A DNA stretch of 64,000 nt from Serinicoccus hydrothermalis (GTDB taxonomy: Bacteria; Actinomycetota; Actinomycetes; Actinomycetales; Dermatophilaceae), in the NCBI RefSeq assembly GCF_001685415.1, contig NZ_CP014989.1, forward strand, positions 930,001-994,000, read 5' to 3'. Position numbers and translations under genes: made by a program. The notes under the pieces are model-generated. The model did not search any database, was not told the DNA's origin, and saw only the letters and a program-made list of their open reading frames with translations. This document shows, piece after piece, positions 1-64,000 of this stretch. How positions within the stretch are numbered: the first letter of the stretch is position 1; every line of letters starts with the position of its first letter.

Positions 1-483
1 GTGCGCGAACCCCGTGAGCCACGGCAGGTAGGGCCGGCGCAGCCCCGCCCGTCCGGAGACGCTCAGCGCCCCGCGGGTGTTGCCGTGGTAGGAGCCCTGG
101 CGCCCGATGACGACGTCGCGGTCCTCCCCGCGCGCCAGGTGGTATGCCCGGGCCATCTTCAGCGCGGACTCCACCGCCTCGCTGCCTCCGGAGACGGGGT
201 AGATGCGCGGGTCGTCCAGGGGCAGCAGCGGGGCGAGGGTGTCGGCATACTCCTCGAGCACCTCGCTGGAGAAGGACGACCCGTGGACGTAGGCGACCCG
301 GGAGGCCTGCGCGGCCGCCGCCTCGACCACCTCGGTGCGGCCGTGGCCGATCCCCACGACGACCGCGCCGCCGGCCGCGTCGAGGTAACTGCGCCCCTCG
401 ACGTCGACCAGCTGCGCCCCGTGGCCGTGGTCGATGCGGACCCGCTCCGCGCCGCCGCGGGAGAAGACGTGCGGTGAGGCCAC
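1..483 (-). CDS. class III aminotransferase, 3' end outside window
   Basis: Reading from a GTG at 483 the frame stays open for 161 codons to the window edge, so only the N-terminal third is seen. It shows the N-terminal pattern of PLP-dependent fold-type I class III aminotransferases: VDVEGRSYLDAAGGAVVVGI near residues 31-50, then VSGGSEAVESALKMAR and GRQGSYHGNTRGALS, the region that binds the PLP phosphate. The GTG lies 8 nt after the stop of the upstream aminotransferase gene, so the two are probably co-transcribed with the aldehyde dehydrogenase before them. The catalytic lysine would lie beyond the window. The substrate cannot be told; an omega-amino acid or diamine is likely from the neighbours (inference). 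Confidence 0.85.
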   Translation of the reverse strand, partial: MASPHVFSRGGAERVRIDHGHGAQLVDVEGRSYLDAAGGAVVVGIGHGRTEVVEAAAAQASRVAYVHGSSFSSEVLEEYADTLAPLLPLDDPRIYPVSGGSEAVESALKMARAYHLARGEDRDVVIGRQGSYHGNTRGALSVSGRAGLRRPYLPWLTGFAH

Positions 484-491
484 GGCCGGGA

Positions 492-1853
492 TCAGCCCCG
501 TCGGTCGGCGGCCGCGGCGACCGCCTCGCCGAACAGACGCAGCCCGATCTCGGCCTCCTCCAGGGTGACGACCAGCGGCGGCGACATCCGGACGACGCTC
601 TCCCCCGCCTCGAGCACGAGCAGTCCGCGCTCGAAGGCCGCCTGCTGCACCGCCCCGGAGAGCGCGCCGTCGGCGAACTCGACACCGATCATGAGCCCGA
701 CACCGCGGACGTCCACGACGGCCTCCGGGTGCCGCGCCTGGATCTCGCGCAGCCCCGCCAGGATCCGGTCGCCCACCTCGCGGGCGTGCGCCAGCAGGCC
801 CTCGGACTCGATGACCCGCAGCGTCGCCAGGCCCGCGGCGCACGGCACCGGGCTGCCGCCGTAGGTCGACCCGTGGGTGCCGACGCCCCAGCTCTCCATG
901 AGCGAGGCCCGGGCCATGAAGGCCCCGAGCGGCAGGCCGGAGGCGATGCCCTTGGCCGAGAGCAGCATGTCCGGCTCGACACCGGTCTGCTCGATGGCCC
1001 ACATCGTGCCGGTGCGGCCCATCCCGCACTGGACCTCGTCGGCGACGAGCAGGATGCCGTGCTCGTCGCACAGCTCGCGCAGCCGCCGCATCCAGCCCTC
1101 GCCGGGCACGATGTAGCCGCCCTCGCCCTGGATCGGCTCGACGAAGATCGCGGCGACCTCGGAGGGGGCCACGTCGTGGCGGAAGATGGTCTCCAGCGCG
1201 TCGAAGGTCGCGGTGTCCTCCTCGGCGTGACCGGCGGCGACCTTGGCCGGGTCGGCATACGGGACGTGGATGACGCCGGGCAGCAGCGGACCGAAGCCCT
1301 GGTGGTACTTCGGCTTGGAGCTGGTCAGCGAGACCGCGCCCATGGTGCGTCCGTGGAAGGCGCCGTAGAAGCTGATGACGTAGGGCCGCTTCGTGGCGTA
1401 GCGGGCCAGCTTGAGCGCCCCCTCGACCGCCTCCGCGCCGGAGTTGGTGAGGAAGACGCGCACCGGCTCGCTCATGGGCGCGGTCGCGGCGAGCGCCCGG
1501 CACATCTGCGAGTAGGCGGGCAGGAAGAAGTCGCTGGCCGAGTAGTGCAGCAGGTCGGCGGCCTGGTCCTGGACCGCCCGCACGACCTCCGGGTGCGCGT
1601 GCCCGGTGGAGTTCACCGCGATGCCGGCGTTGAAGTCGAGGAAGAGGTTGCCGTCGACGTCCTCGATGCGGCAGCCCCGGGCGCGTTGCGGGGCGAAGGG
1701 GTAGGCGCGGGGCAGCGAGGGGCTGGTCACGGCCTGGTCCCCCGCCACGACCTCACGGGTGCGCGGGCCCGGCAGCTCGGTGCGCAGGTCCGGGACGGGG
1801 CGGGAGGGGTCGGCCCAGTCGGTGCTGGGGGCGGCCACGGCGGTGTCGGTCAT
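492..1853 (-). CDS. class III aminotransferase (GabT / acetylornithine-type)
   Basis: A 453-residue PLP-dependent transaminase that moves an omega-amino group to 2-oxoglutarate. The start chosen is the ATG at 1853; longer readings of this frame run into the upstream gene. Visible motifs are LTNSGAEAVEGALKLAR, FYGAFHGRTMGAVS, VADEVQCGMGRTG (PLP-pyridine Asp region) and LLSAKGIASGLPLGAF with the Schiff-base Lys301. Length fits the family (about 430-460). It follows a glutamate-semialdehyde dehydrogenase gene with a strong hairpin between them. Together they could convert ornithine or GABA-like amines through a semialdehyde to an acid (inference). 4-Aminobutyrate, ornithine or acetylornithine specificity cannot be separated from sequence alone. 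Confidence 0.88.
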   Translation of the reverse strand: MTDTAVAAPSTDWADPSRPVPDLRTELPGPRTREVVAGDQAVTSPSLPRAYPFAPQRARGCRIEDVDGNLFLDFNAGIAVNSTGHAHPEVVRAVQDQAADLLHYSASDFFLPAYSQMCRALAATAPMSEPVRVFLTNSGAEAVEGALKLARYATKRPYVISFYGAFHGRTMGAVSLTSSKPKYHQGFGPLLPGVIHVPYADPAKVAAGHAEEDTATFDALETIFRHDVAPSEVAAIFVEPIQGEGGYIVPGEGWMRRLRELCDEHGILLVADEVQCGMGRTGTMWAIEQTGVEPDMLLSAKGIASGLPLGAFMARASLMESWGVGTHGSTYGGSPVPCAAGLATLRVIESEGLLAHAREVGDRILAGLREIQARHPEAVVDVRGVGLMIGVEFADGALSGAVQQAAFERGLLVLEAGESVVRMSPPLVVTLEEAEIGLRLFGEAVAAAADRRG

Positions 1854-1881
1854 GGGGATCTCCTGGGTGGTGCTGGTATGC

Positions 1882-1922
1882 CCCCTCCCGACCGGACCGC
1901 AGGGGTGTCCGGTCGGGAGGGG
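1882..1922 (-). terminator. 16-bp perfect hairpin between dehydrogenase and aminotransferase genes
   Basis: Arms 1882-1897 and 1907-1922 are perfectly complementary (16 bp, GC-rich) around a 9-nt loop. There is no T-tract, as usual in actinobacteria. It lies between the stop at 1942 and the start at 1853 of two same-strand genes, so it may attenuate or stabilise the mRNA rather than end it. A GGTATGCC motif abuts it at 1874. Confidence 0.7.
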
Positions 1923-1941
1923 CGAGGTCGGGGTCGGGTGG

Positions 1942-3501
1942 TCAGCCGGTGACGACGGTCTGCGACTGCTCCCGCATGAAGAGCTGGACGTAGTGCAGGC
2001 CGCCACCGGCCTTGCCCGAGCTGCCCGAGCCCTTCCAGCCGCCGAACGGCTGGACGCCCGGCCACGCGCCGGTCGTGGCGCCGGCCGGACGGTTGACGTA
2101 GACGACGCCGGCCTCGATCTGGGCGAGGAAGCGGTCGATCTCGTCCTGCTCGCCGGCGAAGAGGCCGGCGGTGAGCCCGAAGACGGTGTCGTTGGCCCGC
2201 TCCAGCGCCTCGTCCAGGGAGTCGACCGGCGCGACGACGGCCAGCGGCACGAAGAGCTCGGTGCTGAAGAGCTCGTCGTCGGTGGGGAGGCCGGAGATGA
2301 GGGTGGGCTGCACGAAGTAGCCCGGGTGCCCCTCGGCTCCCTGGAGCACCTCGCCGCCGGCGACGACCGTGCCGCCGGCCTCGCGGGCGTGCTCCACCGC
2401 GGAGCGGAAGCGCTCGACCGCCTCGGCGTCGATGACCGGGCCGCAGAAGGTCGCGCGCTCCAGCGGGTCGCCGACGACGACCTCGCTGACGGCCTTGCCC
2501 AGGGTCTGGACCAGCTCGTCGTGGACCGCGGCGTCGACGTAGACCCGGGAGCAGGCCGAGCACTTCTGGCCAGAGGCCCCGGCGATGGAGCGGGTGATCC
2601 CCTTCGCCGCTGCGTCGAGGTCGGCCGAGGCGGTGACGATGGTCGGGTTCTTGCCGCCCATCTCGGTGATGACCGGACGCGGGTAGTCGCCACGGAAGGC
2701 GTCCATGACCGCCCGACCGCCGGTGTAGGACCCGGTGAAGGTCAGCCCGTCGATCCCCGGGTTGGCGACGAGCGCCTTCCCGACGTCGTCGCCACCGGGC
2801 AGGATCTGCATGAGGCCCTCGGGCAGGCCTGCCTCGAGCATCGTCTCGTAGAGCTTCCACGCGACGTGGGTGCCCTGGACGGAGGGCTTGAGGACGACCG
2901 AGTTGCCGGCCACGAGGGCGGCCGCGGCGGGCCCGGCCGCGAGCGCCATGGGGAAGTTGAAGGGGCTGATGACGCCCCACACCCCGTGCGGGCGGAGCAC
3001 CGAGCGGGTGGTCTCGGTGTCGGACAGCTGCTCCATCTTCGCCTCGAAGCCGCCGTTCTTCTCGACCTGGTCGCAGTAGTAGCGGAAGAAGACCGCGGCC
3101 TCCTCGACGTCACCGAGCGCCTCGAGCCGGTTCTTGCCGACCTCGATCGTCATGAGCGCGGCGAGCTCGTTGGCCCGCTCGCTGATGAGGTCGGCGACGG
3201 CACGCAGCACCGGCAGCCGGTCCTGCCACGGGGTGGCGGCCCAGTCGCGCCCGGCGGTGCGGGCGGCCTCCACGGCGGCCTCGACCGCACCGGGCGAGGC
3301 GGCGCGGACCCGCGCGACGAGCACGGAGGGGTCGGCCGGGCTGACGACGTCGACCGGGTCGCCCGGGTCGGGATCACCGGGTGCCGAGATCTCGGCCCCC
3401 AGCCAGCTCTTCGCCACGTCGACCCCCGCCTCGTAGGCGGTGTGCAGGTCTTCGTTGTCAGCGGTCAGGGTCGCGTAGGTCACCTTGTAGGGCTCGGACA
3501 C
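1942..3501 (-). CDS. pruA: L-glutamate gamma-semialdehyde (1-pyrroline-5-carboxylate) dehydrogenase
   Basis: A 519-residue NAD(P)-dependent aldehyde dehydrogenase of the RocA/PruA type, oxidising glutamate-5-semialdehyde to glutamate in proline, ornithine and arginine breakdown. Visible: the coenzyme loop GVISPFNFP, FTGSYTGG, the general-base segment ITEMGGKNPTIV, and the catalytic cysteine C314 in GASGQKCSACSRVYV. Length matches the family (about 515-545). The start is the GTG at 3501, giving MSEPYKVTYA. It heads a minus-strand cluster with two aminotransferases, which fits a RocD/RocA-like route (inference). No proline dehydrogenase or dedicated regulator gene is seen in this window. A cluster of short inverted repeats lies just upstream. 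Confidence 0.88.
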   Translation of the reverse strand: MSEPYKVTYATLTADNEDLHTAYEAGVDVAKSWLGAEISAPGDPDPGDPVDVVSPADPSVLVARVRAASPGAVEAAVEAARTAGRDWAATPWQDRLPVLRAVADLISERANELAALMTIEVGKNRLEALGDVEEAAVFFRYYCDQVEKNGGFEAKMEQLSDTETTRSVLRPHGVWGVISPFNFPMALAAGPAAAALVAGNSVVLKPSVQGTHVAWKLYETMLEAGLPEGLMQILPGGDDVGKALVANPGIDGLTFTGSYTGGRAVMDAFRGDYPRPVITEMGGKNPTIVTASADLDAAAKGITRSIAGASGQKCSACSRVYVDAAVHDELVQTLGKAVSEVVVGDPLERATFCGPVIDAEAVERFRSAVEHAREAGGTVVAGGEVLQGAEGHPGYFVQPTLISGLPTDDELFSTELFVPLAVVAPVDSLDEALERANDTVFGLTAGLFAGEQDEIDRFLAQIEAGVVYVNRPAGATTGAWPGVQPFGGWKGSGSSGKAGGGLHYVQLFMREQSQTVVTG

Positions 3502-3520
3502 GGCGTCGTCTCCTCACATC

Positions 3521-3597
3521 TCGCAGATTGCCGAGTTCATCCGCCATCTTGCCAGATCGGCAGGACGATTGACGGAGGAACCTGCGATCTGCCGGAC
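3521..3597 (-). promoter_or_regulatory. possible operator upstream of pruA
   Basis: Three related words lie within 77 bp before the pruA start: GCAGATTGCCG (3523-3533), CCAGATCGGCAG (3552-3563) and GCGATCTGCCGG (3584-3595). The first and last are in inverted orientation around GCAGAT. The stretch is clearly less GC-rich than its surroundings. This looks like a regulator-binding region with the promoter, but no regulator gene is adjacent, so the call is tentative. Confidence 0.3.
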
Positions 3598-3682
3598 ATC
3601 CTCCGGTCGGGGCTCTCGACCCTGTGAGACGGGTAAAGATTTCGGCTAAGCATTTCGTGGCTGGCATGCGACTCTCAGAGAC

Positions 3683-4519
3683 ATGGGGAGACACTCATCC
3701 GCAGAAGCCGCGGGCGCAGGCGCCCGGACCGTCTGGCTCGTCCTGGCGGCGGTCCTCGTGGCCGCGGCCGTGATCTGGTTCGGGGTGTCCCGTGGCCTCG
3801 GCGACGAGCCGGGCGACACCGCGCAGGAGACGACGGCGACCCAGGACGACGCCGAGGCGCTCGCCTCGGCCATGGACGGGCCTGACGGCGAGGAGTCGGC
3901 CGAGGCCGACACGGGCGACGCGCCCGAGGAGACCACCGAGGAGCCCGCGGCCACGCAGACCGAGCAGGCGCAGGACGCCGGTATGCCCGAGGAGGTCACC
4001 GCCTGCCTGGGCGAGGTGTCGGCCGGCACGGAGCGCGCGGCCGCCGCGGCGGAGTCGGCCGAGCACTGGCGGACCCACTACACCCAGATGGGGCTCATCG
4101 AGAGCGGTGAGATCACCCCGGAGGAGGCCGCCGGGCCGTGGGCGGAGACGCGTGAGGCCGGTCCGCAGGACCAGGAGCGCTTCTCCGCCGCGCAGGCGGC
4201 CTACGAGGACAGCGCCGGGTCGTGCGCGGACCTCGACGTCGCCGGCGCGGCCGCCGCGACCGACGACCTCGACGAGGGCGCGCTGCAGGCCTGCGTCGAC
4301 CGCAGCGCCGCCCTGGCGCTCGTCGGTGACCGCGGTGCGGCGGTCAACGAGGTGTGGAGCGGCCACCTCGTGCAGATGCGGTCCAAGGACGAGGCCGACC
4401 CCGAGGCATACCAGGCGGAGTGGCTGGCGATGGTGGACGCCGCCCCGGAGACGATGGAGCCCTACGACGCGGCGGTGGCCGAGCTCGAGGAGGCGCCCGC
4501 CTGCGAGCTCAGCTCGTGA
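3683..4519 (+). CDS. membrane-anchored acidic protein of unknown function
   Basis: 278 residues. There is one N-terminal membrane segment at about residues 15-36 (TVWLVLAAVLVAAAVIWFGV), then a very acidic Glu/Asp/Thr/Ala-rich linker to about residue 95, then a mostly helical extracytoplasmic part with four cysteines (EVTACLGEVS, GSCADLDVA, LQACVDRS and ACELSS). The start at the ATG 3683 places the membrane segment near the N-terminus after a short basic cytoplasmic tail. Its stop overlaps by 11 nt the stop of the convergent oligopeptidase gene. I do not recognise a named family. The even spacing of cysteines suggests one or two disulfides outside the cell (inference). Confidence 0.75.
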   Translation: MGRHSSAEAAGAGARTVWLVLAAVLVAAAVIWFGVSRGLGDEPGDTAQETTATQDDAEALASAMDGPDGEESAEADTGDAPEETTEEPAATQTEQAQDAGMPEEVTACLGEVSAGTERAAAAAESAEHWRTHYTQMGLIESGEITPEEAAGPWAETREAGPQDQERFSAAQAAYEDSAGSCADLDVAGAAAATDDLDEGALQACVDRSAALALVGDRGAAVNEVWSGHLVQMRSKDEADPEAYQAEWLAMVDAAPETMEPYDAAVAELEEAPACELSS

Positions 4520-6656
4520 CCGGGGCCTGCTGCTCCGGGCCGACCTGCGTGGCGCCGAGCTGGTCGAGCACGAAGGCGATCTCGAAGGCGGTCTCCCGCC
4601 ACGCGTCGTAACGGCCGGTCCGGCCGCCGTGGCCGGCCACCATCTCGGTCTTGAGCAGGATCGGCCGCTCCCCCGGGTCGCTGGTCACCGTCTCGCGCAG
4701 CCGGGCCACCCACTTCGCGGGCTCGACGTAGAAGACCCGGGTGTCGTTGAGCCCGGTGGTGGCCAGGATCGCCGGGTAGTCGACCGGGCGGATGTTCTCG
4801 TAGGGCGTGTAGGAGCGCATGAGCGCGTAGATCTCGGCCGACTCGACGGGGTTGCCCCACTCCTCCCACTCGCTGACGGTCAGCGGCAGCGAGGGGTCGA
4901 GGATCGTCGTGAGCGCGTCCACGAAGGCCACGCCCGCGTGCACGACGCGGAACCGCTCGGGCGCCAGGTTGAGGATCGCCCCCATGAGCAGACCACCGGC
5001 CGAGCGGCCCTCGGCCGCCAGCCGGTCCGGCGCCACCCAGCCGCTCTGCACCAGGTGGTCGGCGCACGCCACGAAGTCGGTGAAGGTGTTGGTCTTGTGC
5101 TCCATGCGGCCCTCCTCGTACCAGCCGCGGCCCATCTCGCCGCCGCCGCGGACGTGCGCGACGGCATACACGACCCCGCGGTCGAGGTAGGAGAGGCGGG
5201 AGACCGAGAAGTGCGGGTCGGCCGAGACCTCGTAGGAGCCGTAGCCGTAGAGCAGCCCCGGGTGGGTGCCGTCGGGCGCGAGGTCGCGCCGGGCGACGAG
5301 GGAGATCGGCACCCTGGTGCCGTCGTCCGCGGTGGCCCAGAGCCGGTGCTGCTGGTAGTCCTGCGGGTCGTAGCCGCCGAGCACCGGCTGGCGCTTGACC
5401 AGCTCGAGGGCGCCGCTGCCGAGGTCGAGGTCGTAGACGCTGCGGGGCGTCACCATCGACTCGACGAGCACCTGGAGGGTGTCGGTCTCGTAGGTCGGGT
5501 TGGCGCCGGACTCGATGGTGTAGACGGGCTCGTCCACCGGCACCTGGAAGCCGCCGCCCACGGGGCGACCCTCACCGGACAGCGGCAGCACGTGCAGCTG
5601 GGTGAGACCCTCGCGGCGCAGCGACAGGACGAGGTGGCCGGCGAAGGCCTCCACCCCGGCCAGCCGCACCCCGTCCTCGCCCGGGACGACGGTGGACCAG
5701 TCCTGCGCCGAGGTGCTGGAGACCGGCGCCACGGCCAGCGCGAAGTCGCGGTGGTCGCGGTTGTGCACGATCCACAGCCGGTCCCCCGCGGGCTCGACGT
5801 CGTACTCCACGCCCTCCTCGCGGGGCGCCACGACCCGGAAGGACCCGGTGGGCTCCTCGGCGTCGAGGATGCGGGTCTCCGAGGTGTTCTTGCTGCCGAG
5901 CCAGATGAGGACGTGCCGGTCGTCGCGCGAGCTCCCGACGCCCATCCAGAAGCGCTCGTCGTCCTCCTGGTGCACGAGCACGTCCGCCTCGGCCGGCGAC
6001 CCGACCTCGTGCCGCCAGATCTGGAAGGGGCGCCAGGCGTCGTCCACGCGCGTGTAGAAGAGGTGGTGCCCGTCGGCGCTCCAGGCGGTGCCGTAGCCGA
6101 TCCCGGTCACCGCCTCGTCGAGGACCTCGCCGGTCTCCAGGTCCTTGACCCGCAGGTCGAAGCGCTCGTCACCGGTCGTGTCGACGGCATACGCGAGGCG
6201 CCCGCCGTCCGGGGTGACGTCGAAGGCCCCGAGGCTGAAGAACTCCTCGCCCTGCGCCTCGGCGTTGCCGTCGAGCAGCACCTGCTCCCCCTCCGGGGCG
6301 GCGCCGGGGTCGAGCTCGGGACGCTGCGGCGAGTCGCCCACCGCGACGCGTCCGTGGACGGCGTACTGCTCACCCTCGATGGTGCGGGAGTAGTACCACC
6401 AGTCCCGGTGGCGCACGGGGACCGAGAGGTCGGTCTGCTGGACCCGGTCCTTGATCTCGGTGAAGATCCGCTCCCGCAGGCCGTCCAGGTGGCCGGTGCG
6501 CGCCTCGGTGTAGGCGTTCTCCGCCTCCAGGTGGGTGATGACGTCCGGGTCGGTCTTGTCCCGGAGCCACTCGTAGGGGTCGGTGACGTCCTCGCCGTGG
6601 TGGGAGCGGACGACGTCGACGCGGGCGGCGCGGGGCGGGGCGGTCTCATCGGTCAC
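4509..6656 (-). CDS. ptrB: S9A-family oligopeptidase (oligopeptidase B-like)
   Basis: 715 residues from the GTG at 6656; upstream extension of the frame has no homologous character. It carries the N-terminal DPYEWLRDK signature of prolyl oligopeptidase-type enzymes, a central beta-propeller region, and a C-terminal alpha/beta-hydrolase domain. The nucleophile is S552 in GRSAGGLLMG and the catalytic His is H676 in AGHGGRTGRY. The expected Asp lies near TTGLNDTRVFYVEP. Such enzymes are cytosolic and cleave short peptides, often after basic residues. Choosing oligopeptidase B over other S9A members rests on length and the RSAGG motif. It is divergent from the PP-loop gene, with 74 bp between the starts. 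Confidence 0.85.
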   Translation of the reverse strand: MTDETAPPRAARVDVVRSHHGEDVTDPYEWLRDKTDPDVITHLEAENAYTEARTGHLDGLRERIFTEIKDRVQQTDLSVPVRHRDWWYYSRTIEGEQYAVHGRVAVGDSPQRPELDPGAAPEGEQVLLDGNAEAQGEEFFSLGAFDVTPDGGRLAYAVDTTGDERFDLRVKDLETGEVLDEAVTGIGYGTAWSADGHHLFYTRVDDAWRPFQIWRHEVGSPAEADVLVHQEDDERFWMGVGSSRDDRHVLIWLGSKNTSETRILDAEEPTGSFRVVAPREEGVEYDVEPAGDRLWIVHNRDHRDFALAVAPVSSTSAQDWSTVVPGEDGVRLAGVEAFAGHLVLSLRREGLTQLHVLPLSGEGRPVGGGFQVPVDEPVYTIESGANPTYETDTLQVLVESMVTPRSVYDLDLGSGALELVKRQPVLGGYDPQDYQQHRLWATADDGTRVPISLVARRDLAPDGTHPGLLYGYGSYEVSADPHFSVSRLSYLDRGVVYAVAHVRGGGEMGRGWYEEGRMEHKTNTFTDFVACADHLVQSGWVAPDRLAAEGRSAGGLLMGAILNLAPERFRVVHAGVAFVDALTTILDPSLPLTVSEWEEWGNPVESAEIYALMRSYTPYENIRPVDYPAILATTGLNDTRVFYVEPAKWVARLRETVTSDPGERPILLKTEMVAGHGGRTGRYDAWRETAFEIAFVLDQLGATQVGPEQQAPVTS

Positions 6657-6715
6657 CCGGCCCACGCTAACCCCCCTCGCTGCCGGGGTCGCGCCACGGT
6701 CCGGGGTCGACCGGC

Positions 6716-6721
6716 TAGGTT
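6716..6721 (+). promoter_or_regulatory. -10 element of a leaderless-type promoter
   Basis: TAGGTT ends 9 nt before the ATG at 6731, leaving no room for a ribosome-binding site. The same layout recurs before several other genes in the window. Confidence 0.45.
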
Positions 6722-6730
6722 GGGCGCACC

Positions 6731-8989
6731 ATGATCGAGCGCCCCGTCCGTCACCGCCGGGCCGCCTGGGTGGTCCGGGGAGCCGGTCGGGGCGGCGCCC
6801 CGTCGCTGCGCCGGTCGCGGTATGCCCAGGTCCGGCTGCGGGAGGTCGAGGGCCTGCTCCTGGGCCCGGCCGAGGTGAGCGAGGTCTACGGACCGGCGCC
6901 CACGGCATACCTGCTGGAGGAGCTGCTGGACACGACCGGGGAGTGGGTGGGTCTGCTCGGTGACGACGCGGGGCGCACCTGGGTCGCGATGAGCGACTTC
7001 CACGGCTTCGGGCACCTCTTCTGGGTGGTGCGGCCCGCGGAGGACGGGCAGGACGTCTACCTCGGGACGACTCTGGACGCCGTCGTCGACCGGCTGCGCG
7101 CCGACGGCCACCGGCTCGAGGTGGACTGGGCGGTCGCCCACACCACGCTCGCCTCCAATCACGTGCTGCTGCGCAACCAGTGGTCGCGGCGCACGCTCGT
7201 CGAGGGGGTCCGCTGCCTTCGCCCGGACGAGCTGCTCGTCGTCGACCACCGGGGCGTGGGCACCGTGCCGCGCCCGATGACGACGGACCCGCAGGGCCGC
7301 TCCTACGACGAGCTGCTCGACGCGGGCGTCGAGCGCGCCGCGGGGCTGCTGACGCAGGTCGCCGACGCGGTGCCGGACGTGCGGGTCTTCGCCTCCGGCG
7401 GCAAGGACAGCCGGGTGGTGCTCTCCCTCCTGGACCACGCCGGCGTGCTCGGTCACGCCAGCTTTGTCGCCGCCGACCCGAGCCGGTGGGCCGACGCGGC
7501 GGGACGCAAGGAGCTGTGGCGCGACCTCGTCGTCTCCGACGAGCTGCGGACGGCCGCGGGGCGCCCGTGGTACGTCGAGCCCGACTACGAGGACCGGATG
7601 CTCTCCTTCGCCGAGAGCATCGCCCACCACCAGAGCTTCTACGCCGGCAGCCAGTGGGCCGCCTCTGCGGAGCGGCAGCTGCGCTGGCCGACGGTGCCCT
7701 ACGTCGCGGTCCGCGGCGGTGCCGGGGAGCTCATGCGGACGGCATACCGGGCGATCCGCACCGGCCGGCCCTTCTCGGTCATGGAGCAGCAGCCCGCGTC
7801 CCTCCCGGCGGACCTGCGCCGTCTGCACGGTCTGGTCGTCCACGGCGGCGTCACCCTGCCCGACGCCGCCCGCGCGGCCGGCGAGGAGGCGGTGGCCGAG
7901 GCCTTCTCCCTGCTGCCGGACGCCCCGGTCGGTGAGCAGGTCGACGCGCACTACCGGCTGCACCGCAACCGCTCGCACTTCGGCCACGTGCTGCACTCGG
8001 CGCACCGGCGCAGCCTGGCCCTGCACCCGCTGGCGACCCCGGAGTTCCTGCGGGCGGCGCAGCTGCTGCCCTTCGCCGAGCGGGACCTGGGACTGGCCGC
8101 CTTCGACGTGATCGAGCGGCTGCGGCCGGACCTCAACCGGCACCGCCTCGCCTCCGGCAGCTGGCCGGCGCAGGTGTGGGAGCGTCGCGGCGGCGCACCC
8201 TCCCCTCTGCCGCAGGCCCCGCGCGGTCCGTTCGGACGCGAGCGCGTGCCCTCCTACTTCGACGCCGAGGACCACAACCACTTCCGGCGCGGGTGGACCA
8301 GCGGGCCGCTGCGCTTCGACATCCGGACCGCCGCCCAGACCCGCGCCGTGCGCGACCTCTGGCGGCTGCACGAGCTGGCCCCGGAGCAGGCACCAGCCGG
8401 TCTCGTCGCGGACCTCGCCGACCTGGTGAGCCGCAACGCGCTCAACCCCGCCACCACCGTGGTCCGGCTCGCCTCGGTCCTGCGCGCGCTCGACGGTCCG
8501 GTGACCGACCCGCCGGCCGGGCTCGAGGTGCGGGTCAGCCCGGGGCGGGGTCTGCCGTGGGCGCGCCGGGTCGCGCCGGCGCCGGTGCGCACCGGCCCGC
8601 CGGGATCGGTCCGGGACCTGCGGGGGTATGCCGAGAGCGCCCCGTCGGCGGGGCTGGAGACCTTCGAGGTCGACCCGCGCACCGAGCCGGGGATCTACTG
8701 CCACCTGGAGCTCTCCGGCGGTGAGCTCCTCGCCCGACGGGTGGGCGCCGAGCGGGCCGGGTGGCGGCTGGAGCACACCTTCACCCTCGTGCGCGGGAAG
8801 GAGGAGGTGGCGGGAACCACCACCACGGACTCCCAGGTGTCCTTCGGGGCGCCGGGCGGGCCGGGACCGCACCGGGTGCTGCTCACCGCGCGCTGCCTGG
8901 ACCGTCCCGAGGTCGTGGTGCGGGCGACCTCTCCCCAGGTCGTCGTGCCCGTCCCCGGCCAGGACGCCGAGGACGGCGCCGCGTCGTGA
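6731..8989 (+). CDS. asparagine-synthase-like PP-loop ATP pyrophosphatase, unknown substrate
   Basis: 752 residues. A PP-loop occurs as FASGGKDSRVVLSLL, with S222-G-G-K-D-S227, the pyrophosphate-binding signature of N-type ATP pyrophosphatases (asparagine synthetase, ThiI, TilS). The preceding 220 residues (GEWVGLLGDDAG, LGTTLDAVVDRLRADGH) resemble a class II glutamine amidotransferase fold. However, the protein begins Met-Ile-Glu, so the essential N-terminal cysteine is missing and glutamine hydrolysis is not expected. The last 180 residues look like an added beta-rich domain (EPGIYCHLELSGGELLARRV). Its role is probably ATP-dependent amide or adenylate chemistry on an unknown substrate (inference). 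It stands alone between ptrB and dnaE with no pathway neighbour. Confidence 0.7.
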   Translation: MIERPVRHRRAAWVVRGAGRGGAPSLRRSRYAQVRLREVEGLLLGPAEVSEVYGPAPTAYLLEELLDTTGEWVGLLGDDAGRTWVAMSDFHGFGHLFWVVRPAEDGQDVYLGTTLDAVVDRLRADGHRLEVDWAVAHTTLASNHVLLRNQWSRRTLVEGVRCLRPDELLVVDHRGVGTVPRPMTTDPQGRSYDELLDAGVERAAGLLTQVADAVPDVRVFASGGKDSRVVLSLLDHAGVLGHASFVAADPSRWADAAGRKELWRDLVVSDELRTAAGRPWYVEPDYEDRMLSFAESIAHHQSFYAGSQWAASAERQLRWPTVPYVAVRGGAGELMRTAYRAIRTGRPFSVMEQQPASLPADLRRLHGLVVHGGVTLPDAARAAGEEAVAEAFSLLPDAPVGEQVDAHYRLHRNRSHFGHVLHSAHRRSLALHPLATPEFLRAAQLLPFAERDLGLAAFDVIERLRPDLNRHRLASGSWPAQVWERRGGAPSPLPQAPRGPFGRERVPSYFDAEDHNHFRRGWTSGPLRFDIRTAAQTRAVRDLWRLHELAPEQAPAGLVADLADLVSRNALNPATTVVRLASVLRALDGPVTDPPAGLEVRVSPGRGLPWARRVAPAPVRTGPPGSVRDLRGYAESAPSAGLETFEVDPRTEPGIYCHLELSGGELLARRVGAERAGWRLEHTFTLVRGKEEVAGTTTTDSQVSFGAPGGPGPHRVLLTARCLDRPEVVVRATSPQVVVPVPGQDAEDGAAS

Positions 8990-8999
8990 GCGTCGTCGG

Positions 9000-11900
9000 C
9001 TAGTTGCCGACGCTGGCCGGGCCGAGCAGCGCCTTGAGGTCGCCGAAGAGCTCGGGGGTCGCGGTGACCCGCAGGCTCTCGTCCAGCTTGAGCAGGACGG
9101 TCCGGCCGGGCTGGGTGAGCTTGACGTGGACGTCGGTGGCGCCAGGGTGGTCGGCCAGCACCGTCTTGAGGCGGTGCGCCAGCCCGTCCGTGACGCGGGT
9201 CAGCGGCAGGTTGAGCACGACGGGACCGCGGGGACCGGCCTTGATGTCCGGCAGGGTCATCTCGTTGGCCATGAGCTCGGTCGAGTCGTCCTTCTTCAGC
9301 CGTCCCTTGACCACGACGACGGTGTCCTCGGCGAGCATCGTCGAGATCGTCATGTAGGTCTTGGGCCAGAAGACCACGTCGAGCGAGCCGGCCATGTCCT
9401 CGACCGAGGCGCGGGCATACGGGTCGCCGTTCTTGGTGCGCTTGAGCTGCAGGTTGGTGATGAGCCCGGCGACGGTGACGAAGTCGCCGTCCTTGGCGCC
9501 GTCCTCCCCGACGAGCTGCAGGATCGAGGCGCTCGCGTGCTGGGACAGGATGTGCTCGATGCCGTTGAGCGGGTGGTCGGAGACGTAGAGGCCGAGCATC
9601 TCCCGCTCGAAGGCCAGCCGCGCGGTCTTGTCCCACTCGATCGCGGGGATCGGGGGCAGGGTGACGATCTGGATCCCGGCGCCCTCGTCCGCGTCGTCGC
9701 CGCCGCCGCCGAAGGAGAGCCCGGAGAAGAGGCTGTCCTGGCCGATGGCCTCCTGCTTCTTCTCGTCCGCGAGCGCCTCGACATACCGCTCGTGCACGGT
9801 GACCAGGCCCTGGCGGGTGTGCCCGAGGCTGTCGAAGGCGCCGGCCTTGCACAGCGACTCGATGGTGCGCTTGTTGCAGACCACCGCCGGGCACTTGCGC
9901 AGGAAGTCCTCGAAGGAGGTGAAGGCGCCCTTCTCCTCCCGGGTCGCGACGATCGCCTGGACCACGTTGGCGCCCACGTTGCGGATCGCCTGCAGGCCGA
10001 AGCGGATGTCGTCCTCGACCGCGGCGAAGGTGCCGATCGACTCGTTGACGTCCGGCGGCAGCACCGGGATCCCCAGCCGCCGGCACTCGGCGAGGTAGAG
10101 CGCGGTCTTGTCCTTGTCGTCGCCGACGCTGGTGAGCAGGGCCGCCATGTACTCGGCCGGGTAGTTGGCCTTGAGGTAGCCGGTCCAGTAGGAGATGACG
10201 CCGTAGGCCGCGGTGTGCGCCTTGTTGAAGGCGTAGTCGGAGAAGGGCACGAGGACGCCCCAGAGCGCCGCGACCGAGGCCTCGTTGTAGCCGTTGGCCT
10301 TCATGCCGTCGGAGAAGGGGATGTACTCGGCGTCGAGCACCTCCTTCTTCTTCTTGCCCATCGCGCGCCGGAGCAGGTCGGCGTTGCCCAGGGTGTAGCC
10401 CGCGAGCTTCTGCGCGATCTCCATGACCTGCTCCTGGTAGATGCAGTTGGAGAGGACCATCCCGCTGGAGACGAAGTTGTGCACGTCGTCGACGGTGATG
10501 TCGTAGACCGGCTCCGCAGGGCCCACCGAGACCTCGGTGACCCTGGTCCAGCCCAGCTGTTCGTCGCGTCCACCCGGAGCGGGCGCAGACGGCGAGGAGT
10601 GCCCAGACTCACGACCGGTCGTGGCGCCGACGAGGACCCTCTCGGAACGACCGACCCAGACCCGTTCGTCGTCAGTCCACGCGATCCGGTCGTCTCCCAC
10701 CACGAGGTCACCGGCCTGGACCCAGCCACGCCCGGTCAGCACGGGGTGGTCGGCCGACAGGCGGAGGCGCTCGCCCAGATCCGTGCTCACCGTCAGGACC
10801 GGCTTGTCCGGCATCTGCCACCAGTGGGTCACGCGTCGACGCACGACCTTGCCGCGCTCGTCCACGCCGAAGGTGAAGAAGCCCTCCCGCACCCGGCGCT
10901 CCAGGTCGTCGACACGAACGCTCTCCCCGGTGTCGGCATCGATGATCGGGGTATCGCCCGCGACGCACAAACCGTAAGTGTTGCCGAGGATCGGCTCGAG
11001 GGCCGCCTCCATCTCCGGCTGCAGCTTGCCCTTGAGCTCGGGGTCGAGCGGGGTGTTCTCCTGCTTGCCGTTCTTGCGCAGGGCGAAGTTGGTGTGCGCG
11101 TTGACGCCCATGGGGCCGGGGCGGTAGAGCGCGAGCGCCGCGGAGATGTCCTCGAAGGTGTCCGGCTGCATGAGCCGGAGCAGCTGGCGCATGCCGTTGC
11201 CGTCGAGCTGGAAGACACCGAGGGTGTCGCCGCGTCCGAGCAGGTCGTAGGTCTTGCGGTCGCTCATGTCCTTGGACAGCGCGTCCAGGTCGATGTCCTG
11301 GCCGCGGTTGTCCTTGATGTTGTGGATCGCGTCGTCCAGGACCGTGAGGTTGCGCAGCCCGAGGAAGTCCATCTTGACCAGGCCCAGCGACTCGCACGTC
11401 GGGTAGTCGAACTGGGTGATGATCTGCCCGTCCTGGTCGCGGCGCATGATCGGGATGACGTCGATGAGCGGCTCGCTGGACATGATGACGCCGGCCGCGT
11501 GCACGCCCCACTGGCGCTTCAGCCCCTCGAGCCCGGTCGCCGTGTCGAAGACCTCGGCCGCGTGCTCGTCGTCGGCGAGCATCTCGCGGAACTCGCCGGC
11601 CTCGGCATACCTCTTGTCCTGCGGGTCCTGGATCCCCGCCAGCGAGATGTCCTTGCCCATGACGGTGGGCGGCATGGCCTTGGTGAGCTTCTCCCCCATG
11701 GCGAACGGGAAGCCCATGACGCGGGAGGCGTCCTTGAGCGCCTGCTTGGCCTTGATCGTGCCGTAGGTGACGATCATGGCGACCCGCTCGTCGCCGTACT
11801 TCTCGGTGACGTAGCGGATGACCTCGGAGCGGCGCCGGTCGTCGAAGTCGACGTCGAAGTCGGGCATCGACTTGCGCTCGGGGTTGAGGAAGCGCTCGAA

Positions 11901-13112
11901 GATGAGGCCGTGCGGGATGGGGTCGAGGTCGGTGATCCCCATGGCGTAGGCGCACATCGACCCGGCGCCCGACCCGCGCCCGGGGCCGACCTTGATGCCG
12001 TTGTCCTTGGCCCAGTTGATGAAGTCGGCCACGACGAGGAAGTAGCCCGGGTACTGCTTGTCGATGATGACGCCCGACTCGTACTCCGCCTGCTTGCGGG
12101 CGTAGTCGGGGACCCCCTCCGGGAACCGCTTGTGCAGCCCGGACTCGACCTCCTTGATGAACCAGCTCGTCTCGTCCTCGCCCTCGGGCACCGGGAAGCG
12201 GGGCATGTAGCGCCCCTCGCCCTCGGTGAAGGAGATGTCGCAGCGGTCGGCGACGAGGAGGGTGTTGTCGCAGGCCTCGGGCAGCTCGCGCCATACCTCG
12301 CGCATCTCCGCGGCGGACTTGAGGTAGTAGCCGTCGCCGTTGAACTGGAACCGGTTCGGGTCCTGCATCGTCGAGCCGGACTGCACGCACAGCAGCGCGG
12401 AGTGCGCCTTGGCGTCCTCCTGGTGGGTGTAGTGCAGGTCGTTGGTCGCCAGCAGCGGCAGCGAGAGCTCCTTGGCCAGCCGGAGCAGGTCCTGGCGCAC
12501 CACCCGCTCGATCTGGATGCCGTGGTCCATGAGCTCGAGGAAGTAGTTGTCCGCCCCGAAGATGTCCTTCATGTCCGAGGCGTACTGCACCGCCTTGTCC
12601 CACTGCCCGAGGCGCAGCCGGGTCTGGATCTCCCCCGACGGACACCCGGTCGTGGCGATGAGCCCCTGGCCGTAGGTCTCCAGCAGCTCACGGTCCATCC
12701 GCGGCTTGAAGTAGTAGCCCTCCATCGAGGCCAGCGAGGCCATCCGGAAGAGGTTGTGCATGCCGTTGTTGTTGCGCGCCAGCAGCGTCATGTGGGTGTA
12801 TGCCCCGCCGCCAGAGACGTCGTCCCTGCCGCCGTCGCCGTACTTCACCCGCGTCTTGTCGGTGCGGTGCGTGCCGGGGGTGACGTAGGCCTCCAGCCCG
12901 ACGATCGGCTTGACGTCGTAGCGCTGGGCGGTCTTCCAGAACTCGTAGGCGCCGAAGATGAAGCCGTGGTCGGTGGTGGCGATCGCCGGCATCCCCAGCT
13001 CGGCGGCCTTCTCGAACATGTCGGTGATCCGCGCCGCACCGTCGAGCATGGAGTACTCGGTGTGGTTGTGCAGGTGGACGAAGTTCTGCGCGGGGCTGGC
13101 TGGGGAGGACAT
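9000..13112 (-). CDS. dnaE: DNA polymerase III alpha subunit with an in-frame mini-intein
   Basis: 1370 residues, about 175 more than the usual actinobacterial DnaE. The extra length is an intein at residues 716-889. The extein has an N-terminal PHP domain (HLHNHTEYSMLDGA), the catalytic palm motif MPDFDVDFDDRRR with metal-binding D420 and D422, the finger motif QEQVMEIAQKLAGYTLG, a helix-hairpin-helix region and a C-terminal OB fold (GDFVTVAGLITNL). This is the replicative polymerase of the chromosome. It starts at the ATG 13112 with a leaderless-type -10 upstream, and its stop is 10 nt from the convergent PP-loop gene. Splicing must restore TYGL-CIYQEQV for activity. Confidence 0.95.
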   Translation of the reverse strand: MSSPASPAQNFVHLHNHTEYSMLDGAARITDMFEKAAELGMPAIATTDHGFIFGAYEFWKTAQRYDVKPIVGLEAYVTPGTHRTDKTRVKYGDGGRDDVSGGGAYTHMTLLARNNNGMHNLFRMASLASMEGYYFKPRMDRELLETYGQGLIATTGCPSGEIQTRLRLGQWDKAVQYASDMKDIFGADNYFLELMDHGIQIERVVRQDLLRLAKELSLPLLATNDLHYTHQEDAKAHSALLCVQSGSTMQDPNRFQFNGDGYYLKSAAEMREVWRELPEACDNTLLVADRCDISFTEGEGRYMPRFPVPEGEDETSWFIKEVESGLHKRFPEGVPDYARKQAEYESGVIIDKQYPGYFLVVADFINWAKDNGIKVGPGRGSGAGSMCAYAMGITDLDPIPHGLIFERFLNPERKSMPDFDVDFDDRRRSEVIRYVTEKYGDERVAMIVTYGTIKAKQALKDASRVMGFPFAMGEKLTKAMPPTVMGKDISLAGIQDPQDKRYAEAGEFREMLADDEHAAEVFDTATGLEGLKRQWGVHAAGVIMSSEPLIDVIPIMRRDQDGQIITQFDYPTCESLGLVKMDFLGLRNLTVLDDAIHNIKDNRGQDIDLDALSKDMSDRKTYDLLGRGDTLGVFQLDGNGMRQLLRLMQPDTFEDISAALALYRPGPMGVNAHTNFALRKNGKQENTPLDPELKGKLQPEMEAALEPILGNTYGLCVAGDTPIIDADTGESVRVDDLERRVREGFFTFGVDERGKVVRRRVTHWWQMPDKPVLTVSTDLGERLRLSADHPVLTGRGWVQAGDLVVGDDRIAWTDDERVWVGRSERVLVGATTGRESGHSSPSAPAPGGRDEQLGWTRVTEVSVGPAEPVYDITVDDVHNFVSSGMVLSNCIYQEQVMEIAQKLAGYTLGNADLLRRAMGKKKKEVLDAEYIPFSDGMKANGYNEASVAALWGVLVPFSDYAFNKAHTAAYGVISYWTGYLKANYPAEYMAALLTSVGDDKDKTALYLAECRRLGIPVLPPDVNESIGTFAAVEDDIRFGLQAIRNVGANVVQAIVATREEKGAFTSFEDFLRKCPAVVCNKRTIESLCKAGAFDSLGHTRQGLVTVHERYVEALADEKKQEAIGQDSLFSGLSFGGGGDDADEGAGIQIVTLPPIPAIEWDKTARLAFEREMLGLYVSDHPLNGIEHILSQHASASILQLVGEDGAKDGDFVTVAGLITNLQLKRTKNGDPYARASVEDMAGSLDVVFWPKTYMTISTMLAEDTVVVVKGRLKKDDSTELMANEMTLPDIKAGPRGPVVLNLPLTRVTDGLAHRLKTVLADHPGATDVHVKLTQPGRTVLLKLDESLRVTATPELFGDLKALLGPASVGN
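10446..10967 (-). other. DnaE mini-intein (174 aa), no homing endonuclease
   Basis: Encodes DnaE residues 716-889. Splicing motifs are visible: block A CVAGDTPIID with Cys1, block B LRLSADHPVLT with the conserved His, block F VYDITVDDVHNFVSSG, and block G VLSN followed by extein Cys890 (CIYQEQV). No LAGLIDADG motif is present; the space holds only a short linker rich in Gly, Ser and Pro. The usual penultimate His is replaced by Ser (SN instead of HN). The insertion point is in the conserved YGL/YQEQ finger segment, not the site used by cyanobacterial split DnaE inteins. Confidence 0.93.
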
Positions 13113-13414
13113 CGCAGATGATCCTAGAGCCCCGGACCGACAGGCATGGAGCGCCCGTCACCCTGCGCGGAGGGCACCTCGTTGACCTGCGACGGAGACC
13201 GTCATGCCGACCCAAGACCCCACCACCACCGTTCGCAGGCCGGAGCGCGGCACCCGCGACGGCACCGCGGACCCGTGGCTCGGGAACATTTACCTCATCT
13301 TTGCCAAAGAATTCTTGACCCGGGAGTTGCGTCGGATGAGGATGAAAGTTCCGCCCGGCACATTCGTGGCTTCATATGATTTTCCCTTCGGGCGGCCATC
13401 CCCCAAGGAGCGCA
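13113..13414. other. intergenic region between dnaE and the M14 carboxypeptidase gene
   Basis: 302 bp between divergent genes. The dnaE side has a -10-like TAGGAT (13121-13126 on the minus strand). The other half, about 13285-13390, is distinctly AT-richer than the genome and contains TTGACC at 13315 and TATGAT at 13375, possible promoter parts for the plus-strand peptidase. AAGGAG at 13405-13410 is the ribosome-binding site. A 73-codon ORF crosses the region but is not convincing. Confidence 0.5.
13121..13126 (-). promoter_or_regulatory. -10 element of the dnaE promoter (leaderless type)
   Basis: Read on the minus strand, TAGGAT ends 8 nt before the dnaE ATG at 13112. The spacing suggests that transcription begins at or next to the start codon. 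Confidence 0.45.
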
Positions 13415-16400
13415 ATGACGCGTAGAACCCTCGCCACCACCTTGTCAGCAGCACTGGTGCTCGCCGGCTCCGTCACCGCCGCCGCGGCGCCCGGTGACGC
13501 CGACCCGCCCACCGCCTCCGTCGACGCCGAGCTGGCGGCGGAGGAGACGGCGCTGGTCCGTCTCCAGCTGCCGAACCGTCAGATGCTCGAGCAGCTCGTC
13601 GCTGACGGTGCTGACCTCGCCGGCGTGCCCGCCTCCGCTCCCGACGTCCGCGGCGAGCAGGTGCTGGCCGACGTCGTCCTCACCGGCGCAGAGCTGACCG
13701 CGCTGCAGGCAGACGGCGCCACCCTCCTCCAGGTGATCCAGCGCGAGAAGGAGGGCACCGCGAACTTCGAGGCCAGCCGGGCGCAGGCCGAGCGCCGGCA
13801 CCAGGCGGGGATGACGATGCAGACGACCGACGAGGGCCGCATGCTCGCGGACGTCCTGGTCGTCGACCACGCCTACTGGTGGGAGTCCGGGGGCCAGACG
13901 TTCCTGCAGGTGCAGGTGTCGACCTCCGCCACCGACGACCCGGACGTGCAGATCGAGGTCGAGTGGGAGACCGAGGACGGTGAGAGCGGCACCTTCCAGC
14001 TGTTCCGGTACGTCGACGCCGGCCAGTACATGTTCCACTACCACCAACCGGAGCCGCTGCCGTCGGCCCCGGTCAGCCTGACGGTCACCTCGTCGGAGGG
14101 CGGCACCGCGACCGCCGATCCCGCCCCCTGGCCCGGCGCCGACGTGCCGGAGCTGCCCGAGGGCTACCAGCAGGACTTCATCGACCAGTACATGACGCCG
14201 AGCGAGATCGACGAGCGCATCGATCGGCTCGCCGCGCAGTATCCGGACCTGGTCGACGTCGTCGAGCTGCCGAACGAGTCGCTCGGCTACCGCCGCCCGG
14301 CCATGGCGTTGGTCGGCGACCCCGCCACCGCCGCGCTGGCCGTGGAGTCGGTCGCCTACGGCACCGACGGGATGAACGGCACCGAGGTCGTCGTCGCCGA
14401 CCCGGGTGAGCCCGGCCAGGAGCTCACCGGCGTCTACGAGGACGGCACGCTGACCCTCTCCCTGGCCACCGACGCCGAGGGCGCGGTCACCAGCACCGTC
14501 GACGAGGTGGCCGCATACATCAACGAGACGTTCGAGGAGACCTTCCGCGCCAACGCAGTGACCGACGGCGCGGCGACGATGACCGTCGTGGAGTCCGTCA
14601 CCTTGGACGACGGGCTGGACGCCTCGCACCTGAACCCCGAGGGCCGGACGATGCGGATGATGCGCATCGGTGAGCACCGCGACGGGTCTCGCCCGGGCGT
14701 CCTGGCCTACAGCCAGGAGCACGCCCGCGAGTGGGTCACCCCGCTGGCGACGATGGAGTTCGCCGAGCGGATGCTGGCCAATGCCGCCACCGACGAGGAG
14801 ACGGCCGAGCTGCTCGAGGAGGTGGAGATCTTCCTGGTGCCCGTGGTCAACCCGGACGGGGCGAACTACTCCTTCTACGACTACAACTTCCAGCGCAAGA
14901 ACCTCAGCAACCACTGCGAGGGTGCCGCCCGCGACCCGCGGCGTCAGGACCAGTGGGGTGTCGACCTCAACCGCAACTTCACGGTCGGCTCCGTCCACGA
15001 CGGGTATGTCGGCGGCTCGCTGAACTGCCTCTCGGGCACCTACGCAGGCCCCGAGGAGCTCTCCGAGCCCGAGGCGCTGAACACCGCCTGGATCGGGGAG
15101 AACTACGACAACATCACCCACTCGATGAACGTGCACAGCTACGGCGGCTACTTCATGTGGAGCCCGGGCTCCTACAAGGTGCCCGGCCGCGAGCCGCTGC
15201 CGTTCCCCCCGGCGGAGGACCTGCAGGAGTTCTTCGACGCCTCCCAGCGGATCATCGAGGCGATCAGCCAGCACCGCGGCACCGTGACCTGGCCGGCCAA
15301 CACCGGCCCGGTCATCGACGTCCTCTACAGCGCCGGCGGCAACTCTGCCGACCACATGTACTACGAGCACGACATCGTGGCCTACAACTTCGAGGTCGGC
15401 AACGACCTGTGGAACCCGGAGCTGGAGCGCTGGGAGGGCGTCGGCTTCCAGCCGCCGTTCGAGGAGGCTCACCCCGAGTCGCAGGAGTATGCGGCCGGGC
15501 TGGTCGAGCTCGTCCGTATCGCCGCGGACGACGCACGCGAGGACAGGGAGGACGTCACCCGGCTCTCGGGCGAGACCCGCTACGAGACGGCGGTGGCCAT
15601 CGGCCAGGAGGCCTACCCGGACAGCACCACCGCGGTGCTGGTCGGCGGCCCGGACGCCAGCATGGTCGACGGCCTGGTCGCTGCACCCCTCGGGACCGCT
15701 CTCGAGGCTCCGGTCCTGCTGACCGACACCGACGAGCTCTCCGGCGCCACGGCGCAGGACCTCACCGACCGCGGTGTCACCGAGGTCGTCGTCGTCGGCG
15801 GTGACGGTGCCGTCGGCGAGGAGGTCGTCGAAGCGGTCGAGGCCATGGACATCGAGGTCGAGCGGGTCTCCGGGACGAACCGGTACGGCACCGCCGTCGC
15901 GGTCGCCGAGCAGCTGGGCGCCGACACCGACGAGGTCATCGTGACCTCGGGCCTCCAGGACAACCTGGTCGACGCCCTCGCGGTGTCCGGCCCGGCTGCC
16001 GCCACCGGCACCCCGGTGCTCCTGGTCCGGCAGGACGGCGTGCCCGCCGTCACCGCAGGCGCCCTCGAGGACTACGACTCCTCGCTGGTCGTCGGTGGAG
16101 ACGGGGCGGTCGGCAACGAGGTCCTGGACGAGCTGCCCGACCCGCTGCGGGTCTCCGGCACCGGCCGGTGGGAGACCGCCGTCGCGGTCGCCGACCACTT
16201 CGTCGCCGAGGGGATGGACAGCAGCTCGGTGTCCATCGCCTCCGGCATCCAGGCCAACATGGTGGACGCCCTGCCGGGCGGCACCCTGGGTCAGCTGATC
16301 CTGCTCAGCGAGACGGACGCGCTGCCCGGAGCGACCACGACCTGGCTCGTGGGCAACGAGGAGACCGAGCACGCCTACGTGCTCGGTGGCGACGGCGCCC

Positions 16401-16450
16401 TCACCGAGACGGTCGTCGAGACCCTCGAGAACATCCTCGGGGGCCGCTGA
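13415..16450 (+). CDS. secreted M14 zinc carboxypeptidase with three CWB2 cell-wall-binding repeats
   Basis: 1011 residues. The ATG at 13415 is preceded 4 nt upstream by AAGGAG and gives a clean signal peptide (basic MTRR, hydrophobic core, AAAA-P at about residues 24-28); the longer upstream frame would bury it. The peptidase domain shows the HxxE zinc motif H436/E439 in SQEHAREWV, DLNRNF, the third zinc ligand H574 in MNVHSYGGYF and catalytic Glu E660 in NFEVGND. From residue 714 to the end there are three repeats of the PF04122 type, each opening with RLSGxxRYxTA or a close variant. These anchor proteins to wall polymers, so the enzyme likely acts on peptides at the cell surface. A strong terminator follows. 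Confidence 0.9.
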   Translation: MTRRTLATTLSAALVLAGSVTAAAAPGDADPPTASVDAELAAEETALVRLQLPNRQMLEQLVADGADLAGVPASAPDVRGEQVLADVVLTGAELTALQADGATLLQVIQREKEGTANFEASRAQAERRHQAGMTMQTTDEGRMLADVLVVDHAYWWESGGQTFLQVQVSTSATDDPDVQIEVEWETEDGESGTFQLFRYVDAGQYMFHYHQPEPLPSAPVSLTVTSSEGGTATADPAPWPGADVPELPEGYQQDFIDQYMTPSEIDERIDRLAAQYPDLVDVVELPNESLGYRRPAMALVGDPATAALAVESVAYGTDGMNGTEVVVADPGEPGQELTGVYEDGTLTLSLATDAEGAVTSTVDEVAAYINETFEETFRANAVTDGAATMTVVESVTLDDGLDASHLNPEGRTMRMMRIGEHRDGSRPGVLAYSQEHAREWVTPLATMEFAERMLANAATDEETAELLEEVEIFLVPVVNPDGANYSFYDYNFQRKNLSNHCEGAARDPRRQDQWGVDLNRNFTVGSVHDGYVGGSLNCLSGTYAGPEELSEPEALNTAWIGENYDNITHSMNVHSYGGYFMWSPGSYKVPGREPLPFPPAEDLQEFFDASQRIIEAISQHRGTVTWPANTGPVIDVLYSAGGNSADHMYYEHDIVAYNFEVGNDLWNPELERWEGVGFQPPFEEAHPESQEYAAGLVELVRIAADDAREDREDVTRLSGETRYETAVAIGQEAYPDSTTAVLVGGPDASMVDGLVAAPLGTALEAPVLLTDTDELSGATAQDLTDRGVTEVVVVGGDGAVGEEVVEAVEAMDIEVERVSGTNRYGTAVAVAEQLGADTDEVIVTSGLQDNLVDALAVSGPAAATGTPVLLVRQDGVPAVTAGALEDYDSSLVVGGDGAVGNEVLDELPDPLRVSGTGRWETAVAVADHFVAEGMDSSSVSIASGIQANMVDALPGGTLGQLILLSETDALPGATTTWLVGNEETEHAYVLGGDGALTETVVETLENILGGR

Positions 16451-16474
16451 CCGTCGTCCGACGGAGAAACACGT

Positions 16475-16505
16475 GCAGGGCCGGGGAGCTCCTCCCCGGC
16501 CCTGC
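16475..16505 (+). terminator. terminator after the M14 carboxypeptidase gene
   Basis: A perfect 13-bp GC-rich stem (16475-16487 with 16493-16505) and a 5-nt loop lie 25 nt after the stop. No T-tract follows. It sits between convergent genes and may serve both strands. Confidence 0.8.
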
Positions 16506-16560
16506 GGCGTGCCTGCGCCGTGCGGGTCCTCGACCGTGACCATCGGGTCCCACAGAGACC

Positions 16561-17490
16561 TCAGGGTCGGACGACGTCCAGCGCTTCCTGCAGGTCCTCG
16601 GGGTAGGGCGACTCGAACTCGACCTGCTCCCCGCTGCCCGGGTGCAGGAAGCCGAGCTTCACCGCGTGCAACCACTGCCGATCCAGCCCGAGGTCGCGGG
16701 CCAGCGTCGGGTCCGCGCCGTAGGTGAGGTCGCCGCAGCACGGGTGCCGCAGCGCCGAGAAGTGCACCCTGATCTGGTGGGTGCGCCCGGTCTCCAGGTG
16801 GATCTGCAGCAGGCTCGCCCGCCGGTGCGCCTCGAGCAGCTCGTAGTGGGTGATGCTGGGTCGGCCGCTGGTCATCACCGCGAAGCGGTAGTCGTGGCCG
16901 GGGTGCCGCCCGATGGGGGCGTCGATCGTCCCCTCGTGCGGGTCGGGCAGCCCCTGCACCAGCGCGTGGTAGGTCTTCTCGACGACCCGGTCGCGGAAGG
17001 CCTGCTTGAGCACGGTGTATGCCCGTTCGGACTTGGCCACGACCATGAGCCCGCTCGTGCCCACGTCCAGACGTTGCACGATGCCCTGCCGCTCCGGCGC
17101 GCCCGAGGTCGAGATCCGGTAGCCCGCGGCGGCCAGACCGCCGACCACCGTCGGCCCGGTCCAGCCCACGCTGGGGTGGGCCGCGACGAAGGCCGGCTTG
17201 TCGACGACGACGATGTCGCTGTCGTCGTGAACGATCCGCATGCCCTCGACCGGCTCGGCCACTACCTCGAGCCCGGCGGGTGGGCCGGGCGCGGGCAGCT
17301 CCACCTCGAGGAAGGCGCCGGCGGTGAGCCGGTCGGACTTGCCGACCACCCGCCCGTCCACCTGCACCAGCCCCTGGCCGGCCAGCGTGGCGGCCTTGGA
17401 GCGGGACAGCCCGAGCAAGCGCGGCAGCGCCGCGTCGACGCGCTCGCCCTCGAGGCCGTCGGGGACGGTGAAGACCCGCGACTCGCTCAC
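16561..17490 (-). CDS. rluD: RluD-family pseudouridine synthase
   Basis: 309 residues from the GTG at 17490. An S4 RNA-binding domain comes first ([20 protein letters not shown]), then the RluA/RluD catalytic domain with D142 in [13 protein letters not shown], the nucleophilic aspartate of this family. The substrate-loop motif [16 protein letters not shown] is also seen. These enzymes isomerise uridines in 23S rRNA; which positions cannot be told here. The GTG start overlaps the lspA stop (GTGA at 17490-17487), so translation is coupled. The lspA-rluD order is common in actinobacteria. Confidence 0.92.
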
Positions 17491-18077
17491 CGGGCGCTCT
17501 CGTCCTCGTGCTGCGTCGACTCCGCGCCGGCGCCGGCCCCCTCGTCCTCGCGGCTGCCGTGCCCCTCGCGCGTCCCGTCCGGGTGGAAGCCGCGCAGGGA
17601 GAGCAGCACGATGAGGCACGCCGCGGTGGTGACCCCCATGTCCGCGACGTTGAAGACCGGGAAGTTGGGCAGCGCCAGGAAGTCGACGACGTGCCCCAGC
17701 CCGACCGAGGGTGGGCGGAGGTAGCGGTCGATGAGGTTGCCGACGGCGCCGCCGAGCAGGAGCCCGAGCGTGAGCGCCCAGCCCAGGCTCCGGGTCCGGA
17801 AGGCCTGGATGACGATGCCGACCGACACCAGGGTGGCGATGGTGGTCACGACCCCGGTCCAGCTCGTGCCCAGCGAGAAGGCCGCGCCGGAGTTGTAGGT
17901 CAGGTGCAGCTGGAGCAGCTCTCCGACCAGCGGCACCGACTCACCGCGGGTGAGGCTCGCCTCGGCCCAGAACTTGGTCGCCTGGTCCAGGCCTGCCCAC
18001 AGCAGCGCGACGAGCAGCACCACGTGGGGGCGCCGGGGTGGACGGGAGGTTAGCGGCGTTCCTGCTTCTGCTTGCAT
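17487..18077 (-). CDS. lspA: lipoprotein signal peptidase (signal peptidase II)
   Basis: 196 residues with four membrane segments. Catalytic aspartates lie in GNLIDRYL and FNVADMGV, and the conserved NSGAAFSL motif is present. It removes signal peptides from prolipoproteins after lipidation in the membrane. The ATG at 18077 is used; an ATG three codons upstream is also possible, and both overlap the end of the preceding gene. The C-terminal 30 residues are an acidic, charged cytoplasmic tail ([16 protein letters not shown]). A lipoprotein that may need it is encoded at 58.0-58.7 kb. Confidence 0.92.
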
Positions 18078-18511
18078 GACATGCATAGCGTCGCACGCGG
18101 GAAGGCCTGCAGCCGCATCTTGCCGATCGGCGTCCCGCACGACTCGCAGTCGCCGTAGCTGCCGTCCGCGATGCGGTCCAGCGCGTGGCTGTTCTGGTCG
18201 ATGAGGTCGCGGGCGTTGTTGGTGACCGACATCTCGTGCTCCCGCTCCCAGGTCGCCGACCCTGCGTCGGCCTGGTCGTCACCGGCGCCGTCACCGTAGG
18301 CCCGGCCGCGTTCGAAGAGCTCCTGCTCGGCCTCCTCGACCTCGGCGCGCAGGCGCGCGATCTCGCCCTCGAGCTCCTCGCGCAGCTCCTCCACCTCGGC
18401 GGCGCTCCACGGGCTCTCGCCCTCGCGCACGCTCAGGGCTCGGTGCTCACCCTTGCCCCGCCCCGGGCGCGTCGCGGTCCCGGAGCCCCCCTTCTTCGCG
18501 GTCGTGGCCAC
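18050..18511 (-). CDS. TraR/DksA-family C4 zinc-finger protein
   Basis: 153 residues. A basic disordered head is followed by a long coiled coil (about residues 38-70, EELREELEGEIARLRAEVEE) and a C-terminal zinc finger, CESCGTPIG then LCMSC. This is the layout of actinobacterial DksA-like proteins thought to act in the RNA polymerase secondary channel. The coiled-coil tip in this group usually lacks the DksA Asp pair, so a ppGpp role should not be assumed. It lies upstream of lspA with a 28-nt overlap and probably forms one transcript with lspA and rluD. Confidence 0.85.
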   Translation of the reverse strand: MATTAKKGGSGTATRPGRGKGEHRALSVREGESPWSAAEVEELREELEGEIARLRAEVEEAEQELFERGRAYGDGAGDDQADAGSATWEREHEMSVTNNARDLIDQNSHALDRIADGSYGDCESCGTPIGKMRLQAFPRATLCMSCKQKQERR

Positions 18512-18627
18512 GCCTCGCCCTTCGTTCGCAGCTGGCCCGTCCTGGGGACGAGCGATGGTGGCGGCAGAATAGATCAGCGCTCAGACGTTGACAACGCAGG
18601 GCGACACCCCCCTCCCCCGGGTATGCC

Positions 18628-18663
18628 GCAGCGCCCCGGCGAGGATGTCGGCCGGGGCGCTGC
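18628..18663 (-). terminator. terminator after divIVA
   Basis: A perfect 13-bp stem (18628-18640 with 18651-18663) with a 10-nt loop lies 21 nt beyond the divIVA stop. It separates divIVA from the dksA/traR-lspA-rluD unit. Confidence 0.8.
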
Positions 18664-18684
18664 GGGGAGATCTCGGGGTCGTGC

Positions 18685-19695
18685 TCAGGAGGAGGTGGGC
18701 CCGGTGGCGTCCACCCGCTCCATCTGGTCGGCGAGGAAGGTGCGCAGCCGCTGCCGCAGGTCGCGCTCCTGACCCTGCAGGTTGCTGATGGTCGAGCCGA
18801 GAGCGGCCTCCTGGCCGTGCAGGTCCTCCAGCACGCTCGCGCGTCGGCCCTCGGCCTCGCTGACCATCTGGTCGCGGCTCGTCTCACCCTCGCCGACGAG
18901 CCGGTCGTGGGTCTCCTGACCTGTCCGGACCAGCTCGTCGTGCTGGGTCTGGCCCTCCTCGACCAGCCGGTCGTGGGTCTCCTGACCTGTCCGGACCAGC
19001 TCGTCGTGCTGGGTCTGGCCCTCCTGGAGCAGCCGGTCGTGGGTCTCCTGCCCGGTGCGCTGCAGCTCGGCGCTGCGCTCGTCGGCCTCGGCCACGGCGC
19101 TCGCCCGGTAGCCGTCGCCCTCCTCGATCAGCCGCGCCTTGGTGCTCTCGCCCTCGGCGACGTGCTGGTCGTGCAGGCGCTGGGCCAGGGAGATGATCGA
19201 GCTGGGGTCCTCCCCGTCGCCGATCTTCTGCTCACTGGCGCCGCCCTGCACCGCTGCCACCGTGTCCATGTCCTGGTTCCGCGAGGCGCGCAGCTCGTCG
19301 CGCTCGCGCTCGGCGCTCGCCACCTGCTCCTGCGCCGCGGCGAGGCTCTCCTCGGCGGCCACCCGGGCCTGCCGGCACTCCTCGAGCTGACGACGCAGCG
19401 ACTCCACGTCCGCGTCGGCCGCCCCCGCGTCAGTCGCGACGGCGTCGGTTCCCTTCGGTGCCCCCGCGTCCTGCTCCGCCTCGCCCTCGGGCCGGCTCTC
19501 CACGGAGCGCATCGAGCCTCCGCCGGCGCGGCAGTCCTCGAGGTCGGTGCGCAGGCCGTCGTTCTCGGTGACGAGCCGCCGCAGCTCGACCACGACCTCG
19601 TCGAGGAAGTCGTCGACCTGGGTCTCGTCGTAGCCGCGACGCAGGTGCGTCGCGCTGAAGCTCTTCTTGATGACGTCCTCGGGGGACAGCGCCAT
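18685..19695 (-). CDS. divIVA: DivIVA/Wag31-like polar growth protein with tandem coiled-coil repeats
   Basis: 336 residues. The N-terminal membrane-binding domain MALSPEDVIKKSFSATHLRR and GYDETQVDDFLDEV is the DivIVA signature. A first coiled coil runs to residue 55, then a low-complexity linker, then a long coiled coil. Residues about 211-272 hold tandem 22-residue units (RTGQETHDRL-QEGQTQHDELV), two eleven-residue turns each, encoded by near-identical 66-bp DNA repeats. It marks cell poles and division sites and recruits wall synthesis there. It lies just downstream of yggT and sepF at the end of the dcw cluster, as in most actinobacteria, but with its own 170-bp upstream region. Confidence 0.92.
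   Translation of the reverse strand: MALSPEDVIKKSFSATHLRRGYDETQVDDFLDEVVVELRRLVTENDGLRTDLEDCRAGGGSMRSVESRPEGEAEQDAGAPKGTDAVATDAGAADADVESLRRQLEECRQARVAAEESLAAAQEQVASAERERDELRASRNQDMDTVAAVQGGASEQKIGDGEDPSSIISLAQRLHDQHVAEGESTKARLIEEGDGYRASAVAEADERSAELQRTGQETHDRLLQEGQTQHDELVRTGQETHDRLVEEGQTQHDELVRTGQETHDRLVGEGETSRDQMVSEAEGRRASVLEDLHGQEAALGSTISNLQGQERDLRQRLRTFLADQMERVDATGPTSS
18901..19050 (-). repeat. 66-bp tandem repeats inside divIVA
   Basis: Copies at 18901-18966 and 18967-19032 are almost identical, and a partial third begins at 19033. They encode 22-residue coiled-coil units. Copy number could vary between strains. Confidence 0.9.
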
Positions 19696-19865
19696 GTTTC
19701 ACCTCACGTGTGCAGGGAACGGCCGCCTCCCCGGCTCGGTGCCGGGCCCGGCGGTGACGTGCTGGTATGCACCTTGTCCAGCGTGAACTCTAACGCACGC
19801 CGGGCAGGCCGCTCGTGGTCCGTCGCCGGGGCATACCGCCGCGCCCGCCCCTCCCGCGCGGGACC

Positions 19866-20150
19866 TCAGAAGGGCAGCGAGAGCGCCAGGCTGCGGCCGA
19901 TCCCCACGGCGATGATGAGCACGAGGAAACCGAGGTCGAGCGCGACCTGCCCGATGCGCAGCGGCGGGATGACCCGGCGCAGGGCACGCAGCGGGGGGTC
20001 GGTCAGCGAGTAGATGCCGTTGGCCAGGACGAGGACCGGGCCCTTCGGCCGCCAGTCGCGCGCGAAAACCTGCACCCAGTCGAAGACCAGACGCGCGATG
20101 AGGACGAAGAAGTAGATGTTGAGCAGGAGCGCGAGGAGCTGGCCGACCAT
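19866..20150 (-). CDS. YggT-family membrane protein
   Basis: 94 residues with two membrane segments separated by a short loop (LLALLLNIYFFVLIARLVFDW and IAVGIGRSLALSLPF) and the family signature PPLRALRRVIPP. The function is not settled; in Gram-positive bacteria the gene sits with sepF and divIVA and is linked to division or wall growth. The start is the ATG at 20150, 64 nt after sepF, so it is likely co-transcribed. Confidence 0.9.
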   Translation of the reverse strand: MVGQLLALLLNIYFFVLIARLVFDWVQVFARDWRPKGPVLVLANGIYSLTDPPLRALRRVIPPLRIGQVALDLGFLVLIIAVGIGRSLALSLPF

Positions 20151-20214
20151 GGCGACACCCTACGCGAGGACGCTGGGAGGAGCCGGTGAAGCCGGCCCGG
20201 GCGGGACGTCCGCC

Positions 20215-20736
20215 TCAGCTCTGGTTGAACGGACCCTGCGCGCCGCGGGTCTGCTCGGGCTGGCTGCCCCCGTCGACCTCGACGAAGGAGGGGCTGAGCA
20301 GGAAGACCTTGCTCGTCACCCGCTCGATCGACCCGTGCAGACCGAAGGCCAGGCCGGCGGCGAAGTCGACCAGGCGCTTGGCGTCGGCGTCGTCCATGTC
20401 GGAGAGGTTCATGATGACCGGGACGCCCCCGCGGAAGGCCTCACCGATGGTCTTGGCCTCGTTGTAGGTGCGCGGATGGATCGTGGTGATGCGGTTCAAC
20501 TCGCCGACCTCCGGCTCGCGGACGACCTGGGAGACGGGGGTGCGGGAGGGCAGCGTGGCCACCGCGGACCCGCCCTGCGGGTCGCTCGCGCCGTCGTCCT
20601 CGCGCAGCTGGCGCACGGTCGCCCCGCCGCCGCGGTGCTCCGGCGACTCCTGCTCGTAGGTGTCGTAGTCGTCGAAGCGCTCGTCGGACTCGGCGAGTCC
20701 GAGGTACTCCATGGTCTTGCGCAGTGCCCCGGCCAT
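20215..20736 (-). CDS. sepF: cell division protein SepF
   Basis: 173 residues. The N-terminal amphipathic helix [17 protein letters not shown] binds membrane, then comes an acidic linker, then the SepF core ([56 protein letters not shown]). SepF tethers FtsZ to the membrane and is essential in actinobacteria that lack FtsA and ZipA, as no ftsA is seen beside ftsQ/ftsZ here. It follows yggS in the same direction. Confidence 0.95.
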
Positions 20737-20798
20737 GTGTGCGAGCTCCTAGGTGCGTGACGGGTGTGCGGCCCGTGGTGGATCGGTCGTGACCGACG

Positions 20799-21539
20799 CT
20801 ACCGCTGCGGTGGGCGCGAACCGAGGATTGCGCTCCCGACACGCAGGTGTGTCGCACCGGCCGCCACGGCCAGCTCGAGGTCACCGCTCATGCCCGCCGA
20901 GACCCAGGTCGCGTCCGGGTGGGTGTGCCTCAGCTCCTCCCCCAGACCGTGCAGCCGGTCGAAGGCGCGGCGGACCCCGTCGTCGGCCAGGTCGCGCGGG
21001 GCGATCGCCATGACACCGCGCAGCCGCAGGTGGTCGGCCTGCGCGACGGCGTCGGCGAGCTCGGCCAGGCCGGCGGGGTCGGCCCCGCCCCGACCGGCCT
21101 GCTCGCCCTCGCCGAGGTCGACCTGCAGCAGCACGTCGAGCGGGTCGGTCACGACCTGCTCCTCGAGCGCGTCGGCACGACCGGACTCCAGGGAACGCAC
21201 CAGGCGGGCCCGGTCGACGGACTGGACGACGTCGGCATACCGCGCGACCCGCTTGGCCTTGTTGGTCTGCAGCTGGCCGACGAAGTGGACCCGGAGGCCG
21301 GACCGCACGTGCGGCGCGAGGCTCTCCACCTTGTCGCCGGCCTCCTGGTCCCGGCTCTCGCCGACATCGGTCACCCCCTGGGCCGCGAGCAGCTCCACGT
21401 CGCCGGCCGGGAAGAACTTCGTCACGGCGACGAGCGTGAGGTCCTCCGGGCGCCGGCCGCTCTCCTCGCAGGCCCGCTCGATGCGTGCATGGACGGCGGC
21501 GAGGCGCTCGGTGATCTCCTGCTGGCGGGAGCCGGCCAC
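20799..21539 (-). CDS. yggS: YggS/PLPBP-family pyridoxal phosphate homeostasis protein
   Basis: 246 residues with an alanine-racemase-like TIM barrel. PLP-binding Lys41 lies in LVAVTKFFP, with VGESRDQEA, HFVGQLQTNKAK and SAGMSGDLELAVAAGATHLRVGS (split here as SAGMSGDLELAV and ATHLRVGSAILG). It lacks enzyme activity in known members and buffers PLP. Its GTG start at 21539 comes 1 nt after the pgeF stop. Members of this family are regularly found between ftsZ and sepF. Confidence 0.93.
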   Translation of the reverse strand: MAGSRQQEITERLAAVHARIERACEESGRRPEDLTLVAVTKFFPAGDVELLAAQGVTDVGESRDQEAGDKVESLAPHVRSGLRVHFVGQLQTNKAKRVARYADVVQSVDRARLVRSLESGRADALEEQVVTDPLDVLLQVDLGEGEQAGRGGADPAGLAELADAVAQADHLRLRGVMAIAPRDLADDGVRRAFDRLHGLGEELRHTHPDATWVSAGMSGDLELAVAAGATHLRVGSAILGSRPPQR

Positions 21540-21540
21540 G

Positions 21541-22317
21541 TCAGGCCACCTGCTCGGGGGAGACGAGGCGGACGACCCCGGCGAAGCGGCCGGTGGTGCC
21601 GTCCCGGCGGTAGGAGTAGAGGTCCTCGCGCTCGCGGGTGCAGCCGGGCAGCCAGCGCACGGTGACGTCGAGGTCGCTGTCCGCGAGCTGCTGCACCACG
21701 CCGGCGGCCACGTCGATCGCCGGGGTGCCGCTCCAGGAGACGCTCGCCGCCGCCGGCACGAGCGCCGCCGCCTGGTCGCGCAGGTCGCCGGGGACCTCGT
21801 AGCAGCGGGGGCAGACCGAGGGGCCCACGAGCGCGTCCAGCCGGCGGGCGCCGAGGTCGCGCAGCGCCTGCAGCGCGGCGGGGACGACCCCGGCCAGGAG
21901 GCCGGGCCGCCCCGCGTGCACGGCCGCGGCGAGCCCCTCGGCCCGGTCCACGAGCAGGACGGGCACGCAGTCGGCCACGAGGACCACCAGCGCCTCCTCG
22001 GTGCTGCCGGTCACGAGCGCGTCTGCCGCAGGGGCCGGCATACCGGAGGCACCGGCGGCACCGGTGGTCGCGTCCGTGAGGGCCACGTCGCACCCGTGCT
22101 GCTGGTCCATGAGCCGCAGGTCGGCGACCCGCAGCCCGAGCTCGTGCGCGAGCCGGTGCCGGTTGGTGCTGACGGCGTCCTCGCGGTCGCCCACGTGGGC
22201 CGCGAGGTTGAACGAGGACCAGGGCTCGAGGCTGGACCCGCCGTGCCGGTCCGTCACGGCCCACTCCACGCCGAAGCGGTCACCGGTGGGCTCGAGCCGC
22301 TCGCGCCAGGTGAACAC
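21541..22317 (-). CDS. pgeF: laccase-domain protein YfiH/PgeF (peptidoglycan editing factor)
   Basis: 258 residues. The family motifs are LMDQQHGCDVA, VADCVPVLLVD (Cys) and AAVHAGRPGLLAGVV (His), which form the Cys-His-His metal site, and GPSVCPRCYEVP. In E. coli PgeF removes mis-incorporated L-Ser from UDP-MurNAc; the family also acts as purine nucleoside phosphorylases or oxidases. The start is a GTG at 22317, 14 nt after the ftsZ stop. The position next to ftsZ and mur genes favours the peptidoglycan proofreading role (inference). Confidence 0.9.
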   Translation of the reverse strand: MFTWRERLEPTGDRFGVEWAVTDRHGGSSLEPWSSFNLAAHVGDREDAVSTNRHRLAHELGLRVADLRLMDQQHGCDVALTDATTGAAGASGMPAPAADALVTGSTEEALVVLVADCVPVLLVDRAEGLAAAVHAGRPGLLAGVVPAALQALRDLGARRLDALVGPSVCPRCYEVPGDLRDQAAALVPAAASVSWSGTPAIDVAAGVVQQLADSDLDVTVRWLPGCTREREDLYSYRRDGTTGRFAGVVRLVSPEQVA

Positions 22318-22331
22318 GAGGAGCTACCGCC

Positions 22332-23639
22332 TCACTTGAGGAAGTCGGGAACGTCCAGGTCGTCGGAGTCCTCGAAGGTCACCTGGCGGGGGGGCTGCTG
22401 GACCGGCCGCTGCTGCGGCTGCACCTGCGGGGAGGACTGCGCGTCGCCCTCCTGGCCCTGCGGCTGCGCGGCGGGACGCGCGGCCTCCTCGCGACCGGTG
22501 CCCTGCTCGGACCCGCCCTGCGGCGCGGGCCGCTGCTGCGGCTGCGACGAGGGCTGCGCCGGGGCCTGCTGGCCCTCGGAGCCCTGCTGGGCCGCGGCGG
22601 GACGCTGCTGCCCCTGGCCGCCCTGCGGACGGCCACCACCGCCGGCCTGCACCTGGCCCAGCGCGCGCTCGTTGCCCTCGCTGCGACCGGGCACGCCGCC
22701 GTCGAAGCCGGCCGCGATGACGGTGACCCGCACCTCGTCGCCCAGGGAGTCGTCGATGACGGCGCCGAAGATGATGTTGGCCTCGGGGTGGGCGGCCTCC
22801 TGCACCAGCCGGGCCGCCTCGTTGATCTCGAAGAGCCCCAGGTCGGAGCCACCCTGCACGGAGAGCAGCACGCCGTGCGCGCCCTCGATGCTGGCCTCGA
22901 GCAGCGGCGAGGAGATCGCCAGCTCGGCCGCCTGCACGGCACGGTCCTCCCCGCGCGCCGAGCCGATGCCCATGAGCGCCGACCCGGCCCCCTGCATGAC
23001 CGACTTGACGTCGGCGAAGTCGAGGTTGATCAGGCCCGGGGTCGTGATGAGGTCGGTGATGCCCTGGACACCGGACAGGAGCACCTGGTCCGCGCTGCGG
23101 AAGGCGTCGAGCATCGACACGGTCCGGTCCGAGATCGACAGCAGCCGGTCGTTGGGGATGACGATGAGGGTGTCCACCTCGTCGCGCAGCGTCGCGATCC
23201 CCGACTCGGCCTGGTTGGCCCGGCGGCGCCCCTCGAAGGTGAAGGGACGGGTGACGACACCGATGGTCAGCGCACCCAGCGACTTGGCGATCTTGGCGAC
23301 GACCGGCGCACCGCCGGTGCCGGTGCCGCCGCCCTCGCCGGCGGTGACGAAGACCATGTCGGCGCCGCGCAGCGCCTCCTCGATCTCCTCGGTGTGGTCC
23401 TCGGCCGCCCGGCGGCCCACCTCGGGGTCCGCGCCGGCGCCGAGGCCGCGGGTCAGCTCGCGGCCGACGTCGAGCTTGACGTCGGCGTCGCTCATGAGCA
23501 GGGCCTGGGCGTCGGTGTTGATGGCGATGAACTCGACACCCTTGAGGCCGACCTCGATCATGCGGTTGATGGCGTTGACGCCACCCCCGCCGATGCCGAC
23601 GACCTTGATGACGGCCAGGTAGTTCTGCGCTGCGGACAC
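22332..23639 (-). CDS. ftsZ: cell division GTPase FtsZ
   Basis: 435 residues from the GTG at 23639, preceded by GAAAGG; an upstream ATG in frame gives an unlikely extension. GTP-binding motifs: [15 protein letters not shown], the tubulin signature [11 protein letters not shown], and the T7 loop INLDFADVK. After the GTPase core (to about residue 317) comes a roughly 105-residue Gln/Pro/Gly-rich linker, then the conserved C-terminal peptide [10 protein letters not shown] that binds SepF and other partners. It forms the Z-ring that places the septum. A 127-bp gap with a hairpin separates it from ftsQ, consistent with separate control. Confidence 0.97.
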
Positions 23640-23734
23640 GATGGACCTTTCGGAACGGGTGCAGGTGCGGTGCATGGATGCGGTGCGTGTGCGCGAGCAT
23701 ACGCGTGGTGCCGTCCCGGCACCGTGACCGTGAA

Positions 23735-23753
23735 CCTCGACCTCAGGTCGAGG
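23735..23753 (-). promoter_or_regulatory. inverted repeat between ftsQ and ftsZ
   Basis: A perfect 9-bp inverted repeat, CCTCGACCT and AGGTCGAGG, around one base, 14 nt beyond the ftsQ stop. It could be a weak terminator, an mRNA processing site, or an operator for ftsZ. Confidence 0.45.
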
Positions 23754-23766
23754 GTCGAGGGTCGGT

Positions 23767-24573
23767 TCAGCCCGTGGCCTCGGGCAATCCGGACACCACC
23801 GGCGTGCCGGGCACGCGCACGTCGATGGTCATGGCCAGGGCACCCTGCGGGTCGATCGTGTCCTGCCCGACGAGGGCGGTCACGACGTTCCACTTCTTCT
23901 CGTTGTCGGTGGGCGGCCCCCACAGCAGCGTGACCTGCCCGAGGTCCATCTCGATCGACCCGTCGCGGCCCACGGAGGGGGCGCCGAGGTCGCCCTCGAG
24001 GGTGTCCGGGTCCGGGCGCATCCGCCACAGCTCGGCCAGCCCGGTCACCGTCGCGGCGTCCAGCTCGGTCGGGTCGGTGCGCACCGAGATGATCGGCAGC
24101 TTGTTGCTGGGGTCCTCGACCTCCTCGTAGACCACGCCGGCGTCGTCGGCGAGCCAGGTCGAGCCGTCGCCGCGCAGGGCGACGGCAGGCTCGCGCTCGG
24201 TGACGGCGACGGTGACCGAGGAGGGCCAGTCCCGCTCCACCTCGACCGACTCGATGCGGGGGTCCTCCAGCACGCGCTCGCGGACCCGGCCCTCCGAGAC
24301 CCGGGCCAGCGGACGACCGTGCGGGATCTGCGCGTGCTGCAGCGCGCTCTCGGCGACCTCCTCGCGGGCGCCGGTGGCCTGCACGTCCTTGACGACGAAG
24401 GCGGCGGAGAAGTAGAAGAGGAAGACCATGGCGGCGGCCGCGCCGAGCACGAGAGCACCCCAGGTCAGCAGCGCCCGGCGCCCGATCCGGCTGCGGCGCC
24501 GGGTCGACCTGCGGCTGCGGCCGCGTCCGGCGGCAGCACCACGACGGCCCCTCCAGGGAAGGTGGAACCTCAC
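23767..24573 (-). CDS. ftsQ: cell division protein FtsQ/DivIB
   Basis: 268 residues: a basic cytoplasmic tail ([15 protein letters not shown]), one membrane segment (about residues 34-58), a POTRA domain beginning [20 protein letters not shown], and a beta domain. It bridges FtsL/FtsB and the septal synthase FtsW/FtsI. The GTG start at 24573 overlaps the murC stop (GTGA). The length and order murC-ftsQ-ftsZ are typical of actinobacteria. Confidence 0.92.
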
Positions 24574-26090
24574 GGCACCACCCCCGGCGATCCGGCGCCC
24601 ACGTGCGCCTGCGTGCCGGCGTCGGCGTCGTCCTGCAGCAGGGTCAGCAGCTCACGGCCGACCCTGGTCACGTCGCCGGCCCCGATCGTCACCACCAGCG
24701 TGTCCTGCCCCTCGGCGACGAGGTCGCGCAGCGCGGGGGCGGCCTCGTCGACGGATCCGGCGGTATGCACCGCCGGAACGTCCCCGTCACGGGCGACCAG
24801 CCGGTCCCCCAGCAGGTCGGAGGTGATGCCCGGGAAGTCCTCCGCCCGCTCGCGCGCCGGGTAGACCGGGAGCAGCAGCACGACGTCGGCACCCGCGAGC
24901 CCCTCGGCGAAGCCGTCGGCGAAGTCCCGCGTGCGGGAGAACAGGTGGGGCTGGAAGGCGACGACGAGCCGGCGCCCGCCGGCCGCGCTGCGGGCGGCGC
25001 GCACCGCCGCCGCCACCTTGGGGGCGTTGTGGGCGTAGTCGTCGACGACCTCGACGGGGCCGAGGCTCCCGACCCGCTCGAAGCGCCGGTGCGCGCCGGC
25101 GAAGCTCTCCAGCCCGGCCACCGCACGGTCCAGGGGCAGCCCGAGACCGGCGGTCGCGACGAGCAGGGCGGCGACGGCGTCGTGCACGCTGTGCTCCCCG
25201 GGCACCGGCAGCCGCAGCCGCAGCGTCGTGCCCGGGGCCACCGGGCCGGCAGCGGTGCGGAAGGTGAGGGTGCCGGCGGAGGTCAGCCCGTCGCTGACCA
25301 CCTCGTCGAGCTGCACGTCGGCGCCGTGGGCGCCCCAGGTGACGACCCGGGTGCCGCCGGCGGCGGCGTCCTGCGCCAGCCGCGCGGCGCCGGGGTCGTC
25401 GAGGGAGGTGATGAGCAGCCCGCCGTCGGCGATGGTCGCCACAAAGTCGCGGTATGCCGCCTCCACCGCGGCGACGTCGCCGTAGAAGTCGAGGTGGTCC
25501 GGCTGCACGTTGGTGACCACGGCGACCTGCGGCCGGTAGGTGAGGAAGCTGCCGTCGCTCTCGTCCGCCTCCACGACGAGCGGGGCACCGGGTGCGCCGA
25601 GCTCGGCGCTGCGTCCGTTGCTCGCCAGCGGTGCGCCGATGACATACCCCGGGTCGACGCCCGCGGCCTGCAGCGCCGCCGTCGTCATGGCGCTGGTCGT
25701 CGTCTTGCCGTTGGCCCCGGCGACCGCCACGGCCGGGCGCCCGTGCAGCAGGGCGGCGATGCCCTGCGAGCGGTGGAGCACCCGCAGCCCCGCGGCGCGG
25801 GCGGCGGCGAGCTCGGGGTTGTCCTCCCGGACGGCACCGGAGACCACGACGGTGCCGGCCCCGCCCAGGTGCGCGGCGTCGTGGCCGACGTGCACCTGCG
25901 CCCCGGCCTGCTCCAGGGATCGCAGGGTGGGGCTGTCCTGCTGGTCCGACCCGGACACCGTCACCCCGTGGTCGAGGAACATCCGCGCCACGCCGGAGAC
26001 CCCGGACCCGCCGAGGGCGATGAAGTGCACGGCGCCGAGCTCCTCGACCGGCGGCACCGGCGCGGAGAAGTCGAAGCGGTCGCGGCTCAT
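24570..26090 (-). CDS. murC: UDP-N-acetylmuramate-L-alanine ligase
   Basis: 506 residues from the ATG at 26090, which overlaps the murG stop (ATGA). Motifs: FIALGGSGVSGVARMFLDHG (UDP-MurNAc site), the P-loop AVAGANGKTTTSAM, EADESDGSF, NVQPDHLDFYGD and DDYAHNAPKV. It adds the first residue of the stem peptide in the cytoplasm. The conserved Gly-rich loop reads GGSGVSG, within normal variation. Confidence 0.96.
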   Translation of the reverse strand: MSRDRFDFSAPVPPVEELGAVHFIALGGSGVSGVARMFLDHGVTVSGSDQQDSPTLRSLEQAGAQVHVGHDAAHLGGAGTVVVSGAVREDNPELAAARAAGLRVLHRSQGIAALLHGRPAVAVAGANGKTTTSAMTTAALQAAGVDPGYVIGAPLASNGRSAELGAPGAPLVVEADESDGSFLTYRPQVAVVTNVQPDHLDFYGDVAAVEAAYRDFVATIADGGLLITSLDDPGAARLAQDAAAGGTRVVTWGAHGADVQLDEVVSDGLTSAGTLTFRTAAGPVAPGTTLRLRLPVPGEHSVHDAVAALLVATAGLGLPLDRAVAGLESFAGAHRRFERVGSLGPVEVVDDYAHNAPKVAAAVRAARSAAGGRRLVVAFQPHLFSRTRDFADGFAEGLAGADVVLLLPVYPARERAEDFPGITSDLLGDRLVARDGDVPAVHTAGSVDEAAPALRDLVAEGQDTLVVTIGAGDVTRVGRELLTLLQDDADAGTQAHVGAGSPGVVP

Positions 26091-27214
26091 GCGGGGTCCT
26101 CCGCCGCGGCCCGCAGGACGAGGTCGACGAGCCGGTCGGCAGCGTCGCGGTCGCCGTGCGCGGCGGCCGCCGCGGCCATCTGCTCCAGCCGGGCCTCGTC
26201 CTGGACGAGCGGCAGCACGACGTCGCGCACCCACTCCGGCGTGACCTGGGCGTCCTCGACGACCATCCCGCCACCGGCCTGGACGAGCCCACGGGCGTTG
26301 AGCCGCTGCTCGCCGTTGCCGACCGGCAGCGGGACGTAGACCGCCGGCAGCCCGACCGCGGCCAGCTCGCAGACCGTCCCCGCGCCCGAGCGGCCCACGG
26401 CCAGGTCGGCGACGGCATACGCCAGGTCCATGCGGTCGGTGTAGGGCCGGGCGACGTAGCGGGCACCGGTCGCTGCGTCCGGGGCGGGGGCGCTGACGTC
26501 CTTGCCCGCCCCCGTGAGGTGCAGCACCTGGACCCCGGCCGCCAGCAGCTCGGCGCCGGCCGCGGCGAAGGCGGCGTTGAGGCGCTGGGCGCCGAGCGAC
26601 CCGCCGAAGACGAGCAGGGTGGGGCGCCGGTCCTCGAGACCGAACTCCGCGAGTCCCTCCGCCCGCAGCGCCGCCCGGTCGAGGGTGCGGATCTCCTCGC
26701 GCAGCGGCAGCCCGACCCGGGTGGCGTGCGGGAGCCGGGTGAGGTCGAAGGTCGTGGCGACGTGCGGGGTGAAGCGCGCACCGAGCCTGTTGGCGAGCCC
26801 GGGCCGGGCGTTCTGCTCGTGGATGACGATGGGTATGCCCGCGCGGCGGGCGGCGAGGTAGGCGGGGGTCGCGACGTAGCCGCCGAAGCCCACGACGACC
26901 TGGGCGTCCACGGACCTCATCGCACCGCGCGCGGTCGCGACGGCCCGGCGCAGCGAGCCCGGGAAGCGGACGACGGCCGCGTCGGGGCGTCGCGGGAAGG
27001 GCACCTTGGGCACCACGGTGAGCTCGTAGCCGCGCTCGGGCACGAGCCGGGCCTCCAGCCCCTCCGCCGTGCCGAGCACGACGAGGTCGCTGTCCGGGAC
27101 GCGCCGCCGCAGCGCGTCGGCGGTGGCGAGCAGCGGGTTGACGTGGCCGGCCGAGCCGCCTCCGGCGAGGACGACGCCCAGCCGCCGCGCACCCTGCTGC
27201 GGTGCCGCGCTCAC
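26087..27214 (-). CDS. murG: UDP-GlcNAc:lipid I GlcNAc transferase MurG
   Basis: 375 residues from the GTG at 27214 (GTGA overlap with ftsW). The glycine loop GVVLAGGGSAGHVNPLLA, the acceptor-side loop IVIHEQNARPGLANR, and the UDP-GlcNAc-binding GGSLGAQRLN and VGRSGAGTVCELAAVG mark a GT28 enzyme that makes lipid II on the inner membrane face. Confidence 0.96.
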   Translation of the reverse strand: MSAAPQQGARRLGVVLAGGGSAGHVNPLLATADALRRRVPDSDLVVLGTAEGLEARLVPERGYELTVVPKVPFPRRPDAAVVRFPGSLRRAVATARGAMRSVDAQVVVGFGGYVATPAYLAARRAGIPIVIHEQNARPGLANRLGARFTPHVATTFDLTRLPHATRVGLPLREEIRTLDRAALRAEGLAEFGLEDRRPTLLVFGGSLGAQRLNAAFAAAGAELLAAGVQVLHLTGAGKDVSAPAPDAATGARYVARPYTDRMDLAYAVADLAVGRSGAGTVCELAAVGLPAVYVPLPVGNGEQRLNARGLVQAGGGMVVEDAQVTPEWVRDVVLPLVQDEARLEQMAAAAAAHGDRDAADRLVDLVLRAAAEDPA

Positions 27215-28566
27215 CGCCGCCCGCCCGGCGAGCGAGACCCGCGGGCCGGCCGCGAGACCCCCCGCCGACCGCCGGCACGGGTGCGGCTGCGGGTGCCCTG
27301 CGCGGCGGGGACCGCGGCCAGGGTGCGCCGCAGCGTGCCGGTGCGGCCGCGCAGCGCCTCCTCGGCCCCGGGGAGGGAGCGCGCCAGCGCGAGCAGCAGA
27401 CCGACGCCGATGAGCGCGGCGATGAGGGCCGAGCCACCGCTGGAGACCAGCGGCAGCGGCACCCCGATGATCGGCAGCATCCCGATGACCGAGCCGATGT
27501 TGACCAGCGCCTGGCCGAGGAACCACACCATGACGCCGGCGGCCGCGAGCCGGGTGAAGCCGTCCTCGGCCTGCGTGACGACCCGGAAACAGGCGTAGGC
27601 CAGGACCGCGAAGAGGCCGAGCACGGCCAGGCTCCCCGGCAGCCCGAGCTCCTCGCCGATGATCGCGAGGATGAAGTCGTTGTGCGGCTCCGGCAGGATG
27701 CCCCACTTCTCCCGGGACTCCCCGAGCCCGAGGCCCCACCAGCCGCCGTCGGCGAGGGCATACTCCGCGTGCACCTTCTGGTAGCACCCCTCGACGTGCG
27801 GGCTGTCGCAGATGCCGCCGATCCAGGTCTGGATGCGCTGCATGCGGTTGGCGCTGCCGGCGGCGAGCACGGCCACGCCGATGCCGCCGACGGCGCCCAG
27901 CCCGACGAACCAGCGCGCGGGCAGACCGGCCGCCCAGAGCATCCCGGCGATGATCGCCAGCATGACCATGCCGGTGCCGAGGTCGTGGCCCTGCAGCACG
28001 AGCCCGACGAGGAGCATGCCGAAGGGGAAGATCAGCGGCACCGCGGCGTGCACCGGCTTGTGGATCACCCGGCGCTTGGCCGCGAGGACCGCGGCACCGA
28101 AGACCACGAGCGCGATCTTGCCGAACTCCGAGGGCTGCAGCGAGAAGCCGCCGATGGCCAGCCAGTTGCGGTTGCCCTGGAAGTCGGTGCCGAGCGGGGT
28201 GAAGACCGCCACCTGCAGCGCGAGCGCGAGGAAGATCCCGGGCCAGGCCAGGCGCTTCCACACCGAGACCGGAAGGCGGGAGCCGATGACGGCCAGCGCG
28301 ACGCCCACCGTGCCGAAGAGGAGCTGGTCGAGGAAGACGGTGTAGGAGCTGCCGTTGTCCCGGTAGGAGCCGACGCTCGAGGCCGAGAGCACCATGACCA
28401 GCCCGAGCCCGGTGAGGACGGCGGTCGAGACGAGCGCGAGGTAGTAGGGGGCCACCGGCGAGCGCAGCCACTCCCCGACCGACTGCACGCTCCAGCCGAC
28501 CGGGCGACGGGACGTGGCGCCGGCGCTGCTGCCGCGGCCACGGGGTCGGTCCAGGGTCGTCGTCAC
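27211..28566 (-). CDS. ftsW: septal peptidoglycan polymerase FtsW (SEDS family)
   Basis: 451 residues, about ten membrane segments. SEDS signatures seen are LQPSEFGKIALVVF, the catalytic-loop region HNDFILAIIGEELG, and the C-terminal PLPLVSSGGSALIAALIGVG. FtsW polymerises glycan from lipid II with FtsI. The start is the GTG at 28566 (GTGA overlap with murD). Both termini are basic, and the C-terminal tail is Arg/Gly/Ser-rich. RodA would look similar, but the dcw position supports FtsW. Confidence 0.94.
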   Translation of the reverse strand: MTTTLDRPRGRGSSAGATSRRPVGWSVQSVGEWLRSPVAPYYLALVSTAVLTGLGLVMVLSASSVGSYRDNGSSYTVFLDQLLFGTVGVALAVIGSRLPVSVWKRLAWPGIFLALALQVAVFTPLGTDFQGNRNWLAIGGFSLQPSEFGKIALVVFGAAVLAAKRRVIHKPVHAAVPLIFPFGMLLVGLVLQGHDLGTGMVMLAIIAGMLWAAGLPARWFVGLGAVGGIGVAVLAAGSANRMQRIQTWIGGICDSPHVEGCYQKVHAEYALADGGWWGLGLGESREKWGILPEPHNDFILAIIGEELGLPGSLAVLGLFAVLAYACFRVVTQAEDGFTRLAAAGVMVWFLGQALVNIGSVIGMLPIIGVPLPLVSSGGSALIAALIGVGLLLALARSLPGAEEALRGRTGTLRRTLAAVPAAQGTRSRTRAGGRRGVSRPARGSRSPGGRR

Positions 28567-30104
28567 GCCGGCTCCTCCCCCAGGGTGCGGTGCACGGCGG
28601 CGGTGAAGATGTCGCCCCGGCTGCCGTAGCTCGGGAACATGTCGAGCGAGGCGGCGGCGGGCGAGAGGAGCACCACGTCGCCGGGACGGGCGAGGTCGGC
28701 GCAGCGCGCCACGACGTCGTCCATCACCCGGTCCAGCGCAGCCATGTCCCCATGGTCGGTGACACCCGCGTCGTGGACCGGGACATCGGGTGCGTGTCGT
28801 CGCAGCGCCTGCGCGATCTGGTCCCGGTCGGCGCCGAGCAGGACGACCCCGCGCAGCCGGGGCGCGACCTCGCGGACGAGCTCGTCGACCTCGGCCCCCT
28901 TGAGCTGGCCGCCGGCCACCCAGACCAGGTGCGGGTAGGCGGTGAGCGCCGCGCGAGCGGCGTGCGGGTTGGTGGCCTTGGAGTCGTCCACCCAGGTCAC
29001 GCCCTCGCGCTCGGCGACGATGGTGGTGCGGTGGGCGTCGGAGCGGAACCGGCGCAGCCCCTCGCGCACCGCCGCCGGGGTGATGCCGGCCGCCCGGGCC
29101 AGTGCCGCGGCGGCCAGCGCGTTGGCGACGAGGTGCGGTGGCGGGGCGGCGCTGCCGTCCCCGCCGGAGGCGCGGGCGAGGTCGGCCAAGGTGCCCAGCT
29201 CGGCCGCGGAGGTCCGCCGCTCCTCGACGAAGGCCCGGTCGGCGAGGACGTCCTCGACGAGCCCGACCATGGACAGGCCCGGGGTGCCCAGGGTGAAGCC
29301 GATCGCCCGGCAGCCCTCGACCACCTCGGCCTCCTCGACCATCGCCTCGGTCTGCGGGTCCTGCACGTTGTAGACGCAGGCGACCTGGGTGCGGGCGTAG
29401 ATGCGGGCCTTGTCCGCGGCATACGCCTCCATCGACCCGTGCCAGTCGACGTGGTCCGGCGCGAGGTTGAGCACGCAGGAGGCCAGCGGGCTCATGCTGT
29501 GGGTGAAGTGGAGCTGGAAGCTGGACAGCTCGACGGCGACGACGTCGTAGGGGTCCGGGTGCTGCACCGCGTCCAGCACCGGGGTCCCGACGTTGCCGGT
29601 GGCGATCGCGCGCAGCCCCGCCGCCTGCAGCATCTCGGTCAGCAGCCGCACCGTGGACGTCTTGCCGTTGGTGCCGGTGACGACCAGCCAGGGCGCGGCA
29701 CCGACCCGCGGGCGCAGCCGCCAGGCGAGCTCGATCTCGCTCCAGACCGGTATGCCGGTGCTCGCCGCCGCGGCGAGCACCGGGTGGTCCGGGCGCCAGC
29801 CCGGGGAGGTGACGACGAGGTCGACCTCGAGCGGGTCCTGCGACCCCTGGCCGGCCGGCCAGGCCGTGGTGTGCCCGGGGCCGCGCCGCACGTCGGCGCC
29901 GAGGATCCCGAGGATCCCCGCCCGAGTCTCCTGCTGCTCGTCCGCGCCGCCGGGGTCGCTGGCATCCACGACGGTGACGTGCGCCCCGTGCTGGAGCAGC
30001 GCGTCGGCCGCGGCGAAGCCGGTGACCCCGAGGCCGGTCACGAGCACCCGCAGCCCGGCCCAGTCGGCGTCCCGGTGGGTGAGCGCGTCGAGGTCGGCGC
30101 TCAC
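28563..30104 (-). CDS. murD: UDP-MurNAc-L-Ala:D-glutamate ligase
   Basis: 513 residues from the GTG at 30104. Motifs: [20 protein letters not shown], the P-loop [29 protein letters not shown], and [17 protein letters not shown]. It adds D-Glu, the second stem residue. Its start overlaps the mraY stop (GTGA). Confidence 0.95.
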
Positions 30105-31216
30105 AGGTTGGCCACCCACTCGCCGTAGAAGAGGCCGAGGCCGACCGCGACACAGATCCCGGCGATGAGCCAGAAGCGGATGACGATCGTCACCTCGGCC
30201 CAGCCGAGCAGCTCGAAATGGTGCTGCAGCGGCGCCATCCGGAAGACCCGTTTGCGGGTCAGCTTGAAGCTCGTGACCTGGATGATGACCGAGAGGGTGA
30301 TGAGGACGAAGAGGCCGCCCAGCACCGCCAGCAGCAGCTCGGTGCGGGTGGTGATCGCGAGCCCGGCCAGGCCGCCGCCGAGGGCGAGCGAGCCGGTGTC
30401 GCCCATGAAGATCTTGGCCGGAGAGGCGTTCCACCACAGGAAGCCGAAGCAGGCGCCGGCCACCGAGCAGGCGACGACCGCCAGGTCGAGCGCGTCCCGG
30501 ACGTCGTAGCAGTTCGGTCCCGGCGCCAGCTGGCAGTTCTGGTTGTACTGCCAGATCCCGATGACCGAGTAGGCGGCGAAGACCATGATCGAGGCACCCG
30601 TGGCCAGGCCGTCGAGCCCGTCGGTGAGGTTGACGCCGTTGGACGCACCGGCGATGAGCACGTTGGCCCAGAGGATGAAGAGGATGACCCCGAGCACCGG
30701 GCCGGCGAAGGCGAGGTCCAGCGCGGTGTCCCGGACGAAGGAGATGGCGGTGGAGGCCGGCGCCCGTGTGCTGTCGCCCTGCAGCAGCAGGGCGCCCAGC
30801 GCGAAGACGATCGCGACGACCGTCTGCCCGGCGAGCTTCTCGACCGAGGTCAGGCCCAGGCTGCGCTGCTTGGAGATCTTGGTGTAGTCGTCGAGGAAGC
30901 CGATGAACCCCAGCCCGGTGATGAGGAAGAGCACGAGGATCGCGCTCAGGCTGAAGCGGGAGTGCGTGACCTCGAGGACCCCGGTGACGTCCAGCAGGAT
31001 GAGCAGGAGGTGGGACAGCACGTAGCCGACCAGCGTCGAGACGATGATGACCGCCCCGCCCATGGTCGGGGTGCCGCGCTTGGTGTGGTGCGAGGTCGGC
31101 CCGTCGTCGCGGATGAACTGGCCGTAGCCGCGTCGGACGAGGAAGCGGATGAACAGCGGGGTGCCGAAGAGCGCGCAGATCATGGCGACCGCGCCCGCGA
31201 GCAGGACGTTGACCAT
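30101..31216 (-). CDS. mraY: phospho-MurNAc-pentapeptide transferase MraY
   Basis: 371 residues with about ten membrane segments. Signatures: [34 protein letters not shown] with the DD pair, [12 protein letters not shown], and the HHH-type loop [13 protein letters not shown]. It makes lipid I. The ATG at 31216 overlaps the murF stop by one base (TGATG). Confidence 0.96.
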
Positions 31217-32691
31217 CAGCCGCCCACGCCCGCCAGCTCGTCGCCGAGCATCCGCAGCCCGGAGTCGCGGCTGCTCTTGAGCAGCACGACGTCCCCCGCC
31301 AGGAGCTCCTCGTCCAGCAGCGCGCGGGCCTCGTGGCGGTCCGCGACCGAGCTCACCCGGGCACCCCCCGCCTCCCGGTATGCCGTCGCGGCCGGCACCG
31401 CGAGCTCCCCCACGGTGAGCAGGTGGTCGACCCCGAGCTGCGCCGCCAGGGCGCCGACGCCCGCGTGCTCGGCGTCGCTGTCCGCGCCCAGCTCGAGCAT
31501 CCCGCCGACGACGGCGAGGGTCCGCCCGTCGGGCCGCCGCATCGCGGCCAGGCTCTGCAGCGCCGCGCGCATGGACTCGGGGTTGGCGTTGTAGGCGTCG
31601 TTGACGACGGTCACGCCGTCGCTGCGCTCGGTCACCTGCATGCGCCAGCGCGAGCGGGGCGTCGCGGCACCGAGCTCGCGGGCGACCCGGTCCCAGGGCA
31701 TACCCCACTCGTGGGCGACCGCGGCGACGGCGAGCGCGTTGCCGACGTGGTGGACCCCCACGAGCTGCAGCCGGACCGGCAGACCCCCCTCGGGCGCACC
31801 CAGGTCGGGGGCGCGCAGGGTGAAGGAGGCGCGGCCACGCTCGTCGGTGACCACGTCGGTCGCGCGCACCTGGGCGCGTTCGCCCAGGCCCACGAGCACC
31901 ACCCGGGCGCCGGCGTCACGTGCGTACCCGCCCATCGTCGAGACCAGCGCCTCGTCGTCGGCGTCGAGGACGGCCAGCCCGCCCTCCGGCAGCGCCTGCA
32001 CGAGCTCGGACTTCGCCTCCATGATCGCCGCCCGCGAGCCGAACTCGCCTAGGTGCGCGGACCCGACGTTGAGCACGACGGAGACCTGCGGAGGGGCGAT
32101 CGCCGTGAGGTGGGCGATGTGGCCGGCACCTGAGGCACCCATCTCCGCGACGAGGTAGGCGGTCTCCTCGGTGAGCCGGCAGACGGTGAGCGGGACGCCG
32201 ACCTCGGAGTTGTAGGACGCCTCGGGGGCGAGCGTGGGCCCCAGGGCGGGCAGCACCTGGGCCATGAGGTCCTTGGTCGAGGTCTTGCCCGAGGAGCCGG
32301 TGATGCCGACGACCCGCAGCCCTCCCACGGCGCCGCAGCGGTCCACGACCTCGCGCCCGAGCGCGGCGAAGGCCCGGGTGACGGCGTCGTAGGGCGGGCG
32401 GTCGGGGCGTGCCGACAGCCGCTGCGGGTCCTCGTCGACGACCACGCACGGCAGGTCGTCGACGACGCGGTTGGTGAGGGCGGCCACGGCTCCCTGCGCG
32501 GCGGCGGAGGCGACGAAGTCGTGGCCGTCGGCGACGTCACCGCGGCGCGCGACGTAGAGCGCCCCGGGGGCAGCCTCGCGGGAGTCGGTGACGACCGGCC
32601 CCGTGACGCGCAGGTCGTCCGCCTCGGGTGAACCCGGGTGGACCCGACCGCCGGTCACGCGGGCGACCTCACCGAGGGTCAGGGGGATCAC
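31216..32691 (-). CDS. murF: UDP-MurNAc-tripeptide:D-Ala-D-Ala ligase
   Basis: 491 residues from the GTG at 32691. The P-loop [30 protein letters not shown], and [19 protein letters not shown] identify MurF, which adds D-Ala-D-Ala. The start directly overlaps the ftsI stop (GTGA). In most actinobacteria murE lies between these two genes; no trace of it remains here. Confidence 0.95.
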
Positions 32692-34592
32692 CCATCGGTC
32701 CTTTCGTCCTTGATGGCGATGTCCCCCAGTGTGTCACCCGAGCCGTCCCCCACCTTCTCCTCGGGGTCGAACTCGATCTCGATCTGGGTGGGCGGCGTGG
32801 TGGCCGGCGGTATGCCCTGGCGCTGCAGCGTGTAGCGCATGAGGTCGGCGAAGACGGGGCCGGCGATGACGCCGCCGAACTCGCTGATCCGGGTCGGGCC
32901 CTGGATGACGACGGCGACGGCATACTTCGGGTCGTCGGCGGGGGCGAACCCCATGAAGGAGGAGGTCACCCCGCCGGAGTAGCGGCCGGTCTCGGGGTCG
33001 ACGCGGCTCGCCGTGCTGGTCTTGCCGGCGACGTGGTAGCCGGGCACCGCGGCCAGCGGTGCGGTGCCCTCGGTGGAGGGCACCGACTGCATGATGTCGG
33101 TGAGGGTCTGCGAGGTCTCCTCGGAGATGACGCGGCGACCCTCCTGCTGCTCGTCCTCGGTGTAGCGGCCCTCCTCGTCGACGGTGCCGGCCACGATGCT
33201 CGGGGGCACCATGACCCCGCCGTTGGCCACCGTCTGGAAGACGCCGAGCTGCTGCAGCATGGTGCCGGACAGGCCCTGCCCGAACATGAAGGTGTAGCGG
33301 GTGGTCGCGCTCCAGGTGGAGGGCTCGGGCACCAGGCCCGGCGACTCGCCGGGGAGCCCGAGGCCGCTGCGGTCGCCGATGCCGAACCGGCGCATCCAGT
33401 CGTAGAGCTGGTCGTCGGAGAGCTTCTCGCCGTAGAGGATCGTGCCCATGTTGGAGGACTTGGCCAGCACGCCGCCGAAGGTGAGGTACTCCACCGGGTG
33501 CGGCTCGGCGTCCTTGAAGCGCGTGCCCGCCCGCGACATCGTCACCGGGACCTCGATCGGGGTCTCGACGTCGACGATGCCCTGCTCCAGCGCCGCCGCG
33601 GCGGTGATGAGCTTGGAGGTCGAGCCCGGCTCGTAGACGTCCTCGACCGCGGCGTTGCGCATCTCGTCGGCGTCCTGGGTGCTGTCCGAGGGGTCGAAGC
33701 TGGGGTAGCTCGTGAGCGCGAGCAGCTCACCGGTCTCGACGTCCATGACCGCGGCGTAGCCGGAGATCGCGCCGGCCTCCTTCACCCGGGTGCGCACCGC
33801 GTCGTAGGCGCGCCACTGCAGGTCCCCGTCGAGGGTGAGACGCAGGTCCTGGCCCGGCTCGGCCGGGTCCTCCTCGTAGACCCCCGTGGTGATGACCTCG
33901 CCGTCGCGGCCCACCTCGTAGAGCGCCTCGCCGGGCTCGCCCGTGAGAGCCTCGTCGTTGACGAGCTCCAGCCCGCCGGCGGGCATGTCGCCGGAGCCGA
34001 CCCACCCGAGCAGCGGCGCGGTGGACTCACCCAGGGGGTACTCCCGGCGCATGAACTCCTCGGAGGAGACCCCACGGATGCCGGCCGCGCGGATCTCCTG
34101 CCACTGCTGCGGCGAGGCGTCCGGGACGAGGATGGCGTACTGCTCGCCCAGCGGCTCGGTCAGCCGGCGCAGCACGTCGGCCTCGTCGCTGCCGGTGATC
34201 TCCGCGACGACCTCGGCGGCGGCGGCATACCCCTCGCCCACGACCTCGGAGGAGCCGTCCGCGGCCTCCTCCCGGCGCTCGTAGTCCTTGACCAGCGTGG
34301 GGTCGGCGATGATCCGCCGACGCTCCACGCTCACCGCGAGGTCCTCGCCGTTGACGTCGGTGATGCTGCCGCGGGCGGCCGGGATGGCCCGGCTCTGGAG
34401 CCGCTCGCCCAGCGCCGCCGCCGACACGCTGGCCGCGTCCAGCCCCTGCAGGCGGACCAGCTGGGCGGCGAAGAGGCTGAGGACGATGAGCACGCCCAGC
34501 ATGAGCGCCCGGGCGCGCCGGGCGGGGTGGGCGATCCCGGCGGCGACCGCACGGGGGGAGGTCCGGCGACGACCGCTACGTGGTGCTGCCAC
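32688..34592 (-). CDS. ftsI: septal transpeptidase FtsI / class B PBP
   Basis: 634 residues from the GTG at 34592: one N-terminal membrane segment, the PBP dimerisation region (AIPAARGSITDVNGEDLAVS) and the transpeptidase domain. S324 in EPGSTSKLITAA is the acylated serine of SxxK. SSN (in LAKSSNMGT) is the second motif. The third motif reads KTS (K524-T-S526, in VAGKTSTASRV) where nearly all PBPs have KTG. It crosslinks septal peptidoglycan as partner of FtsW. A 15-nt gap separates it from ftsL. Confidence 0.94.
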   Translation of the reverse strand: MAAPRSGRRRTSPRAVAAGIAHPARRARALMLGVLIVLSLFAAQLVRLQGLDAASVSAAALGERLQSRAIPAARGSITDVNGEDLAVSVERRRIIADPTLVKDYERREEAADGSSEVVGEGYAAAAEVVAEITGSDEADVLRRLTEPLGEQYAILVPDASPQQWQEIRAAGIRGVSSEEFMRREYPLGESTAPLLGWVGSGDMPAGGLELVNDEALTGEPGEALYEVGRDGEVITTGVYEEDPAEPGQDLRLTLDGDLQWRAYDAVRTRVKEAGAISGYAAVMDVETGELLALTSYPSFDPSDSTQDADEMRNAAVEDVYEPGSTSKLITAAAALEQGIVDVETPIEVPVTMSRAGTRFKDAEPHPVEYLTFGGVLAKSSNMGTILYGEKLSDDQLYDWMRRFGIGDRSGLGLPGESPGLVPEPSTWSATTRYTFMFGQGLSGTMLQQLGVFQTVANGGVMVPPSIVAGTVDEEGRYTEDEQQEGRRVISEETSQTLTDIMQSVPSTEGTAPLAAVPGYHVAGKTSTASRVDPETGRYSGGVTSSFMGFAPADDPKYAVAVVIQGPTRISEFGGVIAGPVFADLMRYTLQRQGIPPATTPPTQIEIEFDPEEKVGDGSGDTLGDIAIKDERTDG

Positions 34593-34607
34593 GGTGCCTA
34601 CCCCTTG

Positions 34608-35057
34608 TCAGTCGTCCTTCGCCGGTGCCGTGCCCGTCGAGGGCAGATCAACGGTAAGCGTCCGCGAGCCGTCCACCTTGGACGCCACGCCGGTGATGGA
34701 GCCGTCGGACAGGCGCAGCGTCGCGGTGGACGTGGACGGCACCATCTTGAGCTTGGCGGCGGCCCGGGCCAGGTGCTCGGAGGACTGCTTGCCCGCCAGC
34801 TCGTCGGCGAGGGTCACCTTCTCGTCGTGCAGGGCGGTCGCCTCCGTCTCGAGCGTGCTGAGGACGTAGGAGCCCTCGGCCCGCACCGTGTTGAGCAGCA
34901 GCACCGCGGTGAAGGTGAGCGCCACGAGCAGGGCGCACAGCAGCCGGAAGCCGTGGTTGGCCGAGGTCGGGGCGGCGTCGACCGCGCGCGCCCGTCCGGC
35001 GCGGGCGCCCAGGGCCGTGCTGCGGCCGAGCCGGGTGGAGATGGTCATCTGGCTCAT
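34608..35057 (-). CDS. ftsL: cell division protein FtsL-like
   Basis: 149 residues from the ATG at 35057: a basic tail, one membrane segment (about residues 37-57, LLCALLVALTFTAVLLLNTV) and a short coiled coil (LSTLETEATALHDEKVTLADEL). This is the usual bitopic FtsL layout. It was placed by position between rsmH and ftsI, since FtsL is poorly conserved. The ATGA overlap with the rsmH stop supports coupling. Confidence 0.85.
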   Translation of the reverse strand: MSQMTISTRLGRSTALGARAGRARAVDAAPTSANHGFRLLCALLVALTFTAVLLLNTVRAEGSYVLSTLETEATALHDEKVTLADELAGKQSSEHLARAAAKLKMVPSTSTATLRLSDGSITGVASKVDGSRTLTVDLPSTGTAPAKDD

Positions 35058-36064
35058 GCGTTCTCCTCGCGGGTGGTGGTGGTCGGTTGGTCGGGGGTGG
35101 TGCGGGTGCGCTCGGCGGCGCGGAGCCGGACCGAGGCGGAGCGGGGGTTGGCCTCGCGCTCGGCCGGGCCCGCCTGCTCGGCGCCCCGGGTGAGCAGCCG
35201 CAGCCACGGCTGGTGCTCGGGGAGCTCGACCGGCAGGTCCGGCGGCGCCGAGCTGGTCGCCCCGGCGGCGAGACCGCGCTTGGTGATGCGGTCCTCGAGG
35301 GAGTGGTAGGACAGGACGACGATGCGTCCGCCGACGCGCAGCGCGCGCAGCGCCGCGCCCAGCCCGTCGCGCCAGGTGGACAGCTCGGCGTTGACCTCGA
35401 TCCGCAGCGCCTGGAAGGTGCGCTTGGCCGGGTGCCCGCCGCTGCGCTGCGAGGCGGCCGGCACCACGTCGTGGAGGAGCTCGACCAGCGGGCCCGAGGT
35501 CGTGAACGGCTCACGCTCCCGGCGCCGCACGATCGCGCGGGCGATGGGGCGGGCGAAGCGCTCCTCGCCGTAGTCGCGCAGGATGCGCTCCAGCTCCCGG
35601 ACCTCGGTCTCGTTGAGCACGTCCGCGGCGGTGCGCCCGATGCCCTGGTCCATGCGCATGTCCAGCGGGCTGTCGGCGCGGTAGGCGAAGCCGCGCTCCA
35701 GCTCGTCCAGCTGCAGCGAGGAGACGCCGAGGTCGAAGAGGACGGCGTCGGCGCCGGCGAGGTCCAGCCCGGCCAGCGTCGCCGGCAGGTCGTCGCTCAC
35801 CGCGTGCACGGGACGGAAGCGGTCGCCGAAGCCGGAGAGCCGCTCGGTGGCCAGGGCCAGGGCCTGGGGGTCGCGGTCGATGCCGACCGCCACCGCGTCG
35901 GGGCACGTGCGCAGGACCGCCTCGGTGTGCCCGCCCAGGCCCAGCGTGCCGTCGACGAAGACCGCCCCGGGGCGGTCCAGCGCGGGGGCGAGCAGCTCCA
36001 CGCACCGGTCCAGCAGGACCGGGGTGTGCCGGTCCTGGGTGGCTCGTCCGGAGGGGGCTGCCAT
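35054..36064 (-). CDS. rsmH: 16S rRNA (cytosine-1402-N4) methyltransferase RsmH
   Basis: 336 residues from the ATG at 36064. SAM-binding FVDGTLGLGGHTEAVL, then DLGVSSLQLDELERGF, SPLDMRMDQG, and VLSYHSLEDRITKRG are the RsmH/MraW signatures. It modifies the ribosomal decoding centre. It is the second gene of the dcw cluster, after a 184-bp gap from mraZ. Confidence 0.96.
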   Translation of the reverse strand: MAAPSGRATQDRHTPVLLDRCVELLAPALDRPGAVFVDGTLGLGGHTEAVLRTCPDAVAVGIDRDPQALALATERLSGFGDRFRPVHAVSDDLPATLAGLDLAGADAVLFDLGVSSLQLDELERGFAYRADSPLDMRMDQGIGRTAADVLNETEVRELERILRDYGEERFARPIARAIVRRREREPFTTSGPLVELLHDVVPAASQRSGGHPAKRTFQALRIEVNAELSTWRDGLGAALRALRVGGRIVVLSYHSLEDRITKRGLAAGATSSAPPDLPVELPEHQPWLRLLTRGAEQAGPAEREANPRSASVRLRAAERTRTTPDQPTTTTREENA

Positions 36065-36248
36065 GTCGTCCGTGGTCCCTGGGTGGTGGGTGGTCCCCGG
36101 TGCCCGGGCCCTGGTCCCCCACCGTCCACCTGTGGCGTCCGGCCCGGGGGAAGACGGGTCGGGTGCCGGGGTGCGGCCCGACTCCGGGGAAGAGGAGTCG
36201 GGGGCGCCGGGGCGGACGGGGGGAGGCCGGAGCGCGGGCGCGCGGCGA

Positions 36249-36683
36249 TCACATGAGCCCGGGGACCACCTCCTCGGACAGGTCGGCGAAGGACTGCTCG
36301 TGCTCCTCGGTGTAGGTCTCCCAGGCCTGGGTGTCCCAGATCTCGAGCCGGTTGCCGGCGCCGATGACCGTGCAGTCGCCGGTGATCCCGGCATACGTGC
36401 GCAGCAGCGGGGGGACCGTGACCCGGCCCTGCTTGTCCGGGATCTCGTCCGAGGCGCCGGAGAGGAAGAAGCGCTGGTAGTCGCGGACCGTCTTGGACGA
36501 GGTGGGGCTGCTCTGCCACTGCTCCACGACGCCGTCGAAGTCGGCCTGGGTGAAGACGTAGAGGCAGCGCTCCTGGCCGCGGGTGATGACGACACCGCCG
36601 GCCAGCCGCTCGCGGAACTTGGCCGGGAGGATCATCCGGCCCTTGTCGTCCAGCCGGGGCGTGTAGGTGCCGAGGAACAGCAC
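36249..36683 (-). CDS. mraZ: transcriptional regulator MraZ
   Basis: 144 residues with two SpoVT/AbrB-like halves: [20 protein letters not shown] and the second repeat [16 protein letters not shown] chose the GTG at 36683 because GAAAGGG lies 9 nt upstream of it, whereas the two earlier GTG or ATG options sit against that ribosome-binding site. MraZ binds repeated TGGG boxes before its own gene and represses the dcw operon; matching boxes are present. Confidence 0.93.
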
Positions 36684-36720
36684 GTGCACCACCCCTTTCG
36701 CGCGATCCGGTACGGACGAC

Positions 36721-36755
36721 TCCCAGTGCGCCCCACTCTACTCCACAATGCCCCA
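36721..36755 (-). promoter_or_regulatory. MraZ operator, four boxes at 10-bp spacing
   Basis: On the minus strand four boxes TGGGG, TGGAG, TGGGG and TGGGA start exactly 10 bp apart (forward positions 36751, 36741, 36731 and 36721). Known MraZ operators are three or four TGGGN boxes separated by 5-6 bp, so this is a close match 38-72 bp before the mraZ start. Confidence 0.85.
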
Positions 36756-37038
36756 CCAAGGCGAGCGATCCGGCTCGATTCTGACAGATGACCCACTGTT
36801 TCCGCAGGTCGGAGGTGGTGGTGCGGGGTGGAGGGAAAGTGGTTGGCTGGGCCACGCTGCGCCACGAGCTCGCCGACCTCCCCCGGCGATGGCTGGCATA
36901 CCCGCAGGTCGGGGCGCCGGCGCGCGGCGGGCACGTCGCCCTCGCCCCCGCCACCGGGTGCGGCTGCCGCGTGGTGGGGGGAAGTGGGGGAACGGGGTCG
37001 CCGGGGCCGCGCAGGCCCGCGACCGCGCCCTCGCGCCG

Positions 37039-37055
37039 CGAGTTTGGCAAACTCG
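37039..37055 (+). promoter_or_regulatory. 17-bp palindrome and -10 region before moxR
   Basis: CGAGTTTGGCAAACTCG is a perfect inverted repeat with 8-bp arms, ending 4 nt before the moxR ATG at 37060. Its right half contains CAAACT, a -10-like word 6 nt from the ATG, so the site may be both a leaderless promoter and an operator. Confidence 0.5.
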
Positions 37056-37059
37056 GGGC

Positions 37060-38037
<978 letters not shown>

Positions 38038-38053
38038 CCGGGACGGGCAGGGT

Positions 38054-39298
38054 ATGACGCAGTCCGCCTCTCCCTGGGGCCTCCTCACCGCGCGGGGCAA
38101 GGTCTTCGCCGTCCTCGGCGTGCTGCTCGGGGTCGCGGGCACCTTCCTGGGCTACGAGGACGTCACCCGGGTCGGGCTGGCGCTGCTGCTGCTGCCGGCC
38201 CTCGTCGTGCTGCTCCTGCCCCGCCGCCCGCCGCAGCTCACCGTGTCCCGCGAGGTGACCCCGCAGCGGCTGACGCCGGAGGAGCGGGGCGAGGTCGAGG
38301 TGCGCTTCCGCAACGTCGGCGGCCGGTCGGCGGTCTACCTCGCCGAGGAGCACCTCGACTACCAGCTCGGCGACCGGCCGCGCTACATCCTGCCCCGGAT
38401 GGGCACCGGGGAGGAGCGTCGGCTGCGCTACACCGTGCGGTCCCGGCACCGGGGGGCATACTCCCTCGGCCCGATCGTCCTGCGCCAGCGGGACCCCTTC
38501 GGCCTGGTCTTCCGCACCCTGCAGCTGACCTCGCGCACCGAGCTGCTGGTGCTCCCCCGCGTGGTGTCCCTCGGGGACGAGCGGCTGCGCGGCAGCTCGC
38601 GCGGCAGCGAGGGCGAGATGCCGCAGATGATCGCCCTGCACGGCGAGGACGACGTGAGCATCCGCTCCTACCGCGACGGTGACGAGCTGCGCCGCGTGCA
38701 CTGGCCGGCGACCGCGCACCGCGGCGAGCTCATGGTCCGGCAGGAGGACCGCCCCGCACGACGCCGGGCCGTGCTGCTCCTGGACTCGCGGGCCGCCGCG
38801 CACCCGGGGTGCGGGGTGCATCCCTCCTACGAGTGGGCGGTCAGCGCGGTCGCGTCGGTCGCCCGCCACCTCGTCGCCGACGGGTTCGTCGTCCACCTGC
38901 TCACGGACGGGACGCTGCGCGACGGCATCGCCGGCCACCAGGTGGAGCTCGGCACGCTCATGGACACCCTGGCCCGGGCCCAGCCCGAGGAGGACTCGCG
39001 GCTGGACCGGCTCACCGCGGCCGCCTCCTCCTTCACCTCCGGCGGCGTGCTCCTCGTCGCCGCGGTCGTCGCCCACGACGAGGGCGAGCTGCGGGCGCTG
39101 GCCTCGATCCGGCAACCGGGCTCCCGCGCGCTGGCCTTCGTGCTGGACCCGGGGAAGTTCGGTGGAGGCACCACCGGTGACCATCCCACCGGCGTGCTGG
39201 CCGACGCCGGGTGGCGCACCGTGACGGTGGGCCCGCACACCGAGATCGCGCAGGCCTGGGTCTCGCTGCGCTCCTCCGCCCTGGGCAGGTCGGCATGA
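38054..39298 (+). CDS. DUF58 domain membrane protein
   Basis: 414 residues. Two N-terminal membrane segments (about residues 15-55), a beta domain, then DUF58 with SIRSYRDGDELRRVHWPATA, the family signature. The rest resembles a von Willebrand A-type fold (RRRAVLLLDSRA), which MoxR proteins are thought to act on. It starts 16 nt after moxR, and its stop overlaps the next start (ATGA). Confidence 0.9.
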   Translation: MTQSASPWGLLTARGKVFAVLGVLLGVAGTFLGYEDVTRVGLALLLLPALVVLLLPRRPPQLTVSREVTPQRLTPEERGEVEVRFRNVGGRSAVYLAEEHLDYQLGDRPRYILPRMGTGEERRLRYTVRSRHRGAYSLGPIVLRQRDPFGLVFRTLQLTSRTELLVLPRVVSLGDERLRGSSRGSEGEMPQMIALHGEDDVSIRSYRDGDELRRVHWPATAHRGELMVRQEDRPARRRAVLLLDSRAAAHPGCGVHPSYEWAVSAVASVARHLVADGFVVHLLTDGTLRDGIAGHQVELGTLMDTLARAQPEEDSRLDRLTAAASSFTSGGVLLVAAVVAHDEGELRALASIRQPGSRALAFVLDPGKFGGGTTGDHPTGVLADAGWRTVTVGPHTEIAQAWVSLRSSALGRSA

Positions 39299-41619
39299 GG
39301 CTGGACGACCGGGCGTGGTGGGAGCGCGGGCTGTGGGCGGAGGGCTTCGTCGCCGCGCTGGCCACGCTGTCCGTCGCGTGGCCGCTCGCCGACCTGCTGC
39401 GCGAGGAGAGCTGGGTCGTGCCGTCGGTGACGATGGTGGTCCTCGTGGCGCTCACCGGTGCCGTGCTGCGCACCGTCGACGCGCCGCCGACGCTCGTGGC
39501 CCTGGGCCAGCTCGCGATCGGGCTGGCCGGCCTCGCGGCGCTCTTCCTCCGGGACACGCTGTGGCGCGGCGTCCTGCCCACCGGCGAGACGCTGGACCGC
39601 ATCGCCACCCTGCTGCAGCAGGCGGGGGCCGTGCTGCAGACGTATGCCGCGCCGGCACCCACCACGCAGGGCGTCTCCTTCCTCGTGGTCGCCGTGCTCA
39701 CCCTCACCGCCGTCTCGGTCGACTCGATGGGGGTGACCGGGCGGGCCCCGGCGAGCGCGGGCATACCCCTCGTGGCGGGATTCCTCGTGTCGGTCTCCAA
39801 CACCGGCCAGGCGATGGAGCCGTGGTACTTCGCCGCCGTGCTCGTGATGTGGCTGCTCATGCTCGCGCAGCAGGGGAACCGGCTCACGCTGGCCTGGCCC
39901 TCGGCGAACCGGCGCGAGTCGCACGGGGGCGACGACGTCTCCGCGGGACCGCGCACCTACCGGGGCCTCGCGCAGGCTGTGGGCGCCCTCACGCTCGTGG
40001 CCGCGGTGCTCGGCGCCGCCTCCCTGCCGCACCTGCCGCCGACCTTCTTCGGGGACGGCCTGGCCCGCAACCCCGACGCCCGGGGGGTCGACGGGGACAC
40101 CGGCGACGTGTCGTTCACCGAGACCATGGACCCGGCCCAGGACCTGCGCAACCAGTCGCGGGCCCCGGTCGTCACCTACCGCACCAACGCGATCAGCGTC
40201 GCGCCGCTGCGGGTCACCGCCACCGAACGCTTCGAGGACGGGCGGTGGGTGGCGCCGGAGCGGCTGACCTCGGGCCTGCTCCCCCAGGACGCGCCGATCC
40301 CGGCGCCGCCGGGGCTCGGTGACGGGGTGTCCTTGAGCGAGTCCGAGTTCAGCGTCGTGGCCAACGAGCTCGAGCCGCCGCACCTCGCCGCGCCCAGCCC
40401 CCTGACCTCGCTGGAGCTGGAGGGCGGCAGCTTCCGCTACGACCCGGAGGACAGCACCGTCGTCCTGCAGGGCCAGGTCTCGAGGTACGACGCCACCTAC
40501 CTCGGCCTGGAGCCGGGCGCGGAGCTCCCGCAGGGCGTCGGCGAGTCCGCGGCCGACCCGGAGCAGTTCGACGCCGACCTGCTCGCCGTGGACGAGGACT
40601 CCGCTGAGGCGGTCGGCGACCTCGCGGACGAGGTCGTCGGCGGTGAGGACAACGCGCTGCGGGCCGGGATCCTCATCCAGAACCACCTGCGCACCGACGG
40701 CGACTACGAGTACTCCCTGGAGCTCGCGCCCGCCGCCGAGGTCGGCGCGGACGACCCGATCGGCGCCTTCCTCGAGACCCGGCGGGGCTACTGCGTGCAG
40801 TTCGCCTCGGCGATGGTCATGATGGCCCGGCACGAGGGCATACCGGCGCGGATGGCCGTGGGCTTCCTGCCCGGGACCACCCAGGACGACGGCACCCGGC
40901 AGGTCATCGCCTCCGACGCGCACACCTGGCCCGAGCTGTGGATCGAGGGTCTGGGCTGGACCCGGTTCGAGCCGACCCCGGGCATCCGCGCCGGCACCCC
41001 GCCCGCCTACGCCCGGTCCACCGACGAGCCGGACGCCGCACCGAGCACGGCGACCGTGCCGGAGGAGATCACCCCGACCGTCGAGCCCACCGCGGCGCCC
41101 GCGCCGGCGGACCCGACGTTCCTGGACCGTCTGGGCGACCTGCTTCCCACGCTGCTGCGCGCGGTGGTGGCGATCCTCGTGCTGGGCCTGCTCATGGCCG
41201 TGCTCCCGCTCGCCGGACGGCGTCACCGCGAGGCGGGGCTGCGGGCCGCGAGCACCCCCGCGGAGCGGATCGAGGGGCAGTGGCAGCTCATGACCCGCAC
41301 CCTCACCGACCTCGGCGTGGACCCCCCACCCGGGCGCAGCCCGCGCGAGCTGCGCCGGCACTACCTGCGCGGCACGGTCATGGAGGAGGACGGCCGGCAG
41401 GCGCTGGGCCGCGCCACGGCCACGCTGGAGCGCTCCCGGTATGCCGCCCCCGAGCTCGTCTCCGAGGACGAGGCGGAGCGGATGGGCGAGGAGGTGCGCA
41501 CCGTCGTGGACGGGGTACGGCACACCTCCGCGTGGAACCAGCGGGCGGGCGCCGCCCTGGTGCCGACCAGCGGCGTCGAGGGGCTGCGGGAGGGCATACG
41601 CCGGCTGCTGCGCCGGTGA
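39295..41619 (+). CDS. TgpA-type membrane transglutaminase
   Basis: 774 residues from the ATG at 39295. Six to seven N-terminal membrane segments (to about residue 255), a large extracytoplasmic transglutaminase-like domain with C500 in RRGYCVQFASAM and H543 in SDAHTWPELWIEG, then a Pro/Thr linker, one more membrane segment (RAVVAILVLGLLMAVLPLAG) and a C-terminal cytoplasmic DUF4129-like helix pair. This is the usual third member of MoxR-DUF58-TgpA operons. Substrates are unknown; surface crosslinking or proteolysis has been proposed for the family. Confidence 0.9.
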   Translation: MRLDDRAWWERGLWAEGFVAALATLSVAWPLADLLREESWVVPSVTMVVLVALTGAVLRTVDAPPTLVALGQLAIGLAGLAALFLRDTLWRGVLPTGETLDRIATLLQQAGAVLQTYAAPAPTTQGVSFLVVAVLTLTAVSVDSMGVTGRAPASAGIPLVAGFLVSVSNTGQAMEPWYFAAVLVMWLLMLAQQGNRLTLAWPSANRRESHGGDDVSAGPRTYRGLAQAVGALTLVAAVLGAASLPHLPPTFFGDGLARNPDARGVDGDTGDVSFTETMDPAQDLRNQSRAPVVTYRTNAISVAPLRVTATERFEDGRWVAPERLTSGLLPQDAPIPAPPGLGDGVSLSESEFSVVANELEPPHLAAPSPLTSLELEGGSFRYDPEDSTVVLQGQVSRYDATYLGLEPGAELPQGVGESAADPEQFDADLLAVDEDSAEAVGDLADEVVGGEDNALRAGILIQNHLRTDGDYEYSLELAPAAEVGADDPIGAFLETRRGYCVQFASAMVMMARHEGIPARMAVGFLPGTTQDDGTRQVIASDAHTWPELWIEGLGWTRFEPTPGIRAGTPPAYARSTDEPDAAPSTATVPEEITPTVEPTAAPAPADPTFLDRLGDLLPTLLRAVVAILVLGLLMAVLPLAGRRHREAGLRAASTPAERIEGQWQLMTRTLTDLGVDPPPGRSPRELRRHYLRGTVMEEDGRQALGRATATLERSRYAAPELVSEDEAERMGEEVRTVVDGVRHTSAWNQRAGAALVPTSGVEGLREGIRRLLRR

Positions 41620-41683
41620 CCCCGGTCGCCGGTCCGCACCCGCCCGGTCGCGGCCGGGGTGGCGGAGGTGGGTGGGGACAGGA

Positions 41684-41689
41684 CAGAGT
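41684..41689 (+). promoter_or_regulatory. possible -10 element before zwf
   Basis: CAGAGT ends 6 nt before the ATG at 41696, the same spacing as other leaderless-type starts in this window. Confidence 0.35.
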
Positions 41690-41695
41690 GGTGCC

Positions 41696-43132
41696 ATGAC
41701 CGCACCGCTGACCGTGATCCTCTTCGGCGCGACCGGTGACCTCGCCCGGCGCAAGCTCATCCCCGGTCTGCTCCACCTCTACCTCTCCGGGCTGGTCGAC
41801 GACCTGCGGGTCGTCGGGACCTCCCTGGACGAGATGTCGGTGGACGAGTTCCGCGACCTGGCCGTGGAGGCGGTCAAGGAGTTCAGCGTCCGCAACAGCG
41901 ACGACTCCGCGCTGCGGGACTTCGCCCAGCGGCTGGACTACGTTTCCGGCACCGCCGGGCCGCAGGCGCTGCGGGAGGCCGTCGACCGCTCCGAGGAGGA
42001 GCTGGGCGGCGGTGAGCTGCTGCGCCTGCACTACCTGTCGGTGCCGCCCAGGGCCGCGCTCAAGGCGGTCGGGACGATCGGCGAGGCGGGTCTGGTCGAG
42101 CGCAGCCGGATCATCATGGAGAAGCCCTTCGGCACCGACTACGAGTCGGCGGTGAAGCTCAACGGCCAGCTGCACGAGGTCTTCGACGAGGAGCAGATCT
42201 TCCGGATCGACCACTTCCTCGGCAAGGAGCCGGCGCAGAACATCCTGGCCTTCCGCTTCGCCAACGGTCTGTTCGAGCCGATCTGGCACCGCAACCACAT
42301 CGACCACATCCAGATCGACGTGCCCGAGACGCTGGGCCTGTCCCAGCGGGGCGACTTCTACGAGCAGACCGGGGCCTACCGCGACATGGTCGTGACCCAC
42401 CTGTTCCAGATCCTCGCCTTCACCGCGATGGAGCCACCCACGTCGCTGGAGCCGCAGGCGATCAGCCGGGAGAAGAACAAGGTCTTCCGCTCCATGCTGC
42501 CGCTCGAGCCGGGCAACGTGGTGCGCGGGCAGTACGTCGGCTACCGGGACGAGAAGGGGGTCGCCGACGACAGCCAGACCGAGACCTTCGTCGCGCTGAA
42601 GTGTTTCATCGACAACTGGCGCTGGGCGGGGGTGCCGTTCTACCTGCGGACCGGCAAGGAGCTGGCCGAGGGTGCCCGGATCATCTCCATCGCCTACCGC
42701 GAGCCCCCGCAGTCGATGTTCCCGCCCGGCTCCGGCGTGGGCGACCACGGGCCGGACCACCTGACCTTCGACCTCGCCGACCGCGCCCGCATGTCGCTGA
42801 GCTTCTACGGCAAGCGGCCCGGCCCGGGCATGAAGCTGGACAAGCTGTCGATGCAGTTCTCCATGCAGGACACCGACTGGGCCGGCTCGGTGCTCGAGGC
42901 CTACGAGCGGCTGATCTACGACGCCGCCCGCGGCGACCGCACGCTCTTCGTCTCGGCCTCCGGCATCGAGCGGTTGTGGGAGATCTCCCAGCCGCTGCTC
43001 GACAACCCGCCGGTGGTGCGGCCCTACCAGAAGGGCTCGTGGGGGCCGAACCAGATCCACCAGCTCATCACGCCGTTCACCTGGCGCCTGCCCTTCGAGC
43101 GGCAGTGGCGCGAGTCGAGCTCGAAGACCTGA
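41696..43132 (+). CDS. zwf: glucose-6-phosphate 1-dehydrogenase
   Basis: 478 residues from the ATG at 41696. Nucleotide fold LFGATGDLARRKLIPGL, active-site RIDHFLGKEPAQN with H173, and IMEKPFGTDYESA. It makes 6-phosphogluconolactone and NAD(P)H at the head of the oxidative pentose phosphate pathway. It is not next to opcA, tal, tkt or pgl, unlike the common actinobacterial zwf, so it may be a second isozyme (inference). It converges on the sigma factor gene with a hairpin between. Confidence 0.94.
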   Translation: MTAPLTVILFGATGDLARRKLIPGLLHLYLSGLVDDLRVVGTSLDEMSVDEFRDLAVEAVKEFSVRNSDDSALRDFAQRLDYVSGTAGPQALREAVDRSEEELGGGELLRLHYLSVPPRAALKAVGTIGEAGLVERSRIIMEKPFGTDYESAVKLNGQLHEVFDEEQIFRIDHFLGKEPAQNILAFRFANGLFEPIWHRNHIDHIQIDVPETLGLSQRGDFYEQTGAYRDMVVTHLFQILAFTAMEPPTSLEPQAISREKNKVFRSMLPLEPGNVVRGQYVGYRDEKGVADDSQTETFVALKCFIDNWRWAGVPFYLRTGKELAEGARIISIAYREPPQSMFPPGSGVGDHGPDHLTFDLADRARMSLSFYGKRPGPGMKLDKLSMQFSMQDTDWAGSVLEAYERLIYDAARGDRTLFVSASGIERLWEISQPLLDNPPVVRPYQKGSWGPNQIHQLITPFTWRLPFERQWRESSSKT

Positions 43133-43185
43133 CCGAGCTGACCTACCTGACCCCGACCGGACACACCTTCCGTCCGCGCCGACCC

Positions 43186-43228
43186 GACCGGGCATACCTT
43201 GCGTCCGGGACACACGGTATGTCCGGTC
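43186..43228. terminator. bidirectional hairpin between zwf and the sigma factor gene
   Basis: A 13-bp inverted repeat with one mismatch (43186-43198 and 43216-43228) around 17 nt, between converging genes. The arms contain the GGCATACC word and its near copy GGTATGTC. Confidence 0.6.
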
Positions 43229-43246
43229 CGGGTACGGAGGTGCGGG

Positions 43247-44956
<1,710 letters not shown>

Positions 44957-45070
44957 GGGCGAAACCAACTCTTTCTGACGACGCAGGTATGCCGCGGCCG
45001 GGGCAGCGAGGCGCCCCGACGCGGTTCAGGAAGTGGTGAGCGGTGCCGGGTGCGGCACGCGACTGACACC

Positions 45071-45076
45071 ATTATA
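45071..45076 (-). promoter_or_regulatory. consensus -10 (TATAAT) before the sigma factor gene
   Basis: On the minus strand TATAAT lies 115 nt upstream of the GTG start in an unusually AT-rich patch (ATTATAAAA on the plus strand). The -35 at 17-bp spacing, TGTGTC, is poor and overlaps the word TGTCATCA. The long leader could hold control signals. Confidence 0.65.
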
Positions 45077-45123
45077 AAACCCGTCGGGGTGATGACACAT
45101 TCCCGGCGTCCCACCACCGGGTG

Positions 45124-45531
45124 TCAGTCGCCCTCCCCGGCCTTGACGGCCAGCACCGGGCACTGGGCCTCGAGCAGGATCCGCTGGGCGTTGGACCCGA
45201 GGATGAGCTTGCCGATGGGCGTGCGCCGCCGCAGGCCGATGACGATGAGGTCGGCGTCGGACTCGGCCGCCACCTCGATGAGGTCCTCGGCCGGCTCGTT
45301 GCCGTGGGCCAGGGCCCGCACCTCGTGCTCGATGCCCGCCTCGTCCAGCTCGGCGCCCACGGCCTCCAGCTCCTCCTCGAAGCGCCGCGCCTCCCCCGCG
45401 TCGAAGTCACGGCCCCCGCGGTGGGAGTTGACGACGACGAGCCGGACCTTGCGCAGCAGCGCCTCGGTGCGCGCCGCCCCCAGGGCCGCCCGCCCCTCGC
45501 GCGTGGGGATGTAGCCAACGATGATCGACAT
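45124..45531 (-). CDS. universal stress protein (UspA family)
   Basis: 135 residues from the ATG at 45531. A single Usp domain beginning MSIIVGYIPTREGRAAL and ending with the ATP-binding pattern GLRRRTPIGKLILGSNAQRIL, which fits G-2x-G-9x-G-S. Likely cytosolic and ATP-binding, with a stress-related but undefined role. Confidence 0.9.
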   Translation of the reverse strand: MSIIVGYIPTREGRAALGAARTEALLRKVRLVVVNSHRGGRDFDAGEARRFEEELEAVGAELDEAGIEHEVRALAHGNEPAEDLIEVAAESDADLIVIGLRRRTPIGKLILGSNAQRILLEAQCPVLAVKAGEGD

Positions 45532-45575
45532 CGATCTCCTCCTGACGTGACAGCCTTCGGGAGAGGCTACCAACC

Positions 45576-46790
45576 TCAGGCGGCCGGTCGTCCCCCTGAC
45601 CGCCGGGCCGAGCGGTTGCCGGTGCCGGCCGGCCGTGGCGGGCGCAGACCGGCCTCGGTGGCCCGCCGCACGAGCTGCGCGAGGGTATACCGGGGGTCGC
45701 GCTCGAGCGCGAGGTCCACGGCCTCGTTGGCCAGGGTGCCGTCGCCGCGCACCCAGGCGATCATGGCCACCATCGTGAGGACCGGCGTGTCGAGGCCCTG
45801 CGGGAGCTGGCCGGCCAGGGACAGGAGCCTCGCCACCGGGTCGCGCCACTCCTCGGCGCGGACCGGGGCCAACCCCGGGCACCGTTCCATGAGGCTGTGA
45901 GTACTGACGGCGGCGTCCCAGCCGAGCTCGGGCAACCAGCGGGCCAGCACGGCGTCGCGCAGCTCGCGCTCGGCGAGGAGCACGGCGATCCCGGCCCGCT
46001 CGCGCGCCGAGGGCCGGACCCCGTCGACCACCCACGCCGCCAGCGCCCCGAGCCTGGCGCCGGGGTCGAGCCGGGTCAGGTCCAGCTCCAGGATGCCGAG
46101 CGCCACGCCCGTGGCGTTCGCGGCGGTCTCGTCCCGCTGACGGACCTGCTGCACCACCTCCGCACGGCTGGGCAGCGCCGCCCTGCCGGCCAGGACGAGG
46201 TCGGCCGCGGCCGGCACGTCCGCAGGGGCCGGCACCGGGGTCCAGCCCCGGTCGCGGTCGGGCACGTCGTCACCGTCCTGCACCAGGGCGCTCAGCTGCC
46301 GCCCCTGATCCCGCACCAGGAGCAGGTCGTGCAGGTGGGTCCCGGTCGCGGCCGCCAGCCGGCGGGCCGCTGACTCCAGCGCGAGCGCGTGCTCCTCCTC
46401 GACCACCGTGGGCTCGCGCTCGGGCAGGTCGTAGCCCACCACGGTGAGGAGCACCGCCCCGGAGGCGACGTCGCGGGCCTGCCGCAGCGGGGCCCGCACC
46501 GCGTCCAGGTGGTCCTGCATGGCGTCGGCCGGCGGCAGGTCCAGCCGCGCGCTGCAGACCATCTGCCCCAGCTGCGGACCGCGCCCGGGCAGCAGCTCGG
46601 AGGCGACCACGACCACGCTGTGGTCGGGGTGGTAGCCGATGAGCTGGGGCAGGAGGCCGACCAGCTGCCGGGCGCCCCGCACGCGGGCCGGCGCGTCGGC
46701 TGCGGGTGGAGACGCGTGGACGGTGTCGAGGTCGTGGTCGTGGTCGTCGTCGGGCCGGCGTGAGCGCCCCCCGGGCTCAGGTGTCGTCAT
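45576..46790 (-). CDS. DUF4192 domain protein
   Basis: 404 residues. The N-terminal signature ARQLVGLLPQLIGYHPDHSVVVV is that of the actinobacterial DUF4192 family, whose function is unknown. No membrane segment or signal peptide is seen, and the C-terminus is basic. It is placed next to a UspA gene, and the EcsC gene upstream ends in its own terminator. Confidence 0.85.
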   Translation of the reverse strand: MTTPEPGGRSRRPDDDHDHDLDTVHASPPAADAPARVRGARQLVGLLPQLIGYHPDHSVVVVASELLPGRGPQLGQMVCSARLDLPPADAMQDHLDAVRAPLRQARDVASGAVLLTVVGYDLPEREPTVVEEEHALALESAARRLAAATGTHLHDLLLVRDQGRQLSALVQDGDDVPDRDRGWTPVPAPADVPAAADLVLAGRAALPSRAEVVQQVRQRDETAANATGVALGILELDLTRLDPGARLGALAAWVVDGVRPSARERAGIAVLLAERELRDAVLARWLPELGWDAAVSTHSLMERCPGLAPVRAEEWRDPVARLLSLAGQLPQGLDTPVLTMVAMIAWVRGDGTLANEAVDLALERDPRYTLAQLVRRATEAGLRPPRPAGTGNRSARRSGGRPAA

Positions 46791-46805
46791 ACCCCCCAGC
46801 GTGCC

Positions 46806-46837
46806 GCGAGCGGGCCCGCCGGAACGGGCCCGCTCGC
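46806..46837 (-). terminator. terminator after the EcsC-family gene
   Basis: A perfect 13-bp stem (46806-46818 with 46825-46837) and a 6-nt loop, 15 nt beyond the stop at 46852. Confidence 0.8.
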
Positions 46838-46851
46838 GATCTGTGGATAAC

Positions 46852-47574
46852 TCAGCCGGTCGGTTGGTCCACCGCCGCGGCCGCCCTCGGGGCGAACTCG
46901 GCCCGGGCGTGGTCGGCGATCCGCTTCATGAGGTAGCCGTCGAGCCCGGCACCGACGACACCGCCGGCCACGGGGACGAAGCGGATGAGGCGGCCCAGCG
47001 CCCTGCCGCCGACCGCGGTGAGCAGCCGGAACCCGACCGCCTTGTTGACCATCATGGCCGCGGCCTTGGGCAGCCGCGACATCGCGAGCGTGGCCAGCCG
47101 GCCCGAGCCGGTGAGACCCGCCGCGGTGGAGACGCCCGCCTTGCGCATGAGCTCGTCCGCGTCCGCGCCGACGAGCGAGAGCAGCACGGCCGAGCGTGCC
47201 TCCTTGCTCCTGACGTCGTAGCCGCGGTGCTCGGCGATGGCCGCCACCATGCGGGTCGCGAGGGTGTAGAACTCCAGCACGTTGACGGGGATCGCCACGG
47301 GCATCGTGAAGATGCCGCCCATGCCGGTGAGGAAACCACCGACGGCGGCCTTCCTGATGTGCTCGGAGACGATGGCGTTGACGACCTTCTCGTCGTCCTC
47401 CCCCTTGTTGTTGCGGACCCGGGCCAGCACCTCGCTGGAGGACTGCACCGGCCCCACGCCGTCCACGCCGTAGTCGAGCAACCTGCCGACGAAGACGTTG
47501 GCCAGCTTGTCGAGCGGGCCGTCCTCGGACGTCTCGGACTTCTCGGTCGCCACCTCGGACTCACGTCGAGCCAC
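46852..47574 (-). CDS. EcsC family protein
   Basis: 240 residues from the GTG at 47574, which has GAGGAG 9 nt upstream. It shows the EcsC-type hydrophobic middle (GFLTGMGGIFTMPVAIPVNVLEFYTLATRMVAA, split by a Pro-rich turn) and a second hydrophobic part near residues 180-215. The family name comes from a Bacillus gene next to an ABC exporter; the function is unknown. No exporter is adjacent here. Confidence 0.8.
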   Translation of the reverse strand: MARRESEVATEKSETSEDGPLDKLANVFVGRLLDYGVDGVGPVQSSSEVLARVRNNKGEDDEKVVNAIVSEHIRKAAVGGFLTGMGGIFTMPVAIPVNVLEFYTLATRMVAAIAEHRGYDVRSKEARSAVLLSLVGADADELMRKAGVSTAAGLTGSGRLATLAMSRLPKAAAMMVNKAVGFRLLTAVGGRALGRLIRFVPVAGGVVGAGLDGYLMKRIADHARAEFAPRAAAAVDQPTG

Positions 47575-47642
47575 GTCATCTCTCCTCTTGTCGGGGGCCT
47601 GTCTGCGCCTCATCCTGACACGCACGGCCCTGGGGTGCGCGA

Positions 47643-47648
47643 TAGGTT
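47643..47648 (+). promoter_or_regulatory. -10 element of a leaderless-type promoter
   Basis: TAGGTT ends 7 nt before the ATG at 47656, the clearest example of this layout in the window. Confidence 0.5.
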
Positions 47649-47655
47649 GCGCGGT

Positions 47656-48309
47656 ATGACGTCTCCGCAGCGGCCTCCGGGGACGCGCGTCCTCTGGCCG
47701 CTCGCGGCGCTGCTCACCCTGGCCGGTCTGGTGCTCCTCACCCTGTCCCTCACCGGCCCCGGCGACCGGTCCGGCGCGGACATGGTGGGCGCCCGGCCCG
47801 GTGACCTGGTGAGCGTGGGCGAGGAGGGGATGTCGGTCTGGTCCCGCAGCCCGGACACCCGGGCGGACACGGTCTGCACGCTCGACGACCAGGCCCTGGA
47901 CCGGCCGACGGAGGACTTCACCACGCGTGTCGCCGGCGAGGAGTTCCACGAGGTCGCCCGCACCGGCGGCAGTCACCCCACCGGGGACCAGCCGCTGGTG
48001 TGCGACACCGAGGACACGGTCTACGCCGGGCCGTTCGGGCCGGCGACCGCGCCGACGGGGCTGCGCGGCGGCACCGGTCTCACGCTCGGCCTGCTCCTGC
48101 TCCCCCTGGGCCTGGTCTGCGCGGTGCTGGCCGTGCTCGCCCGCCGGCGCACGGTCGAGGTGGAGCAGGGGCCCGACCCGGGGGCATACACCCTCGACCC
48201 GCGCACCTCTCCCCCGCCGCAGGACCCCTACGGCCCGCCGCCCTCCGGTCCACCGGGTCAGGCGGGCGGACCCACGGGTCCGCGCTACGACCTGCCGCCG
48301 CCGCCCTGA
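47656..48309 (+). CDS. two-pass membrane protein of unknown function
   Basis: 217 residues. Membrane segments at about residues 14-35 and 138-163 flank an extracytoplasmic region with two cysteines (DTVCTLDDQ and PLVCDTEDT). The C-terminal cytoplasmic tail is Pro/Gly-rich (SPPPQDPYGPPPSGPPG). No family is recognised. The stop overlaps the convergent PAC2 gene by 25 nt. Confidence 0.75.
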   Translation: MTSPQRPPGTRVLWPLAALLTLAGLVLLTLSLTGPGDRSGADMVGARPGDLVSVGEEGMSVWSRSPDTRADTVCTLDDQALDRPTEDFTTRVAGEEFHEVARTGGSHPTGDQPLVCDTEDTVYAGPFGPATAPTGLRGGTGLTLGLLLLPLGLVCAVLAVLARRRTVEVEQGPDPGAYTLDPRTSPPPQDPYGPPPSGPPGQAGGPTGPRYDLPPPP

Positions 48310-49268
48310 CCGGCCGGGGGCACGTCGTCCTCGTCGGGACCCTCGGCCCCCTCGGTCTCCTCGACGGCCTCCGGGTCGCGCAGGTATGCCTCGAGCTGGG
48401 CGCCGATCTCGTCCGCGCTGGGCAGGTTGGCGACCTCGGCGGCGAGCAGGCTCTTGCGGCGCTGGCCCTCGACGAAGTGGTCGTAGCGCTGCTCCAGCCC
48501 CTCGACGACCTCGCGCGCCTCGTCGTTGCTCGCGAGCTCCTCCTCGATCCGGCCACGGGTGAGCCCGGCCATCGCGACGAGGTCGGTGGTGGGGATCACG
48601 AGGCCGGTGAGGTCCATGAGCGCGTCGGCGGCGGCCACGACGGCGTCGCCGAACTGCGTCTCGGCGAGGTAGTGCGGCACGTGCACCGCGACGCCCATGG
48701 TGAGCAGCCCGGACTCGGCGAGCCGCAGGTGCAGCAGCGAGTCGGCGCTGGAGGGGATGCGCACCTGCCCGAAGATCGGGGTGTGCTCACCGAGCACCGA
48801 GGAGTCGCTGGCGAAGCGGGTCGTGCCGACCGGACGCGTGTGCGGCACCGCCATGGGGATGCCGTGGGCGCTGACCATCCGCCGGACCCCGAAGGCCATC
48901 CCGAGCTGGCGCACCGCCTCGACGAAGCCCTCCCACCGGAAATCCGGCTCCACGCCGTGCAGGAGCAGGAAGGGCTCGCCGGAGGCGTCCATCATCCGGT
49001 AGAGGATGAGCGAGGGATCGTCGTAGTCGGTGTAGTGGTCGGAGTCGAAGGTCATGAGCGGGCGCCGCGACCGGTAGTCGACGAGGTCGTCGACCTCGAA
49101 CGTCGCGACCACCTCGTGCTCGAGCGTGTCGAGCAGGTGCTCGGCCAGCGTGGAGCGCACCTGGCCGGCATCGAGGAATCCGTCCAGCGAGACCAGCAGC
49201 AGGGGTGCGGGCTTCGGCTGGCGGGCGGCGTCCGCCTCCAGCCGGAACAGCGGCGAGTGCGTCGTCAC
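48285..49268 (-). CDS. PAC2 family protein (proteasome-assembly-chaperone-like)
   Basis: 327 residues from the GTG at 49268, preceded by GAGGAGA. It begins LLLVSLDGFLDAGQV and contains LLLHGVEPDFRWEGFVEAV and GIPMAVPHTRP, the pattern of actinobacterial PAC2 proteins. They resemble eukaryotic proteasome assembly chaperones. Direct evidence for function in bacteria is lacking. No proteasome genes are in the window. Confidence 0.85.
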   Translation of the reverse strand: MTTHSPLFRLEADAARQPKPAPLLLVSLDGFLDAGQVRSTLAEHLLDTLEHEVVATFEVDDLVDYRSRRPLMTFDSDHYTDYDDPSLILYRMMDASGEPFLLLHGVEPDFRWEGFVEAVRQLGMAFGVRRMVSAHGIPMAVPHTRPVGTTRFASDSSVLGEHTPIFGQVRIPSSADSLLHLRLAESGLLTMGVAVHVPHYLAETQFGDAVVAAADALMDLTGLVIPTTDLVAMAGLTRGRIEEELASNDEAREVVEGLEQRYDHFVEGQRRKSLLAAEVANLPSADEIGAQLEAYLRDPEAVEETEGAEGPDEDDVPPAGQGGGGRS

Positions 49269-49366
49269 GGTGTCTCCTCTCGGGGTCTGCCCAGCACAAC
49301 GTCGGTCCGACCCCCAGGATTCCATCTCGGCGCGGCACGGGCAGGTCCCGATGATAGGAACGGGGT

Positions 49367-51502
49367 ATGCCCTCTCCCCGGACCGCCTTCCACGACCTGT
49401 CCCACTACGTCGCCCTCCCGCGCGTCTCGGGGCTCGCCCTGAGCCCGGACGGCACCCGCCTGGTCACCTCGGCGGCGACCCTCAACCCCTCCGGCACCGG
49501 CTACGTCTCGGCGCTGTGGGAGGTGGACCCGACGGGCGAGCGGGAGGCATACCGGATCACGCGCAGCGCCAAGGGCGAGAGCGGCGCGGCCTTCGGAGCC
49601 GACGGCGACCTCTACTTCACCTCGAGCCGCCCCGACCCCGACGACGAGGAGGACGCGGCCGAGGGTGCGGCACTCTGGACCATCCCGGGCCACGGCGGTG
49701 AGGCCCGGGTGCTGCTGCGCCGCCCCGGGGGCGTCGCGGCGGTGACCGCCGCCCGGGACGCCGACCGGGTCCTCGTCACCGCGGGGCTGCTGCCCGGCGC
49801 CTCCACCGAGGCCGAGCACGCGCAGCTCGCGGAGGGCCGCACGAAGGCCAAGGTGGACGCGATCCTGCACACGACCTACCCCATCCGGTTCTGGGACCAC
49901 GACCTCGGCCCGGAGCGGCCCCAGGTCTTCGCCCTCGACGACGGCCCCGCGCCGGGCGTCGACGCCGTGCCCGAGGACGACCCGGACGGCCAGCCCGGGG
50001 CCGCGCTGCCGGGCACGACCGACCGGGCGCGCGAGGTGCACCTTCGCCTGCTCACCGGCGACCTGCCCGCGCCCCTGCACGAGCCCAGCCCGCAGGTCGC
50101 CCCGGACGGCAGCTTCATGCTCGTCGGGCTCACCGTCCCGCAGGGCCGCGCCGACCTGCGCGAGGGCATCGTGCGGGTCGACCTGGACGGCGGCGGGACG
50201 CGCACGCTCTTCGACACCGCGGGCCAGGAGGCGCACGCCGGGCCGGTGAGCCCGGACGGCTCGCGCGCCGTCGTGGTCGTCAGCGAGATCACCTCGCCGA
50301 CGACCGCGCCGCACCCGCGGATGCACCTCATGGACACCGCGACCGGGGAGCTCACCCCGCTCGCGCACGACTGGGACCGCTGGGCGCAGCCGGTCGCCTG
50401 GACCCCGGACGGCGGCTCGGTGCTCGTCCTCGCCGACAGCGAGGGACGGAGGCCGGTCTTCCGGGTCGACGTCGCCACCGGCGAGGTCACCCGGGTCACC
50501 CGGGACGACGCCGCGTGGAGCGACCTCGTCCTCTCCCCCGACGGCACCACCGCCTACGGCGTGCGCTCCTCCTACCTCTTTCCGCCCGAGCTGGCCCGCG
50601 TGGACCTCGCGAGCGGCGACGTCACCCGGCTGCCCGGCCCGGCCGAGCGTCCCGAGGTCCCGGGCCGGCTGGAGGAGGTCGAGACCACGGCGGAGGACGG
50701 CAGCCCGGTCCGCGCCTGGCTGGCGCTCCCCGAGGAGGCGCCCGCCTCGTCGGCCGGGCACCCCACCCTGCTGTGGGTCCACGGCGGCCCGCTCGGCTCG
50801 TGGAACGCCTGGACCTGGCGGTGGAACCCCTGGCTCATGACCGCCCAGGGGTATGCCGTCCTGCTGCCGGACCCGGCGCTGTCCACCGGCTACGGGCAGG
50901 ACTTCGTGCAGCGCGGCTGGGGCGCGTGGGGCCAGGCGCCCTACACCGACCTCATGGCGATCACCGATGCCGCGCTCGCGCGCGACGATCTCGACGCCGA
51001 GCGCACGGCGGCGATGGGCGGCTCCTTCGGTGGCTACATGGCCAACTGGATCGCCGGGCACACCGACCGGTTCCGGGCCATCGTCACGCATGCCTCGCTG
51101 TGGGCGCTGGACGGCTTCGGCCCCACGACGGACGCCGCGTTCTACTGGCAGCGGGAGATGACCGAGGAGATGGGGCAGGCCAACAGCCCGCACCGTTTCG
51201 TCGAGGACATCGTCACCCCGATGCTCGTCATCCACGGCGACAAGGACTACCGCGTGCCGATCGGCGAGGGGCTGCGCCTCTGGTACGAGCTGCTCTCCCG
51301 CTCCGGGCTGCCGCAGGCGGAGGACGGCACCACCGCGCACCGCTTCCTCTTCTTCCCGCACGAGAACCACTGGATCCTGAAGCCGCAGCACGCGAAGGTC
51401 TGGTATGCCACGGTCAGCGCCTTCCTCGCCGAGCACGTGCTGGGCCAGGAGCCGCCGCCGGCCGCCGAGCACCTCGGCCTCGCCCCGCCGGAGGCCGACT
51501 GA
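49367..51502 (+). CDS. S9C-family prolyl oligopeptidase / acylaminoacyl-peptidase
   Basis: 711 residues from the ATG at 49367, which has a leaderless-type layout (TAGGAA 6 nt upstream). An N-terminal beta-propeller built of SPDG-type blades (ALSPDGTRLVTSA, VSPDGSRAVVVV) precedes an alpha/beta-hydrolase domain. S553 in GGSFGGYMANW is the nucleophile, Asp in VIHGDKDYRVPIG, His in FFPHENHWI. It cleaves short or N-blocked peptides in the cytosol. No signal peptide is seen. Confidence 0.92.
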   Translation: MPSPRTAFHDLSHYVALPRVSGLALSPDGTRLVTSAATLNPSGTGYVSALWEVDPTGEREAYRITRSAKGESGAAFGADGDLYFTSSRPDPDDEEDAAEGAALWTIPGHGGEARVLLRRPGGVAAVTAARDADRVLVTAGLLPGASTEAEHAQLAEGRTKAKVDAILHTTYPIRFWDHDLGPERPQVFALDDGPAPGVDAVPEDDPDGQPGAALPGTTDRAREVHLRLLTGDLPAPLHEPSPQVAPDGSFMLVGLTVPQGRADLREGIVRVDLDGGGTRTLFDTAGQEAHAGPVSPDGSRAVVVVSEITSPTTAPHPRMHLMDTATGELTPLAHDWDRWAQPVAWTPDGGSVLVLADSEGRRPVFRVDVATGEVTRVTRDDAAWSDLVLSPDGTTAYGVRSSYLFPPELARVDLASGDVTRLPGPAERPEVPGRLEEVETTAEDGSPVRAWLALPEEAPASSAGHPTLLWVHGGPLGSWNAWTWRWNPWLMTAQGYAVLLPDPALSTGYGQDFVQRGWGAWGQAPYTDLMAITDAALARDDLDAERTAAMGGSFGGYMANWIAGHTDRFRAIVTHASLWALDGFGPTTDAAFYWQREMTEEMGQANSPHRFVEDIVTPMLVIHGDKDYRVPIGEGLRLWYELLSRSGLPQAEDGTTAHRFLFFPHENHWILKPQHAKVWYATVSAFLAEHVLGQEPPPAAEHLGLAPPEAD

Positions 51503-51529
51503 CCGTCACGGCTGGGCGGGGGGCGCCGG

Positions 51530-52747
51530 TCAGGCTGGGTGCCACCCCGCGGCGTCGCCCCAGGCACGCGCCCGGACGAAGGCCTCCGCGAACCACGGCT
51601 CCTTCGCCTGCGCGTAGTCCTTCCGCGGCGTCCCCGCCGCGACGTGGCCGGCCTTGAGCCGCGCATACCGGTCCCTCTCGTCCGGGACCGCCCGCAACCA
51701 GTCGCGGAAGAGCAGGGCGAGGGTCCACGCGGGCGAGTCGACCGACCGGACGTGGACGTGGGTGACGCGGGCCGGGTCGGCGTCGCCGAGGAGCCGTTTC
51801 GGCCATGTCTCCGGACTGTCCCGGGGCAGCCCGGCCGGCCCGGGGTGGGCGTGGTCCCACGAGTCGTCGTGGACGGTCACGAAACCGCGTCGCGCCAGCG
51901 CCGACCTGACCTTCTCGTCGTCGAGATCACCGAGGTCACGGACGACCAGCTGGAGGTCGACCACGTCCTTCGCGGCCAGCCCCGGGACGCTCGTGCTGCC
52001 GATGTGGTCGGCGCGCACGAGGGCGGCTGCGGGGACGGCGGCGCGCAACCGGGCCAGGAGCCGCTCCGCCTGGGCGGGCCAGGTCGGGTCGGGCGGGACC
52101 ACGACGAGCTCCTCCGGGGCCCTCGCCGCCTCCCCCGCGCGCAGCCACCGCTCGAAGGGCAGCAGCCGGTCCTGCCAGAGGCGGTCGACCTGCTCGTGGA
52201 GCTCCTCCACGGTGCCGGAGTTGTCGAGCAGCACGTCGGCGGCCGCGGCGCGGGCGGCGTCGTCGGCCTGGGCGGTGATCCGGGAGCGCGCCGCCTGCTC
52301 GTCCATGCCGCGAAGTTCCACCAGACGGCGCAACCGCTCCTCCTCGGGCACGTCGACGATGACGGTGAGCGCGTAGTCGGCGGCCAGACCCATCTCCACG
52401 AGCAGCGGGATGTCGTGGACGACGACCGCGTCGTCCGGCGCGGCGTCCATGAGCTCGGCGGAGCGGCGCCGGATCTGCGGGTGCGTGATGGCCTCCAGGT
52501 CACGCCGGGCCTGCTCGTTCGCGAAGACGACCCGGCCCAGCGCCGGCCGGTCCAGGGACCCGTCGGCGGCCAGCACGTCGGGACCGAAGCGCTCGGCGAT
52601 CTGCTCCAGCGCCGGCATACCGGGCTCGACCACCTCGCGCGCCACCGCGTCGGCGTCCACGACGACCGCACCGAGCTCGGCCAGCCGGGCCGACACGGTG
52701 GACTTGCCCGACCCGATGCCGCCGGAGAGCCCGACGCGCAACGTCAT
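51530..52747 (-). CDS. coaE: dephospho-CoA kinase fused to a GrpB (UPF0157) domain
   Basis: 405 residues from the ATG at 52747. Residues 1-200 are CoaE, the last step of CoA synthesis, with P-loop GLSGGIGSGKST and VVHDIPLLVEMG. From about residue 212 comes a GrpB-type nucleotidyltransferase-like domain (RADHIGSTSVPGLAAKDVVDLQLVV, broken by Gly). The same CoaE-GrpB fusion is known in mycobacteria, where the second domain aids the first. The start overlaps the stop of the preceding gene (ATGA). Confidence 0.94.
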   Translation of the reverse strand: MTLRVGLSGGIGSGKSTVSARLAELGAVVVDADAVAREVVEPGMPALEQIAERFGPDVLAADGSLDRPALGRVVFANEQARRDLEAITHPQIRRRSAELMDAAPDDAVVVHDIPLLVEMGLAADYALTVIVDVPEEERLRRLVELRGMDEQAARSRITAQADDAARAAAADVLLDNSGTVEELHEQVDRLWQDRLLPFERWLRAGEAARAPEELVVVPPDPTWPAQAERLLARLRAAVPAAALVRADHIGSTSVPGLAAKDVVDLQLVVRDLGDLDDEKVRSALARRGFVTVHDDSWDHAHPGPAGLPRDSPETWPKRLLGDADPARVTHVHVRSVDSPAWTLALLFRDWLRAVPDERDRYARLKAGHVAAGTPRKDYAQAKEPWFAEAFVRARAWGDAAGWHPA

Positions 52748-53418
52748 GCCGGCGTCTCTCCGCTGCCCTCGCGTCCCTGCCAGGTGCAGACGCAGACCTC
52801 GTTGCCCTCGGCGTCCGCGAGGACCCACCAGGACGGGGCGAACTCGTCGGTGACCAGGTGGCCGCCGGCCGCGAGCGCGGCCACGACCCGCTCCTGCGCG
52901 AGGTCGTGCGGCACGTCGAGGTCGAGGTGGAAGCGGCCCCGCTGGGTACGGGCCTCGTCCATCTGCTGGAACCACATCGGCGCCAGCCGGCCGGCCGGGT
53001 CCTCGAGGTGGTCCTCCTCGGTCTCGGCATACCCCAGGACCGCGGCCCAGAACGGCTCGACCGAGGGGGCGTCCATCACGTCGAGGGCGACCTCGAGCTC
53101 GGAGACCTCGTGCGGCCTCGCCTCCAGCCCGAGCTCGGCCGCGGCGGCGCTGACCGCGACCGCCAGGGCACGGTCACGGGTGGTGAGCGCGCCGACGTCG
53201 TGGCTGACCGTCGAGACGGTGACGTGCGGGTAGCGCAGGTCGACGTCCGGGTGGTGGTCCACCTCGTCGGCCAGCTCGGCGATCCGCGCCACCAGGCGCG
53301 CCCCGGCCGCGAAGTCTCCCGTCGCGAAGCGGGCGTGCAGCCGCCCGCGCAGCACCCGCCAGTCGGCGAGCTCGGGATCGGTGGACAGGGCGTGGTCGGT
53401 GAGCGTCTGGGAGGACAT
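52744..53418 (-). CDS. pterin-4a-carbinolamine dehydratase domain fused to a VOC/glyoxalase-like domain
   Basis: 224 residues from the ATG at 53418. The N-terminal 100 residues match pterin carbinolamine dehydratase, with active-site pattern ADEVDHHPDVDLRYPHV. The C-terminal half (VALDVMDAPSVEPFWAAVLGY, then RGRFHLDLDVPHD) is a VOC-type fold resembling glyoxalases and bleomycin-resistance proteins. The fusion recurs in actinobacteria, but its substrate is unknown. It is coupled to coaE. A set of 22-bp repeats lies upstream. Confidence 0.85.
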   Translation of the reverse strand: MSSQTLTDHALSTDPELADWRVLRGRLHARFATGDFAAGARLVARIAELADEVDHHPDVDLRYPHVTVSTVSHDVGALTTRDRALAVAVSAAAAELGLEARPHEVSELEVALDVMDAPSVEPFWAAVLGYAETEEDHLEDPAGRLAPMWFQQMDEARTQRGRFHLDLDVPHDLAQERVVAALAAGGHLVTDEFAPSWWVLADAEGNEVCVCTWQGREGSGETPA

Positions 53419-53440
53419 ACCGCGACTCTGCCAGATCCCG

Positions 53441-53528
53441 ACCGGCCGCACGGTTTGCGACCACCGGCCGCACGGTATGCGCCGACCGGCCGCACGGTCT
53501 GCGTCCACCAGCCGCGCGGTATGCCTAG
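53441..53528. repeat. four tandem 22-bp repeats
   Basis: Units begin at 53441, 53463, 53485 and 53507. Each has the core ACCGGCCGCACGGT followed by TTGCG, ATGCG or CTGCG; the fourth has two changes. They fill the gap between the pterin dehydratase-VOC gene and the PIN gene, and the last unit runs over the PIN stop codon. Two units contain GGTATGC. Confidence 0.92.
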
Positions 53529-53908
53529 CTGACGACCTCGATACCGAGCTTTCGGGCAACGCGCCCCAGCCCCCGGTCGAAGGTCGCGAGCCGGGCCCGG
53601 TGCTGCTGCGCGCTGATGGCGACGCAGCAGTCCGGCATCCTCAGCGCGGTCGTGACACGAAGGTCGGCGAGGGCCCCGGCGCTCTCGACCGGCAGGGGCA
53701 GCGTCTCGATCTGCAGGTCCTGCATGAGCAGCTCGACGTCCTCGCCGCGGCCGACCCGGGTCGGCGCCACGAGGATCTCGGCGTGCGTGAGCACGTCGAC
53801 CGCGAAGGTGTCTGCGGACTCCCGGGTGAGCAGGGCGAGCGCCGCGCCGTGGTGGGCGTCGTCACCGTCGAGATCGCCGATGAGGACGCTGGCATCGAGC
53901 ACGATCAC
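53525..53908 (-). CDS. PIN-domain ribonuclease toxin (VapC-like)
   Basis: 127 residues. It begins MIVLDASVLIGDLDGDDAHH with the first acidic residue D5, then a central Glu in LTHAEILVAPTRVG, and a late Asp in ARLATFDRGLGRVARKLG, the acidic site of PIN ribonucleases. VapC toxins cut tRNA or rRNA. Its ATG overlaps the stop of the small upstream gene (ATGA), the usual antitoxin-toxin arrangement. Confidence 0.88.
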   Translation of the reverse strand: MIVLDASVLIGDLDGDDAHHGAALALLTRESADTFAVDVLTHAEILVAPTRVGRGEDVELLMQDLQIETLPLPVESAGALADLRVTTALRMPDCCVAISAQQHRARLATFDRGLGRVARKLGIEVVS

Positions 53909-54174
53909 CTCGGCCAGTCCTCGCGCAGCTGCTCCAGGTGGTACGTCGGGTAGACCCCGGTCAGGGTCCCCCGGTGCCGACGCAACGCCGTGAGCCGGTC
54001 GGCGTGCTCGTCACGCTGCTGGCTCACGATCAGTCGATGGCCCTCGAGAGCCAGGCGGGTGATGAGCTGACCGCGGCTGAGGTCGGGCCATCTCGCCTGG
54101 GCGACGTCGAGCGCGTCGGAGAGCTCGTCGATCTCCGTGACCTGGTGCCGGGGGCGAGGGTGGGCATATCCAAG
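53905..54174 (-). CDS. probable VapB-type antitoxin
   Basis: 89 residues if the TTG at 54174 is used, with AGAGGG 7 nt upstream; the frame stays open further but loses any ribosome-binding site. The middle (VTEIDELSDALDVAQARWPDLSRG) resembles a ribbon-helix-helix head that would bind DNA, and the basic tail (RLTALRRHRGTLTG) could bind the toxin. Named mainly from its coupling to the PIN gene. The start is uncertain. Confidence 0.65.
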   Translation of the reverse strand, partial: LGYAHPRPRHQVTEIDELSDALDVAQARWPDLSRGQLITRLALEGHRLIVSQQRDEHADRLTALRRHRGTLTGVYPTYHLEQLREDWPR

Positions 54175-54619
54175 TGTATGCCCTCTGCTCAGGGGTGGTA
54201 CCCCCCTGTGGACAACTGATCCAGTGGGGTAGTCGGTCGGGCTGGGCGCGGCTGCTCGCAGGGAGGGGGTGGCGGTGCCGGGCGATGACCTCAAACAGAC
54301 GACTGCAAGGCACTAAGCCAACTCAGGTACGTGCACGGGGTTCTGCCGCTCCCCGCGGGGCCTGTCAGCCGGCCGGAGGGACGCTCCACCAACTGCCCAC
54401 CACCAGGTGCCTGTCCAGCTCCCGAGAACAGCCGATCAAGAAATGAACGCGGGCTCTCAGCCGAGCAGCTCGCACCGTCACCCCGATTCACACACGCCAC
54501 ACCAGCAACACCCCCTTGGACTTACTCACCTAGTCGGCCCACGGACAGGGAGATCAACTGTCCGTCAGCAGTGAAGTACCTGTCCGCCTACAGGGAGATT
54601 GGCATGTCCGCTAGCAGCT
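54175..54619. other. intergenic region at the edge of the accessory block
   Basis: 445 bp with no convincing gene. GC content falls along it. From 54545 to 54618 two related 28-29-bp direct copies begin ACAGGGAGAT and end GTCCG..AGCAG, 45 bp apart. The first copy lies within GGACAG-CTGTCC, a 6-bp inverted repeat. No tRNA, integrase or clear att site is seen. Confidence 0.5.
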
Positions 54620-55213
54620 TCAGTGGACGCGTGGCCGTCGACGAGCCCAAGTGAGCAGTCCGATCGCGAAGAGCACGGTAGAGAAGGCGACGTGACCCAT
54701 CGTGGGTTCACGTTGGAGGATCCAGGCCCACGACAAGGGCGTCCCAAAGACGTCGGTACCGAAGGTCAACGTCATTCCCGCATGGATCACGGGGAGGGCC
54801 CATGCGATCTCCTCCCACAGGACGGCGGCCGCGAGAAGAGCCTCCCCGCTCAGGCTGAGCAAGCACACCAGCACCGGACCTGAAGCCTGACCCCCGCCGA
54901 GCAAGACCATGGCCACCACTATCGACGCCATGAGCAAAGCCACCCGAAGCATCCGCCATATCCTGATGTCGCGCGGTCCCACCCAGGGCAGGACGGTCAC
55001 CGGCTCCTTGAGAAGGAGTGTGACGGCGAAGGCGCCCACGAGGCCGCTCAGGATGGCGCTCGGACCCTGCACCACGACTCCCACTGCGTTGAGCTGGGGT
55101 GTGGTGAACAGCGGGCCCAGGAGCACAGGCGCGAGCACGGCCAGGATGGCGAGCAAGACGGCGAGTCGGACGTTCCACCAGCTCCCCCAGTGGCGAATGT
55201 TCAAGACTCGCAC
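54620..55213 (-). CDS. small multi-pass membrane protein of the bacteriocin-like operon
   Basis: 197 residues from the GTG at 55213, overlapping the previous stop by 13 nt. About six membrane segments are seen (for example VRLAVLLAILAVLAPVLLGP, SAILSGLVGAFAVTLLL, LLMASIVVAMVLLGGG and FSTVLFAIGLLTWA), with short loops and a basic C-terminus. I do not recognise the family. As the last gene of a coupled peptide-ATPase-permease operon, it is a candidate immunity or second permease subunit (inference). Confidence 0.75.
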   Translation of the reverse strand: MRVLNIRHWGSWWNVRLAVLLAILAVLAPVLLGPLFTTPQLNAVGVVVQGPSAILSGLVGAFAVTLLLKEPVTVLPWVGPRDIRIWRMLRVALLMASIVVAMVLLGGGQASGPVLVCLLSLSGEALLAAAVLWEEIAWALPVIHAGMTLTFGTDVFGTPLSWAWILQREPTMGHVAFSTVLFAIGLLTWARRRPRVH

Positions 55214-56394
55214 CGCTGCACGCTCGCGACCCAGCCGGCCACCGTCGCCCGGGGCACCTCCCCTCCCAAGGGCGCCATATTTTGTGCGACTGCCTGGAGC
55301 CACGCGGACAGGTCGTTGCGTGCCGCCTCGGCTTCAGGATCGGGGCACGAGCCGGCCGGCAGGGAGCGCACCGCAAGATCTGCCATGGTCCGCTCACGCA
55401 CCTCCTGACCATCCTCCTGTGGCAGCGAGCCGATGTGGACATCCTCAGCATCAGGCGTGCCGGCACCGATCTGGCGATAGGTCGAGGGAAGGGTATAAAC
55501 GTCACCCACCAGCATGTCGACTTGTTGGAGGGCGTCGATCGCTGCGGGAATCCTCTCGGCCTGTTGCGGCCATGTACATACGGTGTAGCTATTGAGAGAA
55601 CGACAGGTCGGATCGTCGGTGCGCGCCTGCACCGCCGGCCAGTTCGGGGAAGTCGACACGATCGCGAGCCCGGCGACGAGACCGAGGAACCCTACGCCCA
55701 CGGCGCGCACGCGCCATCGCGCCATGAGCGTGGCCGCCAGAAGGACACTCAGCCCCGCCGCTATTAGCGCTTTTCCGCTGTTAAGGCCGACGTTAGGCTG
55801 GAGGAAGATCGGAAAGGCAGTCCCGGGATAGACCGTGGCCCAGCGCGCGGACCAGAGTTCGATGTAGCCGCCGCCGTACAGGAGGGCGAAGGACAGCACA
55901 GCTACCATCAGAGCAGACTTGGTCGAACTCCATCGGTATCCCACGGCCGTTCCCACCGTTGTGCACAGCAGGATGAGGGAGAGCGCCGCAGCTACCAAGG
56001 ACAGATCAGACCACCTGAAGATTCCTGTGGAACCGCGCTGCAGACCAGCCACCAGAATCCCGAGGTAGGCGAGCACAGCCCAGATCATGACGGCAACGAC
56101 CAGCACACAACCACTGCCGAACTGGCCGCGCGGGGTAGCTCTGACCAGCTCGCTGACGTTGGCTCGGCCATCCTTGCTCGCCTGAGCGGTCGCTACGCCG
56201 GCTGCGACTGGTCCGAGGAAGAATACACTGGTCAGCGCCATGTTCGCGGCGTTGGCGCCATCAGCTCCATCTGGTAACGGCCCGAGGGACCAACCGATGA
56301 TGAGGGCAGCCACGAGCAGGACGAAGCCGCCGGCAAGAGGGAAGCCAGAGGTGGCCCTGTCACGGATGATCGGGAACATGCCCATCTCGATCAT
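55201..56394 (-). CDS. ABC transporter-associated membrane protein with extracytoplasmic C-terminal domain
   Basis: 397 residues. About seven membrane segments occupy residues 15-243 (such as FVLLVAALIIGWSLG, GCVLVVAVMIWAVLAYLGI and LSLILLCTTVGTAVGY), followed by a 150-residue soluble tail with four cysteines (PTCRSL, YTVCTW, GSCPD, QRCES) that should lie outside the cell. The start at 56394 overlaps the ATPase gene by 35 nt; ATGs at 56385 and 56379 are also possible. It is the likely permease partner of the adjacent ATPase. Base composition and codon use are less GC-rich than the core genome, suggesting transfer. Confidence 0.8.
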   Translation of the reverse strand: MIEMGMFPIIRDRATSGFPLAGGFVLLVAALIIGWSLGPLPDGADGANAANMALTSVFFLGPVAAGVATAQASKDGRANVSELVRATPRGQFGSGCVLVVAVMIWAVLAYLGILVAGLQRGSTGIFRWSDLSLVAAALSLILLCTTVGTAVGYRWSSTKSALMVAVLSFALLYGGGYIELWSARWATVYPGTAFPIFLQPNVGLNSGKALIAAGLSVLLAATLMARWRVRAVGVGFLGLVAGLAIVSTSPNWPAVQARTDDPTCRSLNSYTVCTWPQQAERIPAAIDALQQVDMLVGDVYTLPSTYRQIGAGTPDAEDVHIGSLPQEDGQEVRERTMADLAVRSLPAGSCPDPEAEAARNDLSAWLQAVAQNMAPLGGEVPRATVAGWVASVQRCES

Positions 56395-57085
56395 GCAGAA
56401 CCTGGATGAACAGTGACTCGAGCTTCTGGCTCGAGCTCTCCTGAGCCGATGGTCCGGCGGGCGGCTTGAGCCCGGACCAGGCGACTCTGCCCCCGTTCAG
56501 TATGACGACGTCATCGGCTACCGCGGCAGCATCCTCCACCAGATGGGTCGACATGAGGACTCCGGTGGTCTCCGACATGCCCCGGATCGTCTGCAGGAGG
56601 CTTCGTCGCTGAGTCGGATCCAGTGCGTTGGTCGGCTCATCGAGCACGATCAAGCCCGGGTCCCCAAGGAGCGCCTGAGCCACGGCGAGCCGGCGGCGCA
56701 TCCCGCCAGAAAGGGATCCCACCTTGTCGGAGGCCTTCCCCACCAGCCCCACGATACCCAGAACCCTTCTCACCTCATCGGCCCAGAGTCGTGGTGACAG
56801 ACGCTTGAGCCAGGCGCAGTAGTTGAGAAACTGGTGGCACGTCAGACCTCCGTCGATCTGGAGGTCCTGGGGAACGTAACCGACCAGACCTCTGACGTCG
56901 GCTGCCTCTATAGTTCCTTGCTGCAGCTTCAGCGCACCGGTGACCAACCCCAAGAGTGTTGACTTGCCAGCCCCGTTGGGACCCAGCAGCGCCAGACATT
57001 TGCCGGCCGACTCAAATGAGACGCCAGAGAGGCCCTGACCAGAGCGTCGATAGGTGTGGTAGACGCCCTCGACCTTCAGTAGCAA
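56360..57085 (-). CDS. ABC transporter ATP-binding protein
   Basis: 241 residues from a TTG at 57085 that overlaps the end of the peptide gene by 10 nt. Walker A ALLGPNGAGKSTLLGL (K41), Q-loop YVPQDLQIDGG, signature LSGGMRRRLAVAQALL, Walker B LIVLDEPTNALDP, H-loop STHLVED. This subtype pairs with ABC-2-like permeases in drug, lantibiotic or bacteriocin export and immunity. The TTG start and coupling suggest that its level is tied to peptide translation. Confidence 0.93.
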   Translation of the reverse strand: MLLKVEGVYHTYRRSGQGLSGVSFESAGKCLALLGPNGAGKSTLLGLVTGALKLQQGTIEAADVRGLVGYVPQDLQIDGGLTCHQFLNYCAWLKRLSPRLWADEVRRVLGIVGLVGKASDKVGSLSGGMRRRLAVAQALLGDPGLIVLDEPTNALDPTQRRSLLQTIRGMSETTGVLMSTHLVEDAAAVADDVVILNGGRVAWSGLKPPAGPSAQESSSQKLESLFIQVLHDRDGHVPDHP

Positions 57086-57501
57086 ATCTGCACGTATCCG
57101 CTCGGCTTACCAGTCAGATTTCCTGAGTAGTTCCAGGTCGAGCGGGCGTAATATTCTCGTGAAGTGTACGAGGAGTACTGACCAGAAGCGTAAGCCGAAG
57201 CGCGGTACTGCCGCGACGCCGAGGCCTGATTCGGGTCAGCCTGGCATGTTCTGTGCCACTTCACATTTCCGACGAACGTGGCATACGAACTGGACCCGGG
57301 TGCATCCATGCACATCCTGTCATTGCTGCCCGAGCCCCACACCCTGTAACTGTTGCCCGAGCCAGATGGGACATCGTAGTAGAATGTGACCTGGCCCGTC
57401 GATGGAACGTACTGGCCTGCGGCGAAGGCTGCCACAGCTCCCGGTCCAACAACGAGCAACGACGCCAGCAGAGGAGCCGCAACCTTCCGTGATGTACTCA
57501 T
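57076..57501 (-). CDS. secreted Tyr/Ser-rich peptide, candidate lactococcin-972-like bacteriocin
   Basis: 141 residues from the ATG at 57501, with GGAG 7 nt upstream. A signal peptide (MSTSRK, hydrophobic core, AAFA-AG) ends near residue 27, leaving about 114 mature residues rich in Tyr, Ser, Ala and Gly, with cysteines at 64, 86 and 140. The C-terminal SGNLTGKPSGYVQICY resembles the GRNLTEKASFYYNFW end of lactococcin 972, recalled from memory. The middle SSYATFVGN resembles its HSATVVN. Lactococcin 972 operons likewise encode a Sec-secreted peptide with an ABC transporter for immunity. The similarity is weak and the cysteines are not in lactococcin 972, so another secreted peptide is possible. 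Confidence 0.6.
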   Translation of the reverse strand: MSTSRKVAAPLLASLLVVGPGAVAAFAAGQYVPSTGQVTFYYDVPSGSGNSYRVWGSGSNDRMCMDAPGSSSYATFVGNVKWHRTCQADPNQASASRQYRASAYASGQYSSYTSREYYARSTWNYSGNLTGKPSGYVQICY

Positions 57502-57546
57502 GGAAAACTCCAGTCCAAGGGACTCAGTACCCTTCTCCTTTCTCGG

Positions 57547-57575
57547 AAATTGCACCCCTTCTTAGAAGCCGTCAA
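57547..57575 (-). promoter_or_regulatory. possible promoter of the bacteriocin-like operon
   Basis: Minus-strand TTGACG (57575-57570) and CAATTT (57552-57547) are 17 bp apart, 46 nt before the peptide start, in an AT-richer patch. Confidence 0.4.
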
Positions 57576-57595
57576 CCCCCGGGCTAGTTTTCCGA

Positions 57596-57654
57596 CCGGG
57601 GCGCAGGTGAACGAGGTGTGGACCTACGACATCCCCAACCAGGGCACCAAGTAG
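57596..57654 (+). pseudogene. 3' end remnant of an unidentified gene
   Basis: A short GC-rich stretch reads AQVNEVWTYDIPNQGTK then stop (TAG at 57652). It looks like the tail of a core-type gene whose body is gone, marking a recombination junction between the peptide operon and the IS3 remnant. The original gene is not identified. Confidence 0.4.
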
Positions 57655-57763
57655 GGCCCGCCAGCTCACCAGTTAGAACTCGTGAGCCTCAGTCAGTGAG
57701 GCGGTCCTGAACCGTCTTGAGTCTCCCGGAGGGTGCTGATCTAGCAAGGGAGACTGGTTCTGC

Positions 57764-58016
57764 ATGGCAGCAGCACCGAGGAAGTACGACAGGGAGTTCC
57801 AGGAGCGAGCGACGCTGAGCGTACCGGGATCGGTTGGCCGAGGGCAAGGAGTCGAAGGTGGGGGCCCGGCGGCGTGTCGGGTCGCTGCTGGACTTGAATC
57901 AGGCGACACTGCGAAATTGTGTCGAGGAGGAGCTGGTCGCCGGAGGGGCGCCCTCGCCCGCGGCGCAAGCGGTGGACTCTGAGGAGGGTCTGCGAAAGGG
58001 CCTCAATAGTGAGTAG
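57764..58016 (+). pseudogene. decayed IS3-family transposase orfA
   Basis: The start MAAAPRKYDREFQERAT matches the opening of IS3-type OrfA proteins. After about 25 codons the frame shifts; the next frame continues RRRVGSLLDLNQATLRNCVEEEL, the helix-turn-helix part (usual form: LGINPETLRNWV). No orfB follows. The sequence is therefore a frameshifted relic of an insertion sequence. Confidence 0.75.
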
Positions 58017-58052
58017 CCGGTGGATACCCGAGAAGAAGGGTCCACGTCGACG

Positions 58053-58670
58053 TCACTCAGGCTCGGTGGGACACTCTTCACCGTAGACGGATTCCTCGGT
58101 ACTCCAACGTCCTTGGTCAACATCCGCAAGAACCTGTTCCATAGTGGAAGCTCTCGGGTCCCAGACTGCCCCGGCCATGAAAGCCTCCCGAGATGGAGGA
58201 GTATCAACTGAGTATCCCAGGGATTCCAAGCACGGAATCGTGTCATCTACCCAGTGGTCATACAAGACCCCTCGCCCATCGGCGTCCAAGGCGCCGCGAA
58301 ATTCTTGAGCGATTGGATATTGAGCATTGCAAGTATAAATTGCCAGCGAGAATGCCTCACCTTGCCCCTCCGGAACTTCCCACTCCAGGTTCAACGAGTC
58401 TGGGTCGGACACCGTGAATCCTGATTCGGCCATACAGTCTCGAACAGCGACCATTTGGTCCTCAGGGGAAACCTCTCGGACAACTGTAACATCCGGTGGA
58501 TCATCTACGCCGAGAACTTCGGCGTAGTCTTTTAGTTCGTTTTCTCTTTCTGGCGATCCAGTGCTGCCAGCATCATCACTGTTGTCGGAGTTACTTGAAG
58601 CGCACCCACTAACTGTTACCGAAATAAATGCCGCAACTGCACCCATCGACGAAAGTCGGCTATTCCTCAT
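58053..58670 (-). CDS. lipoprotein of unknown function
   Basis: 205 residues from the ATG at 58670 (a TTG codon precedes it in frame). Lipobox VSGC at about residues 21-24 after a hydrophobic signal, then an acidic Ser/Asp-rich linker and a soluble domain with cysteines in VRDCMAES, IYTCNAQY, TIPCLESLGY and YGEECPTE. It uses AT-rich codons unlike the core genome (near 50% GC by eye), so it was probably acquired. No family is recognised. Confidence 0.75.
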   Translation of the reverse strand: MRNSRLSSMGAVAAFISVTVSGCASSNSDNSDDAGSTGSPERENELKDYAEVLGVDDPPDVTVVREVSPEDQMVAVRDCMAESGFTVSDPDSLNLEWEVPEGQGEAFSLAIYTCNAQYPIAQEFRGALDADGRGVLYDHWVDDTIPCLESLGYSVDTPPSREAFMAGAVWDPRASTMEQVLADVDQGRWSTEESVYGEECPTEPE

Positions 58671-59093
58671 CAAGTTTTAATCCTAGTTGGCTAGTACGAG
58701 GTGAAGAACGAACCTACTGACCCCAGGCTCTTGGAAGCATACCCTCAAGCGTTTGCCATCCGGTGGGGCTCTGACAGCCCTGCTTTACTTGTCGCCCTGT
58801 AGATTTCATACTTATTGAATACGGGAGCTGCCTGAACTTCACAACATCCCCTCGGAATCCGTAGATGCGATGATTCTGATATCCTGCGCGGTAACCTCGA
58901 CTAGCCGCGTTCTGACCAGTCGCGCAGAACTTCGACCCCGTGTCTGCAGTATCGCATAGGCCAGCGTTGCAGTGCCGCCTGCCCCAGCTTGGGCGATAAT
59001 GGTACCTCCCCTAATCAAGGCAGTCAAGACTCCCATCTGAATCAGTTGCGAAGCCAGAGGTGAACAGGAAGACGTTCGTCACGCGGTCGAGTC
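58671..59093. other. low-GC intergenic stretch
   Basis: 423 bp, markedly AT-richer than the flanking ABC genes. The only candidate gene is a 65-codon minus-strand ORF at 58839-59036. Otherwise I see no RNA gene or mobile element end. The minus-strand promoter of the lipoprotein probably lies near 58680-58720. Confidence 0.45.
58839..59036 (-). CDS. small hypothetical protein, doubtful
   Basis: 65 residues from the ATG at 59036. The first half is hydrophobic and Ala/Gly-rich (IIAQAGAGGTATLAYAILQT), the second half basic and soluble. No ribosome-binding site is visible, so the gene is uncertain. If real, it would be a single-span peptide in the accessory block. Confidence 0.3.
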   Translation of the reverse strand: MGVLTALIRGGTIIAQAGAGGTATLAYAILQTRGRSSARLVRTRLVEVTAQDIRIIASTDSEGML

Positions 59094-60200
59094 TTACGGA
59101 GTTCGGAGGATGCGGACGGGGTCTCGGGTGGCGGCGTACAGGGCGGGGGGTATGGCGGCGGTGGTCGCGGCGATGAGGGCGAGGGTGGCGGTGCCGGTGG
59201 TGAAGTCGGCCGGGGGGACGGTGTCCGGGCCGAGGCGGGCGGCCAGGGCCAGCCCTGCTGCGACCCCGAGGGCGGCGCCGAGGATGGCGGGGGTCAGGGT
59301 GCGGCCGATCACGAGGGTGATGATCGTGGCCCTGGTAGCGCCCAGGGCGCGGCGGCGGCCGAGGTCCTTGCGGCGGACGAGGACATCGGCCAGGACGACG
59401 ATCGCCACGAGCAGGGCACCGCCGCCGAGCACCCCGAGCAGCAAGGTCGCACCGAACGCGGCAAGGTCGCCGGTGACCTGGCCCTGCAGGTCGGCCAACG
59501 AGACGGGGGAGGTGATGGTGACCGCGTCCGGGGTGGGCGGGTCGACCAGAGCCAGGACACTGGCCTGGGTGGCCTGCGCGGCCGATGCGTCGGTCAGCAC
59601 CACCTGCAGGGTGTCCATCGGCTGGTGGCTGGGCGCGACGTACAACACCCCAGCGGCGTAGTCACCGAACGGGTCCCTGGGGGTGAACGTCCCGACCACG
59701 GACCAGTCGTCGACCTCGCTGGTCGAGGCCAACGCGACCCACCCGACCGGGTCGGCCATCCCGAGCTGTGTCATCGCGGTGTCGGTGACGATCGCCTCGC
59801 CCGGGCCGGGCCAGCGCCCCGCCGTGAGGTCGGCGACCGCGGCCAGGTCACCATGCACCCCCCACGCGGGCACCCGGGTCCCGCCCTGCCCGATGACCCC
59901 GTTGACGACATCGACCGGGATCAGGGTCCCCACCCCACGCTCCACGGTCGACAGGGTGCTCGCCTGGTCCACCACCGTCGCCGGCAGCAGACCCTCACCA
60001 CGTGCGTCGGCAACGGCCAACACCCGGGACCCGGCCTCGTCCAACCGGTCCGTCAGCTGTTGCTCCGCGGCGGCGGTGCGGCCCACGGTGGCGATCGTGG
60101 CCGCGCACATCACCGCGACCAGCAACCCGACCAACGCCGAGGGCACCTTGGACGCCCACGCCGTCGCGGCCGCCTCCCGCAACACCAGCACCCACCTCAT
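59094..60200 (-). CDS. FtsX/MacB-type ABC transporter permease
   Basis: 368 residues. Membrane segments at about residues 18-40, 245-268, 295-320 and 335-358, with a large extracytoplasmic domain between the first two, as in MacB/FtsX permeases (LAAFGATLLLGVLGGGALLVAIV, then GRRRALGATRATI). It should work with the ATPase encoded just upstream (ATGA overlap) and the adaptor upstream of that. The substrate is unknown. GC content is high, but the GGTATGCC word of the core genome is missing. Confidence 0.88.
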   Translation of the reverse strand: MRWVLVLREAAATAWASKVPSALVGLLVAVMCAATIATVGRTAAAEQQLTDRLDEAGSRVLAVADARGEGLLPATVVDQASTLSTVERGVGTLIPVDVVNGVIGQGGTRVPAWGVHGDLAAVADLTAGRWPGPGEAIVTDTAMTQLGMADPVGWVALASTSEVDDWSVVGTFTPRDPFGDYAAGVLYVAPSHQPMDTLQVVLTDASAAQATQASVLALVDPPTPDAVTITSPVSLADLQGQVTGDLAAFGATLLLGVLGGGALLVAIVVLADVLVRRKDLGRRRALGATRATIITLVIGRTLTPAILGAALGVAAGLALAARLGPDTVPPADFTTGTATLALIAATTAAIPPALYAATRDPVRILRTP

Positions 60201-60898
60201 AGGGCCAGCACCTCATCCGCATGGTCCAGCACGAACGGGTCGTGCGTGGCGATCACCACCGTCCGCCCCCCAGACCCACCCCCTGCGGGCGCCTCGCCCG
60301 CCCCCTTCCCCGGATTCTCTGCCGCCTGATCGGGGCCGCCGGCGGCTGCGGACAGCGCTGCCAGCACCCCGGCGGCATTGTCCCGGTCCAGGTTGCCCGT
60401 CGGCTCATCGGCCAGCACGACCACCGGGTCGGTCACCAGGGCACGGCACACCGCCACCCGTTGCGCCTGCCCACCGCTGATCTCTCCCGGCCGGTGACCC
60501 GCCCGCGCCGAGACCCCCATCTGCTCCAGCAACCCCGAGCCGCTGGCCCGGGCATCACCCAGCCGCCACCCGGCATACAACGCAGGCTCGATGACCGAGT
60601 CCAGCACGGTCCGGGTCGGGTCCAACGCCGCATCCTGGAACACGAACCCGATCCGGTGCGCCCGCACCCGCACCCGCGCCGCATCCGGCGCGGCCGAGAC
60701 CGCCTCACCGTCCAGCAGCACCCGCCCCTGCGACGGGGTCAACATCAACCCCAGCACGTACAGCAACGTCGACTTGCCCCGCCCCGACGGGCCCGTCACC
60801 GCCGTCACCACCCCCGGCGTGAACGCGTGGGACAACCCCCCGAACAGTTCCTCCGCACCCCGCCGGTAGGCGAACGACAGGTCCTTCACCGCCAGCAA
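60197..60898 (-). CDS. MacB-type ABC transporter ATPase
   Basis: 233 residues if the TTG at 60898 is used, 5 nt after the adaptor stop; a GTG at 60889 is the alternative. Walker A TAVTGPSGRGKSTLLYVLG (Arg in place of the usual Ser/Ala), signature ISGGQAQRVAVCRALV, Walker B VVLADEPTGNLD, H-loop VIATHDPFV. A Gly/Ala-rich insertion (GGPDQAAENPGKGAGEAPAGG) before the H-loop is unusual. It pairs with the FtsX-like permease. Confidence 0.85.
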   Translation of the reverse strand: MLAVKDLSFAYRRGAEELFGGLSHAFTPGVVTAVTGPSGRGKSTLLYVLGLMLTPSQGRVLLDGEAVSAAPDAARVRVRAHRIGFVFQDAALDPTRTVLDSVIEPALYAGWRLGDARASGSGLLEQMGVSARAGHRPGEISGGQAQRVAVCRALVTDPVVVLADEPTGNLDRDNAAGVLAALSAAAGGPDQAAENPGKGAGEAPAGGGSGGRTVVIATHDPFVLDHADEVLAL

Positions 60899-60902
60899 CG
60901 TC

Positions 60903-61281
60903 TCACCCGCCCTCGGTGGTATCCGCGCCCTCGCCCGAGACAGCAGCCGGCTCGCCGGTGACCAGGACCGGCATGCCGGGCTCGATGCCGTCGCCGTCCA
61001 CGATCGCGATCCCCTGACCCGAACCGATGACCTCGACATCCACCTCCCCCTGCCCGGTGACGAGATATGCCGTCCCGTCGGCCCGGGTGCGCACCGCCGC
61101 TGCCGGGACACTGGCACCCTCGACCCGCGGCGTGATGACGACCTCAGAGCGCAACGTGACCTGCTCATCCCCCGGCAGCACCCCACACTCGTCCCCGCAC
61201 ACCGGCCCACCGTCCGGCGCGGTCAGCTCGAACACCGTCGACCCCGACTCGTCCACCTCCGACCCGGCGATCACCCCCGTC
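60903..61281 (-). pseudogene. MacA/HlyD-like adaptor, 3' part, cut by IS21
   Basis: The downstream part of an export adaptor gene: WTGVIAGSEVDESGST, then CGDECGVLPGDEQVTL, SVPAAAVRTRADGTAYLVTG and GIEPGMPVLVTGE, typical of the beta-barrel and membrane-proximal domains of MacA-type proteins. It is separated from its 5' part (from 63871) by an insertion. Joining 61281 to 63877, dropping one copy of the 6-bp duplication, restores FEDQQWTGVIAGSEVD without a frameshift. Confidence 0.88.
61276..61281. repeat. 6-bp target site duplication, left copy
   Basis: CCCGTC at 61276-61281 repeats at 63871-63876, directly outside the two ends of the IS21-type element. Confidence 0.88.
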
Positions 61282-61406
61282 TGAGTGTGCCAGTCTGAAG
61301 TGGCCCCACTTGGAGGTGTAGTGCTGGTCTGAAGTGGCCCCACCCTCGACCCCGAACTTCCCTCTACTGTCCGGATCGTCTGCCAAGGCGATCACGGAGG
61401 TGGAGG

Positions 61407-62960
61407 GTGAAGGAGAGATCGAGAGTGGAGCAGTTCGAACGTATCCGACGCGACCGGCGCGATGAAGGCCTGTCGATCAGAGAGCTCGCCAGGAAGCACC
61501 GTGTGCACCGGCGCACGGTCCGTGCGGCGTTGGCCGACGCGGTCCCACCGCCACGGAAGGTGCCCGAGCGTGAGGCACCTGTCACGGGTGCGCACGTGGA
61601 ACTCGTGCGGTCCTGGTTGACGCAGGACCTGGACGCGCCCCGCAAGCAGCGGCACACCGCCCGCCGGGTCTGGCAGCGGCTGATCGAGGAGGAAGGAGCG
61701 GTCGTGGCCGAGTCCACGGTGCGCAACCTCGTGGCCGGCCTACGCGCCGAGGTCGCCGGGTCACAGACCCAGGTGATGATCGTCCAGGAGCACCCGCCGG
61801 GTGAGGAGGCCGAGGTCGACTTCGGTGAGTTCCGCGCCAGCATCGGCGGCGTCGTGCTGCGGCTGTGGATGTTCTGCATGCGCCTGTCGCACTCGGGCCG
61901 GGCGTTCCACTACGCCTACGCCAACCAGTCCCAGGAGTCTTTCCTGGACGGGCACGTGCGCGCGTTCGCCGCGTTCGGCGGGACACCGACCGGGATGATC
62001 CGCTACGACAACCTCAAGCCCGCGGTCATCCGGTGCGCGTTGGGCAGGGAACGGTTCGAACACCCACGCTTCGTTGCCCTGCGGTCGCACTACGGCTTCG
62101 ACTCTTTCTACTGCCAGCCCGGGATCGAGGGCGCGCACGAGAAAGGCGGGGTCGAAGGAGAGATCGGCCGGTTCCGTCGCCGGCACCTGACCCCGGTCCC
62201 GCACGTGGGCTCCCTGGCCGCGCTGAACGAGGCGATGGCCGCCGCCGACGCCCGCGACGACGCCCGCCGCATCGGCGCCCGCCGGGTCACCGTCGGAGCC
62301 ATGTTCGCGGACGAGGCCCCGCTGCTGCTGGCGTTGCCACCAGTCCCCTTCGACGCTTCGGCGGCACTGTCGGTGCGGGTGGACGCCAAGGCGCGAGTGT
62401 GCGTGCGCCAGTCGTACTACTCGGTCCCGGCCCGCTACGCCGGGACCCGCCTGGACGTCGCGCTCGGCGCCACGACCGTGCGGGTGCTGGACCGCGGCAC
62501 GGTGATCGCCGAGCACGTCCGCTCCCTGCACAAGGGCTCCCAGGACCTGGTGCTGGACCACTACCTGGAGGTCCTGACCCGCAAACCCGGCGCCCTGGCC
62601 GGCTCGAGCGCGTTGGCGACCGCCCGGGCGAACCGGACGTTCACCCCGGTCCACGAGGCGTACTGGAGGGCCGCCCGTGCCCGCCTGGGCGACAGCGGCG
62701 GCACCAGGGCGTTGATCGAGGCGCTGCTGCTGCACCGCACCCTGCCCACCCACGCGGTGCTGACCGGGATCACCGAGGCCACGACAGCCGGGGTCTTCGA
62801 CGCCGACGTCATCGCCATGACCGCCCGCCGGCTCCTGCACGCGACGCCCAGCCCGCCACCGGTGCCCGTGCCCGAGGGTGCACCACCAGCGGCCCTGGTC
62901 CACCGCCCGGCGCCCTGCCTGGGTTCCTACGACCAGCTGCTCACCGGGGCCGGAGCATGA
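61407..62960 (+). CDS. istA: IS21 transposase IstA
   Basis: 517 residues from the GTG at 61407, with GGAGG 6-10 nt upstream. Helix-turn-helix (LSIRELARKHRVHRRTVRAAL), then an RNase H-like integrase core: EAEVDFGE with the first Asp, IRYDNLKPAV with the second, and KGGVEGEIGRFRRR with the Glu of the DDE triad. A beta-barrel domain (YYSVPARYAGTRLDVAL) follows, as in IS21 IstA. It cuts and joins the element ends with IstB. Confidence 0.95.
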   Translation: MKERSRVEQFERIRRDRRDEGLSIRELARKHRVHRRTVRAALADAVPPPRKVPEREAPVTGAHVELVRSWLTQDLDAPRKQRHTARRVWQRLIEEEGAVVAESTVRNLVAGLRAEVAGSQTQVMIVQEHPPGEEAEVDFGEFRASIGGVVLRLWMFCMRLSHSGRAFHYAYANQSQESFLDGHVRAFAAFGGTPTGMIRYDNLKPAVIRCALGRERFEHPRFVALRSHYGFDSFYCQPGIEGAHEKGGVEGEIGRFRRRHLTPVPHVGSLAALNEAMAAADARDDARRIGARRVTVGAMFADEAPLLLALPPVPFDASAALSVRVDAKARVCVRQSYYSVPARYAGTRLDVALGATTVRVLDRGTVIAEHVRSLHKGSQDLVLDHYLEVLTRKPGALAGSSALATARANRTFTPVHEAYWRAARARLGDSGGTRALIEALLLHRTLPTHAVLTGITEATTAGVFDADVIAMTARRLLHATPSPPPVPVPEGAPPAALVHRPAPCLGSYDQLLTGAGA

Positions 62961-63757
62961 GCGCGGCCACGCCAGCGGTCACCGCGCTCGGTGCCGACGC
63001 CGCCCAGGCCGCGGTCACCGCCGCCGCCAAGGCCCTGGGGCTGCCGACCGTGCGGGAGGAAGCCGCCCGGTACGCGGCCGCGGCGGCCAAGGCCCGCCTG
63101 ACCCACCTGGCATTCCTGGCCGAGGTGCTCTCCGCCGAGTGCGACGACCGTGAGCACCGGCGCCGACAACGTCGGATCAACGAGGCCAAGTTCCCCCGCC
63201 ACAAGCGCCTGTCCGACTTCGACACCGCCCGCCTGCCCGACCTGCCCGCCGCGACCCTGGCCCACCTGGGCACCGGCGCGTGGATCGAGGCCGGGCAACC
63301 GCTGGTGCTGCTCGGCGACTCCGGAACCGGCAAGACGCACCTACTCATCGCCCTGGGCATGGCCGCGGCCGAGCAGGGTCACCGGGTCCGCTACATCACC
63401 ACCGCGGCCCTGGTCAACGAGCTGACCGAGGCCGCCGACGACAAGCAGCTCACCCGCGTGGTCAACCGGTACGCCCGACTGGACCTGCTGTGCCTGGACG
63501 AGATCGGCTACGTCCACCTCGACCCCCGCGGGGCCGAGCTGCTCTTCCAGATCATCACCGCCCGCGAGGAACGAGCCTCCATCGCCTGCGCGTCCAACGC
63601 CCCGTTCAGCGAGTGGGGCACCACCTTCACCGACCCCCGACTGGCCGCCGCCGTCGTCGACCGGCTCACCTTCAACGCCCACATCATCAACACCGGCACC
63701 CAGTCCTACCGACTCGCTACCACCCGCACCCGCCAGGAGGTGACCCCACCACGCTGA
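62957..63757 (+). CDS. istB: IS21 helper ATPase IstB
   Basis: 266 residues from the ATG at 62957 (ATGA overlap with istA). DnaA/DnaC-like AAA+ fold: Walker A LLGDSGTGKTHLLIALG (K126), Walker B LDLLCLDEIGYV, sensor IACASNAPFSEWG. It selects target DNA and activates IstA. The length matches the family (about 250-270). Confidence 0.95.
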   Translation: MSAATPAVTALGADAAQAAVTAAAKALGLPTVREEAARYAAAAAKARLTHLAFLAEVLSAECDDREHRRRQRRINEAKFPRHKRLSDFDTARLPDLPAATLAHLGTGAWIEAGQPLVLLGDSGTGKTHLLIALGMAAAEQGHRVRYITTAALVNELTEAADDKQLTRVVNRYARLDLLCLDEIGYVHLDPRGAELLFQIITAREERASIACASNAPFSEWGTTFTDPRLAAAVVDRLTFNAHIINTGTQSYRLATTRTRQEVTPPR

Positions 63758-63797
63758 CCCCCTCCGGGGAGACCGAGCACCATCGACACGCCCTCAG

Positions 63798-63814
63798 CCC
63801 CCCCCCCCCCCCCC
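63798..63814 (+). repeat. homopolymer of 17 C
   Basis: A C-tract in the non-coding right end of the IS21-type element, 40 nt after the istB stop. The exact length is prone to sequencing error and slippage. Confidence 0.8.
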
Positions 63815-63870
63815 GAGGGTGGGGCCAAATCAGAACAGCACAGTGGGGCCAAATGGACTTGTCATTCTCA

Positions 63871-64000
63871 CCCGTCCACTGCTGGTCCTCGAAGCTCATC
63901 TCCACGGTCGCCTCGGCCGGGATCAACCGGGCCTGCTCCGCGGTCACCACCAGCACGAAGTCCCGTTCCCCCGTCGGCGCCAGCACCGCGTCCTCACCAC
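63871..64000 (-). pseudogene. MacA/HlyD-like adaptor, part of 5' region, cut by IS21 and by the window edge
   Basis: Minus-strand reading GEDAVLAPTGERDFVLVV then AEQARLIPAEATVEMSFEDQQWTG, which continues into the 3' part beyond the insertion. The first six bases (63871-63876) are the right copy of the target duplication. The gene's start lies outside the window. Confidence 0.85.

Follow-up and report, generated by a model that had tools for sequence, protein, structure and literature searches.

The window, i.e., the entire 64-kb stretch of Serinicoccus hydrothermalis DNA analyzed here, contains 34 copies of the octamer GGTATGCC, 18 on the forward and 16 on the reverse strand (Table 1), against 0.90 expected from dinucleotide shuffles (100 shuffles, maximum 4). 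These counts match those made by eye in the preliminary description; seven of its eight example coordinates are also exact, with 40839 having to read 40837, and its inner hexamer GTATGC occurs 61 times rather than about 55, with three copies in 54.2-64 kb as it had reported. The 22-bp repeats it mentioned correspond to a single local tandem array at 53,438-53,524, in which one unit has the full octamer. The window terminates in a 9.8-kb accessory block (54,182-64,000) with a GC content of 62-66% as far as 60 kb, no alignment to either of two sister species, and an IS21-type transposase at 61407-62960. None of the 34 octamers falls in this block, although it should hold 6.2 if the density of 1-54,181 continued into it (P=0.002); hence, the word's proposed absence from it holds for the octamer and not for the heptamer GTATGCC, which is merely reduced (2 observed vs 9.2 expected). 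The density of GTATGCC is 1.00/kb in sister-shared DNA and 0.55/kb elsewhere, the unshared DNA not all being foreign.

Table 1. Copies of the octamer and of its heptamer core in the window, with the accessory block
Feature	Position	Strand
GGTATGCC	141..148	+
GGTATGCC	1875..1882	+
GGTATGCC	3980..3987	+
GGTATGCC	4405..4412	-
GGTATGCC	6819..6826	+
GGTATGCC	6904..6911	-
GGTATGCC	7741..7748	-
GGTATGCC	8625..8632	+
GGTATGCC	11604..11611	-
GGTATGCC	18620..18627	+
GGTATGCC	19830..19837	-
GGTATGCC	21234..21241	-
GGTATGCC	22037..22044	-
GGTATGCC	25451..25458	+
GGTATGCC	26832..26839	+
GGTATGCC	29749..29756	+
GGTATGCC	31377..31384	+
GGTATGCC	31697..31704	-
GGTATGCC	32809..32816	+
GGTATGCC	34224..34231	-
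GGTATGCC	36895..36902	-
GGTATGCC	39760..39767	-
GGTATGCC	40837..40844	-
GGTATGCC	41438..41445	+
GGTATGCC	43191..43198	-
GGTATGCC	44986..44993	+
GGTATGCC	48383..48390	+
GGTATGCC	49364..49371	+
GGTATGCC	49546..49553	-
GGTATGCC	50850..50857	+
GGTATGCC	51402..51409	+
GGTATGCC	52614..52621	-
GGTATGCC	53026..53033	-
GGTATGCC	53518..53525	+
GTATGCC core, leading G absent	244..250	-
GTATGCC core	1254..1260	-
GTATGCC core	5163..5169	-
GTATGCC core	6186..6192	-
GTATGCC core	9414..9420	-
GTATGCC core	12798..12804	+
GTATGCC core	17017..17023	+
GTATGCC core	26414..26420	-
GTATGCC core	27757..27763	-
GTATGCC core	29418..29424	-
GTATGCC core	32919..32925	-
GTATGCC core	36390..36396	-
GTATGCC core	38455..38461	-
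GTATGCC core	39642..39648	+
GTATGCC core	41593..41599	-
GTATGCC core	48183..48189	-
GTATGCC core, edge of accessory block	54176..54182	+
GTATGCC core, within accessory block	57280..57286	-
GTATGCC core, within accessory block	60572..60578	-
Accessory block, octamer absent	54182..64000	no strand

Genome-wide, GGTATGCC occurs 2,180 times, with the orientations nearly equal (1,065 + and 1,115 -) as described earlier from the window, and the reversed word used as a control occurs 11 times (4 + and 7 -). The core of the word is GTATGCC, which is found at ~0.94/kb equally on both strands with an ~18-fold enrichment over an order-2 Markov model, GGTATGCC being its usual form. Only a single actinobacterial family shows strong enrichment, with a patchy distribution among its members: none of 392 genomes of the phylum from outside the family comes near the home level of 606 copies per Mb (at most ~64), which speaks against the word being as frequent in unrelated genomes. 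Serinicoccus kebangsaanensis belongs to the home genus. Some relatives lacking GTATGCC carry another word at similar density, viz., GGATGCCG, CGAAGGGG, and perhaps GTACGCC and GTACGGCG; accordingly, the group of 'low' genomes, defined by the GGTATGCC count only, includes some with other words. GGATGCCG shares a common core with GTATGCC and was gained or lost at least three times on a quick tree, and CGAAGGGG has no core in common with GTATGCC. GTACGCC and GTACGGCG, chosen from top-word lists in 48-76 kb, are only 2.6-4x above synonymous shuffles and are tentative as dialect words. Genomes mixing words also exist, and in the sister pairs compared the new word mostly occupies new positions.

Although the two orientations are balanced, copies in the same orientation exclude each other. 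In the home genome, a single same-orientation pair is seen at 0-120 bp vs 32 expected; the exclusion falls to roughly half at 250-500 bp and no longer acts at distances over 1 kb. At 0-120 bp, in contrast, 31 pairs are in opposite orientation vs 31.5 expected, which lends no support in this genome to the structural or hairpin element suggested earlier. Over 20-500 bp, 49 of its 185 pairs are in the same orientation (permuted 90.9 ± 6.7), and two control words of the same genome are neutral or cluster. Two sister species show the same exclusion (P=0.0015), as do 24 other loci, where 0 of 2,000 permutations is as low; opposite-orientation pairs closer than 60 bp are in mild excess in 24 loci of relatives (15 vs 8.6 expected). 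The exclusion is weaker for CGAAGGGG (P=0.029) and GGATGCCG (P=0.012), acting for the latter mostly at 250-1,000 bp and hardly below 250 bp (16 observed vs 20.3 expected), and is not seen for GTACGCC (49 of 100 pairs vs 49.9 expected) or GTACGGCG (8 of 14 vs 6.8). Since same-orientation copies exclude each other and opposite ones do not, reading of the word appears to be strand-specific and short in reach. Convergent and divergent pairs are about equally common up to 1 kb (17/14, 22/15, 30/40, 41/37, 35/40), so head-to-head use of the type III kind was rejected, and an FtsK-orienting sequence is rejected as it requires a strong orientation bias.

Hence, the word looks like a direction-reading 'self' tag, and self-recognition is the best-supported of the roles offered in the preliminary description, given the dialects and the word's differing density in shared and unshared DNA. 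We believe the balance tips slightly toward a polar genomic self-code of this Gram-positive actinobacterial family, in which lineages write their own 7-8-base word about once per kb (at least GTATGCC, GGATGCCG, and CGAAGGGG, perhaps also GTACGCC and GTACGGCG) and a putative reader detects it on each strand separately within a range of a few hundred bases. As to its function, we tentatively favor, with a probability of roughly 0.4, a polar self-recognition word that most likely serves the uptake of DNA during natural transformation. GTATGCC would be read on one strand and in one direction by a protein or machine of the home family, and selection or molecular drive would favor DNA in which a stretch of a few hundred bases contains one word on each strand, a spacing that fits a process acting on short fragments. 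This process would most likely be sequence-biased uptake via the ComEC route, with a candidate pilus that is not of type IVa, perhaps one of the Flp/Tad kind like that of Micrococcus luteus, and a putative receptor through which the word might decide which strand or side of the DNA enters.

ComEC is encoded in all 42 genomes tested, consistent with a transformation route; it is also present in genomes with no word seen and so does not explain the word's distribution, for which reason it was rejected as the discriminator. With neither the type IVa pilin N_methyl domain (PF07963, 0/43 genomes) nor PilM (PF11104, 0/42) detected, the evidence speaks against a type IVa pilus receptor, and the type IV pilus with a minor-pilin receptor (ComP/ComN type) typical of DUS/USS systems was not found in this type IVa search. 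Also weighing against uptake are the words with no exclusion (GTACGCC and GTACGGCG) or hardly any at close range (GGATGCCG), and the decisive role of orientation here: uptake in Haemophilus is independent of USS orientation according to an excerpt of the published account (PMC1939737). A literature search on natural competence under the family name, as distinct from the genus names, returned nothing on the subject.

The main rival, which we hold to be unlikely though the strongest of the alternatives, is that AdnAB reads the word as a polar, Chi-like signal in processing DNA ends, whereby self DNA would be protected and recombined and foreign DNA degraded. Polarity with independent orientations would be expected of a Chi site, and the orientation-specific exclusion fits the polar action of Chi, if indirectly. 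PDDEXK_1 genes are present in 44/44 genomes and an adjoining AdnAB-type pair, so labeled from this domain and a UvrD-like partner, in all 35 genomes extracted (the 70 proteins include a short one of 892 aa, from G307). Chi words are species-specific, and CGAAGGGG of G429 is similar to the staphylococcal Chi, GAAGCGG. We know of no Chi for AdnAB. However, classical Chi is strand-biased along replichores, whereas no consistent bias is seen here either overall or over the sampled segments, which are balanced on average, the most skewed of them (15:4 and 6:14) leaning to opposite sides. Further, a reach of only ~0.3-0.5 kb would be short for resection, and E. coli Chi itself displays no clear exclusion in 500 kb (6 of 11 pairs at 20-500 bp in the same orientation vs 8.2 ± 1.3 permuted; P=0.10, low power). 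No AdnAB residue in the 35 genomes cleanly splits the word classes (best column 0.65 of 1, AdnX 414), and the parallel changes in two sister pairs are many (23 and 29 columns) with none convincing. RecC, found in 8/23 GTATGCC-rich, 0/4 GGATGCCG, and 11/17 other genomes, does not follow the word, so RecBCD is not its common reader.

Marginally less probable still is an iterated word like HIP1 of cyanobacteria with another intracellular role, e.g., as a repair tag or a site for a nucleoid or replication protein, with a putative DNA-binding protein reading each strand separately. The density of ~1/kb and the fact that some lineages have swapped one word for another do fit HIP1 and the alternate HIPs, as given in an excerpt of PMC4390886, and a per-strand, short-range requirement would suit strand-directed repair. 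HIP1, however, is palindromic and linked to a cognate methylase, whereas GTATGCC is asymmetric, and such a role on its own leaves the lower density of unshared DNA unexplained, which might instead reflect recent arrival.

A DNA methyltransferase site, whether orphan or of a restriction-modification system, appears very improbable, contrary to what had been suggested earlier. Asymmetric 7-bp words are typical of enzymes methylating one strand, and the C-to-T variant GTATGTC is enriched (32 observed vs 9.2 expected), a possible sign of cytosine methylation. Nevertheless, searches for PF01555 (42 genomes) and for PF07669 and PF02384 (44 genomes) showed that the presence of these three classes does not follow the word: all are without a match at E 0.001 in five word-rich genomes, namely G431, G085, G434, and G402 (938-1,259 copies of GGTATGCC each) and G410 (2,078 of CGGATGCC), and thus none is common to every word-bearing genome. 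Finally, while most copies are genic, with Tyr-Ala the commonest frame (171/416), an origin of the word as a mere side effect of mutation bias or of the usage of codons or dipeptides is effectively refuted by synonymous-codon shuffling, which the enrichment survives ~10x (419 GTATGCC vs 41.6 ± 6.1 across 550 kb in 440 genes from a crude gene call), by equal density within and between genes (0.910 and 0.904/kb), by the word's absence from relatives of similar composition, and by its summed one-off neighbors showing no enrichment (617 vs 778 expected). The word itself accounts for 172 of 281 TAT and 47 of 97 ATA codons.

In comparison with known systems, GTATGCC shares with the Neisseriaceae DUS and Pasteurellaceae USS the form of a short, non-palindromic word, very strongly overrepresented on both strands at ~1/kb in genic and intergenic DNA alike and poorer in unshared or foreign DNA, with common-core dialects within a family (GTATGCC and GGATGCCG, tentatively GTACGCC and GTACGGCG), two-dialect genomes, and some relatives with no word seen. 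Comparable dialects in Neisseriaceae and a USS spacing of ~1/kb are described in excerpts of PMC3630211 and PMC7811141, respectively. It differs in its actinobacterial host, the type IVa pilins not found, and the exclusion restricted to the same orientation, an indirect indication, known here from sequence alone, of orientation-dependent action. Thus, GTATGCC resembles a DNA uptake sequence and, with the pilin receptor and orientation independence both failing, is not assigned to that class. Like the Chi of RecBCD/AddAB, it is an apparently polar word of the core genome, and unlike it, is strongly enriched with short-range exclusion and no consistent strand bias in the sampled segments, in a set of genomes where 15/23 rich in the word lack RecC. 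Like HIP1, it is a genome-wide iterated octamer, and unlike it, needs none of the three methylase classes. Searches on uptake sequences in Actinobacteria and on the word's spellings gave no report of it among the titles of the matches listed. To our knowledge, no uptake-type or Chi-type code has been described in the home actinobacterial group, nor any earlier recognition code with a same-strand exclusion rule. If Chi-like, the word would offer a handle on the regulation of AdnAB, given that an excerpt of a 2026 paper (PMC13309787) describes as unclear how this enzyme achieves the equivalent of recognizing Chi. The sister pair G431/G420, with different words and AdnAB-type proteins ~81% identical, provides a natural experiment for identifying the reader. 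Either way, the same-orientation exclusion curve shows from sequence alone how far a recognition machine reaches and is applicable to any iterated word. In the literature searched, genome-wide self words with dialects have so far come from the two Gram-negative families with DUS/USS, and palindromic ones from cyanobacteria; should GTATGCC serve in uptake, Actinobacteria, too, would have evolved sexual isolation based on DNA dialects, and would have done so with no type IVa pili.

Exact counting agrees with the preliminary description, which had read by eye about 34 copies of the 8-mer GGTATGCC in near-equal orientations: the window holds 34 (18 on the forward and 16 on the reverse strand) versus 0.9 expected, and an exact count gives zero in its accessory block. 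The window covers bases 930,001-994,000 of the home genome, Serinicoccus hydrothermalis, whose single 3.6-Mb contig carries 2,180 copies versus 11 of a control with the same letters read backwards (the reversed word). In a 464-kb sample of this genome (the window plus 20 evenly spaced 20-kb stretches), the true core proves to be the 7-mer GTATGCC, seen 433 times where an order-2 model predicts 24.2; the base 5′ of it is G 306 times, against 59 for C, 43 for T and 25 for A, with the flanks beyond that base only slightly biased. As the origin of replication of the home genome was not located, strand balance was assessed segment by segment in the sample. The one-off neighbors of GTATGCC, summed, show no excess (617 seen, 778 expected), with GTAGGCC (128 versus 62), GTATGTC (32 versus 9) and GTATGAC (25 versus 14) singly enriched.

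Features of the window and their positions
Positions	Feature	Remark
18862-19072	33-bp tandem repeat	five overlapping copies within a long open frame
53438-53524	22-bp tandem units (CCGACCGGCCGCACGGTNTGCG-like)	one with the full 8-mer; directly ahead of the accessory block
54,182-64,000	accessory block
59094-61210	ABC transporter with FtsX-like permease	accessory block
61407-62960	IS21-type transposase	accessory block; adjoins the ABC transporter

The preliminary description had placed most copies inside genes, at otherwise rare codons. Over 550 kb of the home genome with 440 crudely called genes, GTATGCC is as dense between genes (0.904/kb) as within them (0.910/kb), and synonymous shuffling leaves 41.6 ± 6.1 of the 419 genic copies; together these results rule out codon bias as its origin. 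The word contains 172 of the 281 TAT codons and 47 of the 97 ATA codons of these genes, and it is GTATGCC that shapes codon use, not codon use GTATGCC.

We counted GGTATGCC in 396 genomes of the phylum, 392 of them outside the family Dermatophilaceae, and separately in 149 family genomes. None of the 392 approaches the 606 copies per Mb of the home genome: they reach at most 408 copies (7.5 Mb, control 146) and at most about 64 per Mb, with some few-fold over their own reversed-word control (for example 188 versus 43 in G361, 58 versus 4 in G314). Family counts range from 6 to 2,228, and all nine genomes of the home genus have 312-2,180. The 7-mer, also counted in 80 named loci of about 21 kb each, occurs 10-24 times per locus in Serinicoccus, Knoellia, Terrabacter, Terracoccus, Humibacillus xanthopallidus, Intrasporangium oryzae, Tetrasphaera australiensis and Phycicoccus elongatus, where the reversed word occurs 0-7 times (weakest contrast 12 versus 7, Terrabacter sp. 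MAHUQ-38), and 0-2 times in Nocardioides, Phycicoccus flavus and Intrasporangium flavum.

A scan of GGTATGCC-poor genomes for alternative overrepresented words recovered other words at similar density, here termed dialects. Genomes G410 and G420 carry GGATGCCG, with a weak signal in G396; across the 149 family genomes, CGGATGCC numbers 1,955-2,445 in G410, G420, G456, G495 and G510, 1,137 and 1,074 in the mixed genomes G436 and G471 (which retain 523 and 508 GGTATGCC), and 142-631 in the remaining 142. G429, with six GGTATGCC only, has CGAAGGGG at 0.88/kb (strands 87/88; loci L044, L045, L291-L298), 113 in genes versus 26.4 ± 3.7 shuffled and 62 intergenic. Two further words, picked by scanning many, are tentatively taken as dialects: GTACGCC at 1.0-1.3/kb in G417, G418 and G432 (genic 44, 43 and 57 versus 17, 16 and 14 shuffled), and GTACGGCG in G461 (loci L041-L043, L274), with 29 in genes versus a synonymous expectation of 8.4. 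The GTACGGCG-type words of G461, a sister of the GTATGCC-rich G488, are near-palindromic and centered on CGTACG. No word stood out in the 48-68 kb scanned in G437, G441, G408, G403, G307, G404 and G407. On a quick tree of 35 genomes from one pair of AdnAB-type (helicase-nuclease) proteins, the GGATGCCG class cannot be explained by fewer than three changes; G410 groups with G415 and G420 with G431, both GTATGCC genomes, and G495 with G436. Over 20.3 kb of G431/G420 alignment, 16 GGATGCC of G420 stand opposite GTATGCC once, GGATGCC three times and other sequence 12 times; over 7.9 kb of G415/G410, GTATGCC is opposite one of four GGATGCC of G410.

Alignment of the home genome to its two sister species, G511 and Serinicoccus kebangsaanensis (G439), covered 139.6 and 120.5 kb at 82 and 84% identity. 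GTATGCC is retained at 59 of 121 and 78 of 117 home sites, or 59 of 84 and 78 of 95 counted from the sisters' sites, versus 0.40 and 0.36 for one-off words and on average 0.50 and 0.54 for composition-like 7-mers; from the home genome to G511 it does not exceed composition-matched 7-mers. Home sites that are not retained differ by two bases more often than by one (32 versus 11 and 14 versus 12), opposite to the composition-matched 7-mers (P=3e-8 and 0.005), these controls being unmatched for codon position; from the sisters' side the counts are 9 versus 7 and 8 versus 7. GTATGCC density is 1.00/kb in sister-aligned DNA (148 words) and 0.55/kb in unaligned DNA (23 words).

Neighboring copies avoid sharing an orientation. 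Among 519 sites in 550 kb of the home genome, same-orientation pairs number 1 at 0-120 bp (32.5 expected), 12 at 120-250 bp (35.0), 36 at 250-500 bp (66.8) and 111 at 500-1,000 bp (131.8), matching expectation farther out, and opposite-orientation pairs in these ranges number 31 (31.5), 37 (33.9), 70 (64.8) and 153 (127.8); the window has 1 same and 12 opposite below 500 bp. With orientations shuffled over fixed positions (pairs at 20-500 bp), 49 of 185 home pairs are same-orientation versus 90.9 ± 6.7 permuted, and the exclusion is repeated in the two sisters (23/71 versus 35.3 ± 4.1) and in 24 other loci (27/112 versus 53.7 ± 5.2). It recurs at GGATGCCG loci (27/78 versus 37.8 ± 4.4), chiefly at 250-1,000 bp, and less surely for CGAAGGGG (29/78 versus 37.5 ± 4.3); GTACGCC (49/100 versus 49.9) and GTACGGCG (8/14 versus 6.8) show none. 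The near-total absence at shortest range is particular to the home genome, the 24 other loci having 6 same-orientation pairs at 0-120 bp (17.2 expected). Opposite pairs below 60 bp are in some excess in those 24 loci (15 versus 8.6) and GGATGCC loci (10 versus 4.6), as are CGAAGGGG opposite pairs below 250 bp in G429 (37 versus 20.0). Among control words, the home genome shows no preference for GTCTGCC and clustering for GTAGGCC, CTCGTCG clusters slightly, GTACGCC gives 8 same-orientation pairs of 10 in three genomes where it is not the iterated word, and GATCGCC at 0-60 bp gives 6 same (8.3 expected) and 31 opposite (8.3), the latter its own palindrome; an E. coli Chi control had little power. 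The twofold-enriched GTAGGCC has 23 of 26 pairs in the same orientation at 20-500 bp (home sample, 464-550 kb), contrary to GTATGCC.

Within 0-120 bp, same-orientation pairs of the home genome stand at 0.03 of expectation, near the level left by zero enrichment (24.2/433), so there a same-orientation neighbor abolishes the drive and an opposite one does not. We infer that the word's reader is strand-specific and reaches over a few hundred bases, and give a probability of roughly 40% to GTATGCC being a polar uptake word, an uptake-like role having been among those listed in the preliminary description. That it is instead a Chi-like word read by AdnAB is doubtful: kilobase-scale Chi-type resection would be a poorer match for the short reach than selection acting on short fragments of DNA. 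PDDEXK_1 (AdnAB-type) genes occur in 44 of 44 genomes, and no residue of their proteins cleanly splits the word classes; the portion of the literature consulted terms the Chi-analogous regulation step of AdnAB unclear (PMC13309787). Some other intracellular reader is unlikely. The methylase families PF01555, PF07669 and PF02384 are all absent from G431, G085, G434, G402 and G410. The type IVa pilin family has no match in 43 genomes and PilM none in 42, ComEC is present in 42 of 42, and RecC is found in 8 of 23 GTATGCC-rich, 0 of 4 GGATGCCG and 11 of 17 other genomes; neither these, nor the AdnAB residues, nor the three methylase families account for the word. RecC is commoner in genomes poor in both main words (11/17) than in word-rich ones (8/27).

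Among known systems, the actinobacterium Micrococcus luteus is described, in the excerpt consulted, as acquiring competence via Flp pili (PMC4322843). The Haemophilus uptake signal (USS) is reported, in the section consulted, to act free of orientation (PMC1939737), whereas GTATGCC shows exclusion between same-orientation copies only; since, in addition, no pilin receptor of the known kind turned up, we do not file GTATGCC as a DUS. By its anatomy, the proposed polar uptake word nevertheless stands nearest to uptake sequences as portrayed in the consulted portions of their literature (PMC3630211, PMC1939737, PMC7811141), with comparable strength and density, dialects that share a core, a thinner distribution in unshared DNA, and sites that are remade elsewhere.
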